Positions 1 through 64,000 of a stretch of DNA of 64,000 nt are shown piece after piece (the first letter of the stretch is position 1; the number at the start of each line of letters is the position of its first letter). The DNA is taken from the NCBI GenBank assembly GCA_017506865.1, contig JAFCMP010000001.1, forward strand, positions 992,001-1,056,000, read 5' to 3'. The DNA comes from Tribonema minus. Lineage: Eukaryota > Sar > Xanthophyceae > Tribonematales > Tribonemataceae. A program made the translations under genes and the position numbers. Below the pieces are notes generated by a model. It saw only the letters and a list, made by a program, of their open reading frames with translations. It ran no database searches and had not been told where the DNA came from.

Positions 1-583
1 CCATTCTCGTTTCAGATCGTTCTGATGACCAACACCTTCCCAGCAGCCGCTGACCCCCCTTGCCCCCGCCCGCCCCCGCACCCGCTGTGGCTGGTAATAC
101 AGCCAGTTTTTTGTGCTTCGGCACCTGATGGTTGACATCAATCCTGCTACCAGACCTCGTACCTGTCGGCGCCCTGCTGACAAAAGGCGTCTTCAATGCT
201 CACTGACGCTCGCTCGTCCCGCGTGCCTGCACGCCACACCTTCCGCGTGACGCCATTCGCAGCGGCGGCAGACAAAACCAGCTCAATCACTACATCCGCA
301 GCACTCGCTGATCCCCCCACCCGCCACCCCTCAAAAAATCAACTGCTTCGTTGCGCCTCGCGCCACAACGCTGTGCCAGCGAACGCGCCCACCAGCTCGG
401 TGTTGGCATCTGCTACGGCCTGCGCTTCCCGGAGCTGTCCATGCTCATGCGCACCACCCGTTTTTCAAACCATCCCAACGGCCACACCTTTGCGGCAGCC
501 TCTGACCCTCCTCGCTTCCCTCCCCCCCAAACCAAAAAATCTGTTTCATCAAACGTTGCGGCGAAAAACACCACCGCCACCAG
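1..583 (+). repeat. Intron with about 188-bp tandem units, each carrying an exon-edge copy or its remnant
   Basis: This is intron sequence of the omega-amidase gene. Three related blocks rich in C (around 30-70, 230-320 and 475-530) share a 'cacctt...gcagc..ctgac' core. The block at 393-457 repeats the acceptor and the first 60 or so bases of the real exon (581-645) with a 188-bp offset. In that copy the Asp after the catalytic Cys-Tyr is Gly (GICYG) and similarity stops abruptly after MLMR, so it is a decayed duplicate and not an alternative exon. Confidence 0.75.
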
Positions 584-988
584 CTCGGCGTCGGCATCTG
601 CTACGACCTGCGCTTCCCGGAGCTGTCCATGCTCATGCGCGCCGCCGGCTGCGACGCCCTCTTCTTCCCCGGCGCCTTCAACCTGACCACGGGGCCAGCG
701 CACTGGGAGCTGCTGCTGCGCGCGCGCGCGCTTGACAACCAGTGCTACGTCTGCGCCGTCAGCCCCGCGCGCGGGCCGCCCGGCGGCGGGTACCAGGCGT
801 GGGGACACAGCACCGCGGTGAGTCCCTGGGGCGAGGTGATTGCGACGACGGGGCACGAGAGCGCGATCGTGTACGCGGTGCTGGAGCTGGGGAGGAACGC
901 GGAGGTGCGCGCGAGCATCCCCGTGAGCCAGCAGAAGCGCCGCGACGTGTACGGTCTGCAGGGGCCGGGGGAGCGCGCGGGGCTGTAG
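584..988 (+). CDS. NIT2: Omega-amidase / nitrilase-like protein, C-terminal exon (partial gene)
   Basis: The exon encodes the last 134 residues of a carbon-nitrogen hydrolase of the NIT2 (omega-amidase) group, which hydrolyses alpha-ketoglutaramate or alpha-ketosuccinamate and belongs to nitrogen salvage. The catalytic cysteine lies in GICYDLRFPE close to the exon start, followed by PGAFNLTTGPAHWELL and SPWGEV, which match the NIT2 family closely and in order; the C-terminal pattern IPVSQQKRRDVY also fits. The exon opens after a CAG acceptor at 581-583 and ends at TAG 986-988. The N-terminal half, with the catalytic Glu and Lys, lies off the left edge. A damaged copy of the exon start lies 188 bp upstream. 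Identity as nitrilase superfamily is firm; NIT2 rather than another branch is very likely. Confidence 0.9.
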   Translation, partial: LGVGICYDLRFPELSMLMRAAGCDALFFPGAFNLTTGPAHWELLLRARALDNQCYVCAVSPARGPPGGGYQAWGHSTAVSPWGEVIATTGHESAIVYAVLELGRNAEVRASIPVSQQKRRDVYGLQGPGERAGL

Positions 989-1289
989 GATGTGGTCGCG
1001 CGCGCGCATGTGCGGCGCTGAGTGTAGTAGTTGTTGAAGTAGGACAGTACATAGCACTCCCCGGTGGGTGCGGCCCGTTGGGTAACGACCGCGTCCGCGC
1101 ATCATCGGTGTACAGCGGCGCTCGACGCACAGTCACAACTATCGATAAATACACAACAACACATTATGTGAAGCCTGATTGCTGCGCAGTACATATGTGC
1201 TCTCTGTCACTGCTCTGCCCTGCACCTGCATTGAACTTGTGAGGTGTATGATGCACTGGAGTGTGATGCGCTTTTTTGCATCTTCATCA

Positions 1290-1530
1290 GAGTCATGAGG
1301 TATATGCTGCGCTGGACTGGCAGTGTCTTGCTGTGTTGACGCTTCTGTCTCGGTGCTCAGCCCGGCGGCCATTGCAAGCCCCTCGTTTATCAGTGTCAGC
1401 AATGGGTATTGTCACATATGGTGCGCTGGAGTGGCAGTGGCTTGCTGTGTTGTCGCTTTCGTCTCAGTGCTCAGCACAATGGCCGTTGCAAGCCCCTCTT
1501 CATCAGAGCCAGCGATGGGTATTGTCTCAA
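1290..1530. repeat. Two-copy 114-bp tandem repeat
   Basis: The segment beginning near 1300 (gctggactggcagtgtcttg) recurs 114 bp downstream with about 85-90% similarity by eye (cttgctgtgttg at 1327 and again at 1441; gcaatgggtattgtc in both). A third, partial unit is visible around 1240-1290. No coding meaning is apparent. Confidence 0.8.
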
Positions 1531-1628
1531 GCTCCTTGTGCCAGTCAAGCACTGGCCGCTGCATGCCACTGGCGCCATAGCTCCTTGTGCCAGTCAAGCA
1601 CCGCCGGCTGCATGCCACTGGCACCATA
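1530..1628. repeat. Two-copy 49-bp tandem repeat
   Basis: The unit starting gctccttgtgccagtcaagc at 1531 recurs at 1580 with few differences, both ending in gcatgccactggc.ccat. It directly follows the 114-bp repeat. Confidence 0.8.
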
Positions 1629-2385
1629 GCGCGTGCAGCGACTGGCAGACATGCAACACCACGTAAGGATTCATTCACATGAACAGAAATCAGGTCTCAA
1701 GGGGTCTGCGTGCATCGTTGCTAGGGGCATCTGCATGCGGCAAACAGGGGCACGGGATGGCACACACAAGTGGTTTCGAGCTCAAAGCGCTATTGCTTTT
1801 TGTTGGATACACAGCTAACCCCCGGCCGCAGGGCCACATGCAGATTTGGCGCAGAGAGCTGACCGCAGCGTTGCTGTGGCGTCCCCCCCCCCACCACCAC
1901 TTTGATTCGCAGCACCGCACCCTCGGAAACACACGCCTCATCAACGCACAGCATCTGTAACATTCGATGGAACCACCACTCCACGGATGACCGCCTCTAC
2001 ATCATGCACACACCGAACGCCCCTTCGCACATCTTGCCTACTCCCCCTCCCCCCACCCCCCCCACGGACCCCCTTCGAAACCAGCTGAAAGCGGCAATGC
2101 AAATGCCCCCCTCCCCCGCAGCAGCTGCCCTTAGGCGTTCTGTCCACGCCGCAGACACCCGTAGGCAGCAAGCAGGCCGCCGCTCTGGAGGGCGCCGCCT
2201 CTTCTCCGCATCGCCGCTGCTCTCAGCGCTTCGCCGACAACGGTCAGATGTCCCGCGCATCCGACGAGGTGACTCGCGGCACCGCCTCGCTTTCACCCCC
2301 CCCTTCACCCCCCCCCCCCCCCACACACACACACACCTAAGTGTTAAGGGGGGTAGCGGCTAGGGTTAGCGCCACGCAGCCAGGG

Positions 2386-5300
2386 CTAGCCCGCGATGTG
2401 GCGCCCCGGCGGCGACTCCGGGCCGCCCGGCGCCGCGCGCTTGCCGCCCTTGGTGAGGAACGCCTCGCCCTGGATGATGACCTCCGCGAGCTCGAGGCGC
2501 TTGAGCGACAGGTCCACGGGCGCGGCGTACATGTTGAGCGTCTCGGCGCGCGTGTTCAGGTCGTCGAGGTCGAGCGCGTAGACGCCCCACGAGACGGTGC
2601 GCGCGCGCTTGGCCTCGCCCTGGTCGCGCAGCTCCACGACGATGACGGAGCCCGCGCCGAGCGTCTCCAGCGGGTTCTGCATGTGCCACGTCTGCGCCCA
2701 CCACAGGTACCCCGGGCGCGTGAGGCACGGGAAGACGACGTCCTGCTGCGCCTCCGACAGCTGCCCCTTGCCGTTGTACACGGAGACGCTGAGGAACGGC
2801 GACACGAGCGCGTCAGTGCTCGCCATGGTCGTCCTCTCGAGCAGCAGCGACAGGTACGTGAAGCCGAACAGCTTCTCGGGCGGCGCGAGCAGCGGCGCGC
2901 GCTCCGTGGGGTGGAAGTGCTTCTGCATGAGCAGCGCGAGCTCGCGCTCGCCCTTGACAATGTCCACGACGCTCTTGCCGTCCGCGGGGCGCGCGAGGCT
3001 CAGGTCGCCGCCCTTCCACGCGAGCACCGCCGCGGCCGCCGCGTTGCAGTGCTCGGCGGCGTCGTGCAGCGCCGTCGCGCCCCTGCGGTCCTGCGCGTTC
3101 GGGTCGGCGCCGTTCTCCACCAGCCATGCCGCGACCTGAGTTGGGTTGGGGGGTAGTGCGGGGCAGTCTTGAGGTTACGGTGCGCGTTATTGCTATGATG
3201 ATGCAGACGTGAGCGCAGATGCGGAGGCAGTGCATATGGTCCGGAGTAGGGTAAGGGCAAGGATTGGCGTTGAGATGAGGGCAAAGGTGGGGTCGGCATT
3301 GTTCTCCACCAGCCATGCCGCGACCTGAATTGGGCGGGGGCGGGGCACAAGGGGTGGCGTGGCGGCCGTGAGTGAAGACGCGGGTCAGGGGTGAGGTTGG
3401 GGAGCAGGGGGGGCTGAGACTACAATCAGGGCGAGGTCGGTATACGTTGGAGTCCGCGTCGTTCTCCACCAGCCACGCCGCGACTTGGGGTGCGTTCAGG
3501 CGCGGGGGTAGTGCAGGGCAGCCTTAGGATAAGAGCTAGGGTATGGTCAGTGCATGCAGGTCGACTGTAAGGTGGACGGCAGCAGCCGCAACCAAGAGTC
3601 CCCGTGCAGCTCACCTGCCGAGCAGACGGGGCGCTGCCGGCGGCATGCGCCGTCGGGTACCTACCTACCCTTACGTACACAACAGCAGTCTAAACGCCAA
3701 CACGCACAAGGCTTCACGGCGCACCTGCTGCACGATGCCGGGGCCATTAGAGCGCGCTGCGGCGGCCGGCTCGCGCGCAGGCAACTGGCAGCACGTGTGC
3801 GCTGCCAGTTGCCTAACCTGATTTACACCACAGCTTCAAACAGAAGCAGAAGCATTGATACCGTTTAGACGAACGCCGTGCGTCCTGTCAACATCGGCGC
3901 ACCTGCTGCACGGCGACGGGGCCGCCGGGGCGCGCGGCGGCGGCCTCGGGCTCCCTCGCGCGCGCCGCCACAGACCTACCTATCTACTTGACCTGAAGTA
4001 CCCACTTTGAGTACCAGCCTCAACTACGCTGTCTAGCAGCAGTGCTCGCGGCGCACCTGCTGCACGGCGCCGGGGCCGCTGGGGCGCGTGGCGGCGGCCT
4101 CAGTCGCTCGCGCGCGCTGCCATAAACCTACCTACCCTGAAGTATGCAACAGCCTCACATACATGCATACGTATACACCAATATACATACACCATCTGAA
4201 CGCAACACACACACAAGGCTTCACGGCGCACCTGCTGCACGGCGACGGGGCCGCCGGGGCGCGCGGCGGCGGCCTCCGGCTCGCGCGCGCGCGCCGCCAG
4301 GTGCAGCGGCGTCTCGCCCGCCCTGTTGGTGACGCGCACGAGCGCGCGGCGCCCGGCGAGGTCCAGGAACTCCATGGGCTCGCGGCGCTTGTCGTGACGG
4401 AACTGGTACAGGCCGACGACCATGCGCAGCGGCACCATCCACGTCTGCAGCGAGCCCTCGGTCTCCGCCTGGAAGTACAGGCGCCCCTCGCGGTTCTTCT
4501 TGTCGAGGAGGTCCGGCGTGTGCAGCTCAAAGGCAAAGTCGACGTGCTCCGACTTCTTGAGCATGGCGCTGTCGAGGCGGATCGCCTTGCTCGGCTCGAG
4601 GTCCGTCTTCTTGTGGAAGTACATGAGGTGCGTCTCCGTGAGGACGCACCAGCGCCGGATCCACCTGGGTCAGGGTTGAAGTTAGGGTTATGGTTAGGTT
4701 TAGCCGGATCCACCTGTGCCCGCGCGCGTGCGTGTGTCGCCGGTGCTGAGGATCAGGTTCTTGAGGTTCCATTGGGTTTTCAGGTAGCATTGTTGGGTCT
4801 AGCGATAGTGTGACATGTAGAGTAGGCTGCAGTTGCATCGATCTAGCCCCTCAACCTACAGTTCGAGGGGGGGCAGTCACCCAGAGGTACGCGAGGTGCG
4901 TCTTCGTGAGGCTCCCCTTGCGCACAAGCACGCGCGCGTGGTTGACGGTGGTGAGGATTCGGTTTTGAAGTAGCGTTAGCGTGAGGGTCGGGTTCGAGCT
5001 GTCTGCGATGCGCATTGGCACCCATTGCGCACACCTCTCATCTGACACGAACGCCGAGCCTGTGACGAGAGAGAGGCGTGTGTCACTATTTGGCAATACT
5101 AGGGGCGGCCTGCCATCAGCAGCACAGCTCCAATCAGTGGGCAATGCTCTGATCTGCAAGCCCCCGTGTAGAGCTGATCCCGCTCTGCACCCTGACAATA
5201 ACAGGCACAAAGCACGTCACACCCGCGCCTCACAATCTGGGGGAGTAGCATCATGTTTTGAGGTATGTACTGCGGTACATGAACGATGGTATGCGATGGT

Positions 5301-8300
5301 GTTTTGAAGTATTGCGAGTGTAAACTTCTACAAGAACACGCATACCTGTCAGTGCTGCAGCGCTTGTTGAGGTAGCCCGCCATGACTTGTAAAAGCCGAT
5401 GCCCGCGCGTGCCTTCGCAGCGCGACATGCTTTGGGGTATCACATCACCAAAGCAACATCACCAGTCTTCCAGTGCTGATGAGTTTCATCGTACACCGTA
5501 CGTAAATGTACTTCAAGTGCATGCATACCTGTCAGTCTCGCGGCGCTTCTTGAGGTAGCCCGCCATGAGCAGGGTGGACTCGTCAAAGCCGGTGCCGCCC
5601 TTGTTTGCCTTGGCCTTGACGGCGCCGATGCGCCTCACGTCGCGCGCGCGCGCGGTGCGCGCCTGCTTGAACACGTTGATGTTGGAGCTTATCTGCGCCA
5701 TGAGCGGGCAGTGGGCGGGGACACGTGGTTAGGGCTACGGCTAGAGAAGGTGCGGTCGGCCAGAAGAAGCAGCGGCATTGGCAGCGCTGCGACTCACGGC
5801 ATGCCGGTACACCTGATATGCAGTCAGTACGGCAGTCACAGGCGCAGGTCAACCGCCCGCGTCGCACTTCAACGTGACCTTCGACGCCATGGCATGGACG
5901 CTGCCCGGTCTCTCGCCGACAGACACGTAGTGCCATACATATGGAGGGAGATGAGACTAGAAAGATTGTGCAACGATTCGGTGCAACATTATCTGATGGT
6001 GTGCGACGACGGCGATGTGGAATTTGGGGCTCACCTTTCGGCTGCTGAGCAGTGAGGCCTCGGTCTCCTTGGCCTCCTCCCTGGCGAGCGCTGCCTCCAC
6101 GTCCATGTTGGCGCGCTTGGCCAGGTACCTGCGAAGCGCGACACGCGGCGTGCATGGGCTTTCGTCAGTGCCCAGCGGGTTTGAGCAGCGCTCAGCACAG
6201 ATTGGCAGTGATCAGCATGGTGTGGGAGTGCTGAGCACTGTTTAGCAAGTGCTCTGCAGGATGTGGCAGTGCTCGCGGGATCAGGCAGGTCTCAGCAGGA
6301 TCAGGCGGTGCTCAGCACGCTGCATCATCTTAGCAGTGCTCAGCAGGATTAGGCAGTGCTCAGGATCAGGCAGTGCTCACGTGGCAATACTTGCCGCCGT
6401 CGGGCAGTGCAAACATGGATTTGAATGCCCTCGCGCCGCCGCTGCTCTTCGGCTGAGCATCACCGCCTCGTTCACTCTGAGCGACTCACTCACTCACTCA
6501 CTTGCAGAGGTCGTGATGCGCGGCGCCGGCGGCGCACCGCCTCACTCACTCTGAGTAACTCACTCACTCTGAGTGACTCACTCGCTCTGAGTGACTCACT
6601 CACTCTGAGTGACTCACTTACTCAATCACTATACTTGCAGAGGTCGCAGTGCGCGACGCCGCCGGCGGCGTAGTGCCTCGCACACTCTGAGTGCCTCACT
6701 CACTCAATCACTCACTTGCAGAGGTCGTAGTGCGCGACGCCGGCGGCGTAGTGCATGCACGTGTTGCCCAGCTTGTCGCGCCCGTAGACGTCCTCCGGGA
6801 AGGGCTCCAGCAAGGCCACAATGTCCAGGCGGCCTGCGGCGGCCGCGGCGTGGACCAGGCTGCCAAACGTGCGGCCGGCGTCCCACCTGCGGTCATCGCA
6901 CGGGCAGGTGACAGTGTGAGTTTTAGAAAGTAATGAAAGGCATGTCACAGGGGCAGGTATGTGGGGTAAGTGGCGGTGTGTTCATTCGGCGGCTGCAGCG
7001 GGGACTGGGCTGCCAAACTTGCAGCCGGCGTCCCCACCTGCAGGTGACGCAGGGCAGGTATGTAAGGCATGTATGTCGCAGGGGTAGGCATTTGAGGCAA
7101 GCGGGGTAGGCAAGCGGGGTAGGCATTTGAGGCAAGCGGGCATGTGCACCATGCAGCGGCTGCGCCGTGGGGCGGCCAGGCTGCCAAAGGCGCGGCCTGC
7201 ATGGGGGATGTAGGGCAGGTATGTAGGGCACGTACGCTAGGTAGGTAATGTTTGCGACTGTTTAAAGCGCATGCTGCAGTTGGCGCGAGCGCCATCCGGC
7301 CAAAACTCTGTGCACCGCCCTGCATGAGGTCCGCCGTTCCGCACACTCCGCCCACCATGCCTGACCTCAACTCTAACCTGTATCCCAAGCCATTTTCGCG
7401 AGCGTACCTGTTCCTCACAAACAGCAGCTCCGGCCAGTCCGTGATGCCGGCGGTGACGCCGTTCGCGTCGCCCGTCGCCGCCTCCGCGAACAGCGCCTTC
7501 ACCGCGGCCTCGAGCCGCTTGTTACGCGCGAACGCGCGGCCGGCGCGCTGGATGCGCCGCGCCGCCGCCAGCGCGCGCGCGTAGCGCCGCCGCGCGATGA
7601 GCCTCCGCGCAAGCGCCTGCACCAGCACGACGCCGGCGACGCTGCGCTTGTACGCGGCGCGCGCGGCGGCGCCGCGGGCGGCGGCCGCGATGCGCGTCTC
7701 GGCGGCGCGCGCGCGCGCAAAGGCGCAGCGCGCCAGGAAGCCGCGCACCGCTGCCTGGATGGCCGTCGCGGCAAAGCGCGAGCGCGCGAGCGCCTTGCGC
7801 GCGAGGACCATGCGCGCCCACGCCTCCATCTTGGTGGCCTGCCGCGCTCACGTTTGCGCGTGCGCTGGGGTTAGTGTCGATGCTCAAGGTGGCGGCGTGC
7901 GTCAGTGTTGAATTTGAAGTCGAAAACCACCATGCGGCTGCGTGCGAGCGCCCTGCGCGCGAGGACCATGCGCGCCCACGCCTCCATCTTGGTGGCCTGC
8001 CGCGTCGCGAGCGCGGCGTGTCGCGCGTGCGCTGGAGTTAGTGTTGAAGCTCAAGGCGGCGGCGTGCGTCACTGGTGAGGTTGACGCTGGACACCACGTG
8101 CAGCCGTTCGCGGGCGCCTCATACGCGCGGGCCATGCGAGCCTGCACCTCCCTTTTGGAGGCCTGGGATGCTCACGCCCCGCAGCGAGCAGTCCCAGATC
8201 CCAACTCTTATTCTTCTTGCCTCCTGCTCTCCATGTAGGCTGTTCTGGGTACATGAGAGCACGAGGCTCAGTAGGCTGACCCGACCTATGCTGACCTGAA

Positions 8301-11300
8301 CCCCAGGGTGTCCCTCGCCTAGCGCCATCACGCTCTCACGCATGCCGGCCCCGCGTCATTGATTCGCAACTAGGCTCATCGCGTGAAGCCAGTGTGCCCC
8401 CGACACGGTACCGTCCATGTGCATACACACGTACCTGGTACAAAGCTAACCCACTCCCTCACCTTGCGCGCCTCCCGCTCGCGCTTGAGTCATACAGTCG
8501 CAGTATGGCTCCTCGCACGAAGCCAGTGCGCCCCGCCCCAGTACCGTCCATGCGCATACATTTGCCCTCGAAGTTTCAATTCAAAGCCTACGTAGCCCCC
8601 ACGGGCTGCCTCACCTTGCGCGCCTCCCGCTCGCGCTTGAGCCGGTCCTGCGTCTTGAGGGAGCAGAAGGTCTTGCGGGCGGCCAGGCCGCGCGCCATGC
8701 ACTGCAGCGCCGTCGCCGCGACGACGGCCGTGCGCAGGTGCATGCGCGCCAGCTTGCCGCGCACCATGGCCTGTATCGCCGTGGCGGCGGCGGCGTCCGC
8801 GCGCGCCTTCTGGATGGCCGCCTGCATCACAATACATATTTGTTTCGGGCAGCGTCAGGGGAGGCTCTTGCTCCACAAGATGAGATGGTTTTCGTTGCGC
8901 AGCAAATCGCATGCATCGCGGTGGCGGCGGCGGCGTCCGCGCGCGCCTTCTGGATGGCCGCCTGCAACACGAGTCGGATTTGTTACAGGCAGCGCCGCTA
9001 CAGGAGGTTCTTGCTCCGCGAGTTGACAAGTTTTTTTGTTTTGCAGCATCGCGATATAGAGGAGGTCTTTGCTCCGCAAGATGAGGAGGTTCTCGTTTTG
9101 CAGCAGACCGACTGTGTCGCGGGGCGGCGGCGGCGTCCGTGCGCGCCTTCTGGATGGCAGCCTACATAACGAGTCAGAGTTGCTTTAGGCAGCATCATGA
9201 GCGGAAGTGGTGCTTCACGAGATGACAAGGGTTTCTGTTGGGGCAGCATCGTTGCGGGAAGTTCGGGGCTTGTGGGGAAGGGGGGGGGGGGGGTCTGGAA
9301 TTTGGAACGTGCATATCAGCAGCGTAATTGCCTCGACGACAGTGCTCAGGCGACGCTGCCGCACACCCGCATGGCGGCGGCCACGGCGGCGGCCGCGCGC
9401 GCATTCTGAATGGGCGCCTGCTCCGCAAGGCCGAGTATCGCGAGGCGGCGGCGTTACAGAAGGTTCTTTTTGCTCCGCGAGAGATTTGGGTTTTTCTCTT
9501 CAAGCGGACGGTGGGCATCATCGAGGCAAATGCGATTCGGCAGTTCGTTGCCAGCTGACATTTTCCGCGCAAACCAGCTTGTTTGCGCAGCAGCACTCTC
9601 GCATGCGCGTGCGCGCACAACGTGCACGCACGCAGGCAGCCTCATGTACTTCAACGTTGAAGTGCCACGCATACACACCTTGCCCCACTTGCGCGCCAGC
9701 AGGCGGCGCGCGTACTTCTGGATAGTGACGGACGCCGCCTCCCGGCTGCGGCGGCGCTCTTTGGCCAGCCGCTTGGCGAGGCAGCGCGCGATGAAGCCGC
9801 GCGCAATGCGCTGCACCTGTTGCATCACAAAGGACACGCAAAAGCGTGCCGGTGTTAATGGCTGGCGCTTAGCGTTAGGGTTAACCCTAGGCAGCGCGCG
9901 ATGAAGCCGCGCGCGATGCGCTGCACCTGTTGCATCACAAAGGACGCGCAAAAGCGTGCCTGTGTTTAAGGGCGGACGCTGCTGATGCAGCACAAGCGGG
10001 AGGCGAGAGGTAGTGCCTGCATTGCCGTGCGTGGGTTGTTCCGGCGCCGTTCCTTGGCCAGCCTGATAGAGTGTGGGGACCCGTGTGCTGAGCGATGATG
10101 CAAGTGCTGAGCAGCGTGGCAAGCGGGCTGTGCCGGGGCCTGCTGCACCGCAAGCACTGCTGCAAAGCATCGTTGACGCTCTATTGAGAGGCATGCAAAC
10201 AAAGAGTGGGAGATCTGATTAAAGGCAGCGGTGCACGTGTCTCGCACAGTGTGCCGCGCCTGCAGCAGCGGCCATGTGCTGTTCCGTACGGTGCGAGGTG
10301 CTGTACTTTGGTCGGAAACCATGGATTTGAGGTGTCTTCCAGCTGCCGCAAGCTCGTGAGCAATGCCGCGCAATGCAGCGCACTCGCTGCCGTATTGCTG
10401 GTGTGGCAGCGCCTCATGCGAGAGTCGCTGATTTATCTGGGGTCAAGGCCCTGTCCTCGTGCTGCGGCAGGCCCTGCGCATTGCCGAGCCGTATCACATC
10501 AGTACTCCCGCTACTTGTGTTGTCGGCATTGCACAGATGGTTCAGACAGTGTGCTCGGGAGTACATGTCGGCGTTTGATGCGGCGACGAGGCTGCTGAGC
10601 AGCGCCACGTGTGCGTACGCATCGTCACCCTACCCTGCTGCTGCAGGGTCTTGCGCGCTATGCGCATCATCCGGCCGTATTGCATCATCAGCACTCCAGT
10701 GTATCTAGCAGTTCTACACAGACGCTCACAAGGTACGTGTATATTCCAACCCTAAGTAGCAAGCTTGGCATCGGCTATATGAAATTGTTCACGCCATAAG
10801 CAAGAAGTAATCAATACACAAGAAGTACACAGCCGGTATAGACAGTATACTTGTCGTTGCGAGCCAAGTTGCTGAGCAGTGCCACGGACGCACACGTTCC
10901 GCAGCCTGCTCTGGGGTCACGCGCTCCATGCGCGTTTGCAGCGGTGCCACATGATTGGCGTTCCTGTTTCGTGGCCGTAGTACACTAATGGTATATACAG
11001 TACCGTTGCTCACAGTAGCTTATTATTATTACGCGTCGTTGTAATACGCGCTGCTGAGCAGTGCCGCGAAAACGCACCCGTATCGCCGCCTTGTCCTGCT
11101 GCTGCAGGGCCTTGCGCGCCGCGTAGCCGCGCCACACGCGCTGTATGCCCGTGGCGCCCGCGACGTAGTGCTGCTGCAGCGCCCAGCGCAGCCTGTCGAG
11201 GCCGTCGTCCTTGAGGAACACCTGCGTCGAAAATGAGTTGGCATGGCAACACAAATGGCATTGAGCAAGATGGATCTTTACAACAATGACAATCTAATTC

Positions 11301-14300
11301 AAATTGTTGCTAATTGGAATGTACAAGAATGTCAAATGCTGCTGCAGCGCCCAGCGCAGCCTGTTGAGGCCATCGTCCTTGAGAAACACCTGGATCGACC
11401 ATGAGTTGGCATGGCAACACACATGGCATTAAGCAAGATGGATCCTCACAACAGTAACAATCTAATTCAAAGTGTTACTACTTGGTCTATGACAAAACGT
11501 GGGGTGCTGCTGCAGAAGTACGATAATGTGAAGTGCTGCTGCAGCGCCCAGCGCAGCCTGTCAAGGCCGTCGTCCTTGAGGAACACCTGCACCGACAGCA
11601 AAAACGGCACGTTAACACTCACATGATTACTTGACATTGTAATGAACTAATGTGCATACTGTAGTATGAATATGTGGGGTGCTGCTGCAGAAGGACGAGA
11701 AGTAAGAAGTGCTGATGCAGCGCCCAGCGCAGCCTGTGGAGGCCGTCGTCCTTGAGAAACCTAACCCTGACCCTAACCCTCAACTTGCGCGTGCAGAGCT
11801 GATAGTCGGCCGTCGACTCCAGCGCCTTGGCGCAGATCCCTGCGCACACGCCCGCTCCCCTGTCAAAGCTGAGCTTATAGTAGACAGCACTCAGCAGACC
11901 TCAATCCCATCGCTCACCTTGGGCGTACCAAGCTGGTAGTCAGCCGTCGACTCCAGCGCCTTGGCGCAGATCTCGGCGCACGCGGCGCGCGCTGCGTCGG
12001 CCAGTGCCGAGTTTAACACACTAGCCCTAACCCTAACCCTAACGCTGACCCTAACCTTATGCGTGCCGAGCTGGTAGTCGGCCGTCGACTCCAGCGCCTT
12101 GGCGCAGATCTCGGCGCACGCGGCGCGCGCGGCGTCGGCGCCGATCGTCTCCGGCGGCGCGAGGCCGCGCGCGCGCCAGTTGATGAGCTGCCCGAAGCGC
12201 CTGTAGAACTCGACAAAGGTGATGCGCGTGGGGAACGCCTCGCGGCGGATGCGCACGACCTCCAGCACGCCGCTGTAGCGCAGCTGCTGGATCACCAGCT
12301 GGCTGCTCCAGCCGCTGGGCGCCTGTGCGCGATGTTGAGGTTTGGGGCCGTGTCAATAACTTCAAGTGTGTGGTTGAAGTTTGCGGAAATGGTGCTGCTT
12401 GTGCAATGGCAAGCGCCTCTGTAGCGCAGCCGCTGGATCACGAGCTGGCAGCTCCAGCCGCTGGGCGCCTGGCTGTGTGTGTGTGGGGGGGGGGGTAAAA
12501 GGGTGAACTCAGCAGCCAGTTAAAGTTATTATTGAAGTTCACAAGCAGCGAGGCCCTTGCGCAGCGCGGCGGCAGCGTGCCGGTGCGCGTGGCAAAATGC
12601 GCACGGCCTCCGCTGTAGAGCAGGCGCTGGATGACGAGCTGCTCCAGCCGCGCGGCGCCTGCGGCGGTTGAGATTTGAAGTCAAGAGATGAAGTACGGCA
12701 GTGCAGCCAGGTGCAGCAGGCATGGTTGCCTGCCTGCGCACCGCCACGTCAGCGCTCAGCGCTTGCCACCCCTCCGCAACGACCAGTGCGACTTGCGGTC
12801 GAGCCGCAGCAGTGCTCATTATACTTCTATGCATACATACCCACATGCCTTCATATTACGGGGCGTGATGATGCACTTCAGACAGCGCGCATCTCGGGGC
12901 ACGGGATGCTCACGCTCCTGCGCTGCAGCACAGCAATGTATACTTACATGCGCTCATACTGGTGCGCCAGCGGCACTTGATGCGATGTGCATCTCGGCAC
13001 AGCCGAGCTGCTTCCATGAGCGCATACCCAACATACCCCCAGCAGCGGGCCACCCGCCCACGTGCGCACCTTCATGTTGTTGGGCTTGATGCACTTGACG
13101 TAGCAGCACGGCGACACAGATACCTACACACCCTCATGCTGGCGGGCCAGGGGCGCTTGAGGTGTGCGTCTCAGCGCAGCCGTGCTGCTTCCATGAACGC
13201 ATACCCAACATGCCCCCACCCACGCGCGCACCTTCATGTTGTTGGGCTTGATGCACTTGATGTAGTGCGGCTCCGTCGCGCTGAGCTGCTCCACCAGGCT
13301 CTCCAGCTGCTTCCTGAACGTCTGGCTCACGGTGGACGCCGAGGCGAGCTTGTCCACGCCGGCGTCCGCGCCGAAGCCGGCGCGCCTGCGACAGCGCTCA
13401 GCATGCGAGGCAGCGCTCACACGTCAATATATATATATAGAAGTATATAAGTTATACGCGTATTTTCTCAGCTGCAGCAGCGCTCAGCCGTGGGGCAGCG
13501 CGCGACAGCGCTCAACGCACGGGAACGTGTCTCTTCTCTGCCACAACAGCGCTCGGCAGACGGGGCAGTGCTCAACGTTAGCGCATGTTTTTTCCTGCTG
13601 CGGCAGTGCTCAGCACGTGTGGGGCAGCGCTCAACGCACGGGAACGTCTCTTCTCCGCTGCAACAGCGCTTCGCACACGGGGCAGCGCTGAACGTGAGCG
13701 CGTCTTTCTTTCTGTTTCTGACTGCGGCAGTGCTCAGCACGCGGGGCAGCGCCCAACGCGGGAGCACCTCCGTTCTCGGCTGCGACCGCGCTCAGCACAC
13801 GGGGCAGCGCTCCACGTGAGCCCCACACACGTACACTTCGAAGCATGTGCAATAACGCTCCTACCTATACTTTGTAATTGAAGCATACTGCAAACCCATA
13901 CATACATATATAAGGGCATACCTGTGTGCCGCAACGGTAGCCTGCGGCGGCGGCGGCAGCGACTCCCCGTTCTCCACGGCGAGCGCTGCCGCCTCAAAGC
14001 CGGCGTCGCCCTCGCCGCTCACGAGGCAGCGGATCAGGGGGTCCGTGGACTCGCTCAGCAGTATGCGCAGGTCGCCCTGCAGCGAGTCGTTGTTCTTCTC
14101 TAGGAAGCCCGCAATGTCGTACACGACGCTGCCCGCAAAGTGGCGCAGCACGAACTGGTCGTTCTCGAAGCGCGGCTTCTCGTAGTTGGGGTGCGGCGCG
14201 TTGCGGTGGTGCGCCTGGTGGTACAGGTCGAGCAGCTTCTTGTCGGTGAGGTTGTTGAGCGCGTGCGCCTTGCGCCCGGTGAGCCCCTGGTCCTCGAGTA

Positions 14301-14493
14301 TCGGCATGAGTCCCAGCGGCTTCTTGGCGATGAGGTCGATGATGCCCTGGTTGTCGCGGAACGGGATGGACGTCACGTCGAGGCCCTCCGCGGTGTACTC
14401 CTGCTGCTCCAGCACGAAGACGTGGTGGTTGAACTGGCGCTGCAGCACCTCGTTGGCAAAGTTGATGCAGAGCTGCTCGAAGGAGCTGCGTGT

Positions 14494-14524
<31 letters not shown>

Positions 14525-17500
14525 GCAACGCCACAGGGTCAGAAACAATGCTTTTGCTATGAGTCCATTGTGACAGTGCAGTGCACAGTGATTGAACTAC
14601 AGTGTACTCATGAACTGGCGCGCTGCAGCACGTAGCTGGCAAAGCTGACGCACAGCTGCCCATGGGGCTGTGCAGGGAGCGGGGGTGGGGGCAATGTGTC
14701 ACAGTGAGACGGAAATGTGACGTGTGGTCTCCCATTGCGGCAGTACGGTGCCGGAGTACAGTGTACTCGTGTCTATGACCGCGGCTGAACTGACGCTGCA
14801 GCACCCTGCTGGCAAAGTCCATGCGCAGCTGGTAGTTTTAACCCTGACCCAAACGCAAAGAGAAGCCGTGTGGCGCGACGGTGCCAGCAACGCGCGCGAT
14901 GGCCACAAAAGCCACGCCTACGTTCCAACGCGCTGACAAAGCCAGGCCGCACACATAGACTGTGCCACTCACTTGGTGGCCATGATCTCAAAGGTGAGCG
15001 TTAGGGTTGTTGTTGAATTTAGGATCAGGGTCAGCAGCATGCACTGTCAGTAGTAGTACACCGACTGTGCCATGATCTCACTTGGTGGCCATGATCTCAA
15101 AGCCAAAGATGTCCAGGATGCCAATGAAGCTGCGCGCCGCGCTGGCGCTCACTGCGCGCGCCGCCGCCGCCGCCGCCGCCTTGCTGTCGCCATCCTCCTC
15201 CGCCGCCTCCTTGGTGCCCTCAATCACCTAGGGTTAGGGGTACGGTTAGGGTCAAGAATAGGGTCATCTTCATGAAAGCTGGTCGGTGGCAGGCACTTTG
15301 TCGGTGGTTAGGTTGTGACCTCGTGTCAAGTGTGCATTCATTTGAATGAACATGACGTGGCAGTGACAAGGTGGCATTCGATCAGCGCAAATTGTGAGGT
15401 GAATTCGCCGCTGCCATGCGCGCGGTGACACTGGTTGATCTTCGAGACGACCCACGCAAACAGCGCGCCGCGCACGTGCTTCACGAACTCAAAATGCACT
15501 TCACAGATGAATCCACCGCCACTTCACGCATGAATTCAACGCCGCATCATGAGGTGAATTCACCGCTGACCTGCTCGCGGTGGCACCGGTTGATCTTTCA
15601 GACTAATAATGAGCACACACACTGGCTGATGAATATTCACCAAACACGTCATGAATGAATTTATCGCTGACCTGTTTCGCGGTGGCACCGGTTGATCTTC
15701 CAAACATCCCACACAAAAACACACTGGCTCATGAATGAATGCCGCTTTCATGAATGAATTCAACGCTGACCTGCTCGCAGTGGCACCGGTTGATCTTCCA
15801 GACGACCCACGCAAACAGGGCCCAGTACACGTGCTTCTTGAATACGCAAAGCGCTTCACGGATGAATCCACCGCCACTTCATGACGTGAATTCACAAATG
15901 AATTCACAAATGAATTCACCTGCTCGCGGTGGCACCGGTTGATCTTGAAGACGACCCACGCAAACAGCGCGCCGTACACGTGCTTCACGAGCCCGTCCAG
16001 GTTGTCCTTGGCCTGGCTCGAGTTGAGAGGAATCTCGTGCATGGAGCCGCGCGCCGTGACCATCGCGCGCCGCACGACGCGCTTGGCCAGCGCGCCGCCG
16101 CTTAGCCCCAGCAGTTCCTCCAGCGCGCCGAGCGAGATGAGTTCGCCGCTGACCATGGCCGTCTGGTCCTCGCCGCCAACGGCGCCGGCGCCCACCTGCG
16201 GCAGATGCAATATGAAGTTGAAGTTGATATTTGCAGGTTGCAGTTGAAGAAGTGAATTTTGAGGCTGAGCGCGCGGCCATTGAGACGCAGCAGCCCTCCA
16301 GCGCGCCGAGCGTGATGAGCTCGCCGCTCACCAAGGCTGTCTGGTCCTCGCTGCCGACGGCACCGGGCGCCCACCTGAGCGTCAAAATTGAAGTTAGTGT
16401 TGAAGTTTGAACCTGGAGTGCCAACGTTGATGCCGGTTTCAGCTCCAAAGCACTCCTAAATGCAAACATGTCACATGCGCTTCTAGATATATGTACATTG
16501 CATAGCAGTGCTAAGTCAAAGCGCACAATCTGGGGCAACACGCCACCGCCTCATCGCTGCGTGCGCCGCACCTGGAGGTCGGTGAAGTCGATGTTGCCCA
16601 TGTGCAGGATCGCCGCGAGCAGGCGCCAGACTCCAGCTTGAGGCACTTGTATACTTCAGTATATGCTACATATGCAGCAGTGCAAAGACAGAAGCGTACA
16701 ATCTTATGCCGGCGCGCCGCCTCATCGCGACCGACTTCACTGCGCCGCACCTGGAGGTCCGTGAAGTCGATGTTGCCCATGTGCAGGATCGCCGCGAGCA
16801 GGCGCCACACGGCGGCGGTCTCCGCGGCCGTGAAGCCGAGCGTCGCCAGCGCGCCCTGCGAGGCGCGGAACTCGGAGGCGTCGTCGACCTCGTCGCCCAG
16901 TGCCGTGCAGCCGCCCATGGCGATGCAGCGGAACTTGGTGGGGTCAGCGAGGTGGAGCGCGGCGGTTACGTCCTGCGGCAGCGCTCCGCTGCACATCTGG
17001 GGGGGGGGGGGGGGGGGGGGTTAGGGGGGGGGGGCATGAGATTGCTGCTGGCGTCTGTACCTCGTCACAAGGGTTTCGGTGTGTGCGTGTCGCATGTCAA
17101 CTCCAGCTTCAACTCATGACACATCTGGTAAAAGCGTGGTGGCTGCGCTTCGCCTGGTCGACGTGATCGAGCCGTGCTTTCTCGCGCCGCAGTTACAACT
17201 TCAACTCAAACATCAAATTCAACCAGTGACTCACCTGGTAGAACATTAGCTCCGCCTGGGCGACGCGCCCGAGGCACGACTTCTCAAAGCCGCAATTGCA
17301 AACTTCAACTTCAACTTCAACTTCAACTAATGACTCACCTGATAGAAGATGTGGTAGCCGCGCTCCGCCTGGTCGACGCGCACGAGGCGCGACTTCTCCA
17401 GCAAAAAGTGCTCCGTGCGCGCGCCGACGAGGCGGAACGTCGCGTCGTACTGCAGCTTGATGTACTTGCCGAAGCGCGACGAGTTGTCGTTGCGCAGCGT

Positions 17501-20436
17501 CTTGGCGTTGCCGAACGCCTCGAGCACCGTGTTGGACTCCATGAGCACGGCCTCGATGCGCTTGGCCATGGCGTCGACGGGGCCCTCGCTCGACAGGCCC
17601 GCGAGCACCTGCGCGGCGGTGATGAGGTAGCGCATGACGTACTTGGACGCCTCCGTCTTGCCGGCTGGGCAGGGCGGGGGCGAAGCAGTGCACGTGTGGA
17701 GGGGAGGAGCCGTGCTCAGGGTCAGGGTTAGGCGGCGGTCACGAGCAAGTGCATGCTGTGGAGCGGCGCAACTGTAGCTAGGGCTGAAAGCCAGGGTAAA
17801 AGTCAATGTTAGGCGGGGGTGATGAGGTAGCGCATGACGTACTTGGATGCCTCCATCTTGCCGGCTGCGGCGTACGAGGGGGGGGGGGGGGGTTGCAACA
17901 GCGTCAGAATTGAACGTTGGGAAGAGGATTAAGCGGCGGTGATCAGGGAGCGCATGACGTACTTGGACGCCTCCGTCTTGCCGGCTGCATGGGGGGGGGG
18001 GGGGGGGGGGGGGCGCGGCAGCAGTGCAATCAGACTTGGGTTGGTTTAAAGTGGGTTTGAAGCTAGGCGGAGGTGACGAGGCAGCGCATGATGTGAAGCG
18101 GCGCACCTGCAGTTAGAGTCAAAGTCAGGTGCCAGTCATTGTTGCGTGGGGGTGCTGAGGCAGCGCGTGACGTCGCCGGGTGCCTGCGTCTCGCCGGCTG
18201 CGGGGCGGCGTGCAGAGGAAGCGAAGTGATGGGAAATTCTACATCATTTCAATGTGTGCGCGGCGCTGCGCGCTGCTCTCGCTGCGTGACCGCGGTCTGT
18301 CGAAGCGCGTGCTAGCTCTTAGAGCAAGGGTTAGCGCCTCGCCGTCTCGTGCGCGCCCGTAGCGCACGACATGTGCGTGCGTCGTCAACTGTGCTGTCAG
18401 TGCCACCGTCTGCAATCCCGGCCCGTGGCCGGCGCAACACACTCGCCGCGCTGGTAGCGCGGCATACTGTGTTGCGTTGTGGTGACTTCAGGTGGAAACT
18501 TGAAGTGCCTGAAGACAGAGGTATGTACAGCCGCTGAAATACCAGCCCTCGAGATGAAATCAGGGAGCTCTAGGCCGCTCTGTGACCATCTGTAGCCATG
18601 TGGGAACTGAATCCCCCCTCGCATCAGGACTGAGAGCCTGCTTTTTGAGTGTAAACTTTTTGTGACAGCAAGTTGAAGTTGTAATCTTGCACTTTACTTG
18701 GTGAGCTTGTCTGAATGCCCTGCAGACACATCTGTTTCCAGCACTGGTAATCCCACTGCAAACATAGTGCGCTCGCCACATCCTATATTCACAGGTTTAC
18801 ATGTAACCATGATGAAGATTCTGCCTTTACTTCGACGACTTACAATAAAGTTGACGTCGGTCAAGTGCACCGCTTGCCTGGCGAGGAGGCTCAACGAACC
18901 GCCCTCTGTAAGTGACACTGGCGGCAGTGGCACCGACTTTGAATAATCATGTAAACAAACTGCATGCCCATGTCACCTCTTGAGGTTGGTTTTTTGTATG
19001 ACAGGCAGTCCAAGATGCATGCAGATCAAGCTACTGCATATGGCTTGGCCACAGGCACAGAGCGGACACTCGGCCGCCTCTGCGGTCGTTGCGAATACAG
19101 TCCAGCATGCTCGTTGTGCGGAGCTGCGCGCTTGTGCAATTCGCCGTTGCCGGGCCCCGTGCGCGCATTCATTACTGAGCATTGCTGCAGGGTGATGTGT
19201 CCGCTGTATAAGAAGATGAACTGCGGAACGACGCTTTATCCGTTTCACATCAGACACAGTCGCTACATCAAGCCATACATCTACGCCATTTCAAGGCATT
19301 GCAGTACAATGCGCGCCCTTGTGTCGGCTGTGTGAGTTGCCTATGCAACGCTTCAACAGGAGACCGCTACCAGTGACCCAAAACAGCAACGTGGGTCGTG
19401 TCTAGCTCTACGAAGCTTTGTGTCAGCAGTGTCGCGTCGAGAAGAGGTGCATTTCATTTTCAGTGTAGCTGTGCCAGCAGCCATGGCTCCTGTTCTTGTT
19501 TGATCATCGCAAGCAGACCAAGCATGCTGCTGCACGCCAGTCAATCTTTGCAAGAGCGCGATCTGCTGAGGGAGTGACATTGCGCCCGTCCGCTGTCGCA
19601 TATGACCAATTAATGCCTGCAGCAGCCTCAGCTTGGCGTTCAACCTCATCCTACTCCCAACTTGCAACCGCCACATTCTGAAATGAAGTACAGCCAACTG
19701 CACGTGGTTACTTATATGACCTGCCTCATTGAATTGACGGGTGCTTACCTCCACTTTCGCCAGTAATGATAACGCTCTGGTTCAAGCAGCGCGCCTTGCC
19801 GTGCTCATACTCCTGCCCCGGCTCCGTCATGTAGCGGAAAGCCCTGTCCGCCACGCTGTGCACGTGGGGCTTCGACAGCCGCCGCTTCATGGCCTCTGGC
19901 CTGGCGTCCAGCGGGCTGCTGCTAGGCACCATGGTGTCATCCTCGCCGTCTGACTCCTCGTACTCGTCCTCGGAGTCGTCCTGCATCTGGAGCAGGGGGA
20001 TCTCGTACAGCAGAGGGATCTTCTTGTAGGGATTGACGCTGACCAGCACATCCGCCATGTTGGTGTAGATCTTGTCCTGGCGGAACCGCCTCAGTAGCAG
20101 GTCAAGCAGCGGCGCCTCATGCATGCCGTTCATTCTGGAAGCATCGTCGAGGTCCAGGGCGTGGCTGGGATCGTACTGGTGCACAGATTTGCGAGGCACC
20201 TCGCAAGGGCCGCTCTCGTCACCCGGTATCCTGACCAGCAGAGTGCTCTCTTTCTCCTCCAGCACTGTGGCGACGGTCCAAACCTTCTGCTCGTCAGGGA
20301 CCCATACTGAGCCGCTGAAACCCACAGACATGTCGACTCCACCTGCGCCACCTGCCTTTCGCTGAAGCTGCGCCTGCTTCGCAGCCAGGACCTGCGATGG
20401 CCCGCCCTTCTCACGCAGCTGCTTTACAGACCACAT
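2386..20436 (-). CDS. Myosin heavy chain, motor-IQ-ankyrin-PH-ankyrin (stramenopile class XXXI-like), 17 exons, about 1732 aa
   Basis: Actin-based ATP-driven motor with a membrane or adaptor-binding tail. Exons in gene order: 20436-19749, 17664-17339, 16996-16751, 16195-15920, 15227-15082, 14485-13922, 13385-13232, 12322-12056, 11221-11078, 9816-9679, 8821-8615, 7838-7408, 6886-6716, 6128-6035, 5692-5529, 4664-4232, 3135-2386. All phases agree across junctions. Visible motifs: P-loop GESG/AGKTEASKYV split by intron 1, switch I NDNSSRFGKY, switch II DIFGFE, NSFEQLCINFANE, KCIKPNN, QLGTHK/VFLKDDG converter, then at least seven IQ-like motifs (such as AIRVQRIARGFIARCLAKRL). The tail has ankyrin (about residues 1200-1250), a PH domain from LLMAGYLKKR (about 1325-1440), more ankyrin (VENGADPNAQDRRGATALH) and an unrecognised C-terminal domain of about 200 residues ending in TGA at 2386. 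An acidic Ser/Asp/Glu insert precedes the P-loop exon's KPHVHSVADRAFRYM. The family is certain; the class assignment rests on remembered domain order. The start ATG could have an upstream exon. Confidence 0.93.
3136..4231 (-). repeat. Last myosin intron: copies of both neighbouring exon edges
   Basis: Two copies of the 5' edge of the last exon (real edge 3112-3140, ttctccaccagccatgccgc) lie at about 3301-3333 and 3462-3490, each keeping the acceptor CAG on the minus strand. Three copies of the 3' edge of the preceding exon (real edge about 4215-4250) lie at about 3708-3745, 3898-3945 and 4048-4095, each keeping a GTGCGCC-type donor. Only the outermost set gives an open, family-consistent frame. 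Confidence 0.8.
4665..5528 (-). repeat. Myosin intron 15 with exon-edge copies and a TTAGGG-like stretch
   Basis: The block near 4880-4935 resembles the start of the PH-domain exon (ggtgcgtc..cgtgaggc), and 4703-4730 repeats its acceptor region. The block at about 5345-5392 repeats the 3' edge of the upstream exon (acctgtcagt..gcttgttgaggtagcccgccatga), now with changes that break the frame. A short TTAGGG-like run lies at 4679-4706. Confidence 0.7.
6129..6715 (-). repeat. Myosin intron 13: minisatellite and (GAGT)n expansion next to the donor
   Basis: A minisatellite of cagtgctcagcaggatcagg type occupies about 6235-6385. From about 6475 to 6720 the plus strand is dominated by CACT/GAGT repeats, which on the gene strand continue the real donor AA|GTGAGTGA at 6715. 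Embedded in it are two copies of the 3' edge of the ankyrin exon (about 6505-6545 and 6632-6682; cttgcagaggtcg with cgccggcggcg). Confidence 0.8.
6887..7407 (-). repeat. Myosin intron 12 with two copies of the ankyrin exon's 5' edge
   Basis: The real edge at about 6850-6890 (ctgccaaacgtgcggccggcgtcccacctgc) is repeated at about 7006-7045 (ctgccaaacttgcagccggc) and, more weakly, at about 7165-7202. A short gcaagcggggtaggcatttgag repeat occurs at 7085-7140. Confidence 0.7.
7839..9678 (-). repeat. Myosin introns 10 and 11 with copies of IQ-exon edges (a coding exon lies at 8615-8821)
   Basis: In intron 11 the start of exon 12 is copied at about 7945-8010 (gcgaggaccatgcgcgcccacgcctccatcttggtggcc is repeated almost exactly) and at 8125-8165. 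The end of exon 11 is copied at about 8455-8490. In intron 10 the start of exon 11 (gcgtccgcgcgcgccttctggatggcc) is copied at about 8925-8965, 9125-9165 and 9370-9412, with increasing divergence away from the exon. Confidence 0.8.
9817..11077 (-). repeat. Myosin intron 9: about 100-bp duplication of the IQ exon start, and decayed copies of the neighbouring exon end
   Basis: The acceptor and exon start at about 9781-9850 are repeated at about 9890-9960 almost without change (gcagcgcgcgatgaagccgc...gcacctgttgcatcacaaag). Blocks at about 10585-10690 and 10865-10940 resemble the 3' edge of the upstream exon (ctgctgctgcagggycttgcgcgc). No other coding exon is needed between them, because the IQ motif reads straight through the junction. 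Confidence 0.75.
11222..12055 (-). repeat. Myosin intron 8: at least three copies each of the flanking exon edges plus CCCTAA repeats
   Basis: The start of exon 9 (gcccagcgcagcctgtcgaggccgtcgtccttgaggaacacctg) is repeated at about 11338-11395, 11535-11590 and 11713-11760. The end of exon 8 (ggtagtcggccgtcgactccagcgccttggcgcag) is repeated at about 11797-11845 and 11920-12005. CCCTAA islands at 11758-11784 and 12024-12056 mark the joints. Confidence 0.85.
12024..12056. repeat. Interstitial telomere-like (CCCTAA)n forming a myosin donor site
   Basis: Four to five CCCTAA-type units on the plus strand. On the gene strand the exon ends CATAAG and the intron begins GTTAGGGTCAGCGTTAGGG, so the 5' splice site itself is made of the telomere-like repeat. 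Confidence 0.8.
13046..13100 (-). repeat. Copy of the 3' edge of myosin exon 7
   Basis: cgcaccttcatgttgttgggcttgatgcacttga is repeated from the real exon end at about 13227-13262, complete with its GTGCGC donor; a TAG follows in the copied frame. The offset is about 175 bp. Confidence 0.85.
13386..13921 (-). repeat. Myosin intron 6 minisatellite (units about 60 bp)
   Basis: Seven or so degenerate units with cagcgctcarcrcacgggrmacg and gcagtgctcagcac cores cover about 13390-13820. The core resembles the acceptor region of exon 7 (gacagcgctcagcatgcgaggcagcgctcac), so the array probably grew from that edge. Confidence 0.75.
14486..15081 (-). repeat. Myosin intron 5: copies of exon 6 start and exon 5 end
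   Basis: Two copies of the exon 6 start (gaactggcgctgcagcac.. with ggcaaag) lie at about 14610-14665 and 14787-14832. A copy of the exon 5 end (cacttggtggccatgatctcaaag) lies at about 14968-14993, about 100 bp from the real edge at about 15077-15103. A (GT)n(G)n tract sits next to the exon 6 acceptor. Confidence 0.8.
15226..15262. repeat. Telomere-like repeat forming a myosin acceptor site
   Basis: On the gene strand the intron ends CCGTACCCCTAACCCTAG and the exon begins GTGATTGAG, so telomere-like sequence supplies both the pyrimidine tract and the TAG acceptor. Confidence 0.75.
15228..15919 (-). repeat. Myosin intron 4: repeated copies of the 3' edge of exon 4
   Basis: The exon end with donor (plus strand ctgctcgcggtggcaccggttgatctt..gacgacccacgcaaacag) is found at 15920-15970 and repeated at about 15772-15830, 15672-15720, 15570-15605 and 15412-15475. 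Similarity declines with distance from the real exon. Confidence 0.85.
16196..16750 (-). repeat. Myosin intron 3: one copy of each flanking edge
   Basis: A copy of the exon 4 start lies at about 16290-16378 (gcgccgagcgtgatgagctcgccgctcacc). A copy of the exon 3 end lies at about 16556-16632 (gcgccgcacctggaggtcggtgaagtcgatgttgcccatgtgcag), about 183 bp from the real edge. Confidence 0.85.
17665..19748 (-). repeat. Large first myosin intron with copies of the P-loop exon start and G homopolymers
   Basis: The 2.1-kb intron interrupts the P-loop codons. Copies of the second exon's start (real 17630-17670) lie at about 17816-17870, 17937-17988 and 18145-18202, with weaker traces at 17720-17745 and 18070-18095; each keeps a CAG or GCAG acceptor. 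One copy changes the P-loop GKT to GKM. G homopolymers at about 17879-17892 and 17991-18013 are the polypyrimidine tracts of these copies on the gene strand. From about 18210 to 19745 I see no exon or repeat that I can support. Confidence 0.8.
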
Positions 20437-23400
20437 GCTGGCCAGGCCGCCACGCTGCTGTCGTGGGCTTCCTCGCTCTGTGTATACTCTGTAGCAGCGA
20501 TATAGGTGAGGCTATACACTGCCGAAGAGATCACAGCATAGAGTCAGTAGATCCTGCAACGCCTCTTCAGCGGTTACAAGACCTAGTTGAGGTGGTATCT
20601 AGGGTTTGGTGTGTGATGGTCGTATTCGGTCATGCATCAAAAGTGACCAGATGAGATAACCATGCAGGCAATTCTGCTCAAAGTCTACGATCACAGAATC
20701 GGATGAGGGTGCTGAAGCGAGTGAGTGATAAACTCGCAATGGGGTAGTCAACTGGGAGAGCTGTGCCATTCTTCTTGCGGGGCTCTCACCTGACGCTTAG
20801 TTTTGAAAGCTGATCTCACATCCGAGACATATTTTCTCACATCAGAGACATATTTTCAGCTCGTGATATTTCGATGTGTTAGGAATGATGTATCCATGGC
20901 AGTATGATGCACCCCGGCACTGATGGAAAACGTTTTGCTGGTGTTTCTGCACCATGCGTTCAGGACCACGTTGTCAGGCCAGCAATACGGCGACTGACGA
21001 AAGGGGCTTCCAGCTTGTGCAATGCTCGAGCATAATCATGTTCACTTGCTCAGCGGCTTGTGTGCAACAAAGATTGTTCTCAGACTCTACCTGCAAGTGC
21101 ATTTCAAAATTCATCTTGCAGCACTTCATGCGGTGTGTGGAATGCAGGTGGCTCAGTCGGAAGATATCCTTTCGTGGAAGTTTCTGATGTTCCTTGTTGT
21201 TGGTTCGAGAAATTTCTGAAGAGCCCCGACAGCTTGCTTTTACGACAAGACCTACAGAGATCACAACAGGAGCTGATCATCCACGGAGCCTGGTCTGCAA
21301 GCGTCAATGGTCTTCATCATCGCAGGCCTCCTCTCCCTCGCGGTCGCGGCTGCCATGACCAGCTGGAACCTTCAAGCTCTCGCTCTGCAGTGCACCCCAC
21401 CGAGCGAGCCACAGGGGATGCTGGCATCGTAAGCTGGGAGGAAGCACAAGTGGCAGCTCTCCCATGTGCGCTGATGTGGGGCAGCTCCTCCACACCCTTG
21501 CGCAGATCAGAGTGTCCGATCATAATGGTATTGCACAAAGATTTTAAGATGTGTACATGACATCCAATACGATCTGTGCACTCGCACAGCGACTGTGTGA
21601 TCATCGGATAGAGTAGTAGCACACAGCAAAGCAGTACAGGTGGTGAGCTGAGAGCAAGTGTGCAACAGAACGTGCCATCTTGCCGATCGTTAGACCCCAC
21701 AGTAGGCGGTACAAGCTGCACAACAGAGCGCTGCCGTCGACATGTCATTGATCATCATGATCCATTCGATCCGATGAGTCACTCCCTGAGCAGGAGCTTG
21801 CCTGTCCGGCGTTCCATTTCCATTTCAACGTTCTCAAGGTCTGTACGTACATGTGTAAATCAGAGGTAATCCATGTGTGGTGTGTGCTCCGCCAGGGGAA
21901 TTATGATAATTCTCCAACAATGTGATTAATGACAATCCTTTCTTGTCAACACCTCAGTGAGCATTGCCAAGACGCGTCATGAATCCTGCGCTCCTTTTCT
22001 CATGTATGCGTTTGTGACTTGCCGAGTGCACTGGTGGTTAAATCACTGCGTTGTCTCCAACAGCCCTCATGTGATCACACTGTGGCACATTTGGAATCTG
22101 ACGCTGCCGCAGCGCCGCTGTTTGCTGCGTACTAGTAGTACAGTAGTACTACGTTGAAGTGCACATGTGCAGCAATCATACGATTATTTATCATTCAGAT
22201 GTCATCACTTGCGCACGTTGTAAACAACAGTGCATCTTTACCATCAAACTGTGCCTGATGTACTGCCCCGGGTACAAATGCACATGGACAGCATATGTGC
22301 AAACTTTTCGAAATTCCTGCCGTAAGCCTTCGTTGGCGACTTGGATGCTACACAACATCGTGTTGGTACTACTTGCACACACTGAGTCTATTGGCATTCG
22401 TTCGACCTTGCTGCATGCAGTCACTATCATAGTGGTAACAAGAGTTGTTGCCTTTCCGAGTCGACTCATTGTGATGTGTGAACATGCAATGGCTGCTAGA
22501 GCCGCAGCATGCAGTGGGCTCACGCAACCGCACGCAGCTACTAGTAGCTAACAGTGTTCACAGGCCAGCCACTGGCATATGCATTGCAATCATTGATGGC
22601 ATGAGCACATGCCATTGCAGTTACCACCGATACAAGTTGATAAAAGCAACACAGAGTCGGCTTTGCCGCCTTTGCTGATAAATGTATGATTGCTGCAAAT
22701 GATGCAGATCATCAGCAGCTGATGCTGCAGCTTCAGCAGTAGCATGCTAGCAATCATCAAACGCCCCCTTCAATGAGGAGCTTCAATAATGACACAAAAT
22801 GGACAGAAATTGGTAGTGACACACTACTCTGGCTTTAATGAATGGTATGACATGTGGATTGCACACGCCGTGCTTTTGTATACGGTATTTGCTGCAACTT
22901 GAATACATGCACACAAAACATCCTTACACAGCGACGCAATTGTGTTTTGCAAAAGAAGGCAAGCGAGCCGAACACCACGTCACTGGCAGGTAGCAAATCA
23001 GGTGCATTATGATGTGGCACAAATGGCATGGCCGAATACGCACTGTATGATTGCAGCAGAAAAACAAAACCTATCCGTCACTGGCTGCTGCCGGGCTCTC
23101 ATCTCACTTGACACACAACTACTGCTACAAAGCATGCGCGAGCTAGGGCCGGGGACAGCGGGATGTGTGAGGAGCACCCCAAGCTCTTGGCATGACCCCA
23201 GACTGAAAACCCTCGCACCTACGCCGGCTGAATGCAAGACCCCTCTCATAGAAATTGAATGCATGATCATGATCACAATCCGACCACTGCTGGGTCCCCC
23301 TGTGGCACCCGCCCCCTCCCCCAATCCCCTTCTCGACCATGCTGGAGCAGCTGGCGCTGCCTTTCAGCGGCCATCGCAGCATGCCGCTGCTGCTGCAGCG

Positions 23401-23493
23401 AGCGATGCCCTTCGGCGCCGCCGTCGCCATATGTGCGCCAGCGCGCCGCACCCCCCTGCCGCCGCCGCGCTGCGCTCGCCGCCGCAGCAGCGC
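20437..23493. other. Gene-poor spacer between myosin and AdoMetDC
   Basis: AT-richer than the neighbouring genes, with only short unconvincing open frames. It contains the presumed promoter and 5' leader of the myosin gene at its left end and the 3' flank of AdoMetDC at its right end. One possible signal-peptide exon (21307-21432) is listed separately. Confidence 0.5.
21307..21432 (+). CDS. Possible first exon encoding a signal peptide (unassigned gene)
   Basis: The frame from ATG 21307 starts MVFIIAGLLSLAVAAAMTSW, a hydrophobic stretch that looks like an ER signal peptide, and continues for about 41 codons. The frame then meets TAA, but the TAA lies inside a good donor sequence (GCATC|GTAAGC), so the exon could end just before it. 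No convincing second exon was found downstream on the + strand. This may be chance in a gene-poor region. Confidence 0.2.
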   Translation: MVFIIAGLLSLAVAAAMTSWNLQALALQCTPPSEPQGMLAS

Positions 23494-25616
23494 TCAGCAG
23501 TGGGAGTGCGTGCGCGCCCTGTTGAGCACGGGGCGCGTCGCCTTGAGGTTGTAGTTGGCGAGCAGCAGGCAGCAGTCGCCCTCCACCTTGGTGGAGCACA
23601 TGGACGTGCGCGCGTACGCCGCGGCGCCGCCGAACGCCGGCGCCGGCAGGCTCAGCTGGTCGAACGGGCTCTCCGCCATCGTCTTGAGGCCCGCCTCGTC
23701 GGCCATCATGGTCAGGACGAAGCGGCGCGGGCGGAAGACGTTGAGCACGTTGTTGACGATGGAGCGGTAGCTGCGGTACGGGTTGTTGGTCTCGAAGGAC
23801 GCGTACGAGCACGCCGCCTCCGGCGTCACGTGTATTGTGTAGTACGACTCGAACTGGATCGCATTCATGGAGTAGCCGCACGGCTCGAACGCGCACGCGT
23901 CGACCGTCGCGCCGGGCACGAGGTCCGCGACGCCGGATGCCACCGTCATGTCACGCCCCGCGGCGCGCGCGCTGACAGCAGTGCCGTCCGCTCCCGCGGC
24001 CGCGTCGCCGCGCACGAACTTGGCCGCGCAGTCCGGGTGCAGGTCAAACATCATGATGTTAATGACCCTATCGGTCGCCGTGAAGTTGGGGCGGTCGTAC
24101 TTGTCGGCGACGTAGACGAACCAGTGGTCGCCCGTGACGGGCCCGAGAACGTGCCCGGAGCCGTCCAGGCGCGCGCTGAGGTGCTGGTGCTGGCGCAGGT
24201 AGTCGAGCTCCTGCTCGAAGGACGCATGCGGGTACAGCTGGTCGCCGGGGAACGTAAAGTTTTTGCGCGAGTAGCCGACCCACTCGAGCTCCATGCCGAG
24301 GCCGCGCCCGGCGTGTTGCAGCAGGTACGCGATGCAGCGCAGCAGCGTCGTCGTGCCGCACGTCTTGACGACCACCTTGTGGCGGTACACAAAGAGGCTC
24401 GACTCCGACAGGACGTACGCGTCGAGGTGCGCGTTGGACATGCGGCTCAGGATCGTGCAGCGCGCGCGCTTGCAGATCTGGTCGAGCTGCGCGCGCGTCA
24501 GCGCGCGGCAGCCGTGCTGGTCGCCCACGCCCGGCTTAAAGCACACCTCCAGGGTCTTCTCGGGGCCCTCGAAGAACCCTGAGGAGGGGGACAGAGTGGG
24601 GAGGGTAAAGGGGGCATGAGCATCATTAGGGTGTGTAGCATGTGTGAAGAAGTGATGTGTCGGCAGCGCGCTTGCAGATTAGCACTCGGGCGGCTGTCAA
24701 GCCGCCACTGACCGGCTTGGACTGAACATGCTGTCTCATCTTGTCCCCAAAGAAGCCTGTGCAGGAGTATAGTGCCTGCACAAGATGCTCGCAGCCATCT
24801 AAGTTACAGAAAACAGCACTTTGGAAGAACGGCAAGGCAACAAATCATACTTGGCTTGCACGCAAAGACAGCTGCATCAGCACTGGGGCTGTCAAGCATG
24901 AACAAAGAAGAGATCAACAGCAAATACGTGATAGGAAGGGACCAGAAACGCCGGAGCACTGTACATCAGCAGTCGAGAATGAAGTCAATACCAAGCGAAG
25001 CACAACACTCTGGCTCAGCTTGATTTCAGACTTTTGCAGCAAGCACAATGCAACATCTATACAGTGAACAGCGCAACACCACTACCATGATACACAGGAC
25101 ACAATGTACGTACTTCAATGGCAGCCTGGACTTCAAGTTGGAAGCGATGTAAGCAAGAAGCGTGCACTAACATGCTTTTGTGCCGAAGACTCACACAAGC
25201 TGCAAGTGCCACCAGCACCGACGGGGCAGGGAAGGATGCAACTATTGCCAGCACTGCATCATGGCCTTTCACAAGGATAAGCGAGTGCAAACATTGATGC
25301 TGCACGTGCGAGATTCCGACACCACATCCTTCTCACCGGTGTACTCCCTCTCTTCCTGCTCCGCCTCCTGAGCAAGAGCGTCGTCGCTAGCATGCTCGCT
25401 GCCAGAGTCGCTGAGGTCGCTCAGGCTGTTGCTCAGATCGTAGCCTCCTCCGTTGCAGCCGACCTCGCCATCGCTGCAAATGTCCGGACTGGCGCATGCG
25501 CTCCTCTCGTCGCCAGAGCTCGTGCAAAAGATCACCTCGGCTGAACATGCTGCAGAGCCCTGACGACAGCGCTCCTGCTCTGCCCCGCGAACCGGCTCCG
25601 GCTGGAAGGCGGTCAT
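23494..25616 (-). CDS. AMD1: S-adenosylmethionine decarboxylase proenzyme, two exons, about 454 aa
   Basis: Pyruvoyl-dependent enzyme making decarboxylated AdoMet for spermidine and spermine synthesis. The main exon (24578-23494) opens with FFEGPEKTLEV, the conserved N-terminus holding both active-site Glu residues. LSESS follows, where autocleavage between Glu and Ser makes the pyruvoyl group, then KTCGTT (catalytic Cys), YSRKNF, PCGYSMN (processing Ser) and YYTIHVTPE (processing His). All key residues of the animal/plant enzyme are present. Exon 1 (25616-25337) is inferred: its donor phase (ACC G|GTGAGA) fits the acceptor phase at 24578 and would add a Ser/Asp/Glu-rich extension of about 93 residues not usual in this family. 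If exon 1 is wrong, the true start is a short exon elsewhere upstream. The main exon is essentially certain; exon 1 is about 50%. Confidence 0.9.
24579..25336 (-). other. AdoMetDC intron
   Basis: Ends at a CTCCTCAG acceptor (24586-24579). It holds a weak echo of the downstream exon at about 24735-24770 (gene strand CAGGCTTCTTTGGGGACAAG, like CAGGGTTCTTCGAGGGCC) and a fragment resembling GCGCGCTTGCAGAT at about 24665-24680. No other feature was recognised. Confidence 0.4.
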
Positions 25617-27763
25617 GCTGGCGCTGTATCAAGTTCCCAAGCCCGGGAAGTGGGTGTGATGTGCTGTTCCAATACGCCACTAGCTCCTGCTATGACGGGT
25701 CGAGCGACTCGAGGCCCTCAGCGTTGTTCTTCTGGTTGATATCGCCCCAAGGTCGCAGTTCAGGCACTGGCAAGGGCATATGGTGGGTTGCTGGGTGCAG
25801 CCTCATACAGAACGTGGTTGACGATAGGTATTAATTTTTCACAGCCTCGTGTAGAAGGGGGCTAAAGCAATGGGTGCCAGCGCGTTGCCCGGCTGCTGAT
25901 GTTGCTGCTGTGCTTCTTGCTCTTGCGCTGGCGCCGGTGTGCACGGGTTTCTGCGGGTGTGATGTCACGTGAGCCACATTTGCACAAAGTGTTGAGCATC
26001 ATCGAATAAAAAAAAGGCGCGCGTGGATGACATTCTAGATGGATGTCCGTCATGACCTTATGTGAGTCGTCATCGAGCTTTCATACATCACATGAATCTG
26101 TCCTTGGGACCCACATCCTCCAATGAGATCGTCTTCTGTTGCGTGCTGAAGTGCAGTGGTATGCGATTGGAAGGCGAAGTTCAAGGTGCTTGCGCTGAAG
26201 TGTCAGTCAACCAATGTGACATGCCACAAAGCATGTTGCGAATATGTCAGTTGGATGACAGCGTATCAGCGTGTAAAGTCATGGCAATTGCACCTCTAAC
26301 TTGTAGTGTAATCTAGCCAGCATGTCTAAAGCAGATATACTTGCTTTCAAAAAGACTTGACTCTCATTTACTCTGACCTCCCCAATGGAGGCAATGGAGG
26401 CCAGCTGCGTGGCCCACACACCAGCAACGCATGTGCCGCCAGACGGTTGTGTGCTGCCATTAAAACATGCCAACACTCCCACCTTCATCACAGCTGCTGC
26501 TTGCTACGAGCATACAAAACCAACGCTCGCTTCACATTGCCGATCCCAGTACAAAGATCGAACGTGTTGATGCGTCCGGTGTGAAGGCGACAGCAAGCAA
26601 ACTGGGCACTACAGAGTTGGCAGCAGCACATGAACAGTGGCGTCTCATTGACAGGCAAAGTGGGCATGACTTTCAGGCAGCAAACCTTCTATGTTGTAAC
26701 GCCAGGCAGCTGAAAAAGCACAGTGCTGCACTGACGAGTTGGCCAACATTGACACGTGCAGCACTCAAGCAGCCTGAGCGTCCGCATCTACCTATGCGCA
26801 TGCCATTCACACTGTCGGAGGAGCACTGCGATTGCTGCATGCTGCCGTCTGCTTCTGGCGTTGTGCTGCCGCTGTCTGCCTTCGAGTCAGACTCGCAAAC
26901 TGTACTACACAACTACTAGTATCGCCTGCAAGTACCTCTGCCCGTAGGCATCATTCATACATGCATTGCAATCCAATTGGTCTCCAGAAAACATGTCTGC
27001 AGACCGCAAGTGCAGCCCATCTTGTGCACACGATGCTGAAAATCATAAAAGTAGACTGTGTGGATACACGCAATGACAAGCGGCATCAGCAGGCGGGCGC
27101 AAAAATGCGCAGAGCTGGAAGCTGCAGTGGTCTGCGTCTCTCATGCACAGTAATGCAATAGCATTTTGCGGCAATCGGTCCATTGAGCTTCTCAACAGCA
27201 GGTCAAAAGCGACAGAAATCGCTATCACCGCACAGCGCTGACGGCGCTGCTGCTGCTGCTGCTGCTGTCCCGCCAGCTGGCAATAGACCCGATTCCGTGC
27301 ACTGTGCATACGTGCCTGACTATTTGGGGTGACTATGAGTATTTGGGGTGACTATAAGGTTGACTAAAAGGCGGGCCGAACTCTGGGCGCAGCTTTGTGA
27401 CCCGGCGCAACAACGTCGACACAGCATAAGCCATTACAAACGTGCCTGTGATCACGACGGCTTGCCATACATGCCATGGGCAACTGGCGCGGCCAACGAC
27501 GCGGCGCCTCTACGACTCACGAAGCGCAGGCGGCAGCACCGCTACGAGCGTGCGTCCGCGTATCGTGGATGCAATTGCACCGCACCTCAGTACCTGTACG
27601 ATGCTGCACGCATCGCGGCACACCTGCGTACTGTCGCGCAAGTACATGCCGAGGTGTCTATGCTGACGCTTGCGACAACACCCGGACGCACAGATAAGCG
27701 CACGACCGCACCCTCAGCGGCCAATCGCACCGCCGCTTGCAGCGCCACGCCGCGCGGCGCGCG
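25617..27763. other. Spacer between AdoMetDC and the lumen-protein gene
   Basis: About 2.1 kb without a supported gene. Open frames are short, cysteine-rich or low in complexity. A (CTG)n run at about 27247-27268 and a poly(A)-rich spot at about 26007-26015 are the only notable local features. The 5' leader of AdoMetDC and the 3' flank of the lumen gene must lie here. Confidence 0.5.
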
Positions 27764-30700
27764 TCATCGCAGCGGCGACAGCGTCCACTGCGTGAGCACT
27801 TCGGTCGCGACGAACTCGTTGGGGTTGGGCCTGTAGACGCTGTCCAGAGGGTACTCCTCGTACTGCGCGCGCACGCCGCACCTGCGCAGGTACGCCGCCA
27901 CAGCGCTCGACACGTAGTCGGCGTGGAACCGCACGCCCTCGCTGCTGGCCTGGCGGTTGCGGTCGCGGCAGCGCAATGGCAGCGAGAGAGAGAGAGAGCT
28001 GGTGAGCGACTTCTGTCCGCGCAGCTGGCCCACAGAAGTCAAACAACTCATACAAAAACACTGTTTGGTACGCCGCCACAGCGCTCGACACGTAGCTCGC
28101 TGCTCGCCTGGCGGTTTCGATAGACGGACAGCGAGAGAGAGCTGGTGAGTGACGGTGCCCGCGCGCAGCTGGCGTAAATGGGGTCAAACAACTCCGTGTC
28201 ATAATGCTGTTTGGTACGCCGCCACGGCGCTCGACACGTAGTCGGCGTGGAACCGCGCGCCCTCGCTGCTCGCCTGTTGGTGGCGATTGTAGCGGCGATG
28301 GCAGCGGGAGAGAGAGAGCTGGTGAGCGACCCTGGCTGCGCAGCTGGTGCAAATGGCGTCACACGGCGCATTCTCAAAACGCGTGGTTGTTGGCGTCACT
28401 GGAGCCGCACGACTCAGCCTCAACAGATCTGACAGTACTAGTAGCTGTACGCCGCGACAGCGCTTGACACGCCGCGCGCTCTCTCCTGATGCAGCGGCGG
28501 ACACCCCATCGCAAGCTCATCACAAGGGGGGGGGGGGGGGGGCATGATGCCTGTTTGGAAAGGAACATCAGCCCAGTGTGTGCACTTTCTGGTACATTTT
28601 CACAATCTGAAGTGCCCCAATGATACCATTTGGAGCTTGCAGGGCGCTCATCGCAGATGCCATCGCAGGCGGCCCAACTCAGTGAGCAGAAGGCTGCTGC
28701 TTCGCGTCAGCGCCTGCCACTGAGGTAGGTAGATGGGTGTAGGACCCACCCACGTGAACACCGCGGGCGGTGACCGCTGCGCCCAAACAATCGCCGCGCA
28801 TTACCGAGCCATGATGGAGGCTGAATGCATTCCACTGGCACTGCCTGAGCAGAGCTCATATTAATGATGTTCACCACCCAGCCAGTGGAACTGCCTGCCA
28901 CCGCTGCCAGTCTACAGTGAATGCCGCCCCGGAGACACTCACGCATGCAACAGCACTTTGACACAAACGCAAATTGATGTTGGAGTTGAGGTGCAGAGCA
29001 ACTAGTCTAGGTCTATGTGCAGTAGTAGCACCACTTGTGGCAGCACCAATGCCAAAATCTGGCTCCGATTTGGCACAAGCCATAGTCACTTTAAGCGGCG
29101 CAGAGTAGCGCTTGCATGCAGCCACACAAGGGCTTGCTGACCCCTCTGGGAGCTGAGTGCCAAGCAGCTACTTGAACGTCGAAATCTTAGCCGCACGATC
29201 GTTCTCTATCCCGTGCGCTTGCCTGTGTGAAGCTGCCCAGCGTTGCGGGGTCGAATGCGTCGAGCTGGAGCGTCACCGTCGACTCCCCATCCCAGTCCTC
29301 CTGAGCATCAGCGCAACGGCCAGCAAATCAAGTAGAAGACTGAACAAAGCCGAGAATCGATTGAATGTTGAAGTGGGGCATAAGTTGTCAATAGCGGTTG
29401 AGGCGTGCCACAGAGCGCCTAGTGCACAAGCATCCCGTGGCAGATGGGGCAAACGTGTTCAGACACGAGCAGTGAGGGCGCATACGGTGAGCCATTGTTC
29501 CTGTAGCAGAGGCCCAGCATTTGCGTCTGCTCAGCAAGATGCTGACGCCATACCCAAAAGCAATCACAGTCAGCAATGTCCTGGTGCGGCATGGGCATTC
29601 GCAGCGCCTTCAGTCCATCGACCGTTCCGTCACGGCTCACAGAGCAGGCAAGTGCACAGGGGTGGTTGATATTACTTGAGGGTGCACCTCGCAGCACCCG
29701 CCAGTGCCAGTTAACTGATGTCAGCACATATTGTTGGTGTTCATCACGCGACCACTGCCACTCACTTATGCCGTCACTCATCTGTACACTCACTGACTCA
29801 CTCAACCCCACTGACTCATCCACAAGCTCACTGACTCACTCATTCACTCACTTTCTACTGCGCACTGACCTCCTGCGTAGACTCGCCTACTCACTCAACC
29901 CCACTGACTCATCCATATACTGACTCACTCACTCACTCACTCCTATTCACTGACCTCCTCAAAGTCCTCCGTGTCCAGCGTGTACGTCTTCACGAATCCC
30001 GCGCTGCGGAACTCGTCCATGATTGCCTGCACGCCGCTCAACGCGGGTCCCAATCGAGCCCCAGGCTGCGCCGCATTGTACACCGGCGGCGCCTGCTTTC
30101 CAGCTGCCGCGATGGAGCTGGCTAGCAGCGCATACGCGTCTGCGCCGATGGCGCGCAGCAGCGCGGCGCGCTTCGGCGGGCTCGGGATGAGCTCCGCCGC
30201 GACCTTGAAGGTGCAGTACGCCATCTGCGGCGGTCACGGCGAGCGCTGCTCCTTGTGACTTTGGAGAATAAACATGATACTGCAAGAAGTGTCGACATGA
30301 TGTATGAGGGGGGGCAGCGATACGGCACGCATTAGAGGGGTAAGGATGAGCGCTGCTGTCGTGTGAAGGCGCGCAGAACACCATGTGCAGGCTAACTGCA
30401 GCAGCTGCGCCGAGCACTGCAGCAGTGTCGTAAAGCAGCACAGCGCGCTTCAGCAGCGAGCAATCTGCTGCGGCGCCAAGGTGCAGCGCGCGGGCACCGC
30501 AGTAATGGCCAGCAAAGTTGACACCTGGTCAGCAGATGCGTGGAGCACTGCCGCACGCTGTGGTGGCGGGGGCTGCGGACAGCAGCTGCAACCCTGTAAA
30601 GGTGCAACAGCTGATGCTGCAGCAGTGGTGCGCACTGCCGTCGCACGCCGCCACAGCGGGCCTGCAGTTGAGACTCACATGCTCATCACGCCATGCAAGC

Positions 30701-33700
30701 ACGGCAAAAGTCAGGAAGCTACATGTTGAAGTTGGCAAGTTGGCACTCTTGACCCCAAGCACAGCACGGCAGCGTGCTGCAAGCATGGCGACATGTTGAA
30801 GTTGGCACTCTTGACCCCAACGCATCACAGATCACAGCACGGCAGCGCTGGCTGTGGCGCTGGCAAGGCAGATGCGCGCAGTCGCGTACACAGCGTCTCG
30901 TGATGCTGCAGAGGAAGCACCGCGATTGCCAGCGGCAACAACCCTCGACAGTTGCCGGAGCAAGCAGGGTCTAGTCCTTAGCAGCAGCAAATACAATCCC
31001 CCATCAAAAGATGCATGCGCGCAGAGGATGCCTCATTGGTGCGCGCAGCCATCCCACACAACTTCACCACAGCCGAACATCAAGTCCCGCAACTTCAAAC
31101 GCGCACCATGTCGAAGCGATATTGATTCGTCGCGTCATCGCTGGGGAATGGCGCCTTCTTCTGGAATGCCGGTCCCACGCGCTGCGCCAGCGCGCAAGCC
31201 CGCCTCTCGACATCTTCAACAGTGGACGTGCCGTCCGAAAACGCCGCTATTTGCCGAAGCGTGATGTCGGTGAGCCCTGTGACGAGCGGCCACGCGAGTT
31301 GGCGCGCGGGCTTTGAGGCTGCGGCGGGGCGCCCGAGCGCCGGGTCCAGCGCGTTGCCTGCGCATACATACCCCGAAGTAGTAAGGTGAAGTTCAGAAAG
31401 GCCACGTGCGGTTCGTCATGGTGGAGCACATCAGTTGAAGTGGTGACATTCAGAATGTACAGTTCGCAGTGAGAAGTTCATGCGCTGACGCGCGGGCTTG
31501 AAGGCTTCTCTGGGGCGCCCAAGCGCCAGGTCCAGCGCGTTGCCTGTGCATACATGCCCCGCAGTTGCAGAGTGAAGTTCAGGAAGCTGACGTGCAGTTC
31601 ATCAAGGTGAAGTACATCAGTTGAAGTGGTGACATACAGAACGTAACGTACAGTTCACAGTGTGAAGTTCATGCGCTGGCGCGCGGGCTTGAAGTCTTCG
31701 GTGGGGCGCCCGAGCGCCGGGTCCAGCGCGTTGCGTGTACATACATACCCCCGCAGTTGTAAGATGAAGTTCAGGAAGGTGAAGTTCGTGAAGGTGAAGT
31801 ATATCAGGTGAAATTCACAACTTGATTCCACGCGCGACGACGGTGACATTAAGGAATTACACAGTTCACAGTGCGAAGTTCACAGAGCCAAGACCAAGGT
31901 GCAATCATAGCTGAACTTAGGAATATAATGCGTCGCCTGTACCTAGTTGAAAGGTGAAGTCAGCCCAAGTGCAAATATCTAGAGCCGATGAGCTGAATCA
32001 CAGCAGCGTCAGGTGAGATCACAAGGCATGATCATGTCTGCACACGACACATTCAAAACATGGCACGCGTACATATGACAAGCTACGCACTGCTGCAAGG
32101 CTCGCTGAAGCACCAGCGATATCGCGTGCACAGCGCAGCAGACATGAGGCTGGCCTTACAAGACAGAGGAGCACACTACCATACCTGTGAAGATGTCTTT
32201 GATGTAGTACTCCAAATCCAGCTCTGCGGCGCCTGCACCGCAGATGAACATGCAGCAACTCAGTGTGAGCCACCAGTTCTTTAAGCTGCTGTGTGCGCTT
32301 TGCTTGCAACAGTCACAATCTGTCATGCGGAGATGCAAGGCGCATGTTGCATGCCGGAATTGACGCTTCATAGAAGTAGGTGAAGTTCAAAAAACAAAAA
32401 ACATATGGTGTCACGGGGACACACTTCAAGTGCTATTCGGCGTGCTCTCAAGGCTGTACTTCATCGCAAAGAGTGTGAAATTGGGGGGATACACTGTGTG
32501 CAGGTGGTCCATCAGGCACTAGAGACGGGTGAGGGGGAGGGTCAGGGTCGGTGTGATGTACCATCGTCTGGTATGTACGCGTATATCATGACCTCAGCTC
32601 GTTGCGCGAAGCAGACGGCGTCCAGGTGCAAAAGGCAAATTTTCTCGCACGTGGTGCCATGCCAGAGCATCAGCAGTGCGCCTTGTGGAGGCCCAAGCAT
32701 ACCAGACGTCAGGTACTTTGCAGCACAACTTCAATCGGCACGCTTGAAGTAGTGACCGTCGTTCCTGATACAACGCACGACTAGGCGGAGTCCATCAAGT
32801 ACTGGAGCACTAATGTCCCTATCACCGAGCGCGTCCACTGTAACCCCGTGGAATCCTGGCCAAATGCCACCCTTATCAGGCAGGGGAGCCCGCCATGTGA
32901 CGTCATCGGGCAAGACTTGAAGTAATGCTGCAAGGGCACTTGTGTACCCCCAGTCATCAACCAGCACGCATGGCGCCATCGCACAAAATGCACACCCTTT
33001 GCCCAGGCCCTGTCCCTCTTCCCTTGCACGGACCAGCAGGCCCCATGCAGGCCTGGTGACCAGCCAGTGCATCCGCATTGACGCGAGTGCGCATCCCTTG
33101 TTCTAGGCTTGGTCTCCTGCGCGCCCGCCGCCCACATGAAAATGTCAGGCCCAGTGACCCATGCTTATAACTAGTTGGCATGCGCGCCCATTCTCTGGGC
33201 TTGTGGTCCCGCCCATCCGCCGCTCGCGTGGCGAACGTCGAGCCGCCCGAGAGCCCAGTGAACAAAGAATACATTTCACGTCGCTTGGCGTGCGCAACGT
33301 TGACGCTAGAGCCTCTTCTCCCGCTGCCCGTGCGATAACGCCACCAACGTCACATCACCTCAGGCTAGCACAGTAATAAACCAGTATGTATCATCGCATG
33401 GCATACGTACCGTTGGCTCTAGGCTTGCTCTCCTGCGCGCACGCCGCGCGCGTGGGGCGCGTCAGGCCCCACGCTGCAAATAGAGAATGCCACTGACGTC
33501 ACACCACGCCCCATGCTAGCACAGTGACCAACCGCTGTGCATCATCGCCTCGCATAGCGCACGCACCCTTGGCTCTGGGCTTGCTCTCCTGCCCGTACGC
33601 CGCGCGCGTGGGGAACGTCAGGCCCCACGCCGCAAACAGCGCCAGCGCGCGCCGCCGCGTTATCTCTTCCTCCTCCTCCTCGCCGCCGCCGCCGCCGCCG

Positions 33701-34907
33701 CCGCCGCTGCCGCTGCCGCTGTCGCCGCTGCTGCGCTCCTGCCGCGGAGCAGCTGCACACAGAGCGGCAGTCAGAGTAGTGCGGTTGGGGCGAGCAGGTG
33801 CGCAGTGTTGCCAAAGAGTCAGAGCAAGACTTATGGGGCGAGAAAATGCGCAGCAGTCGCAGCGGCGCATGCGCGAGCTCTCGGCTTGAGGGGGTGGTGA
33901 ATGCAGGGGGTGTTGATGCTGGGGGAAGCGCAAGCGTGTGACTTGCACACGCTGCCTTGAACCAGCGTCACCGCCCGCCACTGTCTTGCAACATGCTTCT
34001 CCTCTCTGCCCACATGCTGCTGCCCCTGGCGCTGGTGGAGTTGCGCAAGACGCATGTGTTGCAAAGGTGTTGCGCTTAACAGCAAAACTTGTGCGTTCCT
34101 TGTACTTGCTGATCAGTCTGCAGAGGTGTGCTCTCCATGAGACCGTGTGAGGGGGGCAAAGCAGTATAACATGCTAGACGCGCACCAAGTGCTGGCTGGC
34201 GCTTGCTTCAAACCACTGGTTTGGTCGATCAATGATTCCTGATTGATGCTGGACTAGTGCATGCCACTGCTCACATTGCAGTGCACAAGAACCTTGCAGA
34301 AGTACAAATCTGGGTGCCTTGAAGCAGCCTTCAGCAAGCTGACAACCGCAGCCAGCTCACGCCACTTATTGCTCAGCCAAGCACAGCAGGAACAATGGTA
34401 CAGGTATTGCATGCGTATTCAGTGCTGATAGGTCAACATGCCTCGGGATCTCTCCAAGAAAGCTTGCTGAGTCACTATGGTGCTAGCTTCAACAGGGCAG
34501 CGTGACAGAGCTGATGCCTGCCGCTGGTGCTTTTGCGTATGTCTGCACTGACATCGTAGGCGAAGGCAATTCTGCATCCAGCAACGGCACTATCGCTCTC
34601 TGCTGGGGCATGACTTACAGCAGCTTTACAAGTTGCAGCCTCCAATATGCAAGATCCAAGATTCTACTCTTCGCACAGCTTCGCACAGCTTTGCTGTTCG
34701 CACAGGACGATGCAGTGCAGGCTCACCACGTAAGATGCAACTTCGGCAGTGTCGGCTGCCTGGTCGGGTGAGAGCTGCAGCCTTTGGACAGCAGCTCGAG
34801 CATGCTGCATAAATTGGTCCTTGGATGATGAAAGCCGAGCTTCCTGCAACGCAAGCGAGTGCCAGCAGCGCTGCATCCCGGCGGCATGTTCGCCTCTGCT
34901 TTATCAT
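27764..34907 (-). CDS. Thylakoid-lumen protein with tripartite targeting signal, function unknown; six exons, about 373 aa
   Basis: Exons in gene order: 34907-34727, 33752-33567, 32232-32185, 31357-31107, 30224-29955, 27949-27764; the phases 1,1,1,0,0 match at every junction. Residues 1-25 form an ER signal peptide (DAALLALACVAGSSA) cleaved before Phe in the ASAF-like GSSA-F motif of heterokont plastid proteins. A Ser/Arg-rich transit region and a Gly/Glu-rich linker follow, then a twin-arginine lumen signal (ITRRRALALFAAWGLTFPTR). The mature part contains LDLEYYIKDIFTGNALDPAL, a stretch beginning PLVTGLTDITLRQIAAFSDG, and a C-terminus rich in charged residues ending SPLR. I do not recognise the mature domain; a photosystem-associated or chaperone role would be a guess. 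Delivery to the lumen by the Tat route implies folding or cofactor binding in the stroma. The localisation call is strong. Confidence 0.75.
27950..28510 (-). repeat. Copies of the last lumen-gene exon's 5' edge
   Basis: The exon start (real about 27896-27955; gene strand CGCCAG|GCCAGCAGCGAGGG to DYVSSAVAAY) is repeated at about 28070-28118, 28213-28278 and, weakly, 28443-28470. A (GA)n run precedes several of them (27985-28000, 28130-28142, 28309-28321). The copies keep GCCAG or AACAG acceptors. Confidence 0.8.
29775..29954 (-). repeat. (GAGT)n-type simple repeat next to a donor site
   Basis: From 29782 to 29942 the plus strand carries many CACT/CTGACTCA units. On the gene strand this begins 12 bases after the donor GAG|GTCAGTGA as GTGAGTGAGTGAGTGAGTCAG. 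It is the same pattern as in myosin intron 13. Confidence 0.8.
31358..31760 (-). repeat. Lumen-gene intron 3: two further copies of the exon 4 start, periods about 186 and 191 bp
   Basis: The real edge (ggcgcccgagcgccgggtccagcgcgttgcctg at 31328-31360) is repeated at about 31514-31546 and 31704-31736, each followed by gcatacatac, the acceptor pyrimidine tract on the gene strand. Intervening sequence contains gtgaagttcag units. Confidence 0.85.
33080..33566 (-). repeat. Lumen-gene intron 2: copies of the Tat-signal exon's 3' edge
   Basis: The real edge (about 33561-33640: acgcacccttggctctgggcttgctctcctgcc...cgcgcgcgtgggg) is repeated at about 33405-33482 with good similarity, and at about 33090-33140 and 33190-33250 with poor similarity. 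The nearest copy keeps a GGTACGT-type donor. Confidence 0.8.
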
Positions 34908-35980
34908 TGCAGCAGTGCTACCGCAATGCCATCATCAACCGCCGTCGCAGCTCTTCCGGTCCCCACTACTGTTTGCGAGCCCCACTGGACGATCCGGGTG
35001 CTGTGAAAGAGTTCGGTGGGGGGGGGCGGGAAGGGGGGGGAGGGGTCACTGGGCTTTTTGACAAAACCGGTTCTGTGAAGTGCATACAGTACGTGTGATA
35101 TTGGCAGTAGGGGCGTAATGTGCAGACATTGAAGGGTTATTCATCCCACAACATAGCACGTCTGTAACGTTCTACTTGCAGTGCTCAAAGGCCTTCTGAA
35201 ACTCTGTACTGCACGACCCTCCTCATGGCACTTGGATGGCAGATGATATGCCACTGTCCTGCATACGCCGCTGCACAGACGCCACCACGGCATGCACCAA
35301 CCGCACAGGGAAGACACGCTTCTTAAGATTGAGACTATGAACAACATCATACTGACAAGTTCTGCAGCACTGTGCAACAGATATGAAACGCAACGATAAT
35401 GTAGCCAGATGGGCAGCATCAATTGCAGATGGATAGGTGCATGAAGACGCCATTCTTGACGCATGACATGATGGCATGTGCATTCACAAAGAGCCCGTTC
35501 ATGAACGCAAGCACATCGTGCATGTTGTTGTTGTTGTATACACATTCTTCTCCTCAGCAGACCTGGCAGATTGAGCACTGACTTGAAGACGCTCACACCG
35601 CGGCCGCGCAATGCGCCTGTACACAGTGTGCGCGCGCGGCTGCACCCTCGCATGATGTGCATATACACCCCTCTAGTGCGCCACCCACGTGTGTACCAGC
35701 TTGTGCACGACATGTGGTGTACGCAGCAGCAGCCATGCGAGTACGCGTCCGCTGCGATTGCCTCAATGAGGCAATTCCGCGGCCTTCACCTCAGTACCTG
35801 GACTGACTTCATGCCCACTTCTCGATTCGTGCTGCTGTTGCGGACAGCGTAGGGTTGATGGCGCATTGTTCAGGGGCTGTGTGCGGCAGCCAATCAGCCC
35901 TTGCTTACCCAGTAGCTTTGGTGTGCGCAGCAGCTGTTGAGCGCTGCTGACTCTGTGGTTTGCCGCTTGTGCGCTTGCCA
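34908..35980. other. Spacer between the lumen-protein gene and the Gln/Ala-rich gene
   Basis: About 1.07 kb upstream of the lumen gene ATG. It contains a G-rich tract at about 35018-35045 and no exon I can support. The lumen gene's promoter should lie here. Confidence 0.5.
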
Positions 35981-37558
35981 TCACAGCGCAGCAGCCGCTG
36001 CAGCACCCGTGGCCTGCGCCACATGGGCCACAAGTGAAGTTGCTGACATTCTGTGAAGCAGTTGCTGGCATTTCATAAACATAGCAGGCGGCTCCGGCAC
36101 CAGCCGCTCCGCGCCCGCTGCGCAAACTGATGAGCGTTGCCACTGCACCACTTCATCCTGACAGCTGTGTGTCAGGTGCATAGTCTTGCGTGCAGCACTG
36201 CGGCATTGGGGCAGGCATCTGAGCGTTGCCGCCAACTTCACCACCGCCAACTTCACCACGGCAGCTGCACGTGAAGTTCGTGGTCGCGCGCGGGCACGGC
36301 GCTCAGCGCGGCGTTGGCAGCGCGCCGCTCCGCGGCCGTGAGCGGACAGACGAGCGCCGCCGTGTTGTCCGTGTGCGCGACCCCGCGCAGCAGGCGCTTG
36401 GTGCGCGGGCTCGCCTCCTGCGCAATCAGCACGGCGTTCGCCTGCTGGTGCAACTGCTGCTGCTGCTGCAGTGGCAGCGGCTGCTGCTGCTGCGGCGGCA
36501 GCTGCTGCTGGCGATGCTGCGTCGGCGATGGGCACTGCTGCCGTTGTTGCTGCGAGTGGGCCTGCAGCGGCCGATGCTGCTGCTGCGGCGGCGGCTGCCA
36601 TTGGAGGTGTGGCTGGGCCGGCCACTGAAGCTGTGGCTGATGTGGCGCGCGCGCTTGGTGCTGCTCCGCGCAGCTGCTGTCTGCGCAGTTCTCCACCATG
36701 AGCAGGGCCTCGACGGCGGTGCACGGCGGCGGCCGAGGCGTCGGACTCTGCGCGCGCACGCGTCGCAGCAATGGCCGGAGTCAGTGACGCACGCTGTATT
36801 TGGAAGTTGGCGCACGAAGCTCATTCCTAGTTGAAAGCGCAGGCTGCAATTGTGCTGGGGTTTCAACTGACAGAGGTGCGGTGCGGGCAAGGCTTCACGG
36901 AGCGCCCATGGCGCCGTGCTGCTCCGCTGGCAGCAGCGCTCAATTCGCGTCTCCACGAGCTACCCGAAAGCCTGCGCAGTCAGCACGTAGGCTGAAACAA
37001 GCCGAAAGTGCCGCAGCATCTGTTGGATGACCTCCATTCCGCACCTGTATGTGCCGCCTTGAGGAGTGCTGCAATGCTTCAGGCTAAGCCCCCTTATACC
37101 ACTGGTTTGCAACGTTCAACCAGTCTGATGACTGGAATTGAGCAACTGTCAGCCTGGCGCGCAGATTAAGTTGGTTGCCACTATGCCTGTGCACTGCCTG
37201 CAACGCGAGAGGCACTGCTCGACAGCAATGCTGCCTGTTGGCACTTCCACTGCTGCGCCGCCCAACCCAAGAAATGCATCTAGAAAGTGCCCTCAGCGAA
37301 GGGCGCAGCTGCACCACCTAAGCGTTGCTGCACACGCTGACAACGGCGCGCTAGATAGGTACCAAGAGGGGTGCGCTGACGCGCACCGCGCACGTCACCA
37401 GCACATGAAGTCTGTGCACAACTTCAACTGTAACATGACAGCATCGCTCAGACGCACCGACGGCTCCGGCACCCGCAGCAGCGCTCCCACATGGCACAGC
37501 GTCGCCGCCGGCACGTAGCTCAGCTTCATGCGCCGCGGCGACCGCGGCGCCTCCGCCT

Positions 37559-37643
<85 letters not shown>

Positions 37644-39271
37644 ATCGCCTCCAACTTCAACATCCGCGCCCATCGCCGCCCTCACGCTGCGCGAGTCGCA
37701 CGCGCGCGGAGACTGCGCGGGCGGCGCCGGCATTGCCTGCGGCCGGCACGGCACGCGCGCGCCGTCGGGCGCGAGGCAGCGCCACGAGACTGGGTCCGTG
37801 AGCGCGCCACCGCCGCCGCGCGCCGCGAGCTGCGCGATGCGCTCCTCCACGTGCGCCTGCCGCCGCCGCTGTGCCTGCCGTCGCGCATGCGCGTGTGCAC
37901 GTGCATTGCGGGCAGGGCATTCAGGGGGTGTTACGGTCAGGCAGCGGCGTGTTACGCGCGGAGGCACGTGTGTAAATCCCAGCACAGCGCACTCATGGAG
38001 CTCAGCACGCTGAGTGGTTCTAGTCAAGCGGCGCACGCCTCTGTGCGCACCTCTGCCACTGCGCCGCGCGGACGCATGCGTGTGTTGTCATGCACAAATT
38101 CAACACGGTGTCCGTGGGCATGACTCTGTGATGCGGCGCACACGGCCCTTGCAACAGATCCGGAACGAGACCGACAGTAGCGCCGGTTGCCGAGCAGCAG
38201 CTGCAGGGCACGGCGATGTGCAGTGGGCGGCTGCGGGCATCTTCAACCACCATCACTGCGGCCACTGTTCCCCGTACGGCGTGTGCACATTTTGCGCAGG
38301 CACGGTCTGTCGGTGCAAGCCTTCACCGCACCAAGCACTAGGCTCGACTGCGCTCGGAGCTGATGACTGCGGGTTCAAACTGGACTGGGTGGCCCTGATC
38401 ACAACCCTCACTTTGTACTCACAGGATGAGGACTGGCATTTGCTGGCGCATGCGTCTGATACCAGTGCTCACATTGACAGGTCAGCGGCTGGCGCGCGTC
38501 TGCTGAGTGAGATGCGAGATGCAGCGACCCACTCAGTGAACTTCTTCATGTAGTACTCACCGCAGCTGCGTCAGCTTCTGTCGGCGCAATGATTGTCGAC
38601 ATTTCGTTGTCTGAAGTCGCTGAGGACCGCGCCACCGCGCGCACCGCTGGCGGCGGCGTAAACGGCGCCCCGTGCATGATGGCGGCAACATCCACCCCCC
38701 TGAATATCGCAAGCAGCATCAGCAGCAGGCACGTTTCCTCAGTGCATTTCAAAGTGGCTTGTACAGATTGCATCAGAGAGGCTGCACTTGTGCACCTTGA
38801 CGTTGTGCTTGGCATGGCAGGAGGAAAATCAGGTGGCAACTGGAACCCACGGTGGAGGGCGACACCCACAAGGAGGGAACCAGAATGTTTGACAGGTTGT
38901 TGTGGGCCCAATGTAGCTACACCCAATTGCCACATGCCTCTTCGTCAGCGGCCCAGTATGTACGCACCTGGACATCTCAGGCTGCATCCTCTTTCCCGTC
39001 ACGAGCGGCAGCAGCGCCGTGTGATCGTATGGCCCAAAGAACACCTTGCTGATCGGCGGTTGGCGGTTGTCATTGATGCTAGGCAACGCCGCCATCTCGG
39101 TTGCATATTCGTAGCATCCCGCAAGCAGGCTGCTAGGTATTGCCTCCTGCAGTGTGAGCAGGGCACTGTGATGCGTCATGCTTGCGCTGGCCGCGTAGTA
39201 GGTCATGCCTGTGTTGACGAGGTGGCGGTAGCAGAGGAGGAACGGGCGGGGGCATGGGCCCTCGCTGCTGC
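35981..39271 (-). CDS. Unrecognised Gln/Ala-rich protein, at least five exons (5' end not found)
   Basis: Five segments join with matching phases: 39271-38968, 38699-38561, 37874-37458, 36747-36271, 36157-35981 (stop TGA). The donors are GTGCGT, GTGAGT, GTGCGT and GTGCAG. The first contains YRHLVNTGMTYYAASASMTH and FFGPYDHTALLPLVTGKRM, which are non-repetitive and look like a folded domain. The second reads GVDVAAIMHGAPFTPPPAV. The third carries about 30 consecutive alanines encoded by GCC on the minus strand, then RMKLSYVPAATLCHVGALLR. The fourth is Gln-rich with LLMVENCADSS before it and KRLLRGVAHTDNTAALV after it. I do not recognise the family; a faint resemblance of GPYDHTALLPL to histidine acid phosphatases is not enough to name it. 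The incoming phase at 39271 requires an upstream exon. Confidence 0.5.
37556..37645 (-). repeat. Trinucleotide (GGC)n repeat encoding polyalanine
   Basis: About 29 near-perfect GCC/GGC triplets inside an exon of the Gln/Ala-rich gene. On the gene strand they read as GCG/GGC-type codons for alanine. The length may vary between alleles or be inaccurate in assembly. Confidence 0.8.
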
Positions 39272-40082
39272 CTGAAATGCCCTCGGAGAGAGAGAAAGAG
39301 ACGTTAGTTCGGCGCAATTCATCATGAGATACCGGCGACTGGCAGCCACAACTCCTTGCGCAAAGGCTGGCTCTCACGCAAAACTAAAGTTCGAACTTGA
39401 AGTGCAACTTGGGAAGGAAGAATGGCGAGATGAGACGCGCAAAATTCTTTTTAAAAGGGCATGCTATGGCCCATGGCCCAGACGTGTAACGAAATTCCAC
39501 CTTCCAGGGTGTCCCCCGGGGGCGCGCGACAAACTTTCTGCGCTTGCCGCAGCGACCGAACTTGGGCTTCAGAGCAATGCATTCGGTATCACGCGCTGAT
39601 GTGCGTGCGTTACCACGTCAAATGTTCTCCTGGTTCTCCTGGGGGCGGCCTTCGTGCATGTATATTCTTTGGTGCTTGTGCTGTAGACTGTCATGGGATG
39701 TGTACAGCAGGTGGCCAGTGCAGGTCCGGCTGAGCATGCAGGCATGCATGCATGGTGCCACAATGGTGCCACACTTGGTTGCAAGCGAACATGCCTGACA
39801 GTCGTCCGAACCAGATATTGAGTAGCAGCCTGCTACTAGCAGGCAGCGTTCAAGGCGACCAGCAAGTCTCGCCAATGCGACGCGTGCCATGTGTTGACAT
39901 GAATGAGACACGGCTAGCAGTGCTGTCTACCACATGAGCAACAAGCATGCTGCATGGCCCAGGCGAGGAATTGGCAAACACAGACAATCCGAGAGGAGCA
40001 AGGAATGTGTACACGCCTGTGTGCAATGTGCAATGCAGATTTATGAAGCTCTGCTGGGTTCGTCACTGCCACCTGGTATAGC
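39272..40082. other. Spacer; must hold the missing 5' exon(s) of the Gln/Ala-rich gene
   Basis: About 0.8 kb with no exon I could assign confidently. A gaga-rich tract at 39284-39299 lies just upstream of the first assigned acceptor. The 3' flank of the ankyrin gene is at the right end. Confidence 0.4.
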
Positions 40083-41363
40083 TTACCATAGCAGCTGCCC
40101 CTGCATTGCCTTGCGCTGCAGCTCTTCGCACCGCAACCTACTCTCGTCGCTGCATGGGCGGCCATCTGCCAGCGCCCACTCCACCGTTCGCCAGCACATG
40201 ACGTAGCGGTTCGCATCTGAAACATCGTCATCGATCCACTCCAAGAAAGCAAAGGTCTCCGCTTGCTCCCATGGGCAGCCATTGGCTCTCGCCCACTGAA
40301 GCAGCTCCAGGTGACCGCCTTCGACCGCGCTTGAGCAGGCGGAACCATGCCATGGACAGCCGTGCGCCCGCAGCCACTGCAGCATATCCAGGCGCCCCCG
40401 CGAGGCGGCCGCCATAAACGCACTCCCACCGAAGGGGTGGCCGATGTCGCGAAGCCACTGCAGCACGTGCACGTGGCCATCGCCCGCGGCCGCCATGGCA
40501 AGTGCGTCGTGCATGGGGCAGCCGTTCGCATGCGCCCACTGCAGCAGCTGGAGATGGCCATGCAGGGCCGCGTTGTAGGACGTGTAAATGGCCCACGGGC
40601 AGCCGTGGCCCCGTGCGTACTGGAGCACTTGCAGATGGCCGCCCGCTGCGGCACTATGGCACGTGATCGTGCACCAAGTGTATCCGGCGTTGCGGGCCCA
40701 CTGCAGCACGTCCAGGTGCCCTCTGCCGGCTGCCGCAGCGCACGTGCTCCAGTCTGAGGGACACTGGTGAGCGTGCAACCACTGCAGTACCTGCAGGTGC
40801 CCACCGCCCGCCGCTGCTGCGGTTACGCCCGTGTCCCAGAAGCAGCGGTTGGCACGCGCCCATTGTAGCATCTCGAGGTCGCCACGCGCAGCTGCGGCCT
40901 CGCATAGGGGCACGCTGCTGCGCGCGTCGTGGCCCCAGCCCCTGCCATCTGCGCACATGTCCTGCACCTCTTTGAGCTCGCCGCATTTGACCAAGTGCCA
41001 AAGCAGCCTCGTTTTGCTGCACCCATTTGCGAGCACTCACTGCCTCAGCGGCGAAGACGCAAGCACGGCTTGCACGACCGTTACTTTCTGATAGTGGCTT
41101 GCCTGCTTCCTCCGCTGCATGCTGCTGGCATGAAGCGCGCGCCATCCAGAGCTCACAGAGGACAGCAGGAGGTAGTACCCGTTATGTAGGAAGTCGAAGA
41201 CGTGCGTCCACATGTCTGTGGGGGGATGAGCAAATAGCAGCGCTTTTTGGTGAGTAAGCGCGCTGTCCATGCCGAGCCAGCACCAATAAGGTAAGGGCCA
41301 GGTGCTGCAAAGTGCTCGGAGTCTTTGACTGGACAGAAAGCTGCAAACCTCGCATCTCCCCAT
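40083..41363 (-). CDS. F-box-like / ankyrin-repeat protein, open frame broken by one in-frame TGA
   Basis: Intronless gene of a large heterokont family: a short F-box-like N-terminus (TDMWTHVFDFL, VSSGWRALHASSMQRRKQAS) followed by about eight ankyrin-type repeats with the signature GHLxxLQWAxANGCPW. These proteins are usually scaffolds or substrate adaptors. The likely start is ATG at 41270 (MDSALTHQKALLF); an earlier ATG exists at 41363. The frame is continuous from there to 40083 except for TGA at 41039-41037, between SSPLRQ and VLANGCSKTRLLW. The codon after the TGA is GTG, not ATG, so the downstream part has no natural start nearby. The TGA lies inside a 24-nt GT...AG stretch whose removal keeps frame, but that is shorter than known introns outside a few lineages. 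A recent pseudogene, readthrough or a base error are all possible. Confidence 0.8.
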
Positions 41364-41815
41364 TGTTTATCACTAGCAAGTTACAGGTATCGGGAGAGAG
41401 CAGTGACTGTCGCACCGATGCGTCAGAACACTGAGCGTGCGTCACGAGCTTGCTGTGCGGAAGCTGCTGCGCTGCCGCATTTTAGAGTCTCCCACTTCTT
41501 ACCGTGTCGCTGTTGACTTGCTTTGGCCTTGGCGTCGCAAGAGGATGTGAGGGCCAGCTCACGGGCTCTCTTCCGTGTTGCCACCATCCTCCGCAAGCTG
41601 CTGCGCACGTTGTGTCTCCTCCGTAATGTTATGTGCTCTAGTTCATGAAACGCTGGCCGCCACCTACACTGTAGGCTAGACTACACCACCTGGCAAGACG
41701 AACTTCAACCGCAACTTCCAAGATTCTTGAAACTCGGATTGCAGAGAGAGTTGTTTGGGCAGGCAGGGTTACTTGTGCGGGCCAGCGCAAGGCGCTGGCA
41801 CAGCATACGACAGCC
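41364..41815. promoter_or_regulatory. Divergent intergenic region between the ankyrin gene (-) and the NTE gene (+)
   Basis: The 450-bp gap separates two gene starts facing away from each other, so it should contain both promoters. I see no TATA-like box that I would defend. Confidence 0.4.
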
Positions 41816-44800
41816 ATGAGCGATGCTGCGAATCTAGAAGGGCTGCAAGCTCGCGAGCTGGCGTTGCCTGTGCTCTCGGCAGTTGTGCTGCTGTCCACAG
41901 TAGCTGTCTTCATTGCGTATGTTCACAACAAACGCACCTCATCGGTGGCGACAGCGGGCATGACAGAGCTAGGAGGCAAGCTCAGAAGGACGACCAGCTT
42001 TGACAGCCGCTTGCGATCTTCCGCTGAGAGGGCCAAATCCATCGGTGACCTTTTGAACAGGGTTGACAGACGAGGCAAGCAAGCAGTGAATAATTGGCGT
42101 CGAAGCTCTGTCGCTCAGAAACTGCGCCGCTCAGTTCATGCCCTGCAGCTGGCGCCAGGCAGTGGCGATGGGCTGACGAGCCTGTATGCACGAGGTGGTG
42201 ACAGTGCTGGCCGGGATGCGGGAGGCATGCACAGCAGCTGGAGCATGGCGGCAAGGCTATCGAATGCGATATCCGGGGTGGATGAGGAGCTGAGCGAGGC
42301 AGGACAGCTGGCTCTCGAGGCCTTGACCATGCTGGATGTCTTCGGCAGTGTGCAGGTGCGTCTGTGTGGTGCGCCTGCCGCACTCATATTCTGCCGCGTG
42401 GCTCAACATCCTCAGATCGTGCGTGCGCAGACGCTGATGCTGGGGACGTGCTGTCTGGAGCAGGCACCATTAGCAACAGAACCAATCATGCAGGTGCAGA
42501 GGTTGCTGTAATTTCTCATGCCTGATGATGTTGCTCTGCGATGCTGCAGCTGTTGAGGCCGTATTATATTGATTTTAATAGCGAACACCCATGCCTCAAA
42601 CGCTAAAAAGCTTGCACACAGAAGTCTTTTGACAGTGTGGATATGATGGCGCTTTTTGACTCATGGCCAATGACTTCAGCAGCAGCGACCACGGTCATTG
42701 GTGGAAGGCGCTTGCGGCTAACCACTCATTGTCATCTAGAGCTCTAAGACCTTGTGATTCGTTTCCATTGAAAAGAGCCGCAGACCAGTACCATTCGCTG
42801 CTCTCAGCGCTCGCTTTATGATGTGCAGCATGCGCTTCTTGGAGTTATAATTGCAACTGCAGAGTGCTGCAAGCACCAGCATGTGGAGAATGTGCTGGTT
42901 TCCCATTTCATTCCAAACTGCAAGGCGATTGTCACGGATAAGGTACTTGTTGCAAATGGATGTTTGCATGTCATATCAAGCTGTGATTCTATTGTGAGTT
43001 CGCAGGACCCGCTGATGGACTGTCGCAGCCGCCACAGTGACGTAACTGCTGTCACCAAAAGTGTGCCATTCTGTGTACCGTCTACGTGCGCATTCCGTTC
43101 ACAAAGTCGTAGGACAGTGTGGCTCCCGGGCACAGCCGATGCACGCAGCCACTCCACAACACTCATTCAGACACGCTATAATTTAGCAGATACTCCATTT
43201 CACTGCACCTCCATGAGAAGAGCCGCTGCCAAGGCACACGCACCTCACCATCATGCAGCGGCATTCATAGTGAGCCACAGGTACATCGCCATGACATACT
43301 CTACCGCGTCATTCGCGACCGAGCAGGACATGCAGCTGGAGAGCGTCTGCCGCCGCGCCGAAACCGTCGACGTCGCCGAGAACGTGCCCCTCCTGGTGCA
43401 GGGGCAGCCCCTCGACGACATCTTCATACTCGACAGCGGCTGCGTCAACGTCTTTGTCAGCGGCCCCAGCGCGCCAGCAGAGCCCGCCGCTGCGGCGGCA
43501 GCAGCAGCATCAGGAGGCAGTGCTCACGCTGTTGCCATGGACACCCCGTCGGAAGGGGCAGCGGCGGCGGCGGCGGCGCCGGCGCCGGGCCATGAGGCGC
43601 CGCAGCCGCAGCCGCCGCAGGCAGACCTCCTCATGTGCGCCAGTACGCGCGGCACAGTGTTGCTGGGGCTGTCAGATCTGCTGGCGCTGCTGCTGCCGCC
43701 TCCGCCGTCACCAGAGGATGCGCGCCGCGGCGGCAGCGCCAACGGCAGCGGAGCTCCGGAGGCAGCGGCGGCAGCGGCGGTGTGTGCGAGCGTCACGGTG
43801 ACGGCGGCGACGGCGTGCCGCCTCGTGCGCATCCCGAACGCGCGGAAGCGGCTGCGCGCGCTGGCGGCGGCGGCGGAGCGCGACAGGCGCGGCGGCAGCG
43901 GCGGCAGCGCGGAGCTGCTGCGCGGCGTGCTCGCGCGGCTGCACCTCGTCACGATGCACTGCGCGTGCCTGTACCTCGGCCTCGTGCACGAGCTGCTGAG
44001 GCCGGCGGCGCGCGCGCACGCGGCGCCGCCGCTGCCGCCGCGGCTCGCCGCCCTGCCGTGCTATGACGCGGACGCCGGCGGCGGCGGCGGCAGCAGCAGC
44101 GGCAGCGGCGGCAGCGGCTCTGCCGACGTAAGCGGCGGCGGCGGTGGCGGCAGCGGCGATGACGTCAGGCACGTCCCGGTGCGTGCGCAGCCTCCACGGG
44201 CAGATTTTGTGCGCGCAGTGGTCGCGCATGCGCTAGGCGTTCATGAAAAGTCGGTGCCGCCGATCCGCTGCAACGGCAGCGGCGGCGGCGGCTTTGCAGC
44301 CGCAGCATTCGACAACGACGATGCCGCCGCGCAGACGGCCACCAGGAGCGGCGCCTCCGACGACTTTGCGGCGGGAGAGCGGGCGCGTGCGGCGGCAGCG
44401 GCGGCGGCGGCGGCGGCGGCGTGCGTGGAGGTCGTGCGCTTTGAGGACGGCGCGCTGCTGCCGCTGGACGGCGACAGCGGGCCGTGCATGTACGTGCTGA
44501 TCGCGGGCGCGGCGGAGTGCCGCGTGGGGCATCAGGCGGGGGGCGGGGGGATCTTTCGCTTCGCGGCAGGGGGGCGGGGGGGGGGGGGCGGAGGGGGGGG
44601 GTGGGGGGCCGCTGTACTACAGGCACGGTCCAGGGTCCACCATCGGACTGCTGTGCCTGATGACAGGTGAGCCTTGGGGACGACCTGCGTGGCCGCTCTC
44701 GTGGCCATGTCTGCGTCGCGCAGACGTGGTACCAGCACGAGTGTTACTAACACTCTGGCTTCTAACAGTTAACCGTTGCTGCACCGCTCGAAACCGGGGT

Positions 44801-47800
44801 TTCACCCACCTTTCTCCATGCCTTGCGGCGAGAGAGTTGTCAGGTATCGCAGAGCCATGCGCATGGGTGCACAGAGCGCGCAGATGTCCCCACAGCATCG
44901 TGGTGTATTGCCGCCATGGGCCTTGCCGTCATCTCTAGGGCGCGCTGGTGTGCTGAGCATCCCCACACGCGCTGCGAGACAACCAATAAGTTGCTCCTGG
45001 CTGCCCCGTGCACCCTCAGGCGTGGGTTCAGCACCCGCCAACTGTGCACTACTTTGCACGCCCGCAAGCTGCTGGTGTGTACATATCGTTTGCGTCAGCA
45101 GTTTAGCGCCGCGGATATTCATCTGCTCAAACACTTGGCAGCACTAGCAACAACAACAAAGTACGTAATCCTGGTTGCACTCACTGTCTTCTGAGACCGC
45201 GGTCGACACCTGTGATCCAAACAAAAGAGGTACCAAATCATCAACCTCCGCCGCTCGCGCTCGCCGTTCAACGCGTAGCCTCCACGGAGGAGTGGTACGG
45301 CGCGCACGCGAACCGCAGCGACGGCGGCGACCCTGTGCTGTCAGTGCGCTGCGGCAGCGGTGGCGGCTGCGGCAGTGGCGGCAGCAGCGGCGGCGGCAGC
45401 GGCGGCGCGTGGCTGGCGCGCATCGGCCGCGCGGCGTTCGACGCGCTGATGCGGCGGCAGGCGCTGGCGATAGTGGCGCGCGCGGGCGCGGCGCTAGTGG
45501 CCGAGATGCACCCCGCCCTGAGGGCGTTCGACTTTGCGGCGGGGTATGCGTCGCTCGCGTCGGGGCAGGTATGTAGCTGGTTGCGTGATCTGTTGCAGGG
45601 TATGCAGGTATCATGGTGCTTGTGGCCGAGAGTCCGAGATGCACTGCGCGGTGAGGGCATTTGGCGTTGCGGCGGAGTACGCTTCGCTTGCAGCGGGGCA
45701 GATGTGTACGGTTAGGGTTAGATTCAACGTAGGGTAGGGTTAGGGTTCTCTATTTGTTCCCGCATGTGCAGGTGTAGATAGAGGCTCATATATCCGTTGC
45801 AGGATGCGCAGGTGTCGTGTGCTCACGGTTGCGCCGCGTCACCCCCTCTCCCGCATGGTCATCAATAACGGGCAGCGCGCCATGCGGGACTTTGCAGCAG
45901 GATCGCCGGCACACCTGCCCAGCGCGTCTGCGCGTGCGCTCACGGATGACGTCTGCGCGACGGCCCGCAGATGATGGTTAGGGTTGCGGTTGGGGTTATA
46001 ATAGAGCTCCCCCTGCTCCCCTCAGCATCTGTTGAAGTTGTGCTGGCCTGCCTCTTCTATGCATGCACTCACACATGGTCTGTGCGCTGTCGTGCTGCGC
46101 AGACTCTGGTGGACAGCGGCGCTCCTGGCGACTGCCTGTACGTGGTGCTGCACGGGCGGCTGCGCGCGCTGCCGCTGCCGACAGGCAGGGGCGATGCTCA
46201 GGTAATGCGTCATTGGGGTTAGGGTTGAGGTTAGGGTTAGGTTGGGGTGAGCATTAGGCGATGCAGGCGCCAAAAGTTGGCGGCGATGCTTAGAGAACCT
46301 CCGCCGTGACGCTGCGACCCTTCAGCGTTGGCGCGCCTGGATTGCGGGCACCTCCATCCGCGCTCAGCAGTCATGTCATACGCACACTTCAAGTGTCACA
46401 CAAGTATCACACTCTTGTCAAACTTGGTTGAGGTTGTCGTAACTGACTAGCACGCGCTCACGCGCAGGCCGCAGCAGCATTGCAGCACGCCGCCGCCGCC
46501 GCGCCGCTGCGCCACTTCAGCCGCGGCCCATGCTTACCCAAGGCCAGGTTTTCCGCACTCAGACCATCAAACTGCAGGTCCACGTGATATAGACTGACTC
46601 GCACTGCTTCCCAATTGTTTGCAGGGCGCGGCGGCATCGCAGCGCGCCGCCGCCGCCGCTGCGCCGCTACGCCACTTCAGCCGCGGCGCGCTGGTCGGCG
46701 AGGCGGCGCTCATCAGCGGCACGCCGCACGCGCACGCCGTCGTCGCGACGCGCCCCTCGCTCGTGGCGCGCATCCCGGGCAGCGTGCTGGCGCTGCTGGG
46801 GGGCAGGTATCCGCGCGTCGTGGCGCGGCTCGCGCTGCACGCCGCGGGGCGGGGGCTCAGGGGGGGGGGGGCGGGGGGCGACAACATCAAGTCCTTCGCG
46901 GTGCTGCCGTGCAGCATCCGCGCGCCGCTGGAGCTGTTTGCGGAGAGCTTGCGGAGCGCGCTGGAGGCGGTGGGGTGCTCTGTCAAGGTGCGTGCACGTC
47001 ACTTTTGCGGAGAGCTTGCGGAGCGCGCTGGAGGCGGTGGGGTGCTCTGTCAAGGTGCGTGCACGTCACTTGAGGTTGATTGCAAAGAAGGCATCTAGTG
47101 AGTTGAAGTTTGAGTTTGAGGGTCTCTGTTGCAGGCGGTGCTCGCCTGAGACGCGTTGCGGGCAGTTGACGCTCCATCAATGCATGCGGCCGCCGCTGTT
47201 CCCACTGCCTTGCTTGCTGCGGGGGATGCTGCTGTGTCAGCAAGGCTCCACGCTAGCTGTGCCGCAGCGTCAGCGCCAGGCACCTGCTCTACAGAAGCAT
47301 GTATCGCCGCAGGCACAGCCGCTGCTGAGACAAGGGAGGCGGCGCCACCGCCGCAGCTTGTCACTGCAGCTGCGGCGTCTGTCGTGACACTGACCCGCTG
47401 CAGCCTGCCCATGCGCGCTCGCTCGCCGCATGTCGCCCTCTGGCCTCACAGAGGCCCGCGCGTGGTCTTGCACAGGAACACTGTTGGTGCCGTCCCTGAC
47501 TCTGAGTTGCGTGCGCGCTCTGGCCAGAAGAGCGTATTGCCTTGGCCTCCCACCGAGCGCAGCTCTTGTCGCCGGCAGATGCCGAGCAACCGGCGCTGCT
47601 TACTGCGCCGCCAGGGCCGACCCTAGTGCTGTCCCCATGATGACTGCGCTTCCTGAGCCTCGCTGGGGCTCCTGAGGGGGCGCGCGGGTGGCCTCACGGA
47701 GTGCGCACCTGTGAACGCGTGCACTCTGCAGCAGGCGCATGCCCTCTGTGAGACATGGTCCACACCTCACATTGACCCCATGTTGACCGTGCGCTGAGCG

Positions 47801-50800
47801 TCGGTGCACCTCCTCGCGTGCGCGTAAGCAGCCTCGCTCAATGGACACTTGTGATCACGCATGCTGCACTCTGCACCAAGCGCACACGCTCCGCGAGACA
47901 TGGCCCGCCCCTAACATATACCCTTGCCAGTCGCGTGCTGGGCGGCGCTGCAGCTGCTCACGGGCGCGCTGGTCGCCTCGCGGCTGGGACTCTCATGAAC
48001 AATGAATCACATGCACTCTGCACCTAGTGCACGTATTACGCTCCGCAAAACATGGCATACCCCTGATGGTCACCCTTGTTGACCACTTGCTGAGCATCGC
48101 TGCACCCTTGTTGACCACTTGCTGAGCGTCGCTGCAGCTGCTCACGGGTGCGCTAGTCGCCTCGCGGCTCGGCCTCGAGGCGGAGGACCTCGACGCGTAC
48201 GACATGGGCTCCTTCGTGGCCGCGTCCGTGAGCAGCCACCTCGCCGCCGAGGAGGAGTCCGCTGACGTCCTGCTGCTGCAGGTATGCATGTACGCAGAGC
48301 GCCGTCGCCGTCTGGTGCGTGGTCAAGCTAGGGGGCTGACGTGCTCTGCAATGTCAATGTCCATGTGATGTGAGAGCAGTGTCGTCGCGGCCGAGGAGGG
48401 GTCCGCCGACGTCCTGCTGCCGCAGGTGACTGTTTCAAGGAGTGTGTGCATCCCATTCCTGCGTGTTGCATGCCGAGCAAGCAAGCAACCGCGTAACGCC
48501 GGCGCGCGCTGTGTACACCCCATTCCTTTCGTTCGTTGTGTGCGAGCAAGCACCTGTTGCGTAATACCGTGAGCAGCCACCTCGCCGCCGAGGAGGAATC
48601 CGCCGACGTCCTGCTGCTGCAGGTAACTACTCTGAAGTATGAAGTACTTTTTGTTCATTCTCGCTCAAGGCGCGAAAACGCCCAGATGGCGGATGTCCAT
48701 GGACTTGTAATCAGACTCTGCATGTGTCCTTGTGTACTTCTACACCCTTCTTGTGTATCCTATTCCGATTTGTGCCGAGCAAGCAAGCGGTCGTGTCACA
48801 CCGCCGCGCGCTGGCGTTAAGGCCGAGGACGAGTCCGCCGACATCCTGCTGCTGCAGGTGCGTGTGTATCTGCAGCGCGCCGTGGCCGCGTGTTGCATGC
48901 CTGTGTGTGCCTAGCAAGCAAGCACTCGCATTGCGCCGGCATTCAGGCCGGAAACTCGATGTCCGTGTGATGAGAACGCGCTGATGTCATCGCCAAGGAG
49001 GAGTGCGCAGACGTCCTGCCGCCACACATTCATAACCATGTATTGCTGAGCGCTGGCGCGTCTTTTTGCGCTGGCCCGCCTGGGGGCGCGCGGCGCGCCA
49101 TCGCTGCGCGTGGCAGTGGAAGGGGGGGGGGGGGGCTGATGTGCTCCCCAGTTCTTGGAGGCAAGCACGCGCGTGCTCCTGCTGAGCGCTGCAATCAGGT
49201 GCTGTGATTCTGATTGCAGCTCTGCACTGCTGGGAACGCTTTGGCTTATCGCACCCAATTGGGTGCAGCACCACGTGCTGCTCTCACTCTTCAGCAGCCT
49301 GCGGCGCCTAGGATTCACCCTGATACGCTTGCCCTTGCAGGCGGGTGACACGTGCTCGTGCGCTCTGCAGACGCAGACATCTGACACCATATACCCCACC
49401 TACCCCCCCTGTGACAGGCGGCTGGCACGCGTTCGCTTGACGTAGCAGGCGGGTTACACGTGCTCATGCGCAGTGCAGACGCAGGAAGAATGACCCCATA
49501 TACGTACATACGCATTTCTCCCTTGCACAGGCGGACTGGCACGTGGCTGCTTGACGTTGCAGATGGGTGACATGTGCTCATGCGCACTCCGGCTGCTGAC
49601 CTGATAAATATACATGCATACCCATTTCTCCCTTGCACAGGCGGACTGGCACGCGTCCACGTGGACGCAGCTGTGCTGCCAGCACGCGGACGGCGTGCTG
49701 CTGGTGGGCAACGCCGCAGACCGCCCAACCGTGACGCAGGTATGTACACTTCTATGATATTATACAGTGTAATTTCCATGCTACCCTACCAGCTGGTACG
49801 TATGTGTACATTCTACAGGCATGCTGGTGGGCAATGCCGCGGAACGCCCGACCGTACCGCAGGTGCGCCAGGACCAAAGCGTATGCATGTATTTGCGTCT
49901 ATGCGGCATGATTTTTATGCTAGCCTCCGCCAGCTAGTACTCTGCTACAGCTGTGTGCCTAGTCTTGCTGATGGCGCGAAGCAACACGTGATACACATGC
50001 TGCTGCCTCTTGTTCACATTGCGTTTCAGATGAACGCCTCGCTGTGTCTGCTGTGATGTATGTAGCGGACGAGTAGGTATACAATACATATGCGCTCGTC
50101 CTCGTCGTCACACTGCGTACAACGCTTCGCGCGCATCCCGCCTCGCAGCTCGAGCGCGAGCTGCGCCCGGGCGACGCGTTTCAGCCGGACGCCGCGCTGT
50201 GCCTGCTGCGTTGTATGTAGCGGAACAATAGGTACACATACATGTGAGCATTTTTTTCCTTGTCGTCACATTGCGTACACTGCTTCGCGCGCATCCCGCC
50301 TCGCAGCTCGAGCGCGAGCTGCGCCCGGGCGATGCGTTTCAGCCGGACGCCGCGCTGTGCCTGCTGCGTTGTATGTAGCGGAACAATAGGTACACATACA
50401 TATGAGCTTTTTCTTCCTTGTCGTCACATTCCGTACACCGCTTCGCGCGCATCCCGCCGCGCAGCTCGAGCGCGAGCTGCGCCTGGGCGACGCGTTTCAG
50501 ATGGACGCCGCGCTGTGCCTGGTGCACGTCGACCCCCCCCCCGGCTACCACCCCACCAACACGCGCGCGTGGTTCGTCGACAGGCAGCTCAACAGCCACT
50601 TCCACATCAGGTGCGCTTGAGGTTTAGGAGAGCGATGGTTAAGTGTAGATTTAGGATTGACACGTATGTATGTGTACGTATTGCAGCGTGCTTCATGCAG
50701 TTTCACGCGTGTTCCTATAGCTTACGCGTACACACGCAGTACACATGCACTTCATACTCGCGTCAGTGAACCCCGTTTGACGCGCGCCGTGTACAGGCTG

Positions 50801-53800
50801 CAGCGCTTTCTATGCTAGCCTACCAGCTAGTACTCTGCTGCAGCTACGAACCCACACTTGCTGGACGGTACCAGTAAAGAAGTGAGGCACGTACTGCTGC
50901 CTCCCCCTGGACTATACTTGGTGGTTTTTCATGTATTTGGGCTGGGCTATTTTTAAACAGTTTCATTTTCTGGGCTATTTGCACGAGGTACACATTCCGA
51001 CGCCTGTTCCCCGTTTGACGCGTGCCGGCCACAGGCTGCAGCGCGGCATGGACGGCTCCTCCCGGTGGCACTACAAGAGATGTATGTACGCGCACGTACG
51101 TGTAGCGTGCTCCACGCATCGTCGCGCGTGTCCACGTAGCCTTGCACGCCCGCATGTACACCTGCACTTGATACTCATGCCAGTAAGCCCCTGCCTGGTG
51201 AGTGGCGTACACAGACTGCAGCGGAGCACGGACGTCCCCTCCCGGTGGCATTACAAGAGCGACTTCCTACGCGTGGCGCGCTGCCTGTGCGGCAAGGCGG
51301 TGGGCCTCGTCCTAGGGGGCGGGGGGGCCAGGGGGATGGCCCACGTGGGACTCATCAGGGCCCTCGAAGAGCAACAGGTGCGTGCTACGATAGGCTACTT
51401 CATACTTGAAGTAGCCAGATGTTGCGACCGCGCGTCTTAATGCTGCTGATGTCTATACGGTACCTCGGAAGCTCGGTTCGCAAAGGGGAAGAGGAAACAT
51501 TGGTGCACCGCCGCTGTGCTTGCGGATCCACATGGTCCGAATTGAATGCGCCTCTCAACGCCCACGTCTGTACGGTATGTCGGAAGTTTGGTATAGCGAG
51601 GGGGAGGAAGTCTGAAGCACCTCTCTCAGCCCGCGTGTGTACTTTGACGTATGCGCCTCTGCGCAGTCACGGCGGTGCACGCGCTCCGGACGGCCTACGC
51701 AGGCAGACGATGACACATGCTCAATCAGCCGCCTGTGCCTCCCTGAAAACATTGGCGCACCGCCGCTGCGGCATCGCCGCCTGTGCTCGCAGATCCCCCG
51801 TGGACTACATTGAACGCGCCTCTCAACGCCCACTTCTATACGGTACTGCGATTGGGCACGTAAAGGCGAAGAAGAAACATCGGTGCATAGCTCTTGCGAA
51901 CGCGCCTGCCTCCCGAGCGACCGCCTGTGCCTCCCTGAAACATGGGTGCACCGCCGCCCTGACATCGCCCCCCGTGCTTGCAGATCCCCGTAGACTACAT
52001 CGAACAAGCCTCTCAGCGACCACCTTGATACGGTACTTCGAAGTTCGGTACGTAAAGGTGCAGTGCTCACCCTAACCCAACCCTAACCCTCACCCCTAAC
52101 CTAACCCTAACCCTAACCCTTGCTGTGCCTGCAGATCCCCGTAGACCACATTGAACGCGCCTCTCAATGCCCACTTCTATGCGGTACTTCGAGGTTCGGT
52201 ACGCAAAGGGGAGAAGGTGCATCGCTTGCTGTGGCCACTTCCATACGGCTACTTCAAAGTTTGGTACGTCAAGCTGAGGACGTGCACGGCTTGCTGTGCG
52301 CTCGCAGATCCCCGTGGACTACATTGCGGGCACGAGCATCGGCGCGCTCGTGGGCGGCCTGTACGCTATGGACGACTCGCTGCTGGGCATCCTGCCGCGC
52401 GTCAACCGGTTCGCGCGCACCATGAGCAGCACGTGGGGCTACGTGCGCGACCTCACGCTGCCCATCACGTCGTACTTCAGGTGAGCGGCAGCAGCGATCA
52501 GTCACAATCCTGGGGTATGTATGTAGCCATGTATTCGGTACTTGCACATCTCATACTACTTGGAATTTGGTACTTGCACATCTAATATTACTTCGGAAGT
52601 ACTGCCTTGCCCAGTAGTACGGCTACGTGCGCGACATCATGCTGCCGATCACGTCGTTCTTGAGGTGAACGGGGCAGCGATCAGCAGCATCCTGGGATAG
52701 TAAGTAGCCATGTATATGTGCGAACCCCGTGCTTTGGAAGTATTTATTTGCCTACTTCTACATAGTGATGGGGCTACGTGCGCGACCTCACGCTGCCGAT
52801 CACGTCGTACTGCAGGTGAGCGGTAGCGGCGATCAGTCACTATTGTGGGGTATGTTTGTAGCCATGTAAACATGCACACCTTGGTACAGTGGGGCTACGT
52901 GCGCGACGTCACGCTGCCGATCACGTCATACTTCAGGTGAGCGGCAGCGATCAGCAGCGACCTAGGGGGTATTGCACCTGCATATGCATGCATACCCTGG
53001 TGCAGAGGGGCTGCGTGCGCGACATTTCGCTGCCCACAGTGTCATGTTCCAGATATTCCAGGCGAGCACGGCCAGCTGTTGCTCTCAGCAACAATTGGCA
53101 GACGTTGTTTGTTTCTGCTGCTGCTGTGATTGTTTTTGGCTTCAGTGGCTGGGCAGATGCCATTGTAGTCCAGACTTCCCCTCCCCCCCCCCTATATGCA
53201 TCGGTCACCGCGAGCTACTCCCATCGGCAGCTGTTGCACTTCTGCGAGCGACGAGGCTCACGGCGCGCCACCCCCCTCTCTGCCCTCACACTCCGCGCAG
53301 CGGCTTCGGCTTCAACCAGGGCACGCAGCTCGCCTTCGGCGCCGCGACGCGCATCGAGGACTTCTGGCTCACGTACCTGTGCGTGACGACGGACCTCACA
53401 ACTTCAAGTGCGGCGACGCACGTCAACGGCACGGCGTGGCGCTACGTGCGCGCCAGCATGAGCCTCGCGGGCTACCTGCCGCCCATCTGCGACCTCGACG
53501 CGAAAGGGACGCTGCACCTCCTCATCGACGGCGGCTACGTCAACAGTGAGTCGTGCAGAACACGTATAGAATGACAATGCCAGGAAGTGGAGGGCGGCTT
53601 TGCATGGCAGGGAATTCCCTGTATATACATACTCTCGTTCTGCGACCTCGACGCGAGGGGGACGCTGCATCTGCTCATCGACAGCGGCCACGTCAACAGT
53701 GAGTCGTGCTGACTATAGTATTTGCGATGTCAGGAAGTAGAGGGCGACTTTGCACGGCAGGCAGCGGTAGTGGATACCTCCCCCCCTTGTATACATACCC

Positions 53801-56425
53801 CCTGTCTGCGACCTTGACGCGCGCGGGACGCTGCACCTCCTCATCGACGGCGGCTACGTCAACAAAGAGTCTGCTGCGTGGTTGTTGGAAGTGGTGAGAG
53901 CAGCGTGTGAGAGCCGCGCCGCTTTCGTGCGCGCGACGCATTGTTTTCGTCCAGTGATACTTCCATATTGTATACATGCCCCCATCTGCAACCTCGACGC
54001 GCGCGACGCGCTGCACCTCCGCATCGACAGCTGATACGTCAAGGGCTGGTAGAGTGACTCTCTGCTAAGGTCCCATTGCATGAAAGTCCTTGTGTTGAGC
54101 GCATCGTAGGCAGGTGACGCAGGCTGGGCGATTTGCTCATGGTGAGCACACGCTCTCAGGACAAGGCACCTCCTCATCAATGGCGGCGACGTCAATAGTG
54201 GCAAAGAGTATGTTTGGGAAGCAGGGATGTTTGTGATAACGGCAGCGGCCGTGCGGCAGCGCCGTGTCTGCACCGCTCACGAGCGCAGCGCACTTTTTCG
54301 CAGCAACCCGAGTCTCAGTGCCTTACTGTACAATTGCCGATCTTGCAGGCACACGGCAGACTGCTTGAGTGGCGTCAGGCCTATGACGACATGTGCCGGC
54401 AGTCTCCTGAAGAGCCTGCATCACCACGGTCAGCGTCACCATGCAGACATGGTAGTGGCACAGTGACAGCGCAGACGTCTATACTGCGCAACCACTAAAC
54501 GCAACACCACAAGTGCAATGAACACATCGAACAGAAGCACGCTGCCTTTGCTAACGTTCGCACCGTGCATGCGTCGAGCGCTGCTGCAGACCTGCCCGCG
54601 GACGCGATGCGCGCGCGCGCTTCGGCGTGTCTGCAGTCCCCCATCAAGTGCGCAGCATGACAACCAGCATCAGCCTACATGACCATACAACTCAACTGAA
54701 AGGCTTCAATAAAGGGCGCGCTCATCTGCTGTCGTCCTCAGGTGTAGGAAAACATTGAGAGCTTGTGCAGAAGCAGCATGCCTACTGCCTTTGCTGACGT
54801 TAGCGTTGTGCACGCCGAGCGCTGCTGCTGCAGACCTCCCCGCGGACGCGATGCGCGCGCATGCATCATTACGATCGGCATCAGCATGCAGAGTAGCGGC
54901 GCAGTGACAGCGCCAGCGTTATACCGCGCAACTACTTGAACGCAACACCACCAGCGTGGCACCAGTATGGTAAGTAGCATGCTGCTTTGCTGACGTCTTT
55001 ATCTCCAAGCTGACGTTCGCACCGTGCGCGCGCCGTCGAGCGCTGCTGCAGACCTGCCCGCGGACGCGATGCGCGCGCGCTTCGGCGCCGGCACCGTCAT
55101 CGCCAGCGACGTCGGCTCCACGTGGACCTTTGAGAGCTACAACTACGGCGACCTCCTCAACGGCCTCTCCACGTTCTTCCGCTCGCTGTGGCCATTCAGC
55201 ACGCGCGTCACGGTGAGCGCGCGCGCGCAGCAGCAGCAGCAGCAGTGCTCAGAGTTGACTGGCGGCGAACGCGGCTGGTGTGGTGCTGTGACGCAGGCAG
55301 AGCGCGAGCTGCGCTGACCAGCAGCAGCGCTTGTTGAGTATGGTTGCGGGCAGCGATCGCGATTGGTGCGGTGCTGTGCTGCGGACAGAGTCAGCCGTGC
55401 GAGCTGCGCTGCGCAGCCCGGCATCGCATGTCGTGGTTTCGCTGCCAGTGGCCCGAGGCAGCGCTGGCTGAGTGGTGTCCTGCCTGCGGTTAGGGTTAGG
55501 GTGAGCTGAGATGACTGTATGGCTATATCGCTGCTGCATGGGCCTGCTGGTATTGCATCCCCGCTTGCGGCCCACACGCCGCCATGTGTCCTTCCAAAGA
55601 GCCAAGCGCATCGGCTGCTGCTGACACGTGTCACCACATCAGGATGGCATGCTCTCAAAACAAAGCGGCGTCGCCCCTTGTGCCGGCGCAGATTCCTTCC
55701 ATGGCCAAGATCAGCGAGCAGCTCGCCTACATCAGCAGCGTCAAGCAGCTGGAGGACGCCAAGGCGGCCTCCGATCTGTACCTGCACCCGCCCATAGACC
55801 CCTACGCGACGCTCGAGTTCCACAAGTACAAGGAGATACAGCAGGTGCGCATGAATGATCCTTCTAGTTCTGGCTTCAACTCTTGCGTTAATAAGCTCCC
55901 AGTGCACTTGAGCTGCGCTCTGGAACCCCGTGCGGCTACCAATACCCCACATGTCATTGATGGTCCACAAGCGCTTGGGCCGATGTACTGGTTGCCCCTT
56001 TGACTCGTGTGAAGTCTAGCCAGGCCTTGCTTGCACGCCAATGCGCGGCGGCGGCGGTGGCGCACGCCGCACTACATCACCAAGCAGCACCAGCTGGACC
56101 CTCTCCAAATTTGTGCCGAAATCAGCTCGTGCACCGCTACGTCTGCTGCCTCCGAGACCTCACTGCCGCCGCTGCCACCGCTGCCGCCGCCGCCGCCGCG
56201 CTGCAGGTGGGCTACGCGTACGCCGCGGAGGCGGTCGCGCGCTGGCGCGAATCGACGCTGTGCCACGATTGGCAGCACATCGCCCCCGCGCACAGGCAGT
56301 CTGCGGCCTCGCACCTGTGGCCGAAAGCCTCCGCCGCCACTGCCGCCGCCGCCGCCGCCCCCTTGTCGTCGTCCCCCAGGAGCCCCCTACGCGTCGGCCG
56401 CTCCAAGTCCTTCGCGGTCGCGTGA
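41816..56425 (+). CDS. PNPLA6: Neuropathy-target-esterase family lysophospholipase (PNPLA6/7-like), 14 exons
   Basis: Membrane-anchored lysophospholipase/phosphatidylcholine hydrolase of the ER. Exons: 41816-42355, about 43327-44666, 45279-45568, 46103-46201, 46625-46987, 48138-48281, 49641-49739, 50465-50610, 51215-51377, 52308-52480, 53301-53545, 55052-55212, 55692-55844, 56207-56425; phases agree throughout, except that the exon 2 acceptor is uncertain. A transmembrane helix ([20 protein letters not shown]) is at residues about 18-37. Three cNMP-binding-like regions follow ([28 protein letters not shown]...[26 protein letters not shown]). The patatin domain has the oxyanion loop [12 protein letters not shown], nucleophile Ser in [21 protein letters not shown], catalytic Asp in IDGGYVNNLPAD, and the family C-terminus [16 protein letters not shown]. 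Exon 2 is unusually rich in Ala/Gly inserts, and its frame is broken by one base in a G homopolymer at about 44539-44607 (probable sequencing slip). The order matches animal and yeast NTE. Confidence 0.94.
42356..43326 (+). other. First NTE intron
   Basis: Donor CAG|GTGCGT at 42356. The acceptor is uncertain: phase-0 AG sites occur at 43324-43326 and 43333-43335, where the frame becomes family-like ([14 protein letters not shown]). No exon-edge copies were recognised in this intron, unlike the later ones. Confidence 0.5.
44535..44610 (+). repeat. G homopolymer tracts inside NTE exon 2 that shift the frame
   Basis: Several long G runs with few interruptions. The frame that carries [14 protein letters not shown] runs out of phase here, and the next family-like segment ([19 protein letters not shown], ending at the donor 44667) is in another frame, offset by one base. 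The number of Gs is the likely error. Confidence 0.75.
45569..46102 (+). repeat. NTE intron 3: copies of exon 3's 3' edge and TTAGGG repeats
   Basis: The exon end (gtggccgagatgca...tttgcggcggggtatgcgtcgctcgcgtcggggcag, about 45498-45568) is echoed at about 45621-45695 and more weakly at about 45850-45935. TTAGGG-like repeats lie at 45711-45747. Confidence 0.75.
46202..46624 (+). repeat. NTE intron 4: TTAGGG-like donor flank and a copy of exon 5's 5' edge
   Basis: GGGTTAGGGTTGAGGTTAGGG lies at 46216-46248, 15 bases into the intron. At about 46467-46530 the acceptor and start of exon 5 (gcaggccgcagc...cgccgctgcgccacttcagccgcgg) are repeated; the real edge is 46621-46690. Confidence 0.8.
46937..47072 (+). 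repeat. Exact 67-bp tandem duplication across the NTE exon 5 donor
   Basis: The segment from about 46937 (ttgcggagagcttgcggagc) through the donor (GTCAAG|GTGCGTGC) to cgtcactt is repeated immediately downstream, starting about 47004, with no visible mismatch. The second donor is at about 47055. Its use would insert 67 nt and shift the frame. Confidence 0.92.
47930..49030 (+). repeat. NTE exon 6 and its flanking edge copies (a coding exon lies at 48138-48281)
   Basis: Before the exon, its start (gctgcagctgctcacgggygcgctrgtcgcctcgcggctsgg) is copied at about 47943-47990, with shorter echoes at about 48080-48105 and further upstream. After the exon, its end (gccgaggaggagtccgctgacgtcctgctgctgcag|gt) is copied at about 48385-48430, 48565-48628, 48820-48865 and 48978-49025. 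The copy at 48565-48628 preserves the longest stretch and a GTAACT donor. Confidence 0.88.
49320..49880 (+). repeat. NTE exon 7 with edge copies on both sides (a coding exon lies at 49641-49739)
   Basis: Acceptor-plus-start copies (cccttgcacaggcggactggcacg) lie at about 49327-49350, 49415-49445, and 49515-49565. The exon end (gctggtgggcaacgccgcagaccgcccaaccgtgacgcaggt) is copied at about 49820-49866 with a GTGCGC donor. Confidence 0.85.
50091..50620 (+). repeat. Three-unit 158-bp tandem array whose last unit contains NTE exon 8
   Basis: The acceptor/exon start cgcagctcgagcgcgagctg occurs at exon-start positions 50149, 50307 and 50465, an exact 158-bp period. The first two units are nearly identical to each other. 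They differ from the real exon by gcccgggcga for gcctgggcga and by ending in a stop (gttgtatgtag). A fourth remnant lies at about 50020-50075. Confidence 0.93.
50780..51214 (+). repeat. NTE intron 8: copies of exon 9's 5' edge
   Basis: The exon 9 start (acagactgcagcggagcacggacgtcccctcccggtggca, about 51211-51255) is repeated at about 51030-51075 (cacaggctgcagcgcggcatggacggctcc) and truncated at about 50794-50815. The unit is about 180-220 bp. Confidence 0.8.
51515..52307 (+). repeat. NTE intron 9: at least four copies of exon 10's 5' edge and a telomere-like repeat
   Basis: Copies of the acceptor and exon start (gcagatccccgtggactacattg) lie at about 51520-51560, 51786-51835, 51980-52025 and 52131-52180, each followed by aacgcgcctctcaacgcccacttctatacggtact. 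The continuing part is absent from the real exon, showing that the copies descend from each other. CCCTAA repeats lie at 52069-52120. Confidence 0.88.
52069..52120. repeat. Interstitial CCCTAA telomere-like repeat in NTE intron 9
   Basis: About eight CCCTAA-type units with minor variation directly upstream of an exon-10 acceptor copy. Confidence 0.9.
52481..53300 (+). repeat. NTE intron 10: four copies of exon 10's 3' edge
   Basis: The exon end (ggctacgtgcgcgacctcacgctgcccatcacgtcgtacttcaggtgagcggcagc) is repeated at about 52620-52676, 52771-52830, 52890-52946 and 53008-53065. Three of the copies keep AGGTGA at the junction. Confidence 0.9.
53546..55051 (+). repeat. NTE intron 11: copies of exon 11's 3' edge and exon 12's 5' edge
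   Basis: Exon 11 end copies (tgcgacctcgacgcgar.ggacgctgcacctcctcatcgac) lie at about 53640-53710, 53809-53870, 53988-54045 and 54160-54200. Exon 12 start copies (ctgctgcagacctgcccgcggacgcgatgcgcgcgcgc) lie at about 54545-54615 and 54800-54870. Copies nearest the exon are the best conserved. Confidence 0.88.
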
Positions 56426-58513
56426 CGGTTACACGACAGTTACGCGCGCGTTGTCGTGCCACAGGCGGCGGCGCTGCGGCAGGGCTCACGCGGTCGCCGA
56501 CTACGGTGCCAATGTGTGTGTGGGTGCCCCCCCCCCCCCCCCCCCCCCTTTCTGGGTGCCCTCCCCCCCCCCCCCCGCCGCCCGGGCTCGCCCCCAGGGG
56601 CTACGAGCGCTCTTGTCGGCGCCTCCCGCGCACATGCGGTCGCGCAATTTGGGGCGGTGGCAAGGGGGTCAATGGCGATGTCACCAAAAACTGTGCGTTG
56701 CTGCAGTCAAGCGCAAGATGGCTGAAGCGCGAGTGACAACACAGCGCGACTTGTGCGGTGGGTTTCTGAGTGAGTTGAAGTAACGAGGTGATGTAACGTG
56801 TTGAGCCTGCCACATTCCCGTTTGGGGCAGCAGCGGCTCGCGATCTTGTCAAAGGACCAGTCGTGACAGAATACGTTCTCGCCACGGAGGTTTGTTGTCA
56901 GTACGATGGCAGGCTGCTCTGCGTGTGCAGCAGCGAACGCGTGTGAAAGCGGTTCGATTGAGTCTGTAGCGCTGAGTGAGCACTGCTGAAGAGGAGGGGC
57001 AGCGTTGTCACTTCTCTTTCTGCGCACGATCTGTAGTGCATTGGCGCGTTGTATACATGTGTAGGCGAGCAGCACAATGACGTTCAAACCAGATTCCGCA
57101 CACGTCCACTTTAGACTTTATATTGCCAGCATGGGCAGCCTGACTTGGCACCACGCATGCATTTTATAAATACAACACAACGCACAAAGACCTTCTGTGC
57201 ATGCTTGCATGGTTTGCTGCTTCAACTTGATGTTGCACGCACTGCATGGCATGTGCGCATGTAGCCACGGGCCACAGGCCGCACTGCCACGTAACATTGC
57301 ACCAGGCAGCCAAACCTTTGTTTTCACTCTTGTGCCAAGCGGAAATTGCGATGACGTGTCATCAATTGGGAAGGATGAGTACCAACCAAGTGTGCAATGG
57401 TGATCATGGGGCTTGATAGCTCGTGCCAACCTGCATGTGCATAAAAGCGTGCGTGAACGCGCACATTCACGGATATCGAGAACTAGTTGGAGCCAGCATT
57501 GTGAAGCTCTTGGACAGGTGTGCCAACACCAATCATGGCAAGCCGCTCATGTCCTTGCCTTAATGACTTCGCTTCTGCTTGCCCAGGGGCGCGCCCATTG
57601 CCCTCCGCACAACCCCACACGCACCGCATATCCCAACAACATCATTAGCATGTACAATGCAGCACCTTCTAAAAGCCGCGGGGAACGGCAACGCCGCAGA
57701 CATGCACGCGCCGACCTCCCATTGGCATGGACCCAAAGCTGCAGTGCCTCGGCATTAAGAGCGCAGGCAGCTGAGCTCAACAGTGTGTCGGCGCAAGCCG
57801 CGCAAATGCATCAAATGGCAAACATGCGCAGCAGGGATGGAAAGCCACAGCGCTGCATGCGCTGTGGTAAAAACAGATTTGTGACCATTCCAGTGTGGTG
57901 TGAAAAGATTTTTCCAGTGTGTTTGTTGTATAGGTGAGTGTAGAGGTAAACCTCAGTTAACGCAGCGATGCATCGCCATGGCCGCTAGATTGCCCGCGAA
58001 GACCCCCCCCCCCCCCGCCCTCCCCCATGCATTGGCACGTCAACTGCAACATGGCGCGGACCATGGACCGCTGCAGACTCTTATAGACTGCTCCTCAGCT
58101 CGTACTCGGTGCAGCGGCTGTATGTCACTGGCGTTTGACCGAGACTGAAGGCACTCTGCAGCGCCCGGCGACCTGCTCTCCCACGGGCTTCTCAGCGCGA
58201 AGACTGAAGCGCGGTGGCGAGCTGCGGCTGCCGCGCTGAGCGTTGTGTTGCTACAAAAGATGCCTACGTAAAATATGAGAGACAGGGCGCGTCTGTCACC
58301 GCCATGAGCCCAACTTCAGAGCCGCACTTCGAGCGCTGCTACCAGCGATTGCGGCATTGAGGTGGGGGGTGGGGGGCCGGCTCCCTCCAGTATGATCACA
58401 CCCAACCCTCATTAAACCCGGACGTCAAAAGGCGCTACTTGTGCAGCGTGCAGGGGGCGGACGCCCCCCTCCCCCCCACCCCCCCGGCGCACCCCCTGCC
58501 TCGGCCTGCGCGC
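56426..58513. other. Spacer between convergent NTE and acyl-CoA synthetase genes
   Basis: It holds C homopolymers (about 56528-56548 and 56563-56576, 58002-58017). One + strand frame at 57413-57937 ends with a single CxxC pair (CMRCGK), without other features. No supported gene was found; 3' UTRs of both flanking genes should lie at the ends. Confidence 0.5.
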
Positions 58514-61500
58514 TCACAGGTGGCTGGTGTGGTACTTGTCGACGGCGGCGTACAGCTCGTCGAGCACTGAGGCGTAGTGCGCCGCCGCCTCCGCGCGCTT
58601 GAGCTTCATGGTCGGCGTCAGGAGGCCGTTCTCGGGCGTGAACGGCGCCGGCTCGAGGTGCACGCGCCGCACGCGCTCGAAGCGCTGCGGCGCTCAGCGA
58701 AGGAGCGCACGTGTGCGCTGTTAGAGATATGAACGATGATTTTTAAGTACAAGTTCGCTACAACGCATCCCATGCAAGAAAAATCTTTCGAGGCACAAGC
58801 TTGATTCAACACACACCCCGCGCGCGGTCCTGAGTTGAGGTGCAGCAACCACAGTGATGAGAATACATGGGGTGTTTTGCGAATGCCATACGCGATGCCA
58901 TACGCGAGGGGGGCGCGGATAGGGTGAGGCCATCCGTGATGTGAATCGGCGACTTTGTGGGGTGTATTCGCTCGACTGGCACACGCTGGGGGGGGACGGT
59001 GCGGATAGGGCGACGCCATCGGTCCACCTGCGCCGCGCCGCACACGCGTAACGAAGCACAGCGCTGGCTCCACCGCCGTGCAACCCAGCCCGGCAGCCGC
59101 TCCATACTTGAAGTACACACGCATACAAAGTTGAAGTGCGCATACGTAGTTGAAGTACACACCTGCAGCCCCGCGCGCGCCGCAGCCGCCGCGAGCTGCT
59201 CCATCACCGCCTCGCGCAGCGCGGCGCTGGCGCATAGCGCCTCGAGGTCGACGGCAGCGTTGCTCGCTGCTGCTGCTGCTGAGCCGTGTCGCGCGGCGTG
59301 CCACGCGACGACGGCGTCGGCGTCGGGCACTACGACGGCGACGAGAGCGGAGCGCAGCGAGTCGCCGTAGACGAAGGACTGCGCGACGAGGGGGGACTGT
59401 ACGTGCACATTCTCGATTTTCTCGGGCGCGATGTACTCGCCCTGGCTCAGCTTGAAGATGTTCTGGAGGGGGGGAGGGGGGGGGACGAGGGTTCAGCACA
59501 GGGGGGCGCGAGTATTATCGCGTGGACGTGGCATGCGTGTACGTGCTGTTTAACTTTGTGCTAAGACTGCCTCAGCCGTAGTGCTTCTTGAAGCGTACGA
59601 TGCGCGGGGCTAACCCTCGCCCGAGCCGTAAGAAAAGAGGAGTTGAAGGCGGGCCGGGAGACTAAAAGCACCATTTGACATCCATTCACCCATTAAGCAC
59701 TTGTGGCATGCACGTGGTTCATGGTGGTAAAAACGAAGATCACGACAACACTCTTTGCGACAGTCATCAGTATGGTGCGTTGCAGGTTACGCGAGTACAG
59801 CAACAACACAAAATGGTTGATGTCACAGTGCTGGCTACAAACAGGGCTCAACGCTAGGGGTCAGGTACACAGGGGGGGTACGGCTGTAGCAACCTCCCTT
59901 GACGTGTTTCCTGTCAATGATGCGCAACTGTCGGGCGTCCACAGGCCAGTGCCGATGGACCGCGCAGTACAGCTACGGTACAGACCTCAATACGGTATGT
60001 ACAGAAGCTCATTAAATTATCATCATGACGCGCATACGGTATGTATGGTATTCCAAAGTATACAGCTCAGTACGGTATGTACAGATGTTCATGAGACTTC
60101 GCCACGCCATTTTCCTGTCGATGGTGCGCAGCGCGCCATCCGCGGTCCACAGGCCAATACCAACTAACTCGCCGAGAATACAGTACATACACGTTTCGAT
60201 ACGCATACATCCAAGTACGTTAGGATTTGAAACCTCAAGTCATCCAAATGTGTTGGGATTTCAAACTTCGAGTATACCTTCTTCCTGTCGATGATGCGCA
60301 GCGCGCTGTCGGCCGTCCACGGGCCATGTCATTTGAACGGGAATATGGTGCACGATTCAAGACGTACAGAGGTTAGTTTCATGTCATGATAGTATATACT
60401 TCTACCTTGAAGTACGTTGAAGTACCTTTTTCCTGTCGATGATGCGCAGCGCGCCGTCGGCGGTCCAGAGGCCAATGTCGATTGACCGCGCATCATGTGC
60501 TCACGTCAATACGGTATGAACAAAAATTCACTAGACACTTTACCATACCTCTTCCCTGTCGATGATGCGCAGCGCGCGGTCGGCGGTCCGCAGGCCAACA
60601 TCGCCGGAGTGCGAATACAGTATGTACGGTGGTGTGCACCTCAATACTGTATGTACACAATTTCATCACACTTCAACATACCTTTTTCCTGTCGATGATG
60701 CGCAGCGCGCCGTCCGCCGTCCACAGGCCAATGTCGCCGGAGTGCAGCCAGCCGTCGGCGTCAATGGCCTCGGCCGTCTTCTCGGGGTCCTTGTAGTACC
60801 CCGCAAACACGTTGGTGCCGCGGAAGCAGATCTGCAAGGCAGCAGCGCCACTTGTGGTGCTTTCACATGTATTGACGCTGGTGGTAGCAGATCTGCACGG
60901 CAGCAGCAGCGCCACGGTGGTGCTTCCATACGTACCAATGTTTGTGGTACTACGTACCAATGTTGGTGGTAGCAGACCTGCTTTACAACTAAGTATATGG
61001 ATAAAAAAACATCTGCATCTGCAAGGCAGCAGCACCACAGTGATGCTTTCATGACAACGTTGGTGGTGACAGATCTGCAAGGCAGCAGCGCCACAGTGGT
61101 GCTTTGATATGTATTAACGCTGGTGGTAGCAGATCTGCAAGGCAGCAGCGCACCAGAGTAATGCTATCATACCAACGTTGGTGGTAACTGATCTGCAAGC
61201 AGCGCCACAGTGGTGCTTCCATGGGCCACAGTGATGCGTTCACAACAACGTTGGTGACAACGGATCTGGACGGCAGCAGCGCCGCAGTGGTGATGTCATA
61301 CCAACGTTTGTGGTAGCAGATCTGCACGGCGGCAGTGCCACAGTGATGCTTTCATAACAACGGCCCACCATGTAGAGAACAGGTGCCTGTGTGTGTGCAA
61401 AGCCCTTTATGCAGCTGCAACAGGATGCCATAGTGATGCTTTCATAACGATCCATCTCCAAGAGAACGGGTGCCCGTTGTAAAGAGTGAACAGATGACAG

Positions 61501-63206
61501 GAACGCAGACTTGCGCGGCAGCGCCGCAGCGGTGCTTTAGTGTCAACAGCCCATTCTATAGAACACAGGCGCCCTCTTGAAAGTGAACAGACGATAGGAA
61601 CGCAGATTGCACGGCAGCGTTACAGTGGTCTCATATAACAATGGTCCATGGAGAACGGGTGCCCGTTTGAGTGCAAAAACCCTTCTTGAAAAGCAAACAG
61701 ACAGCACAACTGACGATGAAAATGCAGATCTGCGCGGCAGTAGTGCCACAATGATGCTTCAACAATGGTCTACGTCAGGTATATGTACCGATTGCCGGAT
61801 TGTGTACAATGTTGTTCTTTGTAAAGCGAATGGAGGATGCATACTTGTACTAAGTACACACAACAAGGACCAACTAGGTACTTCAAGTGCTTGTACTAGG
61901 TACCTCTTCAAGCAACTGAATTACAAATTACTTCGCCGGGCCCCGCGCACGGCTCGCCGCCGCCGCCGCCCTCGCGTGGGTCCTCTGCCGTGTTACGAGT
62001 CCATGTGCAATCACTACACACACATTGTGGTATACTGCAAGTACCTCGAGCAGTGCCACGAATCTGTGTGCAAGCAAGTACCCCCACATCTAGCAAAGAA
62101 CCACAAACAACTAGGCACTTCAAGTACTTGAACTACACGCACCTCGCCGCGCCCCGCGCACGGCTCGCCGCCGCCGCCGCCCTCGCGCGGGTCGCCGCCG
62201 TGCCACGAGTCCGTGTGCAGATAGCCCATCTCAGGGACGTCCATGAGGCAGATCTCGGTGCAGGGGAACGGGCCGCCGACGTGCCCCGCGGAGAAGTCGC
62301 CCGGCTGCGGCGCGGTGCAAAAGTTCACATTGAAGTAAGGGATGGCAAAAGTCCACACTTGAAGTACATGCGTACAATGTGATAAAGAAGAAGAAAGATG
62401 AGATGAGTAGGACGCACAGGGTAACGGGCCGCTGATGTAGGGTTAGGTAACCCTATTCCTAACCCTAACCCTAACCCGCGGGGAAGTCGTCCCGGCTGCG
62501 GCGCGGCGCAAAAGTTCACACTTGAACTCCAAGTGCATGCATCATACAGAGTTCGAGTATGCACAGGGAAACAGCCCGTCGCCGTCTTCGGCAGAGAAGT
62601 CACCGGGCGGCGGCGCGGCAGGAAGGACGGCAAGAGTTCACACTTTGAACTTAGAGTACATGCTTCAAGTACACTGCAAGTACACACAGGGGAATGGCCG
62701 CCGACGTTCCCCGCGGGAAAGCCGCTCGGCTGCGGCGCGGTTGGATTACGACGGCGGAAGTTTACACTTGAAGAACATATACTGCATACACAACGCTTGA
62801 GGAACGTGCGCGTGCAGGGCATGCGCGTGTGCTCGAACGTCAAGTGCACGGTGATCTACTGGGGCATCGAAACATTCGAAGCACATGCACGTGTACTTCA
62901 TGTGCACGGTGCATCACTGACCATGTGCGGGGAGGGTGGAGGCTGACGCGTCTGAAGTCGTGGGCCGAGTTTTCAAACATGGGCGTCAGCTGTTTGAACT
63001 TCGAATGGCAGCGAAAGTGACAGCGCAATACGTACCCCTTTGCTGCATGCCGCGCACAGGCGCGCACGCACCGCATCAGCAGTGCTCAGCGGCAGCAGCA
63101 GCGCTCACCATAGTGGCGCCGGAGCGCGTCTCCGCCTGCCTATTTTCTTCGCCTGCCTATTTTCTTCGACATGTACCGCTCGATGCATGCCGCGTGCGGA
63201 CCACAC

Positions 63207-63262
<56 letters not shown>

Positions 63263-63928
63263 GCGCACACATCGACTACCCCTGATGTTGCATGCACAAC
63301 CGTCAGTACATACCGTGTGCAGGAGTGCTCCACGGCGGCAGCAACGCTCACCAAGGCGACGGTAGCGTGGACATACGCTTCCGTCTGACCCTAAAGTTGC
63401 ATGCATGCCCCTCAGTACGTATTACATACCGTACACAGCAATGCTCAGCAGCAGCGGCAGCAGCGCTCACCATGGTGACGGTCGCGCCGGCGCACGTCTC
63501 CGTCTGCCCTTCACACCTGCCACAAAACTCTTGATACATGCATACTGCATAAATACCAATACGTCAACATCGGCAGCAGCTCACCATGGTGATGGTCGCG
63601 TCGGCGCACATCTCCATCTGCCCCTAATACTTCCACAAAACCCTCGTTACATACGTACTGCATACACGACACGTCGAGTGTGTGTGTGTGTGTGTGCGTG
63701 AGTGTGTCAAGGCAGCAACGCTCACCATGGTAATGGTCGCGCCGGCGCACGTCTCCGTCTGCCCGTACCCCTCGATGAGGTCGCAGCCGAGCAGGATGCG
63801 CATGAAGGTGAGGACGTGCGGCGCGATGGGCGCGCTGCCCGTCACCACGAGCCGCAGGCGGTCCATGCCCAGCGCCGCGCGCAGCTTGGCAAAGATGAGG
63901 CGGTCCCAGAGGGCGTGCTTGTTGGTGC
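58514..63928 (-). CDS. ACSL: Long-chain acyl-CoA synthetase (AMP-forming), C-terminal five exons; gene continues past the right edge
   Basis: Activates long-chain fatty acids to acyl-CoA via an acyl-adenylate. Exons: 63928-63726, 62304-62143, 60831-60682, 59462-59163, 58684-58514 (stop TGA at 58516-58514); phases agree. Visible ANL-superfamily motifs: [29 protein letters not shown] (adenine pocket), [55 protein letters not shown] (conserved Asp and hinge), [20 protein letters not shown] and the C-terminal [15 protein letters not shown] with the catalytic Lys region. A Gly-rich insert replaces the usual E-G-E loop in the second exon. The [14 protein letters not shown] form is that of eukaryotic ACSL/LACS enzymes of ER, peroxisome or plastid envelope. 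The N-terminal P-loop (YTSGTTG) part lies beyond 64000. Family certain; subcellular site unknown. Confidence 0.95.
59890..60681 (-). repeat. Five copies of an ACSL exon's 3' edge in the following intron
   Basis: The exon end with donor (plus strand ccttttt/cctgtcgatgatgcgcagcgcgccgtccgccgtccacaggccaatgtcg, 60680-60737) is repeated at about 60550-60612, 60427-60485, 60283-60325, 60105-60160 and 59903-59950. All keep the cctgtcratgrtgcgca core; the nearest is nearly intact and also continues into gccggagtgcg. Confidence 0.9.
60832..61760 (-). repeat. Array of about ten acceptor-region units upstream of an ACSL exon
   Basis: The unit (gcagatctgcaaggcagcagcgccac with gtggtgctttcat and acaacgttggtgg) recurs about every 55-110 bp from 60825 to about 61345. 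More diverged units (cgcagatt/cttgc..cggcagc) continue to 61745. On the gene strand each carries CTTGCAG|ATCTGC, an acceptor copy. Confidence 0.88.
61925..62002 (-). repeat. Copy of the 3' edge of an ACSL exon
   Basis: cttcgccgggccccgcgcacggctcgccgccgccgccgccctcgcgtgggtc...gttacgagtcc repeats the real edge at about 62141-62215. The ggcactt/gctacacgc flanks are also repeated. Confidence 0.85.
62439..62780 (-). repeat. Telomere-like repeat and three copies of an ACSL exon's 5' edge
   Basis: CCCTAA units at 62439-62477 are followed by copies of the exon start (cccgcggagaagtcgcccggctgcggcgcggtgcaaaagttcaca; real 62284-62330) at about 62474-62522, 62590-62642 and 62708-62765. Each copy is followed by acttgaa and cat/gtaca. 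Confidence 0.85.
63100..63725 (-). repeat. Four copies of an ACSL exon's 3' edge, with an (AGC)n microsatellite
   Basis: The exon end (caacgctcaccatggtaatggtcgcgccggcgcacgtctccgtctgccc; real 63715-63764) is repeated at about 63574-63628, 63455-63512, 63340-63390 and 63098-63142. A pure (CAG)n run lies at about 63207-63261. Confidence 0.9.
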
Positions 63929-64000
63929 CTGCGGCGTCACGCGAGAGGGTGACGTGATGAGAAGTTGAAGTTTGCACTGAGTTGAGTAAACTTCAGCAAG

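What the first reader, a model, noticed from the sequence alone, without database searches (positions are those of the whole stretch)
1..64000. Exon-edge echoes: nearly every exon is flanked by decayed tandem copies of its own splice-site regions
In at least six of the genes the intron before an exon holds repeats of that exon's 5' edge with acceptor, and the intron after holds repeats of its 3' edge with donor. Units are about 50-190 bp, two to ten per intron, often more diverged with distance from the real exon. This polarity is not what random duplication predicts. It suggests recurrent tandem duplication anchored at splice junctions, which lengthens introns and litters them with decoy AG and GT sites. 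I know of intron gain by tandem duplication of AGGT segments (proposed by Rogers and later supported experimentally), but not of a genome in which almost every intron shows a serial record of it.
Basis: partly seen in the sequence, partly recalled or inferred. Interest (0 to 1): 0.88.

Follow-up and report, generated by a model that had tools for sequence, protein, structure and literature searches.

The report
Exon edges repeatedly copied into introns

Summary
The pattern is real. The genome is Tribonema minus. In the window 130 near direct repeat pairs lie within 1 kb (4 inverted pairs; low-complexity filter on), and 25 of 39 confident exons carry intronic copies of their own edge. Over 253 junctions in 331 kb, 38 of 128 acceptors and 47 of 125 donors have copies; 155 of 156 copies have the stated polarity. 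"Nearly every exon" holds for some genes only: 26 of 121 junctions outside the window and the kinesin genes.

Copies decay neutrally and mostly keep GT or AG.

Anchoring holds in part. Uniform simulations with realistic introns put on average 15-41% of clusters on a junction (55-74% with very short starting introns); 79% are observed. With exons masked, intron edges still show a 2- to 3-fold excess, less in the window alone. The copied exon part rarely exceeds 75-80 bp, whatever the exon or unit length. Whether this is mutational targeting or selection on splicing is unsettled. The NCBI myosin model has three echo-derived segments that the relatives compared lack.

The parts
389..458 (+). acceptor echo of nitrilase exon 584-984
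   Evidence: 93% identity over 70 bp
584..984 (+). last exon of nitrilase-type gene (CN_hydrolase)
   Evidence: Pfam PF00795; HMM exon
2389..20436 (-). one gene: myosin motor, IQ, PH, ankyrin, AIDA C2 protein (NCBI model P0126, 1804 aa)
   Evidence: 1803 of 1804 residues of P0126 map exactly here
3290..3340 (-). acceptor echo of exon 2417-3135
3451..3532 (-). second acceptor echo of exon 2417-3135
3675..3781 (-). donor echo of exon 4232-4664; taken as an exon (3722-3811) in P0126
3895..3970 (-). donor echo of exon 4232-4664
4046..4124 (-). donor echo of exon 4232-4664
5319..5385 (-). donor echo of exon 5529-5692; taken as an exon (5345-5431) in P0126
6461..6534 (-). donor echo of exon 6716-6886
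6591..6679 (-). donor echo of exon 6716-6886
6987..7059 (-). acceptor echo of exon 6716-6886
7940..8157 (-). acceptor echo of exon 7408-7838
8454..8489 (-). donor echo of exon 8615-8821
8906..9044 (-). acceptor echo of exon 8615-8821
9111..9244 (-). acceptor echo of exon 8615-8821
9371..9421 (-). acceptor echo of exon 8615-8821
11337..11515 (-). acceptor echo of exon 11078-11221
11532..11760 (-). two further acceptor echoes of exon 11078-11221 (11532-11752, 11708-11760)
11757..12001 (-). two donor echoes of the exon ending near 12056-12067 (11757-11850, 11775-12001); part taken as an exon (11915-12019) in P0126
12414..12471 (-). acceptor echo of exon 12067-12322
12603..12677 (-). acceptor echo of exon 12067-12322
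12958..13103 (-). donor echo of exon 13232-13385
14968..14993 (-). donor echo of exon 15082-15227
15406..15603 (-). donor echo of exon 15920-16195
15671..15717 (-). donor echo of exon 15920-16195
15769..15837 (-). donor echo of exon 15920-16195
16268..16412 (-). acceptor echo of exon 15920-16195
16475..16631 (-). donor echo of exon 16751-16996
17096..17294 (-). two donor echoes of exon 17339-17664 (17096-17183, 17145-17294)
17819..17876 (-). acceptor echo of the P-loop exon 17339-17664
   Evidence: (95% to the exon edge over 55 bp)
17931..18188 (-). acceptor echo of the P-loop exon 17339-17664
   Evidence: (91% to the exon edge)
28216..28355 (-). acceptor echo of exon 27789-27941
33327..33483 (-). 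donor echo of exon 33567-33738
46937..47071 (+). youngest event: perfect 67-bp duplication across the donor of exon 46625-46987 (51 bp exon, 16 bp intron)
   Evidence: TRF 100% match
47777..47992 (+). two acceptor echoes of exon 48138-48281 (47777-47837, 47936-47992)
48374..48897 (+). three donor echoes of exon 48138-48281 (48374-48427, 48567-48625, 48822-48897)
50017..50367 (+). two acceptor echoes of exon 50465-50610 (158-bp unit)
51782..51811 (+). acceptor echo of exon 52308-52480
52119..52155 (+). acceptor echo of exon 52308-52480
52621..52948 (+). three donor echoes of exon 52308-52480 (52621-52718, 52769-52868, 52889-52948)
53639..54200 (+). three donor echoes of exon 53301-53545 (53639-53864, 53792-53875, 54166-54200)
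54550..54628 (+). acceptor echo of exon 55041-55212
54793..54862 (+). acceptor echo of exon 55041-55212
60063..60612 (-). four donor echoes of AMP-binding exon 60682-60831 (60063-60158, 60262-60331, 60413-60612, 60423-60480)
61069..61362 (-). three acceptor-side matches of exon 60682-60831 (61069-61351, 61080-61172, 61320-61362)
61907..62008 (-). donor echo of exon 62143-62304
62477..62526 (-). acceptor echo of exon 62143-62304
62686..62741 (-). acceptor echo of exon 62143-62304
63456..63626 (-). two donor echoes of exon 63726-63928 (63456-63517, 63570-63626)

Best explanation
Tribonema minus keeps making short head-to-tail tandem duplications of about 150 bp. When one straddles a splice site, the allele survives only if splicing keeps using the exon-side copy of the site: the last acceptor, the first donor. 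The other copy is then intron sequence, an echo, which mutates freely. Repetition lengthens introns and leaves a one-sided series of echoes. Shown: local tandem copies, near-strict polarity, decay that fits neutrality, retained decoy GT and AG, an excess of junction-spanning units over uniform nulls, and exonic parts that rarely exceed about 75 bp. Inferred: that the outermost sites are used in vivo because exons are recognised as units helped by enhancers deeper than 75 bp (exon definition), and that the junction excess comes from breaks or nicks being commoner at exon-intron boundaries.
For: Local copies: 130 direct pairs, 0 beyond 1 kb, 4 inverted, low-complexity filter on. Two echo-bearing stretches were searched against the whole genome (best candidates only are scored there): one matched only itself; of the 49 matches of the other, one is itself, two are local echoes (91% and 95%), and none of the remaining 46 falls on an echo inside the stretch (they fall on myosin exons and a poly-C run). 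Polarity 155 of 156. Divergence at codon positions 1, 2, 3 is 8.1, 7.4, 14.3% over 155 copies (ratio 1.84) and 7.0, 7.5, 12.5% over the 85 nearest (ratio 1.73), near the 2 expected if the echo is free and the exon changes only at silent sites. Echoes keep GT in 62 of 71 and AG in 57 of 65. A perfect 67-bp duplication across a donor is a fresh example. Junction clusters 75 of 95 against means of 0.15-0.41, highest single run 0.48, in uniform simulations with realistic intron lengths (and the first row). Exon-masked edge-to-interior coverage 0.74 (0.58-0.94) against means of 0.25 and 0.36 (highest run 0.49) in uniform runs and 0.75 in a half-anchored run; outside the window 0.92 (0.62-1.32). In exons of 200 bp or more 1 of 33 echoes reaches beyond 80 bp, where uniform placement gives 44%.
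Against: No RNA data: which sites are used is inferred from homologous proteins and one NCBI model. In the window alone the exon-masked ratio is 0.56 (0.41-0.78), so its lower end meets the highest uniform runs; in the random and C24 loci it is 1.21 but with an interval of 0.62-3.36. A mixed null in which half of the introns began at 100-260 bp and took most duplications reaches a junction fraction of 0.74 and masked ratios of 0.44-0.71; with the observed 75-bp cap it reaches 0.55 and 0.37-0.52. Uniform runs with all introns starting short reach 0.74 and 0.59, with too much coverage and too short introns. Intron parts of real echoes are shorter than in simulation (median 0.28 of the expected length against 0.86-1.0), so the simulations do not describe intron decay fully. 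Duplications are not intron-specific: 45 intergenic clusters, 0.31 per kb, against 0.89 per kb in introns; the C24 stretch shows no intron excess by coverage (0.113 against 0.130).
Confidence: 0.68

Rival explanations
1. Ordinary tandem duplication, uniform along the DNA, plus purifying selection on the coding sequence, explains everything; there is no junction bias.
For: Polarity is forced by this model; decay fits neutrality; duplications also occur between genes (45 clusters); coverage is flat across the intron and falls only inside exons; the window-only masked ratio of 0.56 (0.41-0.78) is not far from the highest uniform run, 0.49.
Against: Uniform simulations with realistic introns give mean junction fractions of 0.15-0.41 and mean edge-to-interior ratios of 0.25-0.53, against 0.79 and 1.01 (unmasked) or 0.74 (exon-masked) observed. 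Very short starting introns bring the fraction to 0.55-0.74, but with a different profile, coverage or intron length.
Confidence: 0.22
2. Echoes are maintained because they act in splicing, as alternative exon ends or decoys.
For: The NCBI model P0126 includes three echo-derived segments; many echo sites score as high as the real ones.
Against: Codon-position divergence fits free decay; GT and AG in echoes are retained about as well as neighbouring positions whose source is constrained; relatives lack the extra segments where compared (P0129 for all three, P0127 and P0001 for two).
Confidence: 0.05
3. Introner-like mobile elements that carry splice sites.
For: Introns of an alga filled with repeats that contain splice sites.
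Against: Units match their own exon and, in the two stretches searched genome-wide, no dispersed family.
Confidence: 0.02
4. Assembly artefact.
For: One pair, 46937-47071, is identical and could in principle be a mis-assembly.
Against: Exonic parts of nearest copies differ from the exon by 7.5% in the median and up to 27%, at 85 junctions in the window and in many other loci.
Confidence: 0.02

Closest known systems
Potato RdRp gene, intron gain by a tandem duplication that crosses an intron-exon boundary (PMC4974935; abstract and passages seen)
   Same: The duplicated unit holds the 3' part of an intron and the 5' part of the next exon; the acceptor-side echo has the same anatomy.
   Different: There one event made a new intron; here copies stay inside existing introns, occur on both donor and acceptor sides, serially and in many genes.
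Rogers model of intron gain by duplication of an AGGT exonic segment, with the ATP2A1/ATP2A2 case of Hellsten et al. (as described in passages of PMC4974935 and PMC3443670; the Hellsten paper was not held)
   Same: Tandem genomic duplication involving splice sites.
   Different: No exonic AGGT duplication is needed here, and mostly no new intron arises.
Introners (PMC9860276 and PMC7789003, passages seen)
   Same: Repeats that build introns in algae and protists.
   Different: Introners are dispersed families; these are private local copies. 'Tribonema' has 0 occurrences in the main text of PMC9860276.
Minisatellites and local tandem arrays (recalled)
   Same: Head-to-tail local units, variable copy number.
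   Different: Units of about 150 bp that lie across exon edges more often than chance placement gives.

Membership tests
[quoted passage not shown]
[quoted passage not shown]
   The copies counted lie inside predicted introns; P0126 treats three as exonic but relatives compared lack them and no RNA was available
Boundary-crossing duplication (potato RdRp type) | unit spans an intron-exon boundary | tested here: met
   exonic part median 52 bp in 85 nearest echoes, of which 4 have no exonic part
Introners | similar copies in many unrelated genes | tested here: not met
   window self-comparison and two stretches against the whole genome
Introners | terminal inverted repeats or target-site duplication | tested here: inconclusive
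   4 inverted pairs in the window, but short terminal repeats would be missed and target-site duplications were not examined
Exon-definition splicing | exon-proximal site chosen over equal decoys | not testable with these tools
   inferred only; needs RNA

The most novel reading that the evidence does not exclude
A mutational process in this alga makes roughly nucleosome-length tandem duplications preferentially centred on exon-intron boundaries, for instance through paired nicks or breaks linked to transcription, splicing or exon-edge chromatin, so that introns grow by serial copying of their own splice-site regions.
Probability: 0.35. Interest if true: 0.85.

Novelty: new variant of a known kind. 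Interest (0 to 1): 0.63.

Why it matters
If it holds genome-wide, one species gives many natural experiments, datable by divergence, in which a splice site was duplicated beside itself and the cell had to choose. That makes two open questions directly testable: how introns grow without mobile elements, and what lets a spliceosome pick the right one of several near-identical sites. It also warns that gene models in such genomes can swallow echoes, as the NCBI myosin model appears to do three times.

Tried and rejected
Telomere-like repeats at duplication joints: (TTAGGG)2-like runs are common in introns (59 in 105.9 kb) and at first seemed to sit at copy ends (19 of 59 against 6.3 expected at 8 bp). 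That test masked the runs, which itself makes copy ends. With the same masking applied to random places the excess shrank: 20 against 14.6, reached in 4 of 60 shuffles at 10 bp; 23 against 17.4, reached in 1 of 60 at 20 bp; between genes there were fewer than in shuffles (4 against 6.9 and 6 against 8.2 of 40). I do not build on it.

The first exon calls used too small a penalty per intron and produced many spurious short exons; they were replaced. The first extension of echo alignments picked up trivial self-matches; its extents are discarded and redone, while its offsets stand. One search stopped with an error after three of eight settings; the second and third had on average 8.7 and 0.3 clusters per run (junction fractions 0.34, highest 0.55, and 0.33), too few to use.

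First guess of the organism, Pavlovales CCMP2436, was dropped: scaffold number, size and GC differ (passages of PMC9756366), and named Tribonema minus.

Polarity as evidence for a special mechanism: rejected on geometry. Donor-acceptor asymmetry: 47 of 125 against 38 of 128, p = 0.19. Nucleosome link: unit sizes fit, but intergenic units do not differ clearly (median 120 against 143, p = 0.18), so this stays a guess. Introners and artefact: see rivals.

Dropped before counts: L001-L004 (small first hits) throughout, and L007 (a repetitive coding locus) from the counts; include it. Weak entries kept in the counts: a poly-C match at 992 bp (exon 16751-16996), an intron-only 32-bp repeat (exon 48138-48281), and a 45-bp exon call in L032 that is probably an echo itself.

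No report of this pattern in Tribonema was seen in the listings of searches of an open-licence library; the Tribonema genome paper was not among the listed results.


Full report
What it is. The window is positions 992001-1056000 of a contig of a 158.18-Mb assembly; that contig has 2,451,431 bp. [quoted passage not shown]

Gene models. No annotation was supplied, so I trained a small coding/splice-site HMM on long, GC3-rich frames and used it on the window, on 19 random 10-kb loci, on 50 kb of a second contig and on five kinesin loci. Three checks: (a) 22 of the 24 Pfam kinesin matches that fall in the five loci overlap an exon call, while 6 of 28 exon calls there have no such match (compared by hand); (b) myosin-head matches run in profile order through successive window frames; (c) the NCBI protein P0126 maps to the window for 1803 of 1804 residues, with internal exon edges within 6 nt of mine except where the model enters echoes. 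P0126 also shows that the 'ankyrin/PH' and 'myosin' parts (2389-20436) are one gene.

The observation. With the low-complexity filter, the window holds 130 direct repeat pairs, none more than 1 kb apart, and 4 inverted pairs. The 19 random loci hold 224 near direct pairs (47 in L007), 48 far direct pairs (38 in L007, 9 in L005) and 9 inverted pairs. Testing 60-mers centred on junctions, copies occur at 23 of 89 acceptors and 32 of 86 donors, always on the intron side; intron middles 27 of 149, intergenic sites 15 of 183 and exon middles 8 of 87 show no such one-sidedness. The enlarged set gives 38 of 128 acceptors and 47 of 125 donors; window 35 of 77, kinesin loci 24 of 55, other loci 26 of 121 junctions. 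The window was picked for its pattern, so the last figure is the fairer estimate. The single wrong-sided copy belongs to a 45-bp, low-scoring exon call in L032 that sits where an echo of the exon before it is expected.

Why polarity is not surprising. If a segment spanning an acceptor is duplicated in tandem, only the downstream acceptor leaves the exon intact, so the upstream copy becomes intron; for a donor the reverse holds. A tandem duplication across a junction that survives selection on the protein must therefore show the polarity.

Decay. Over 155 copies, divergence from the real exon is 8.1, 7.4 and 14.3% at codon positions 1, 2 and 3 (ratio 1.84); over the 85 nearest copies 7.0, 7.5 and 12.5% (ratio 1.73). 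A free copy beside an exon that changes mainly at silent sites predicts about 2. Within aligned stretches exon-side identity is 0.90-0.91 and intron-side 0.83, as expected when one or both partners drift. GT is kept in 62 of 71 and AG in 57 of 65 echoes: decoys are not purged. By motif score 48 of 79 donor and 37 of 76 acceptor echoes equal or beat the real site (best site within 12 bp, so lenient). Choice should therefore rest on something besides the local consensus; that it rests on exon recognition is my inference. [quoted passage not shown]

Is there anchoring? Coverage by duplications is flat from intron interior to junction (0.25-0.39), then falls to 0.01-0.05 at 81-100 bp into the exon. 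In 112 introns, 75 of 95 clusters touch an exon. Forward simulations with uniform placement, the same pipeline and realistic starting lengths give mean fractions of 0.15 to 0.41, highest single run 0.48 (3 or 4 runs per setting; and the first row). Since an exon partner hardly drifts, junction copies stay visible longer; I therefore masked all exons and used intron-to-intron matches alone. The ratio of coverage near the edge to that inside is 0.74 (bootstrap 0.58-0.94) against means of 0.25 (75-bp cap) and 0.36 (150-bp cap; highest run 0.49) under uniform placement and 0.75 when half of the events are junction-anchored. Split by source it is 0.56 (0.41-0.78) in the window, 0.92 (0.62-1.32) outside it, 0.92 (0.62-1.29) in the kinesin loci and 1.21 (0.62-3.36) in the rest. 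Starting half of the introns at 100-260 bp raises the uniform model to 0.44-0.71 masked and a junction fraction of 0.74, but to 0.37-0.52 and 0.55 with the 75-bp cap; starting all of them short gives 0.74 and 0.59 with far more coverage and shorter introns than observed. The leftover sequence of duplicated introns (579 bp) is about as long as whole introns without duplications (602 bp), which speaks against short starts. I conclude a two- to three-fold excess at junctions, likely but not certain.

The 75-bp limit. The exonic part of the nearest echo has median 52 bp, middle half 34-65, 90th percentile 75; 2 of 85 exceed 160 bp, both at the doubtful L032 exon. It is unrelated to unit length (Spearman 0.18, p = 0.12) or exon length (-0.04, p = 0.70); for exons of 200 bp or more 1 of 33 exceeds 80 bp where uniform placement predicts 44%. 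Either duplications are made that way, or longer ones are lost because they copy all the enhancers of the splice site and make the decoy as good as the original. I cannot separate these.

Consequence for annotation. P0126 contains three stretches made from echoes: a repeated piece where the model jumps from the real exon into the echo at 11915-12019 (residues 869-903), residues 1352-1380 from the echo at 5345-5431, and residues 1527-1556 from 3722-3811. P0129 lacks all three; P0127 (transcriptome source) and P0001 lack the second and third; the first was not compared in P0127, and P0001 does not reach it. Whether this is an annotation error or real exonisation needs RNA.

Limits. 331 kb, about 0.2% of the genome; no RNA; own gene models; simulations that under-describe intron decay; no related genome could be compared here.

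Noticed in passing
window introns and other loci; examples 9869-9883, 12021-12059, 52066-52121, 15228-15252: Short telomere-like runs (two TTAGGG units, at most 1 mismatch) are common outside exons: 59 in introns (0.56 per kb), 9 in gene flanks (0.23), 40 between genes (0.27), 0 in exons, against 0.01-0.13 per kb in introns for four control words; both orientations equal in introns (30 and 29). Some sit between two tandem copies, but the association with copy ends is marginal once masking is controlled.
   Followed up: partly
G000:C2:8-403 and G000:C3:154-441: Long perfect TTAGGG arrays near contig starts suggest that TTAGGG is the telomere repeat (only the first places were listed).
   Followed up: partly
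window 11915-12019, 5345-5431, 3722-3811: The public myosin model P0126 appears to have swallowed three echo-derived segments that the relatives compared lack.
   Followed up: partly
window 12050-12067 and 15228-15252: A likely real donor (AAG, then GTTAGG) and a real acceptor (CCCTAACCCTAG) seem to be made of telomere-like sequence; seen.
   Followed up: no
window 23497-24678: The SAM decarboxylase gene has one long exon and no echoes, and the kilobase bins from 19 to 27 kb hold no near repeats.
   Followed up: no
L007: A locus with a protein built of long coding tandem repeats: 3054 of 4032 exon bases lie in repeats. Left out of the later counts.
   Followed up: no
donor sites of the window and the loci fetched: Donors prefer CAG before GT, with G at intron position 3 in 79%.
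   Followed up: no
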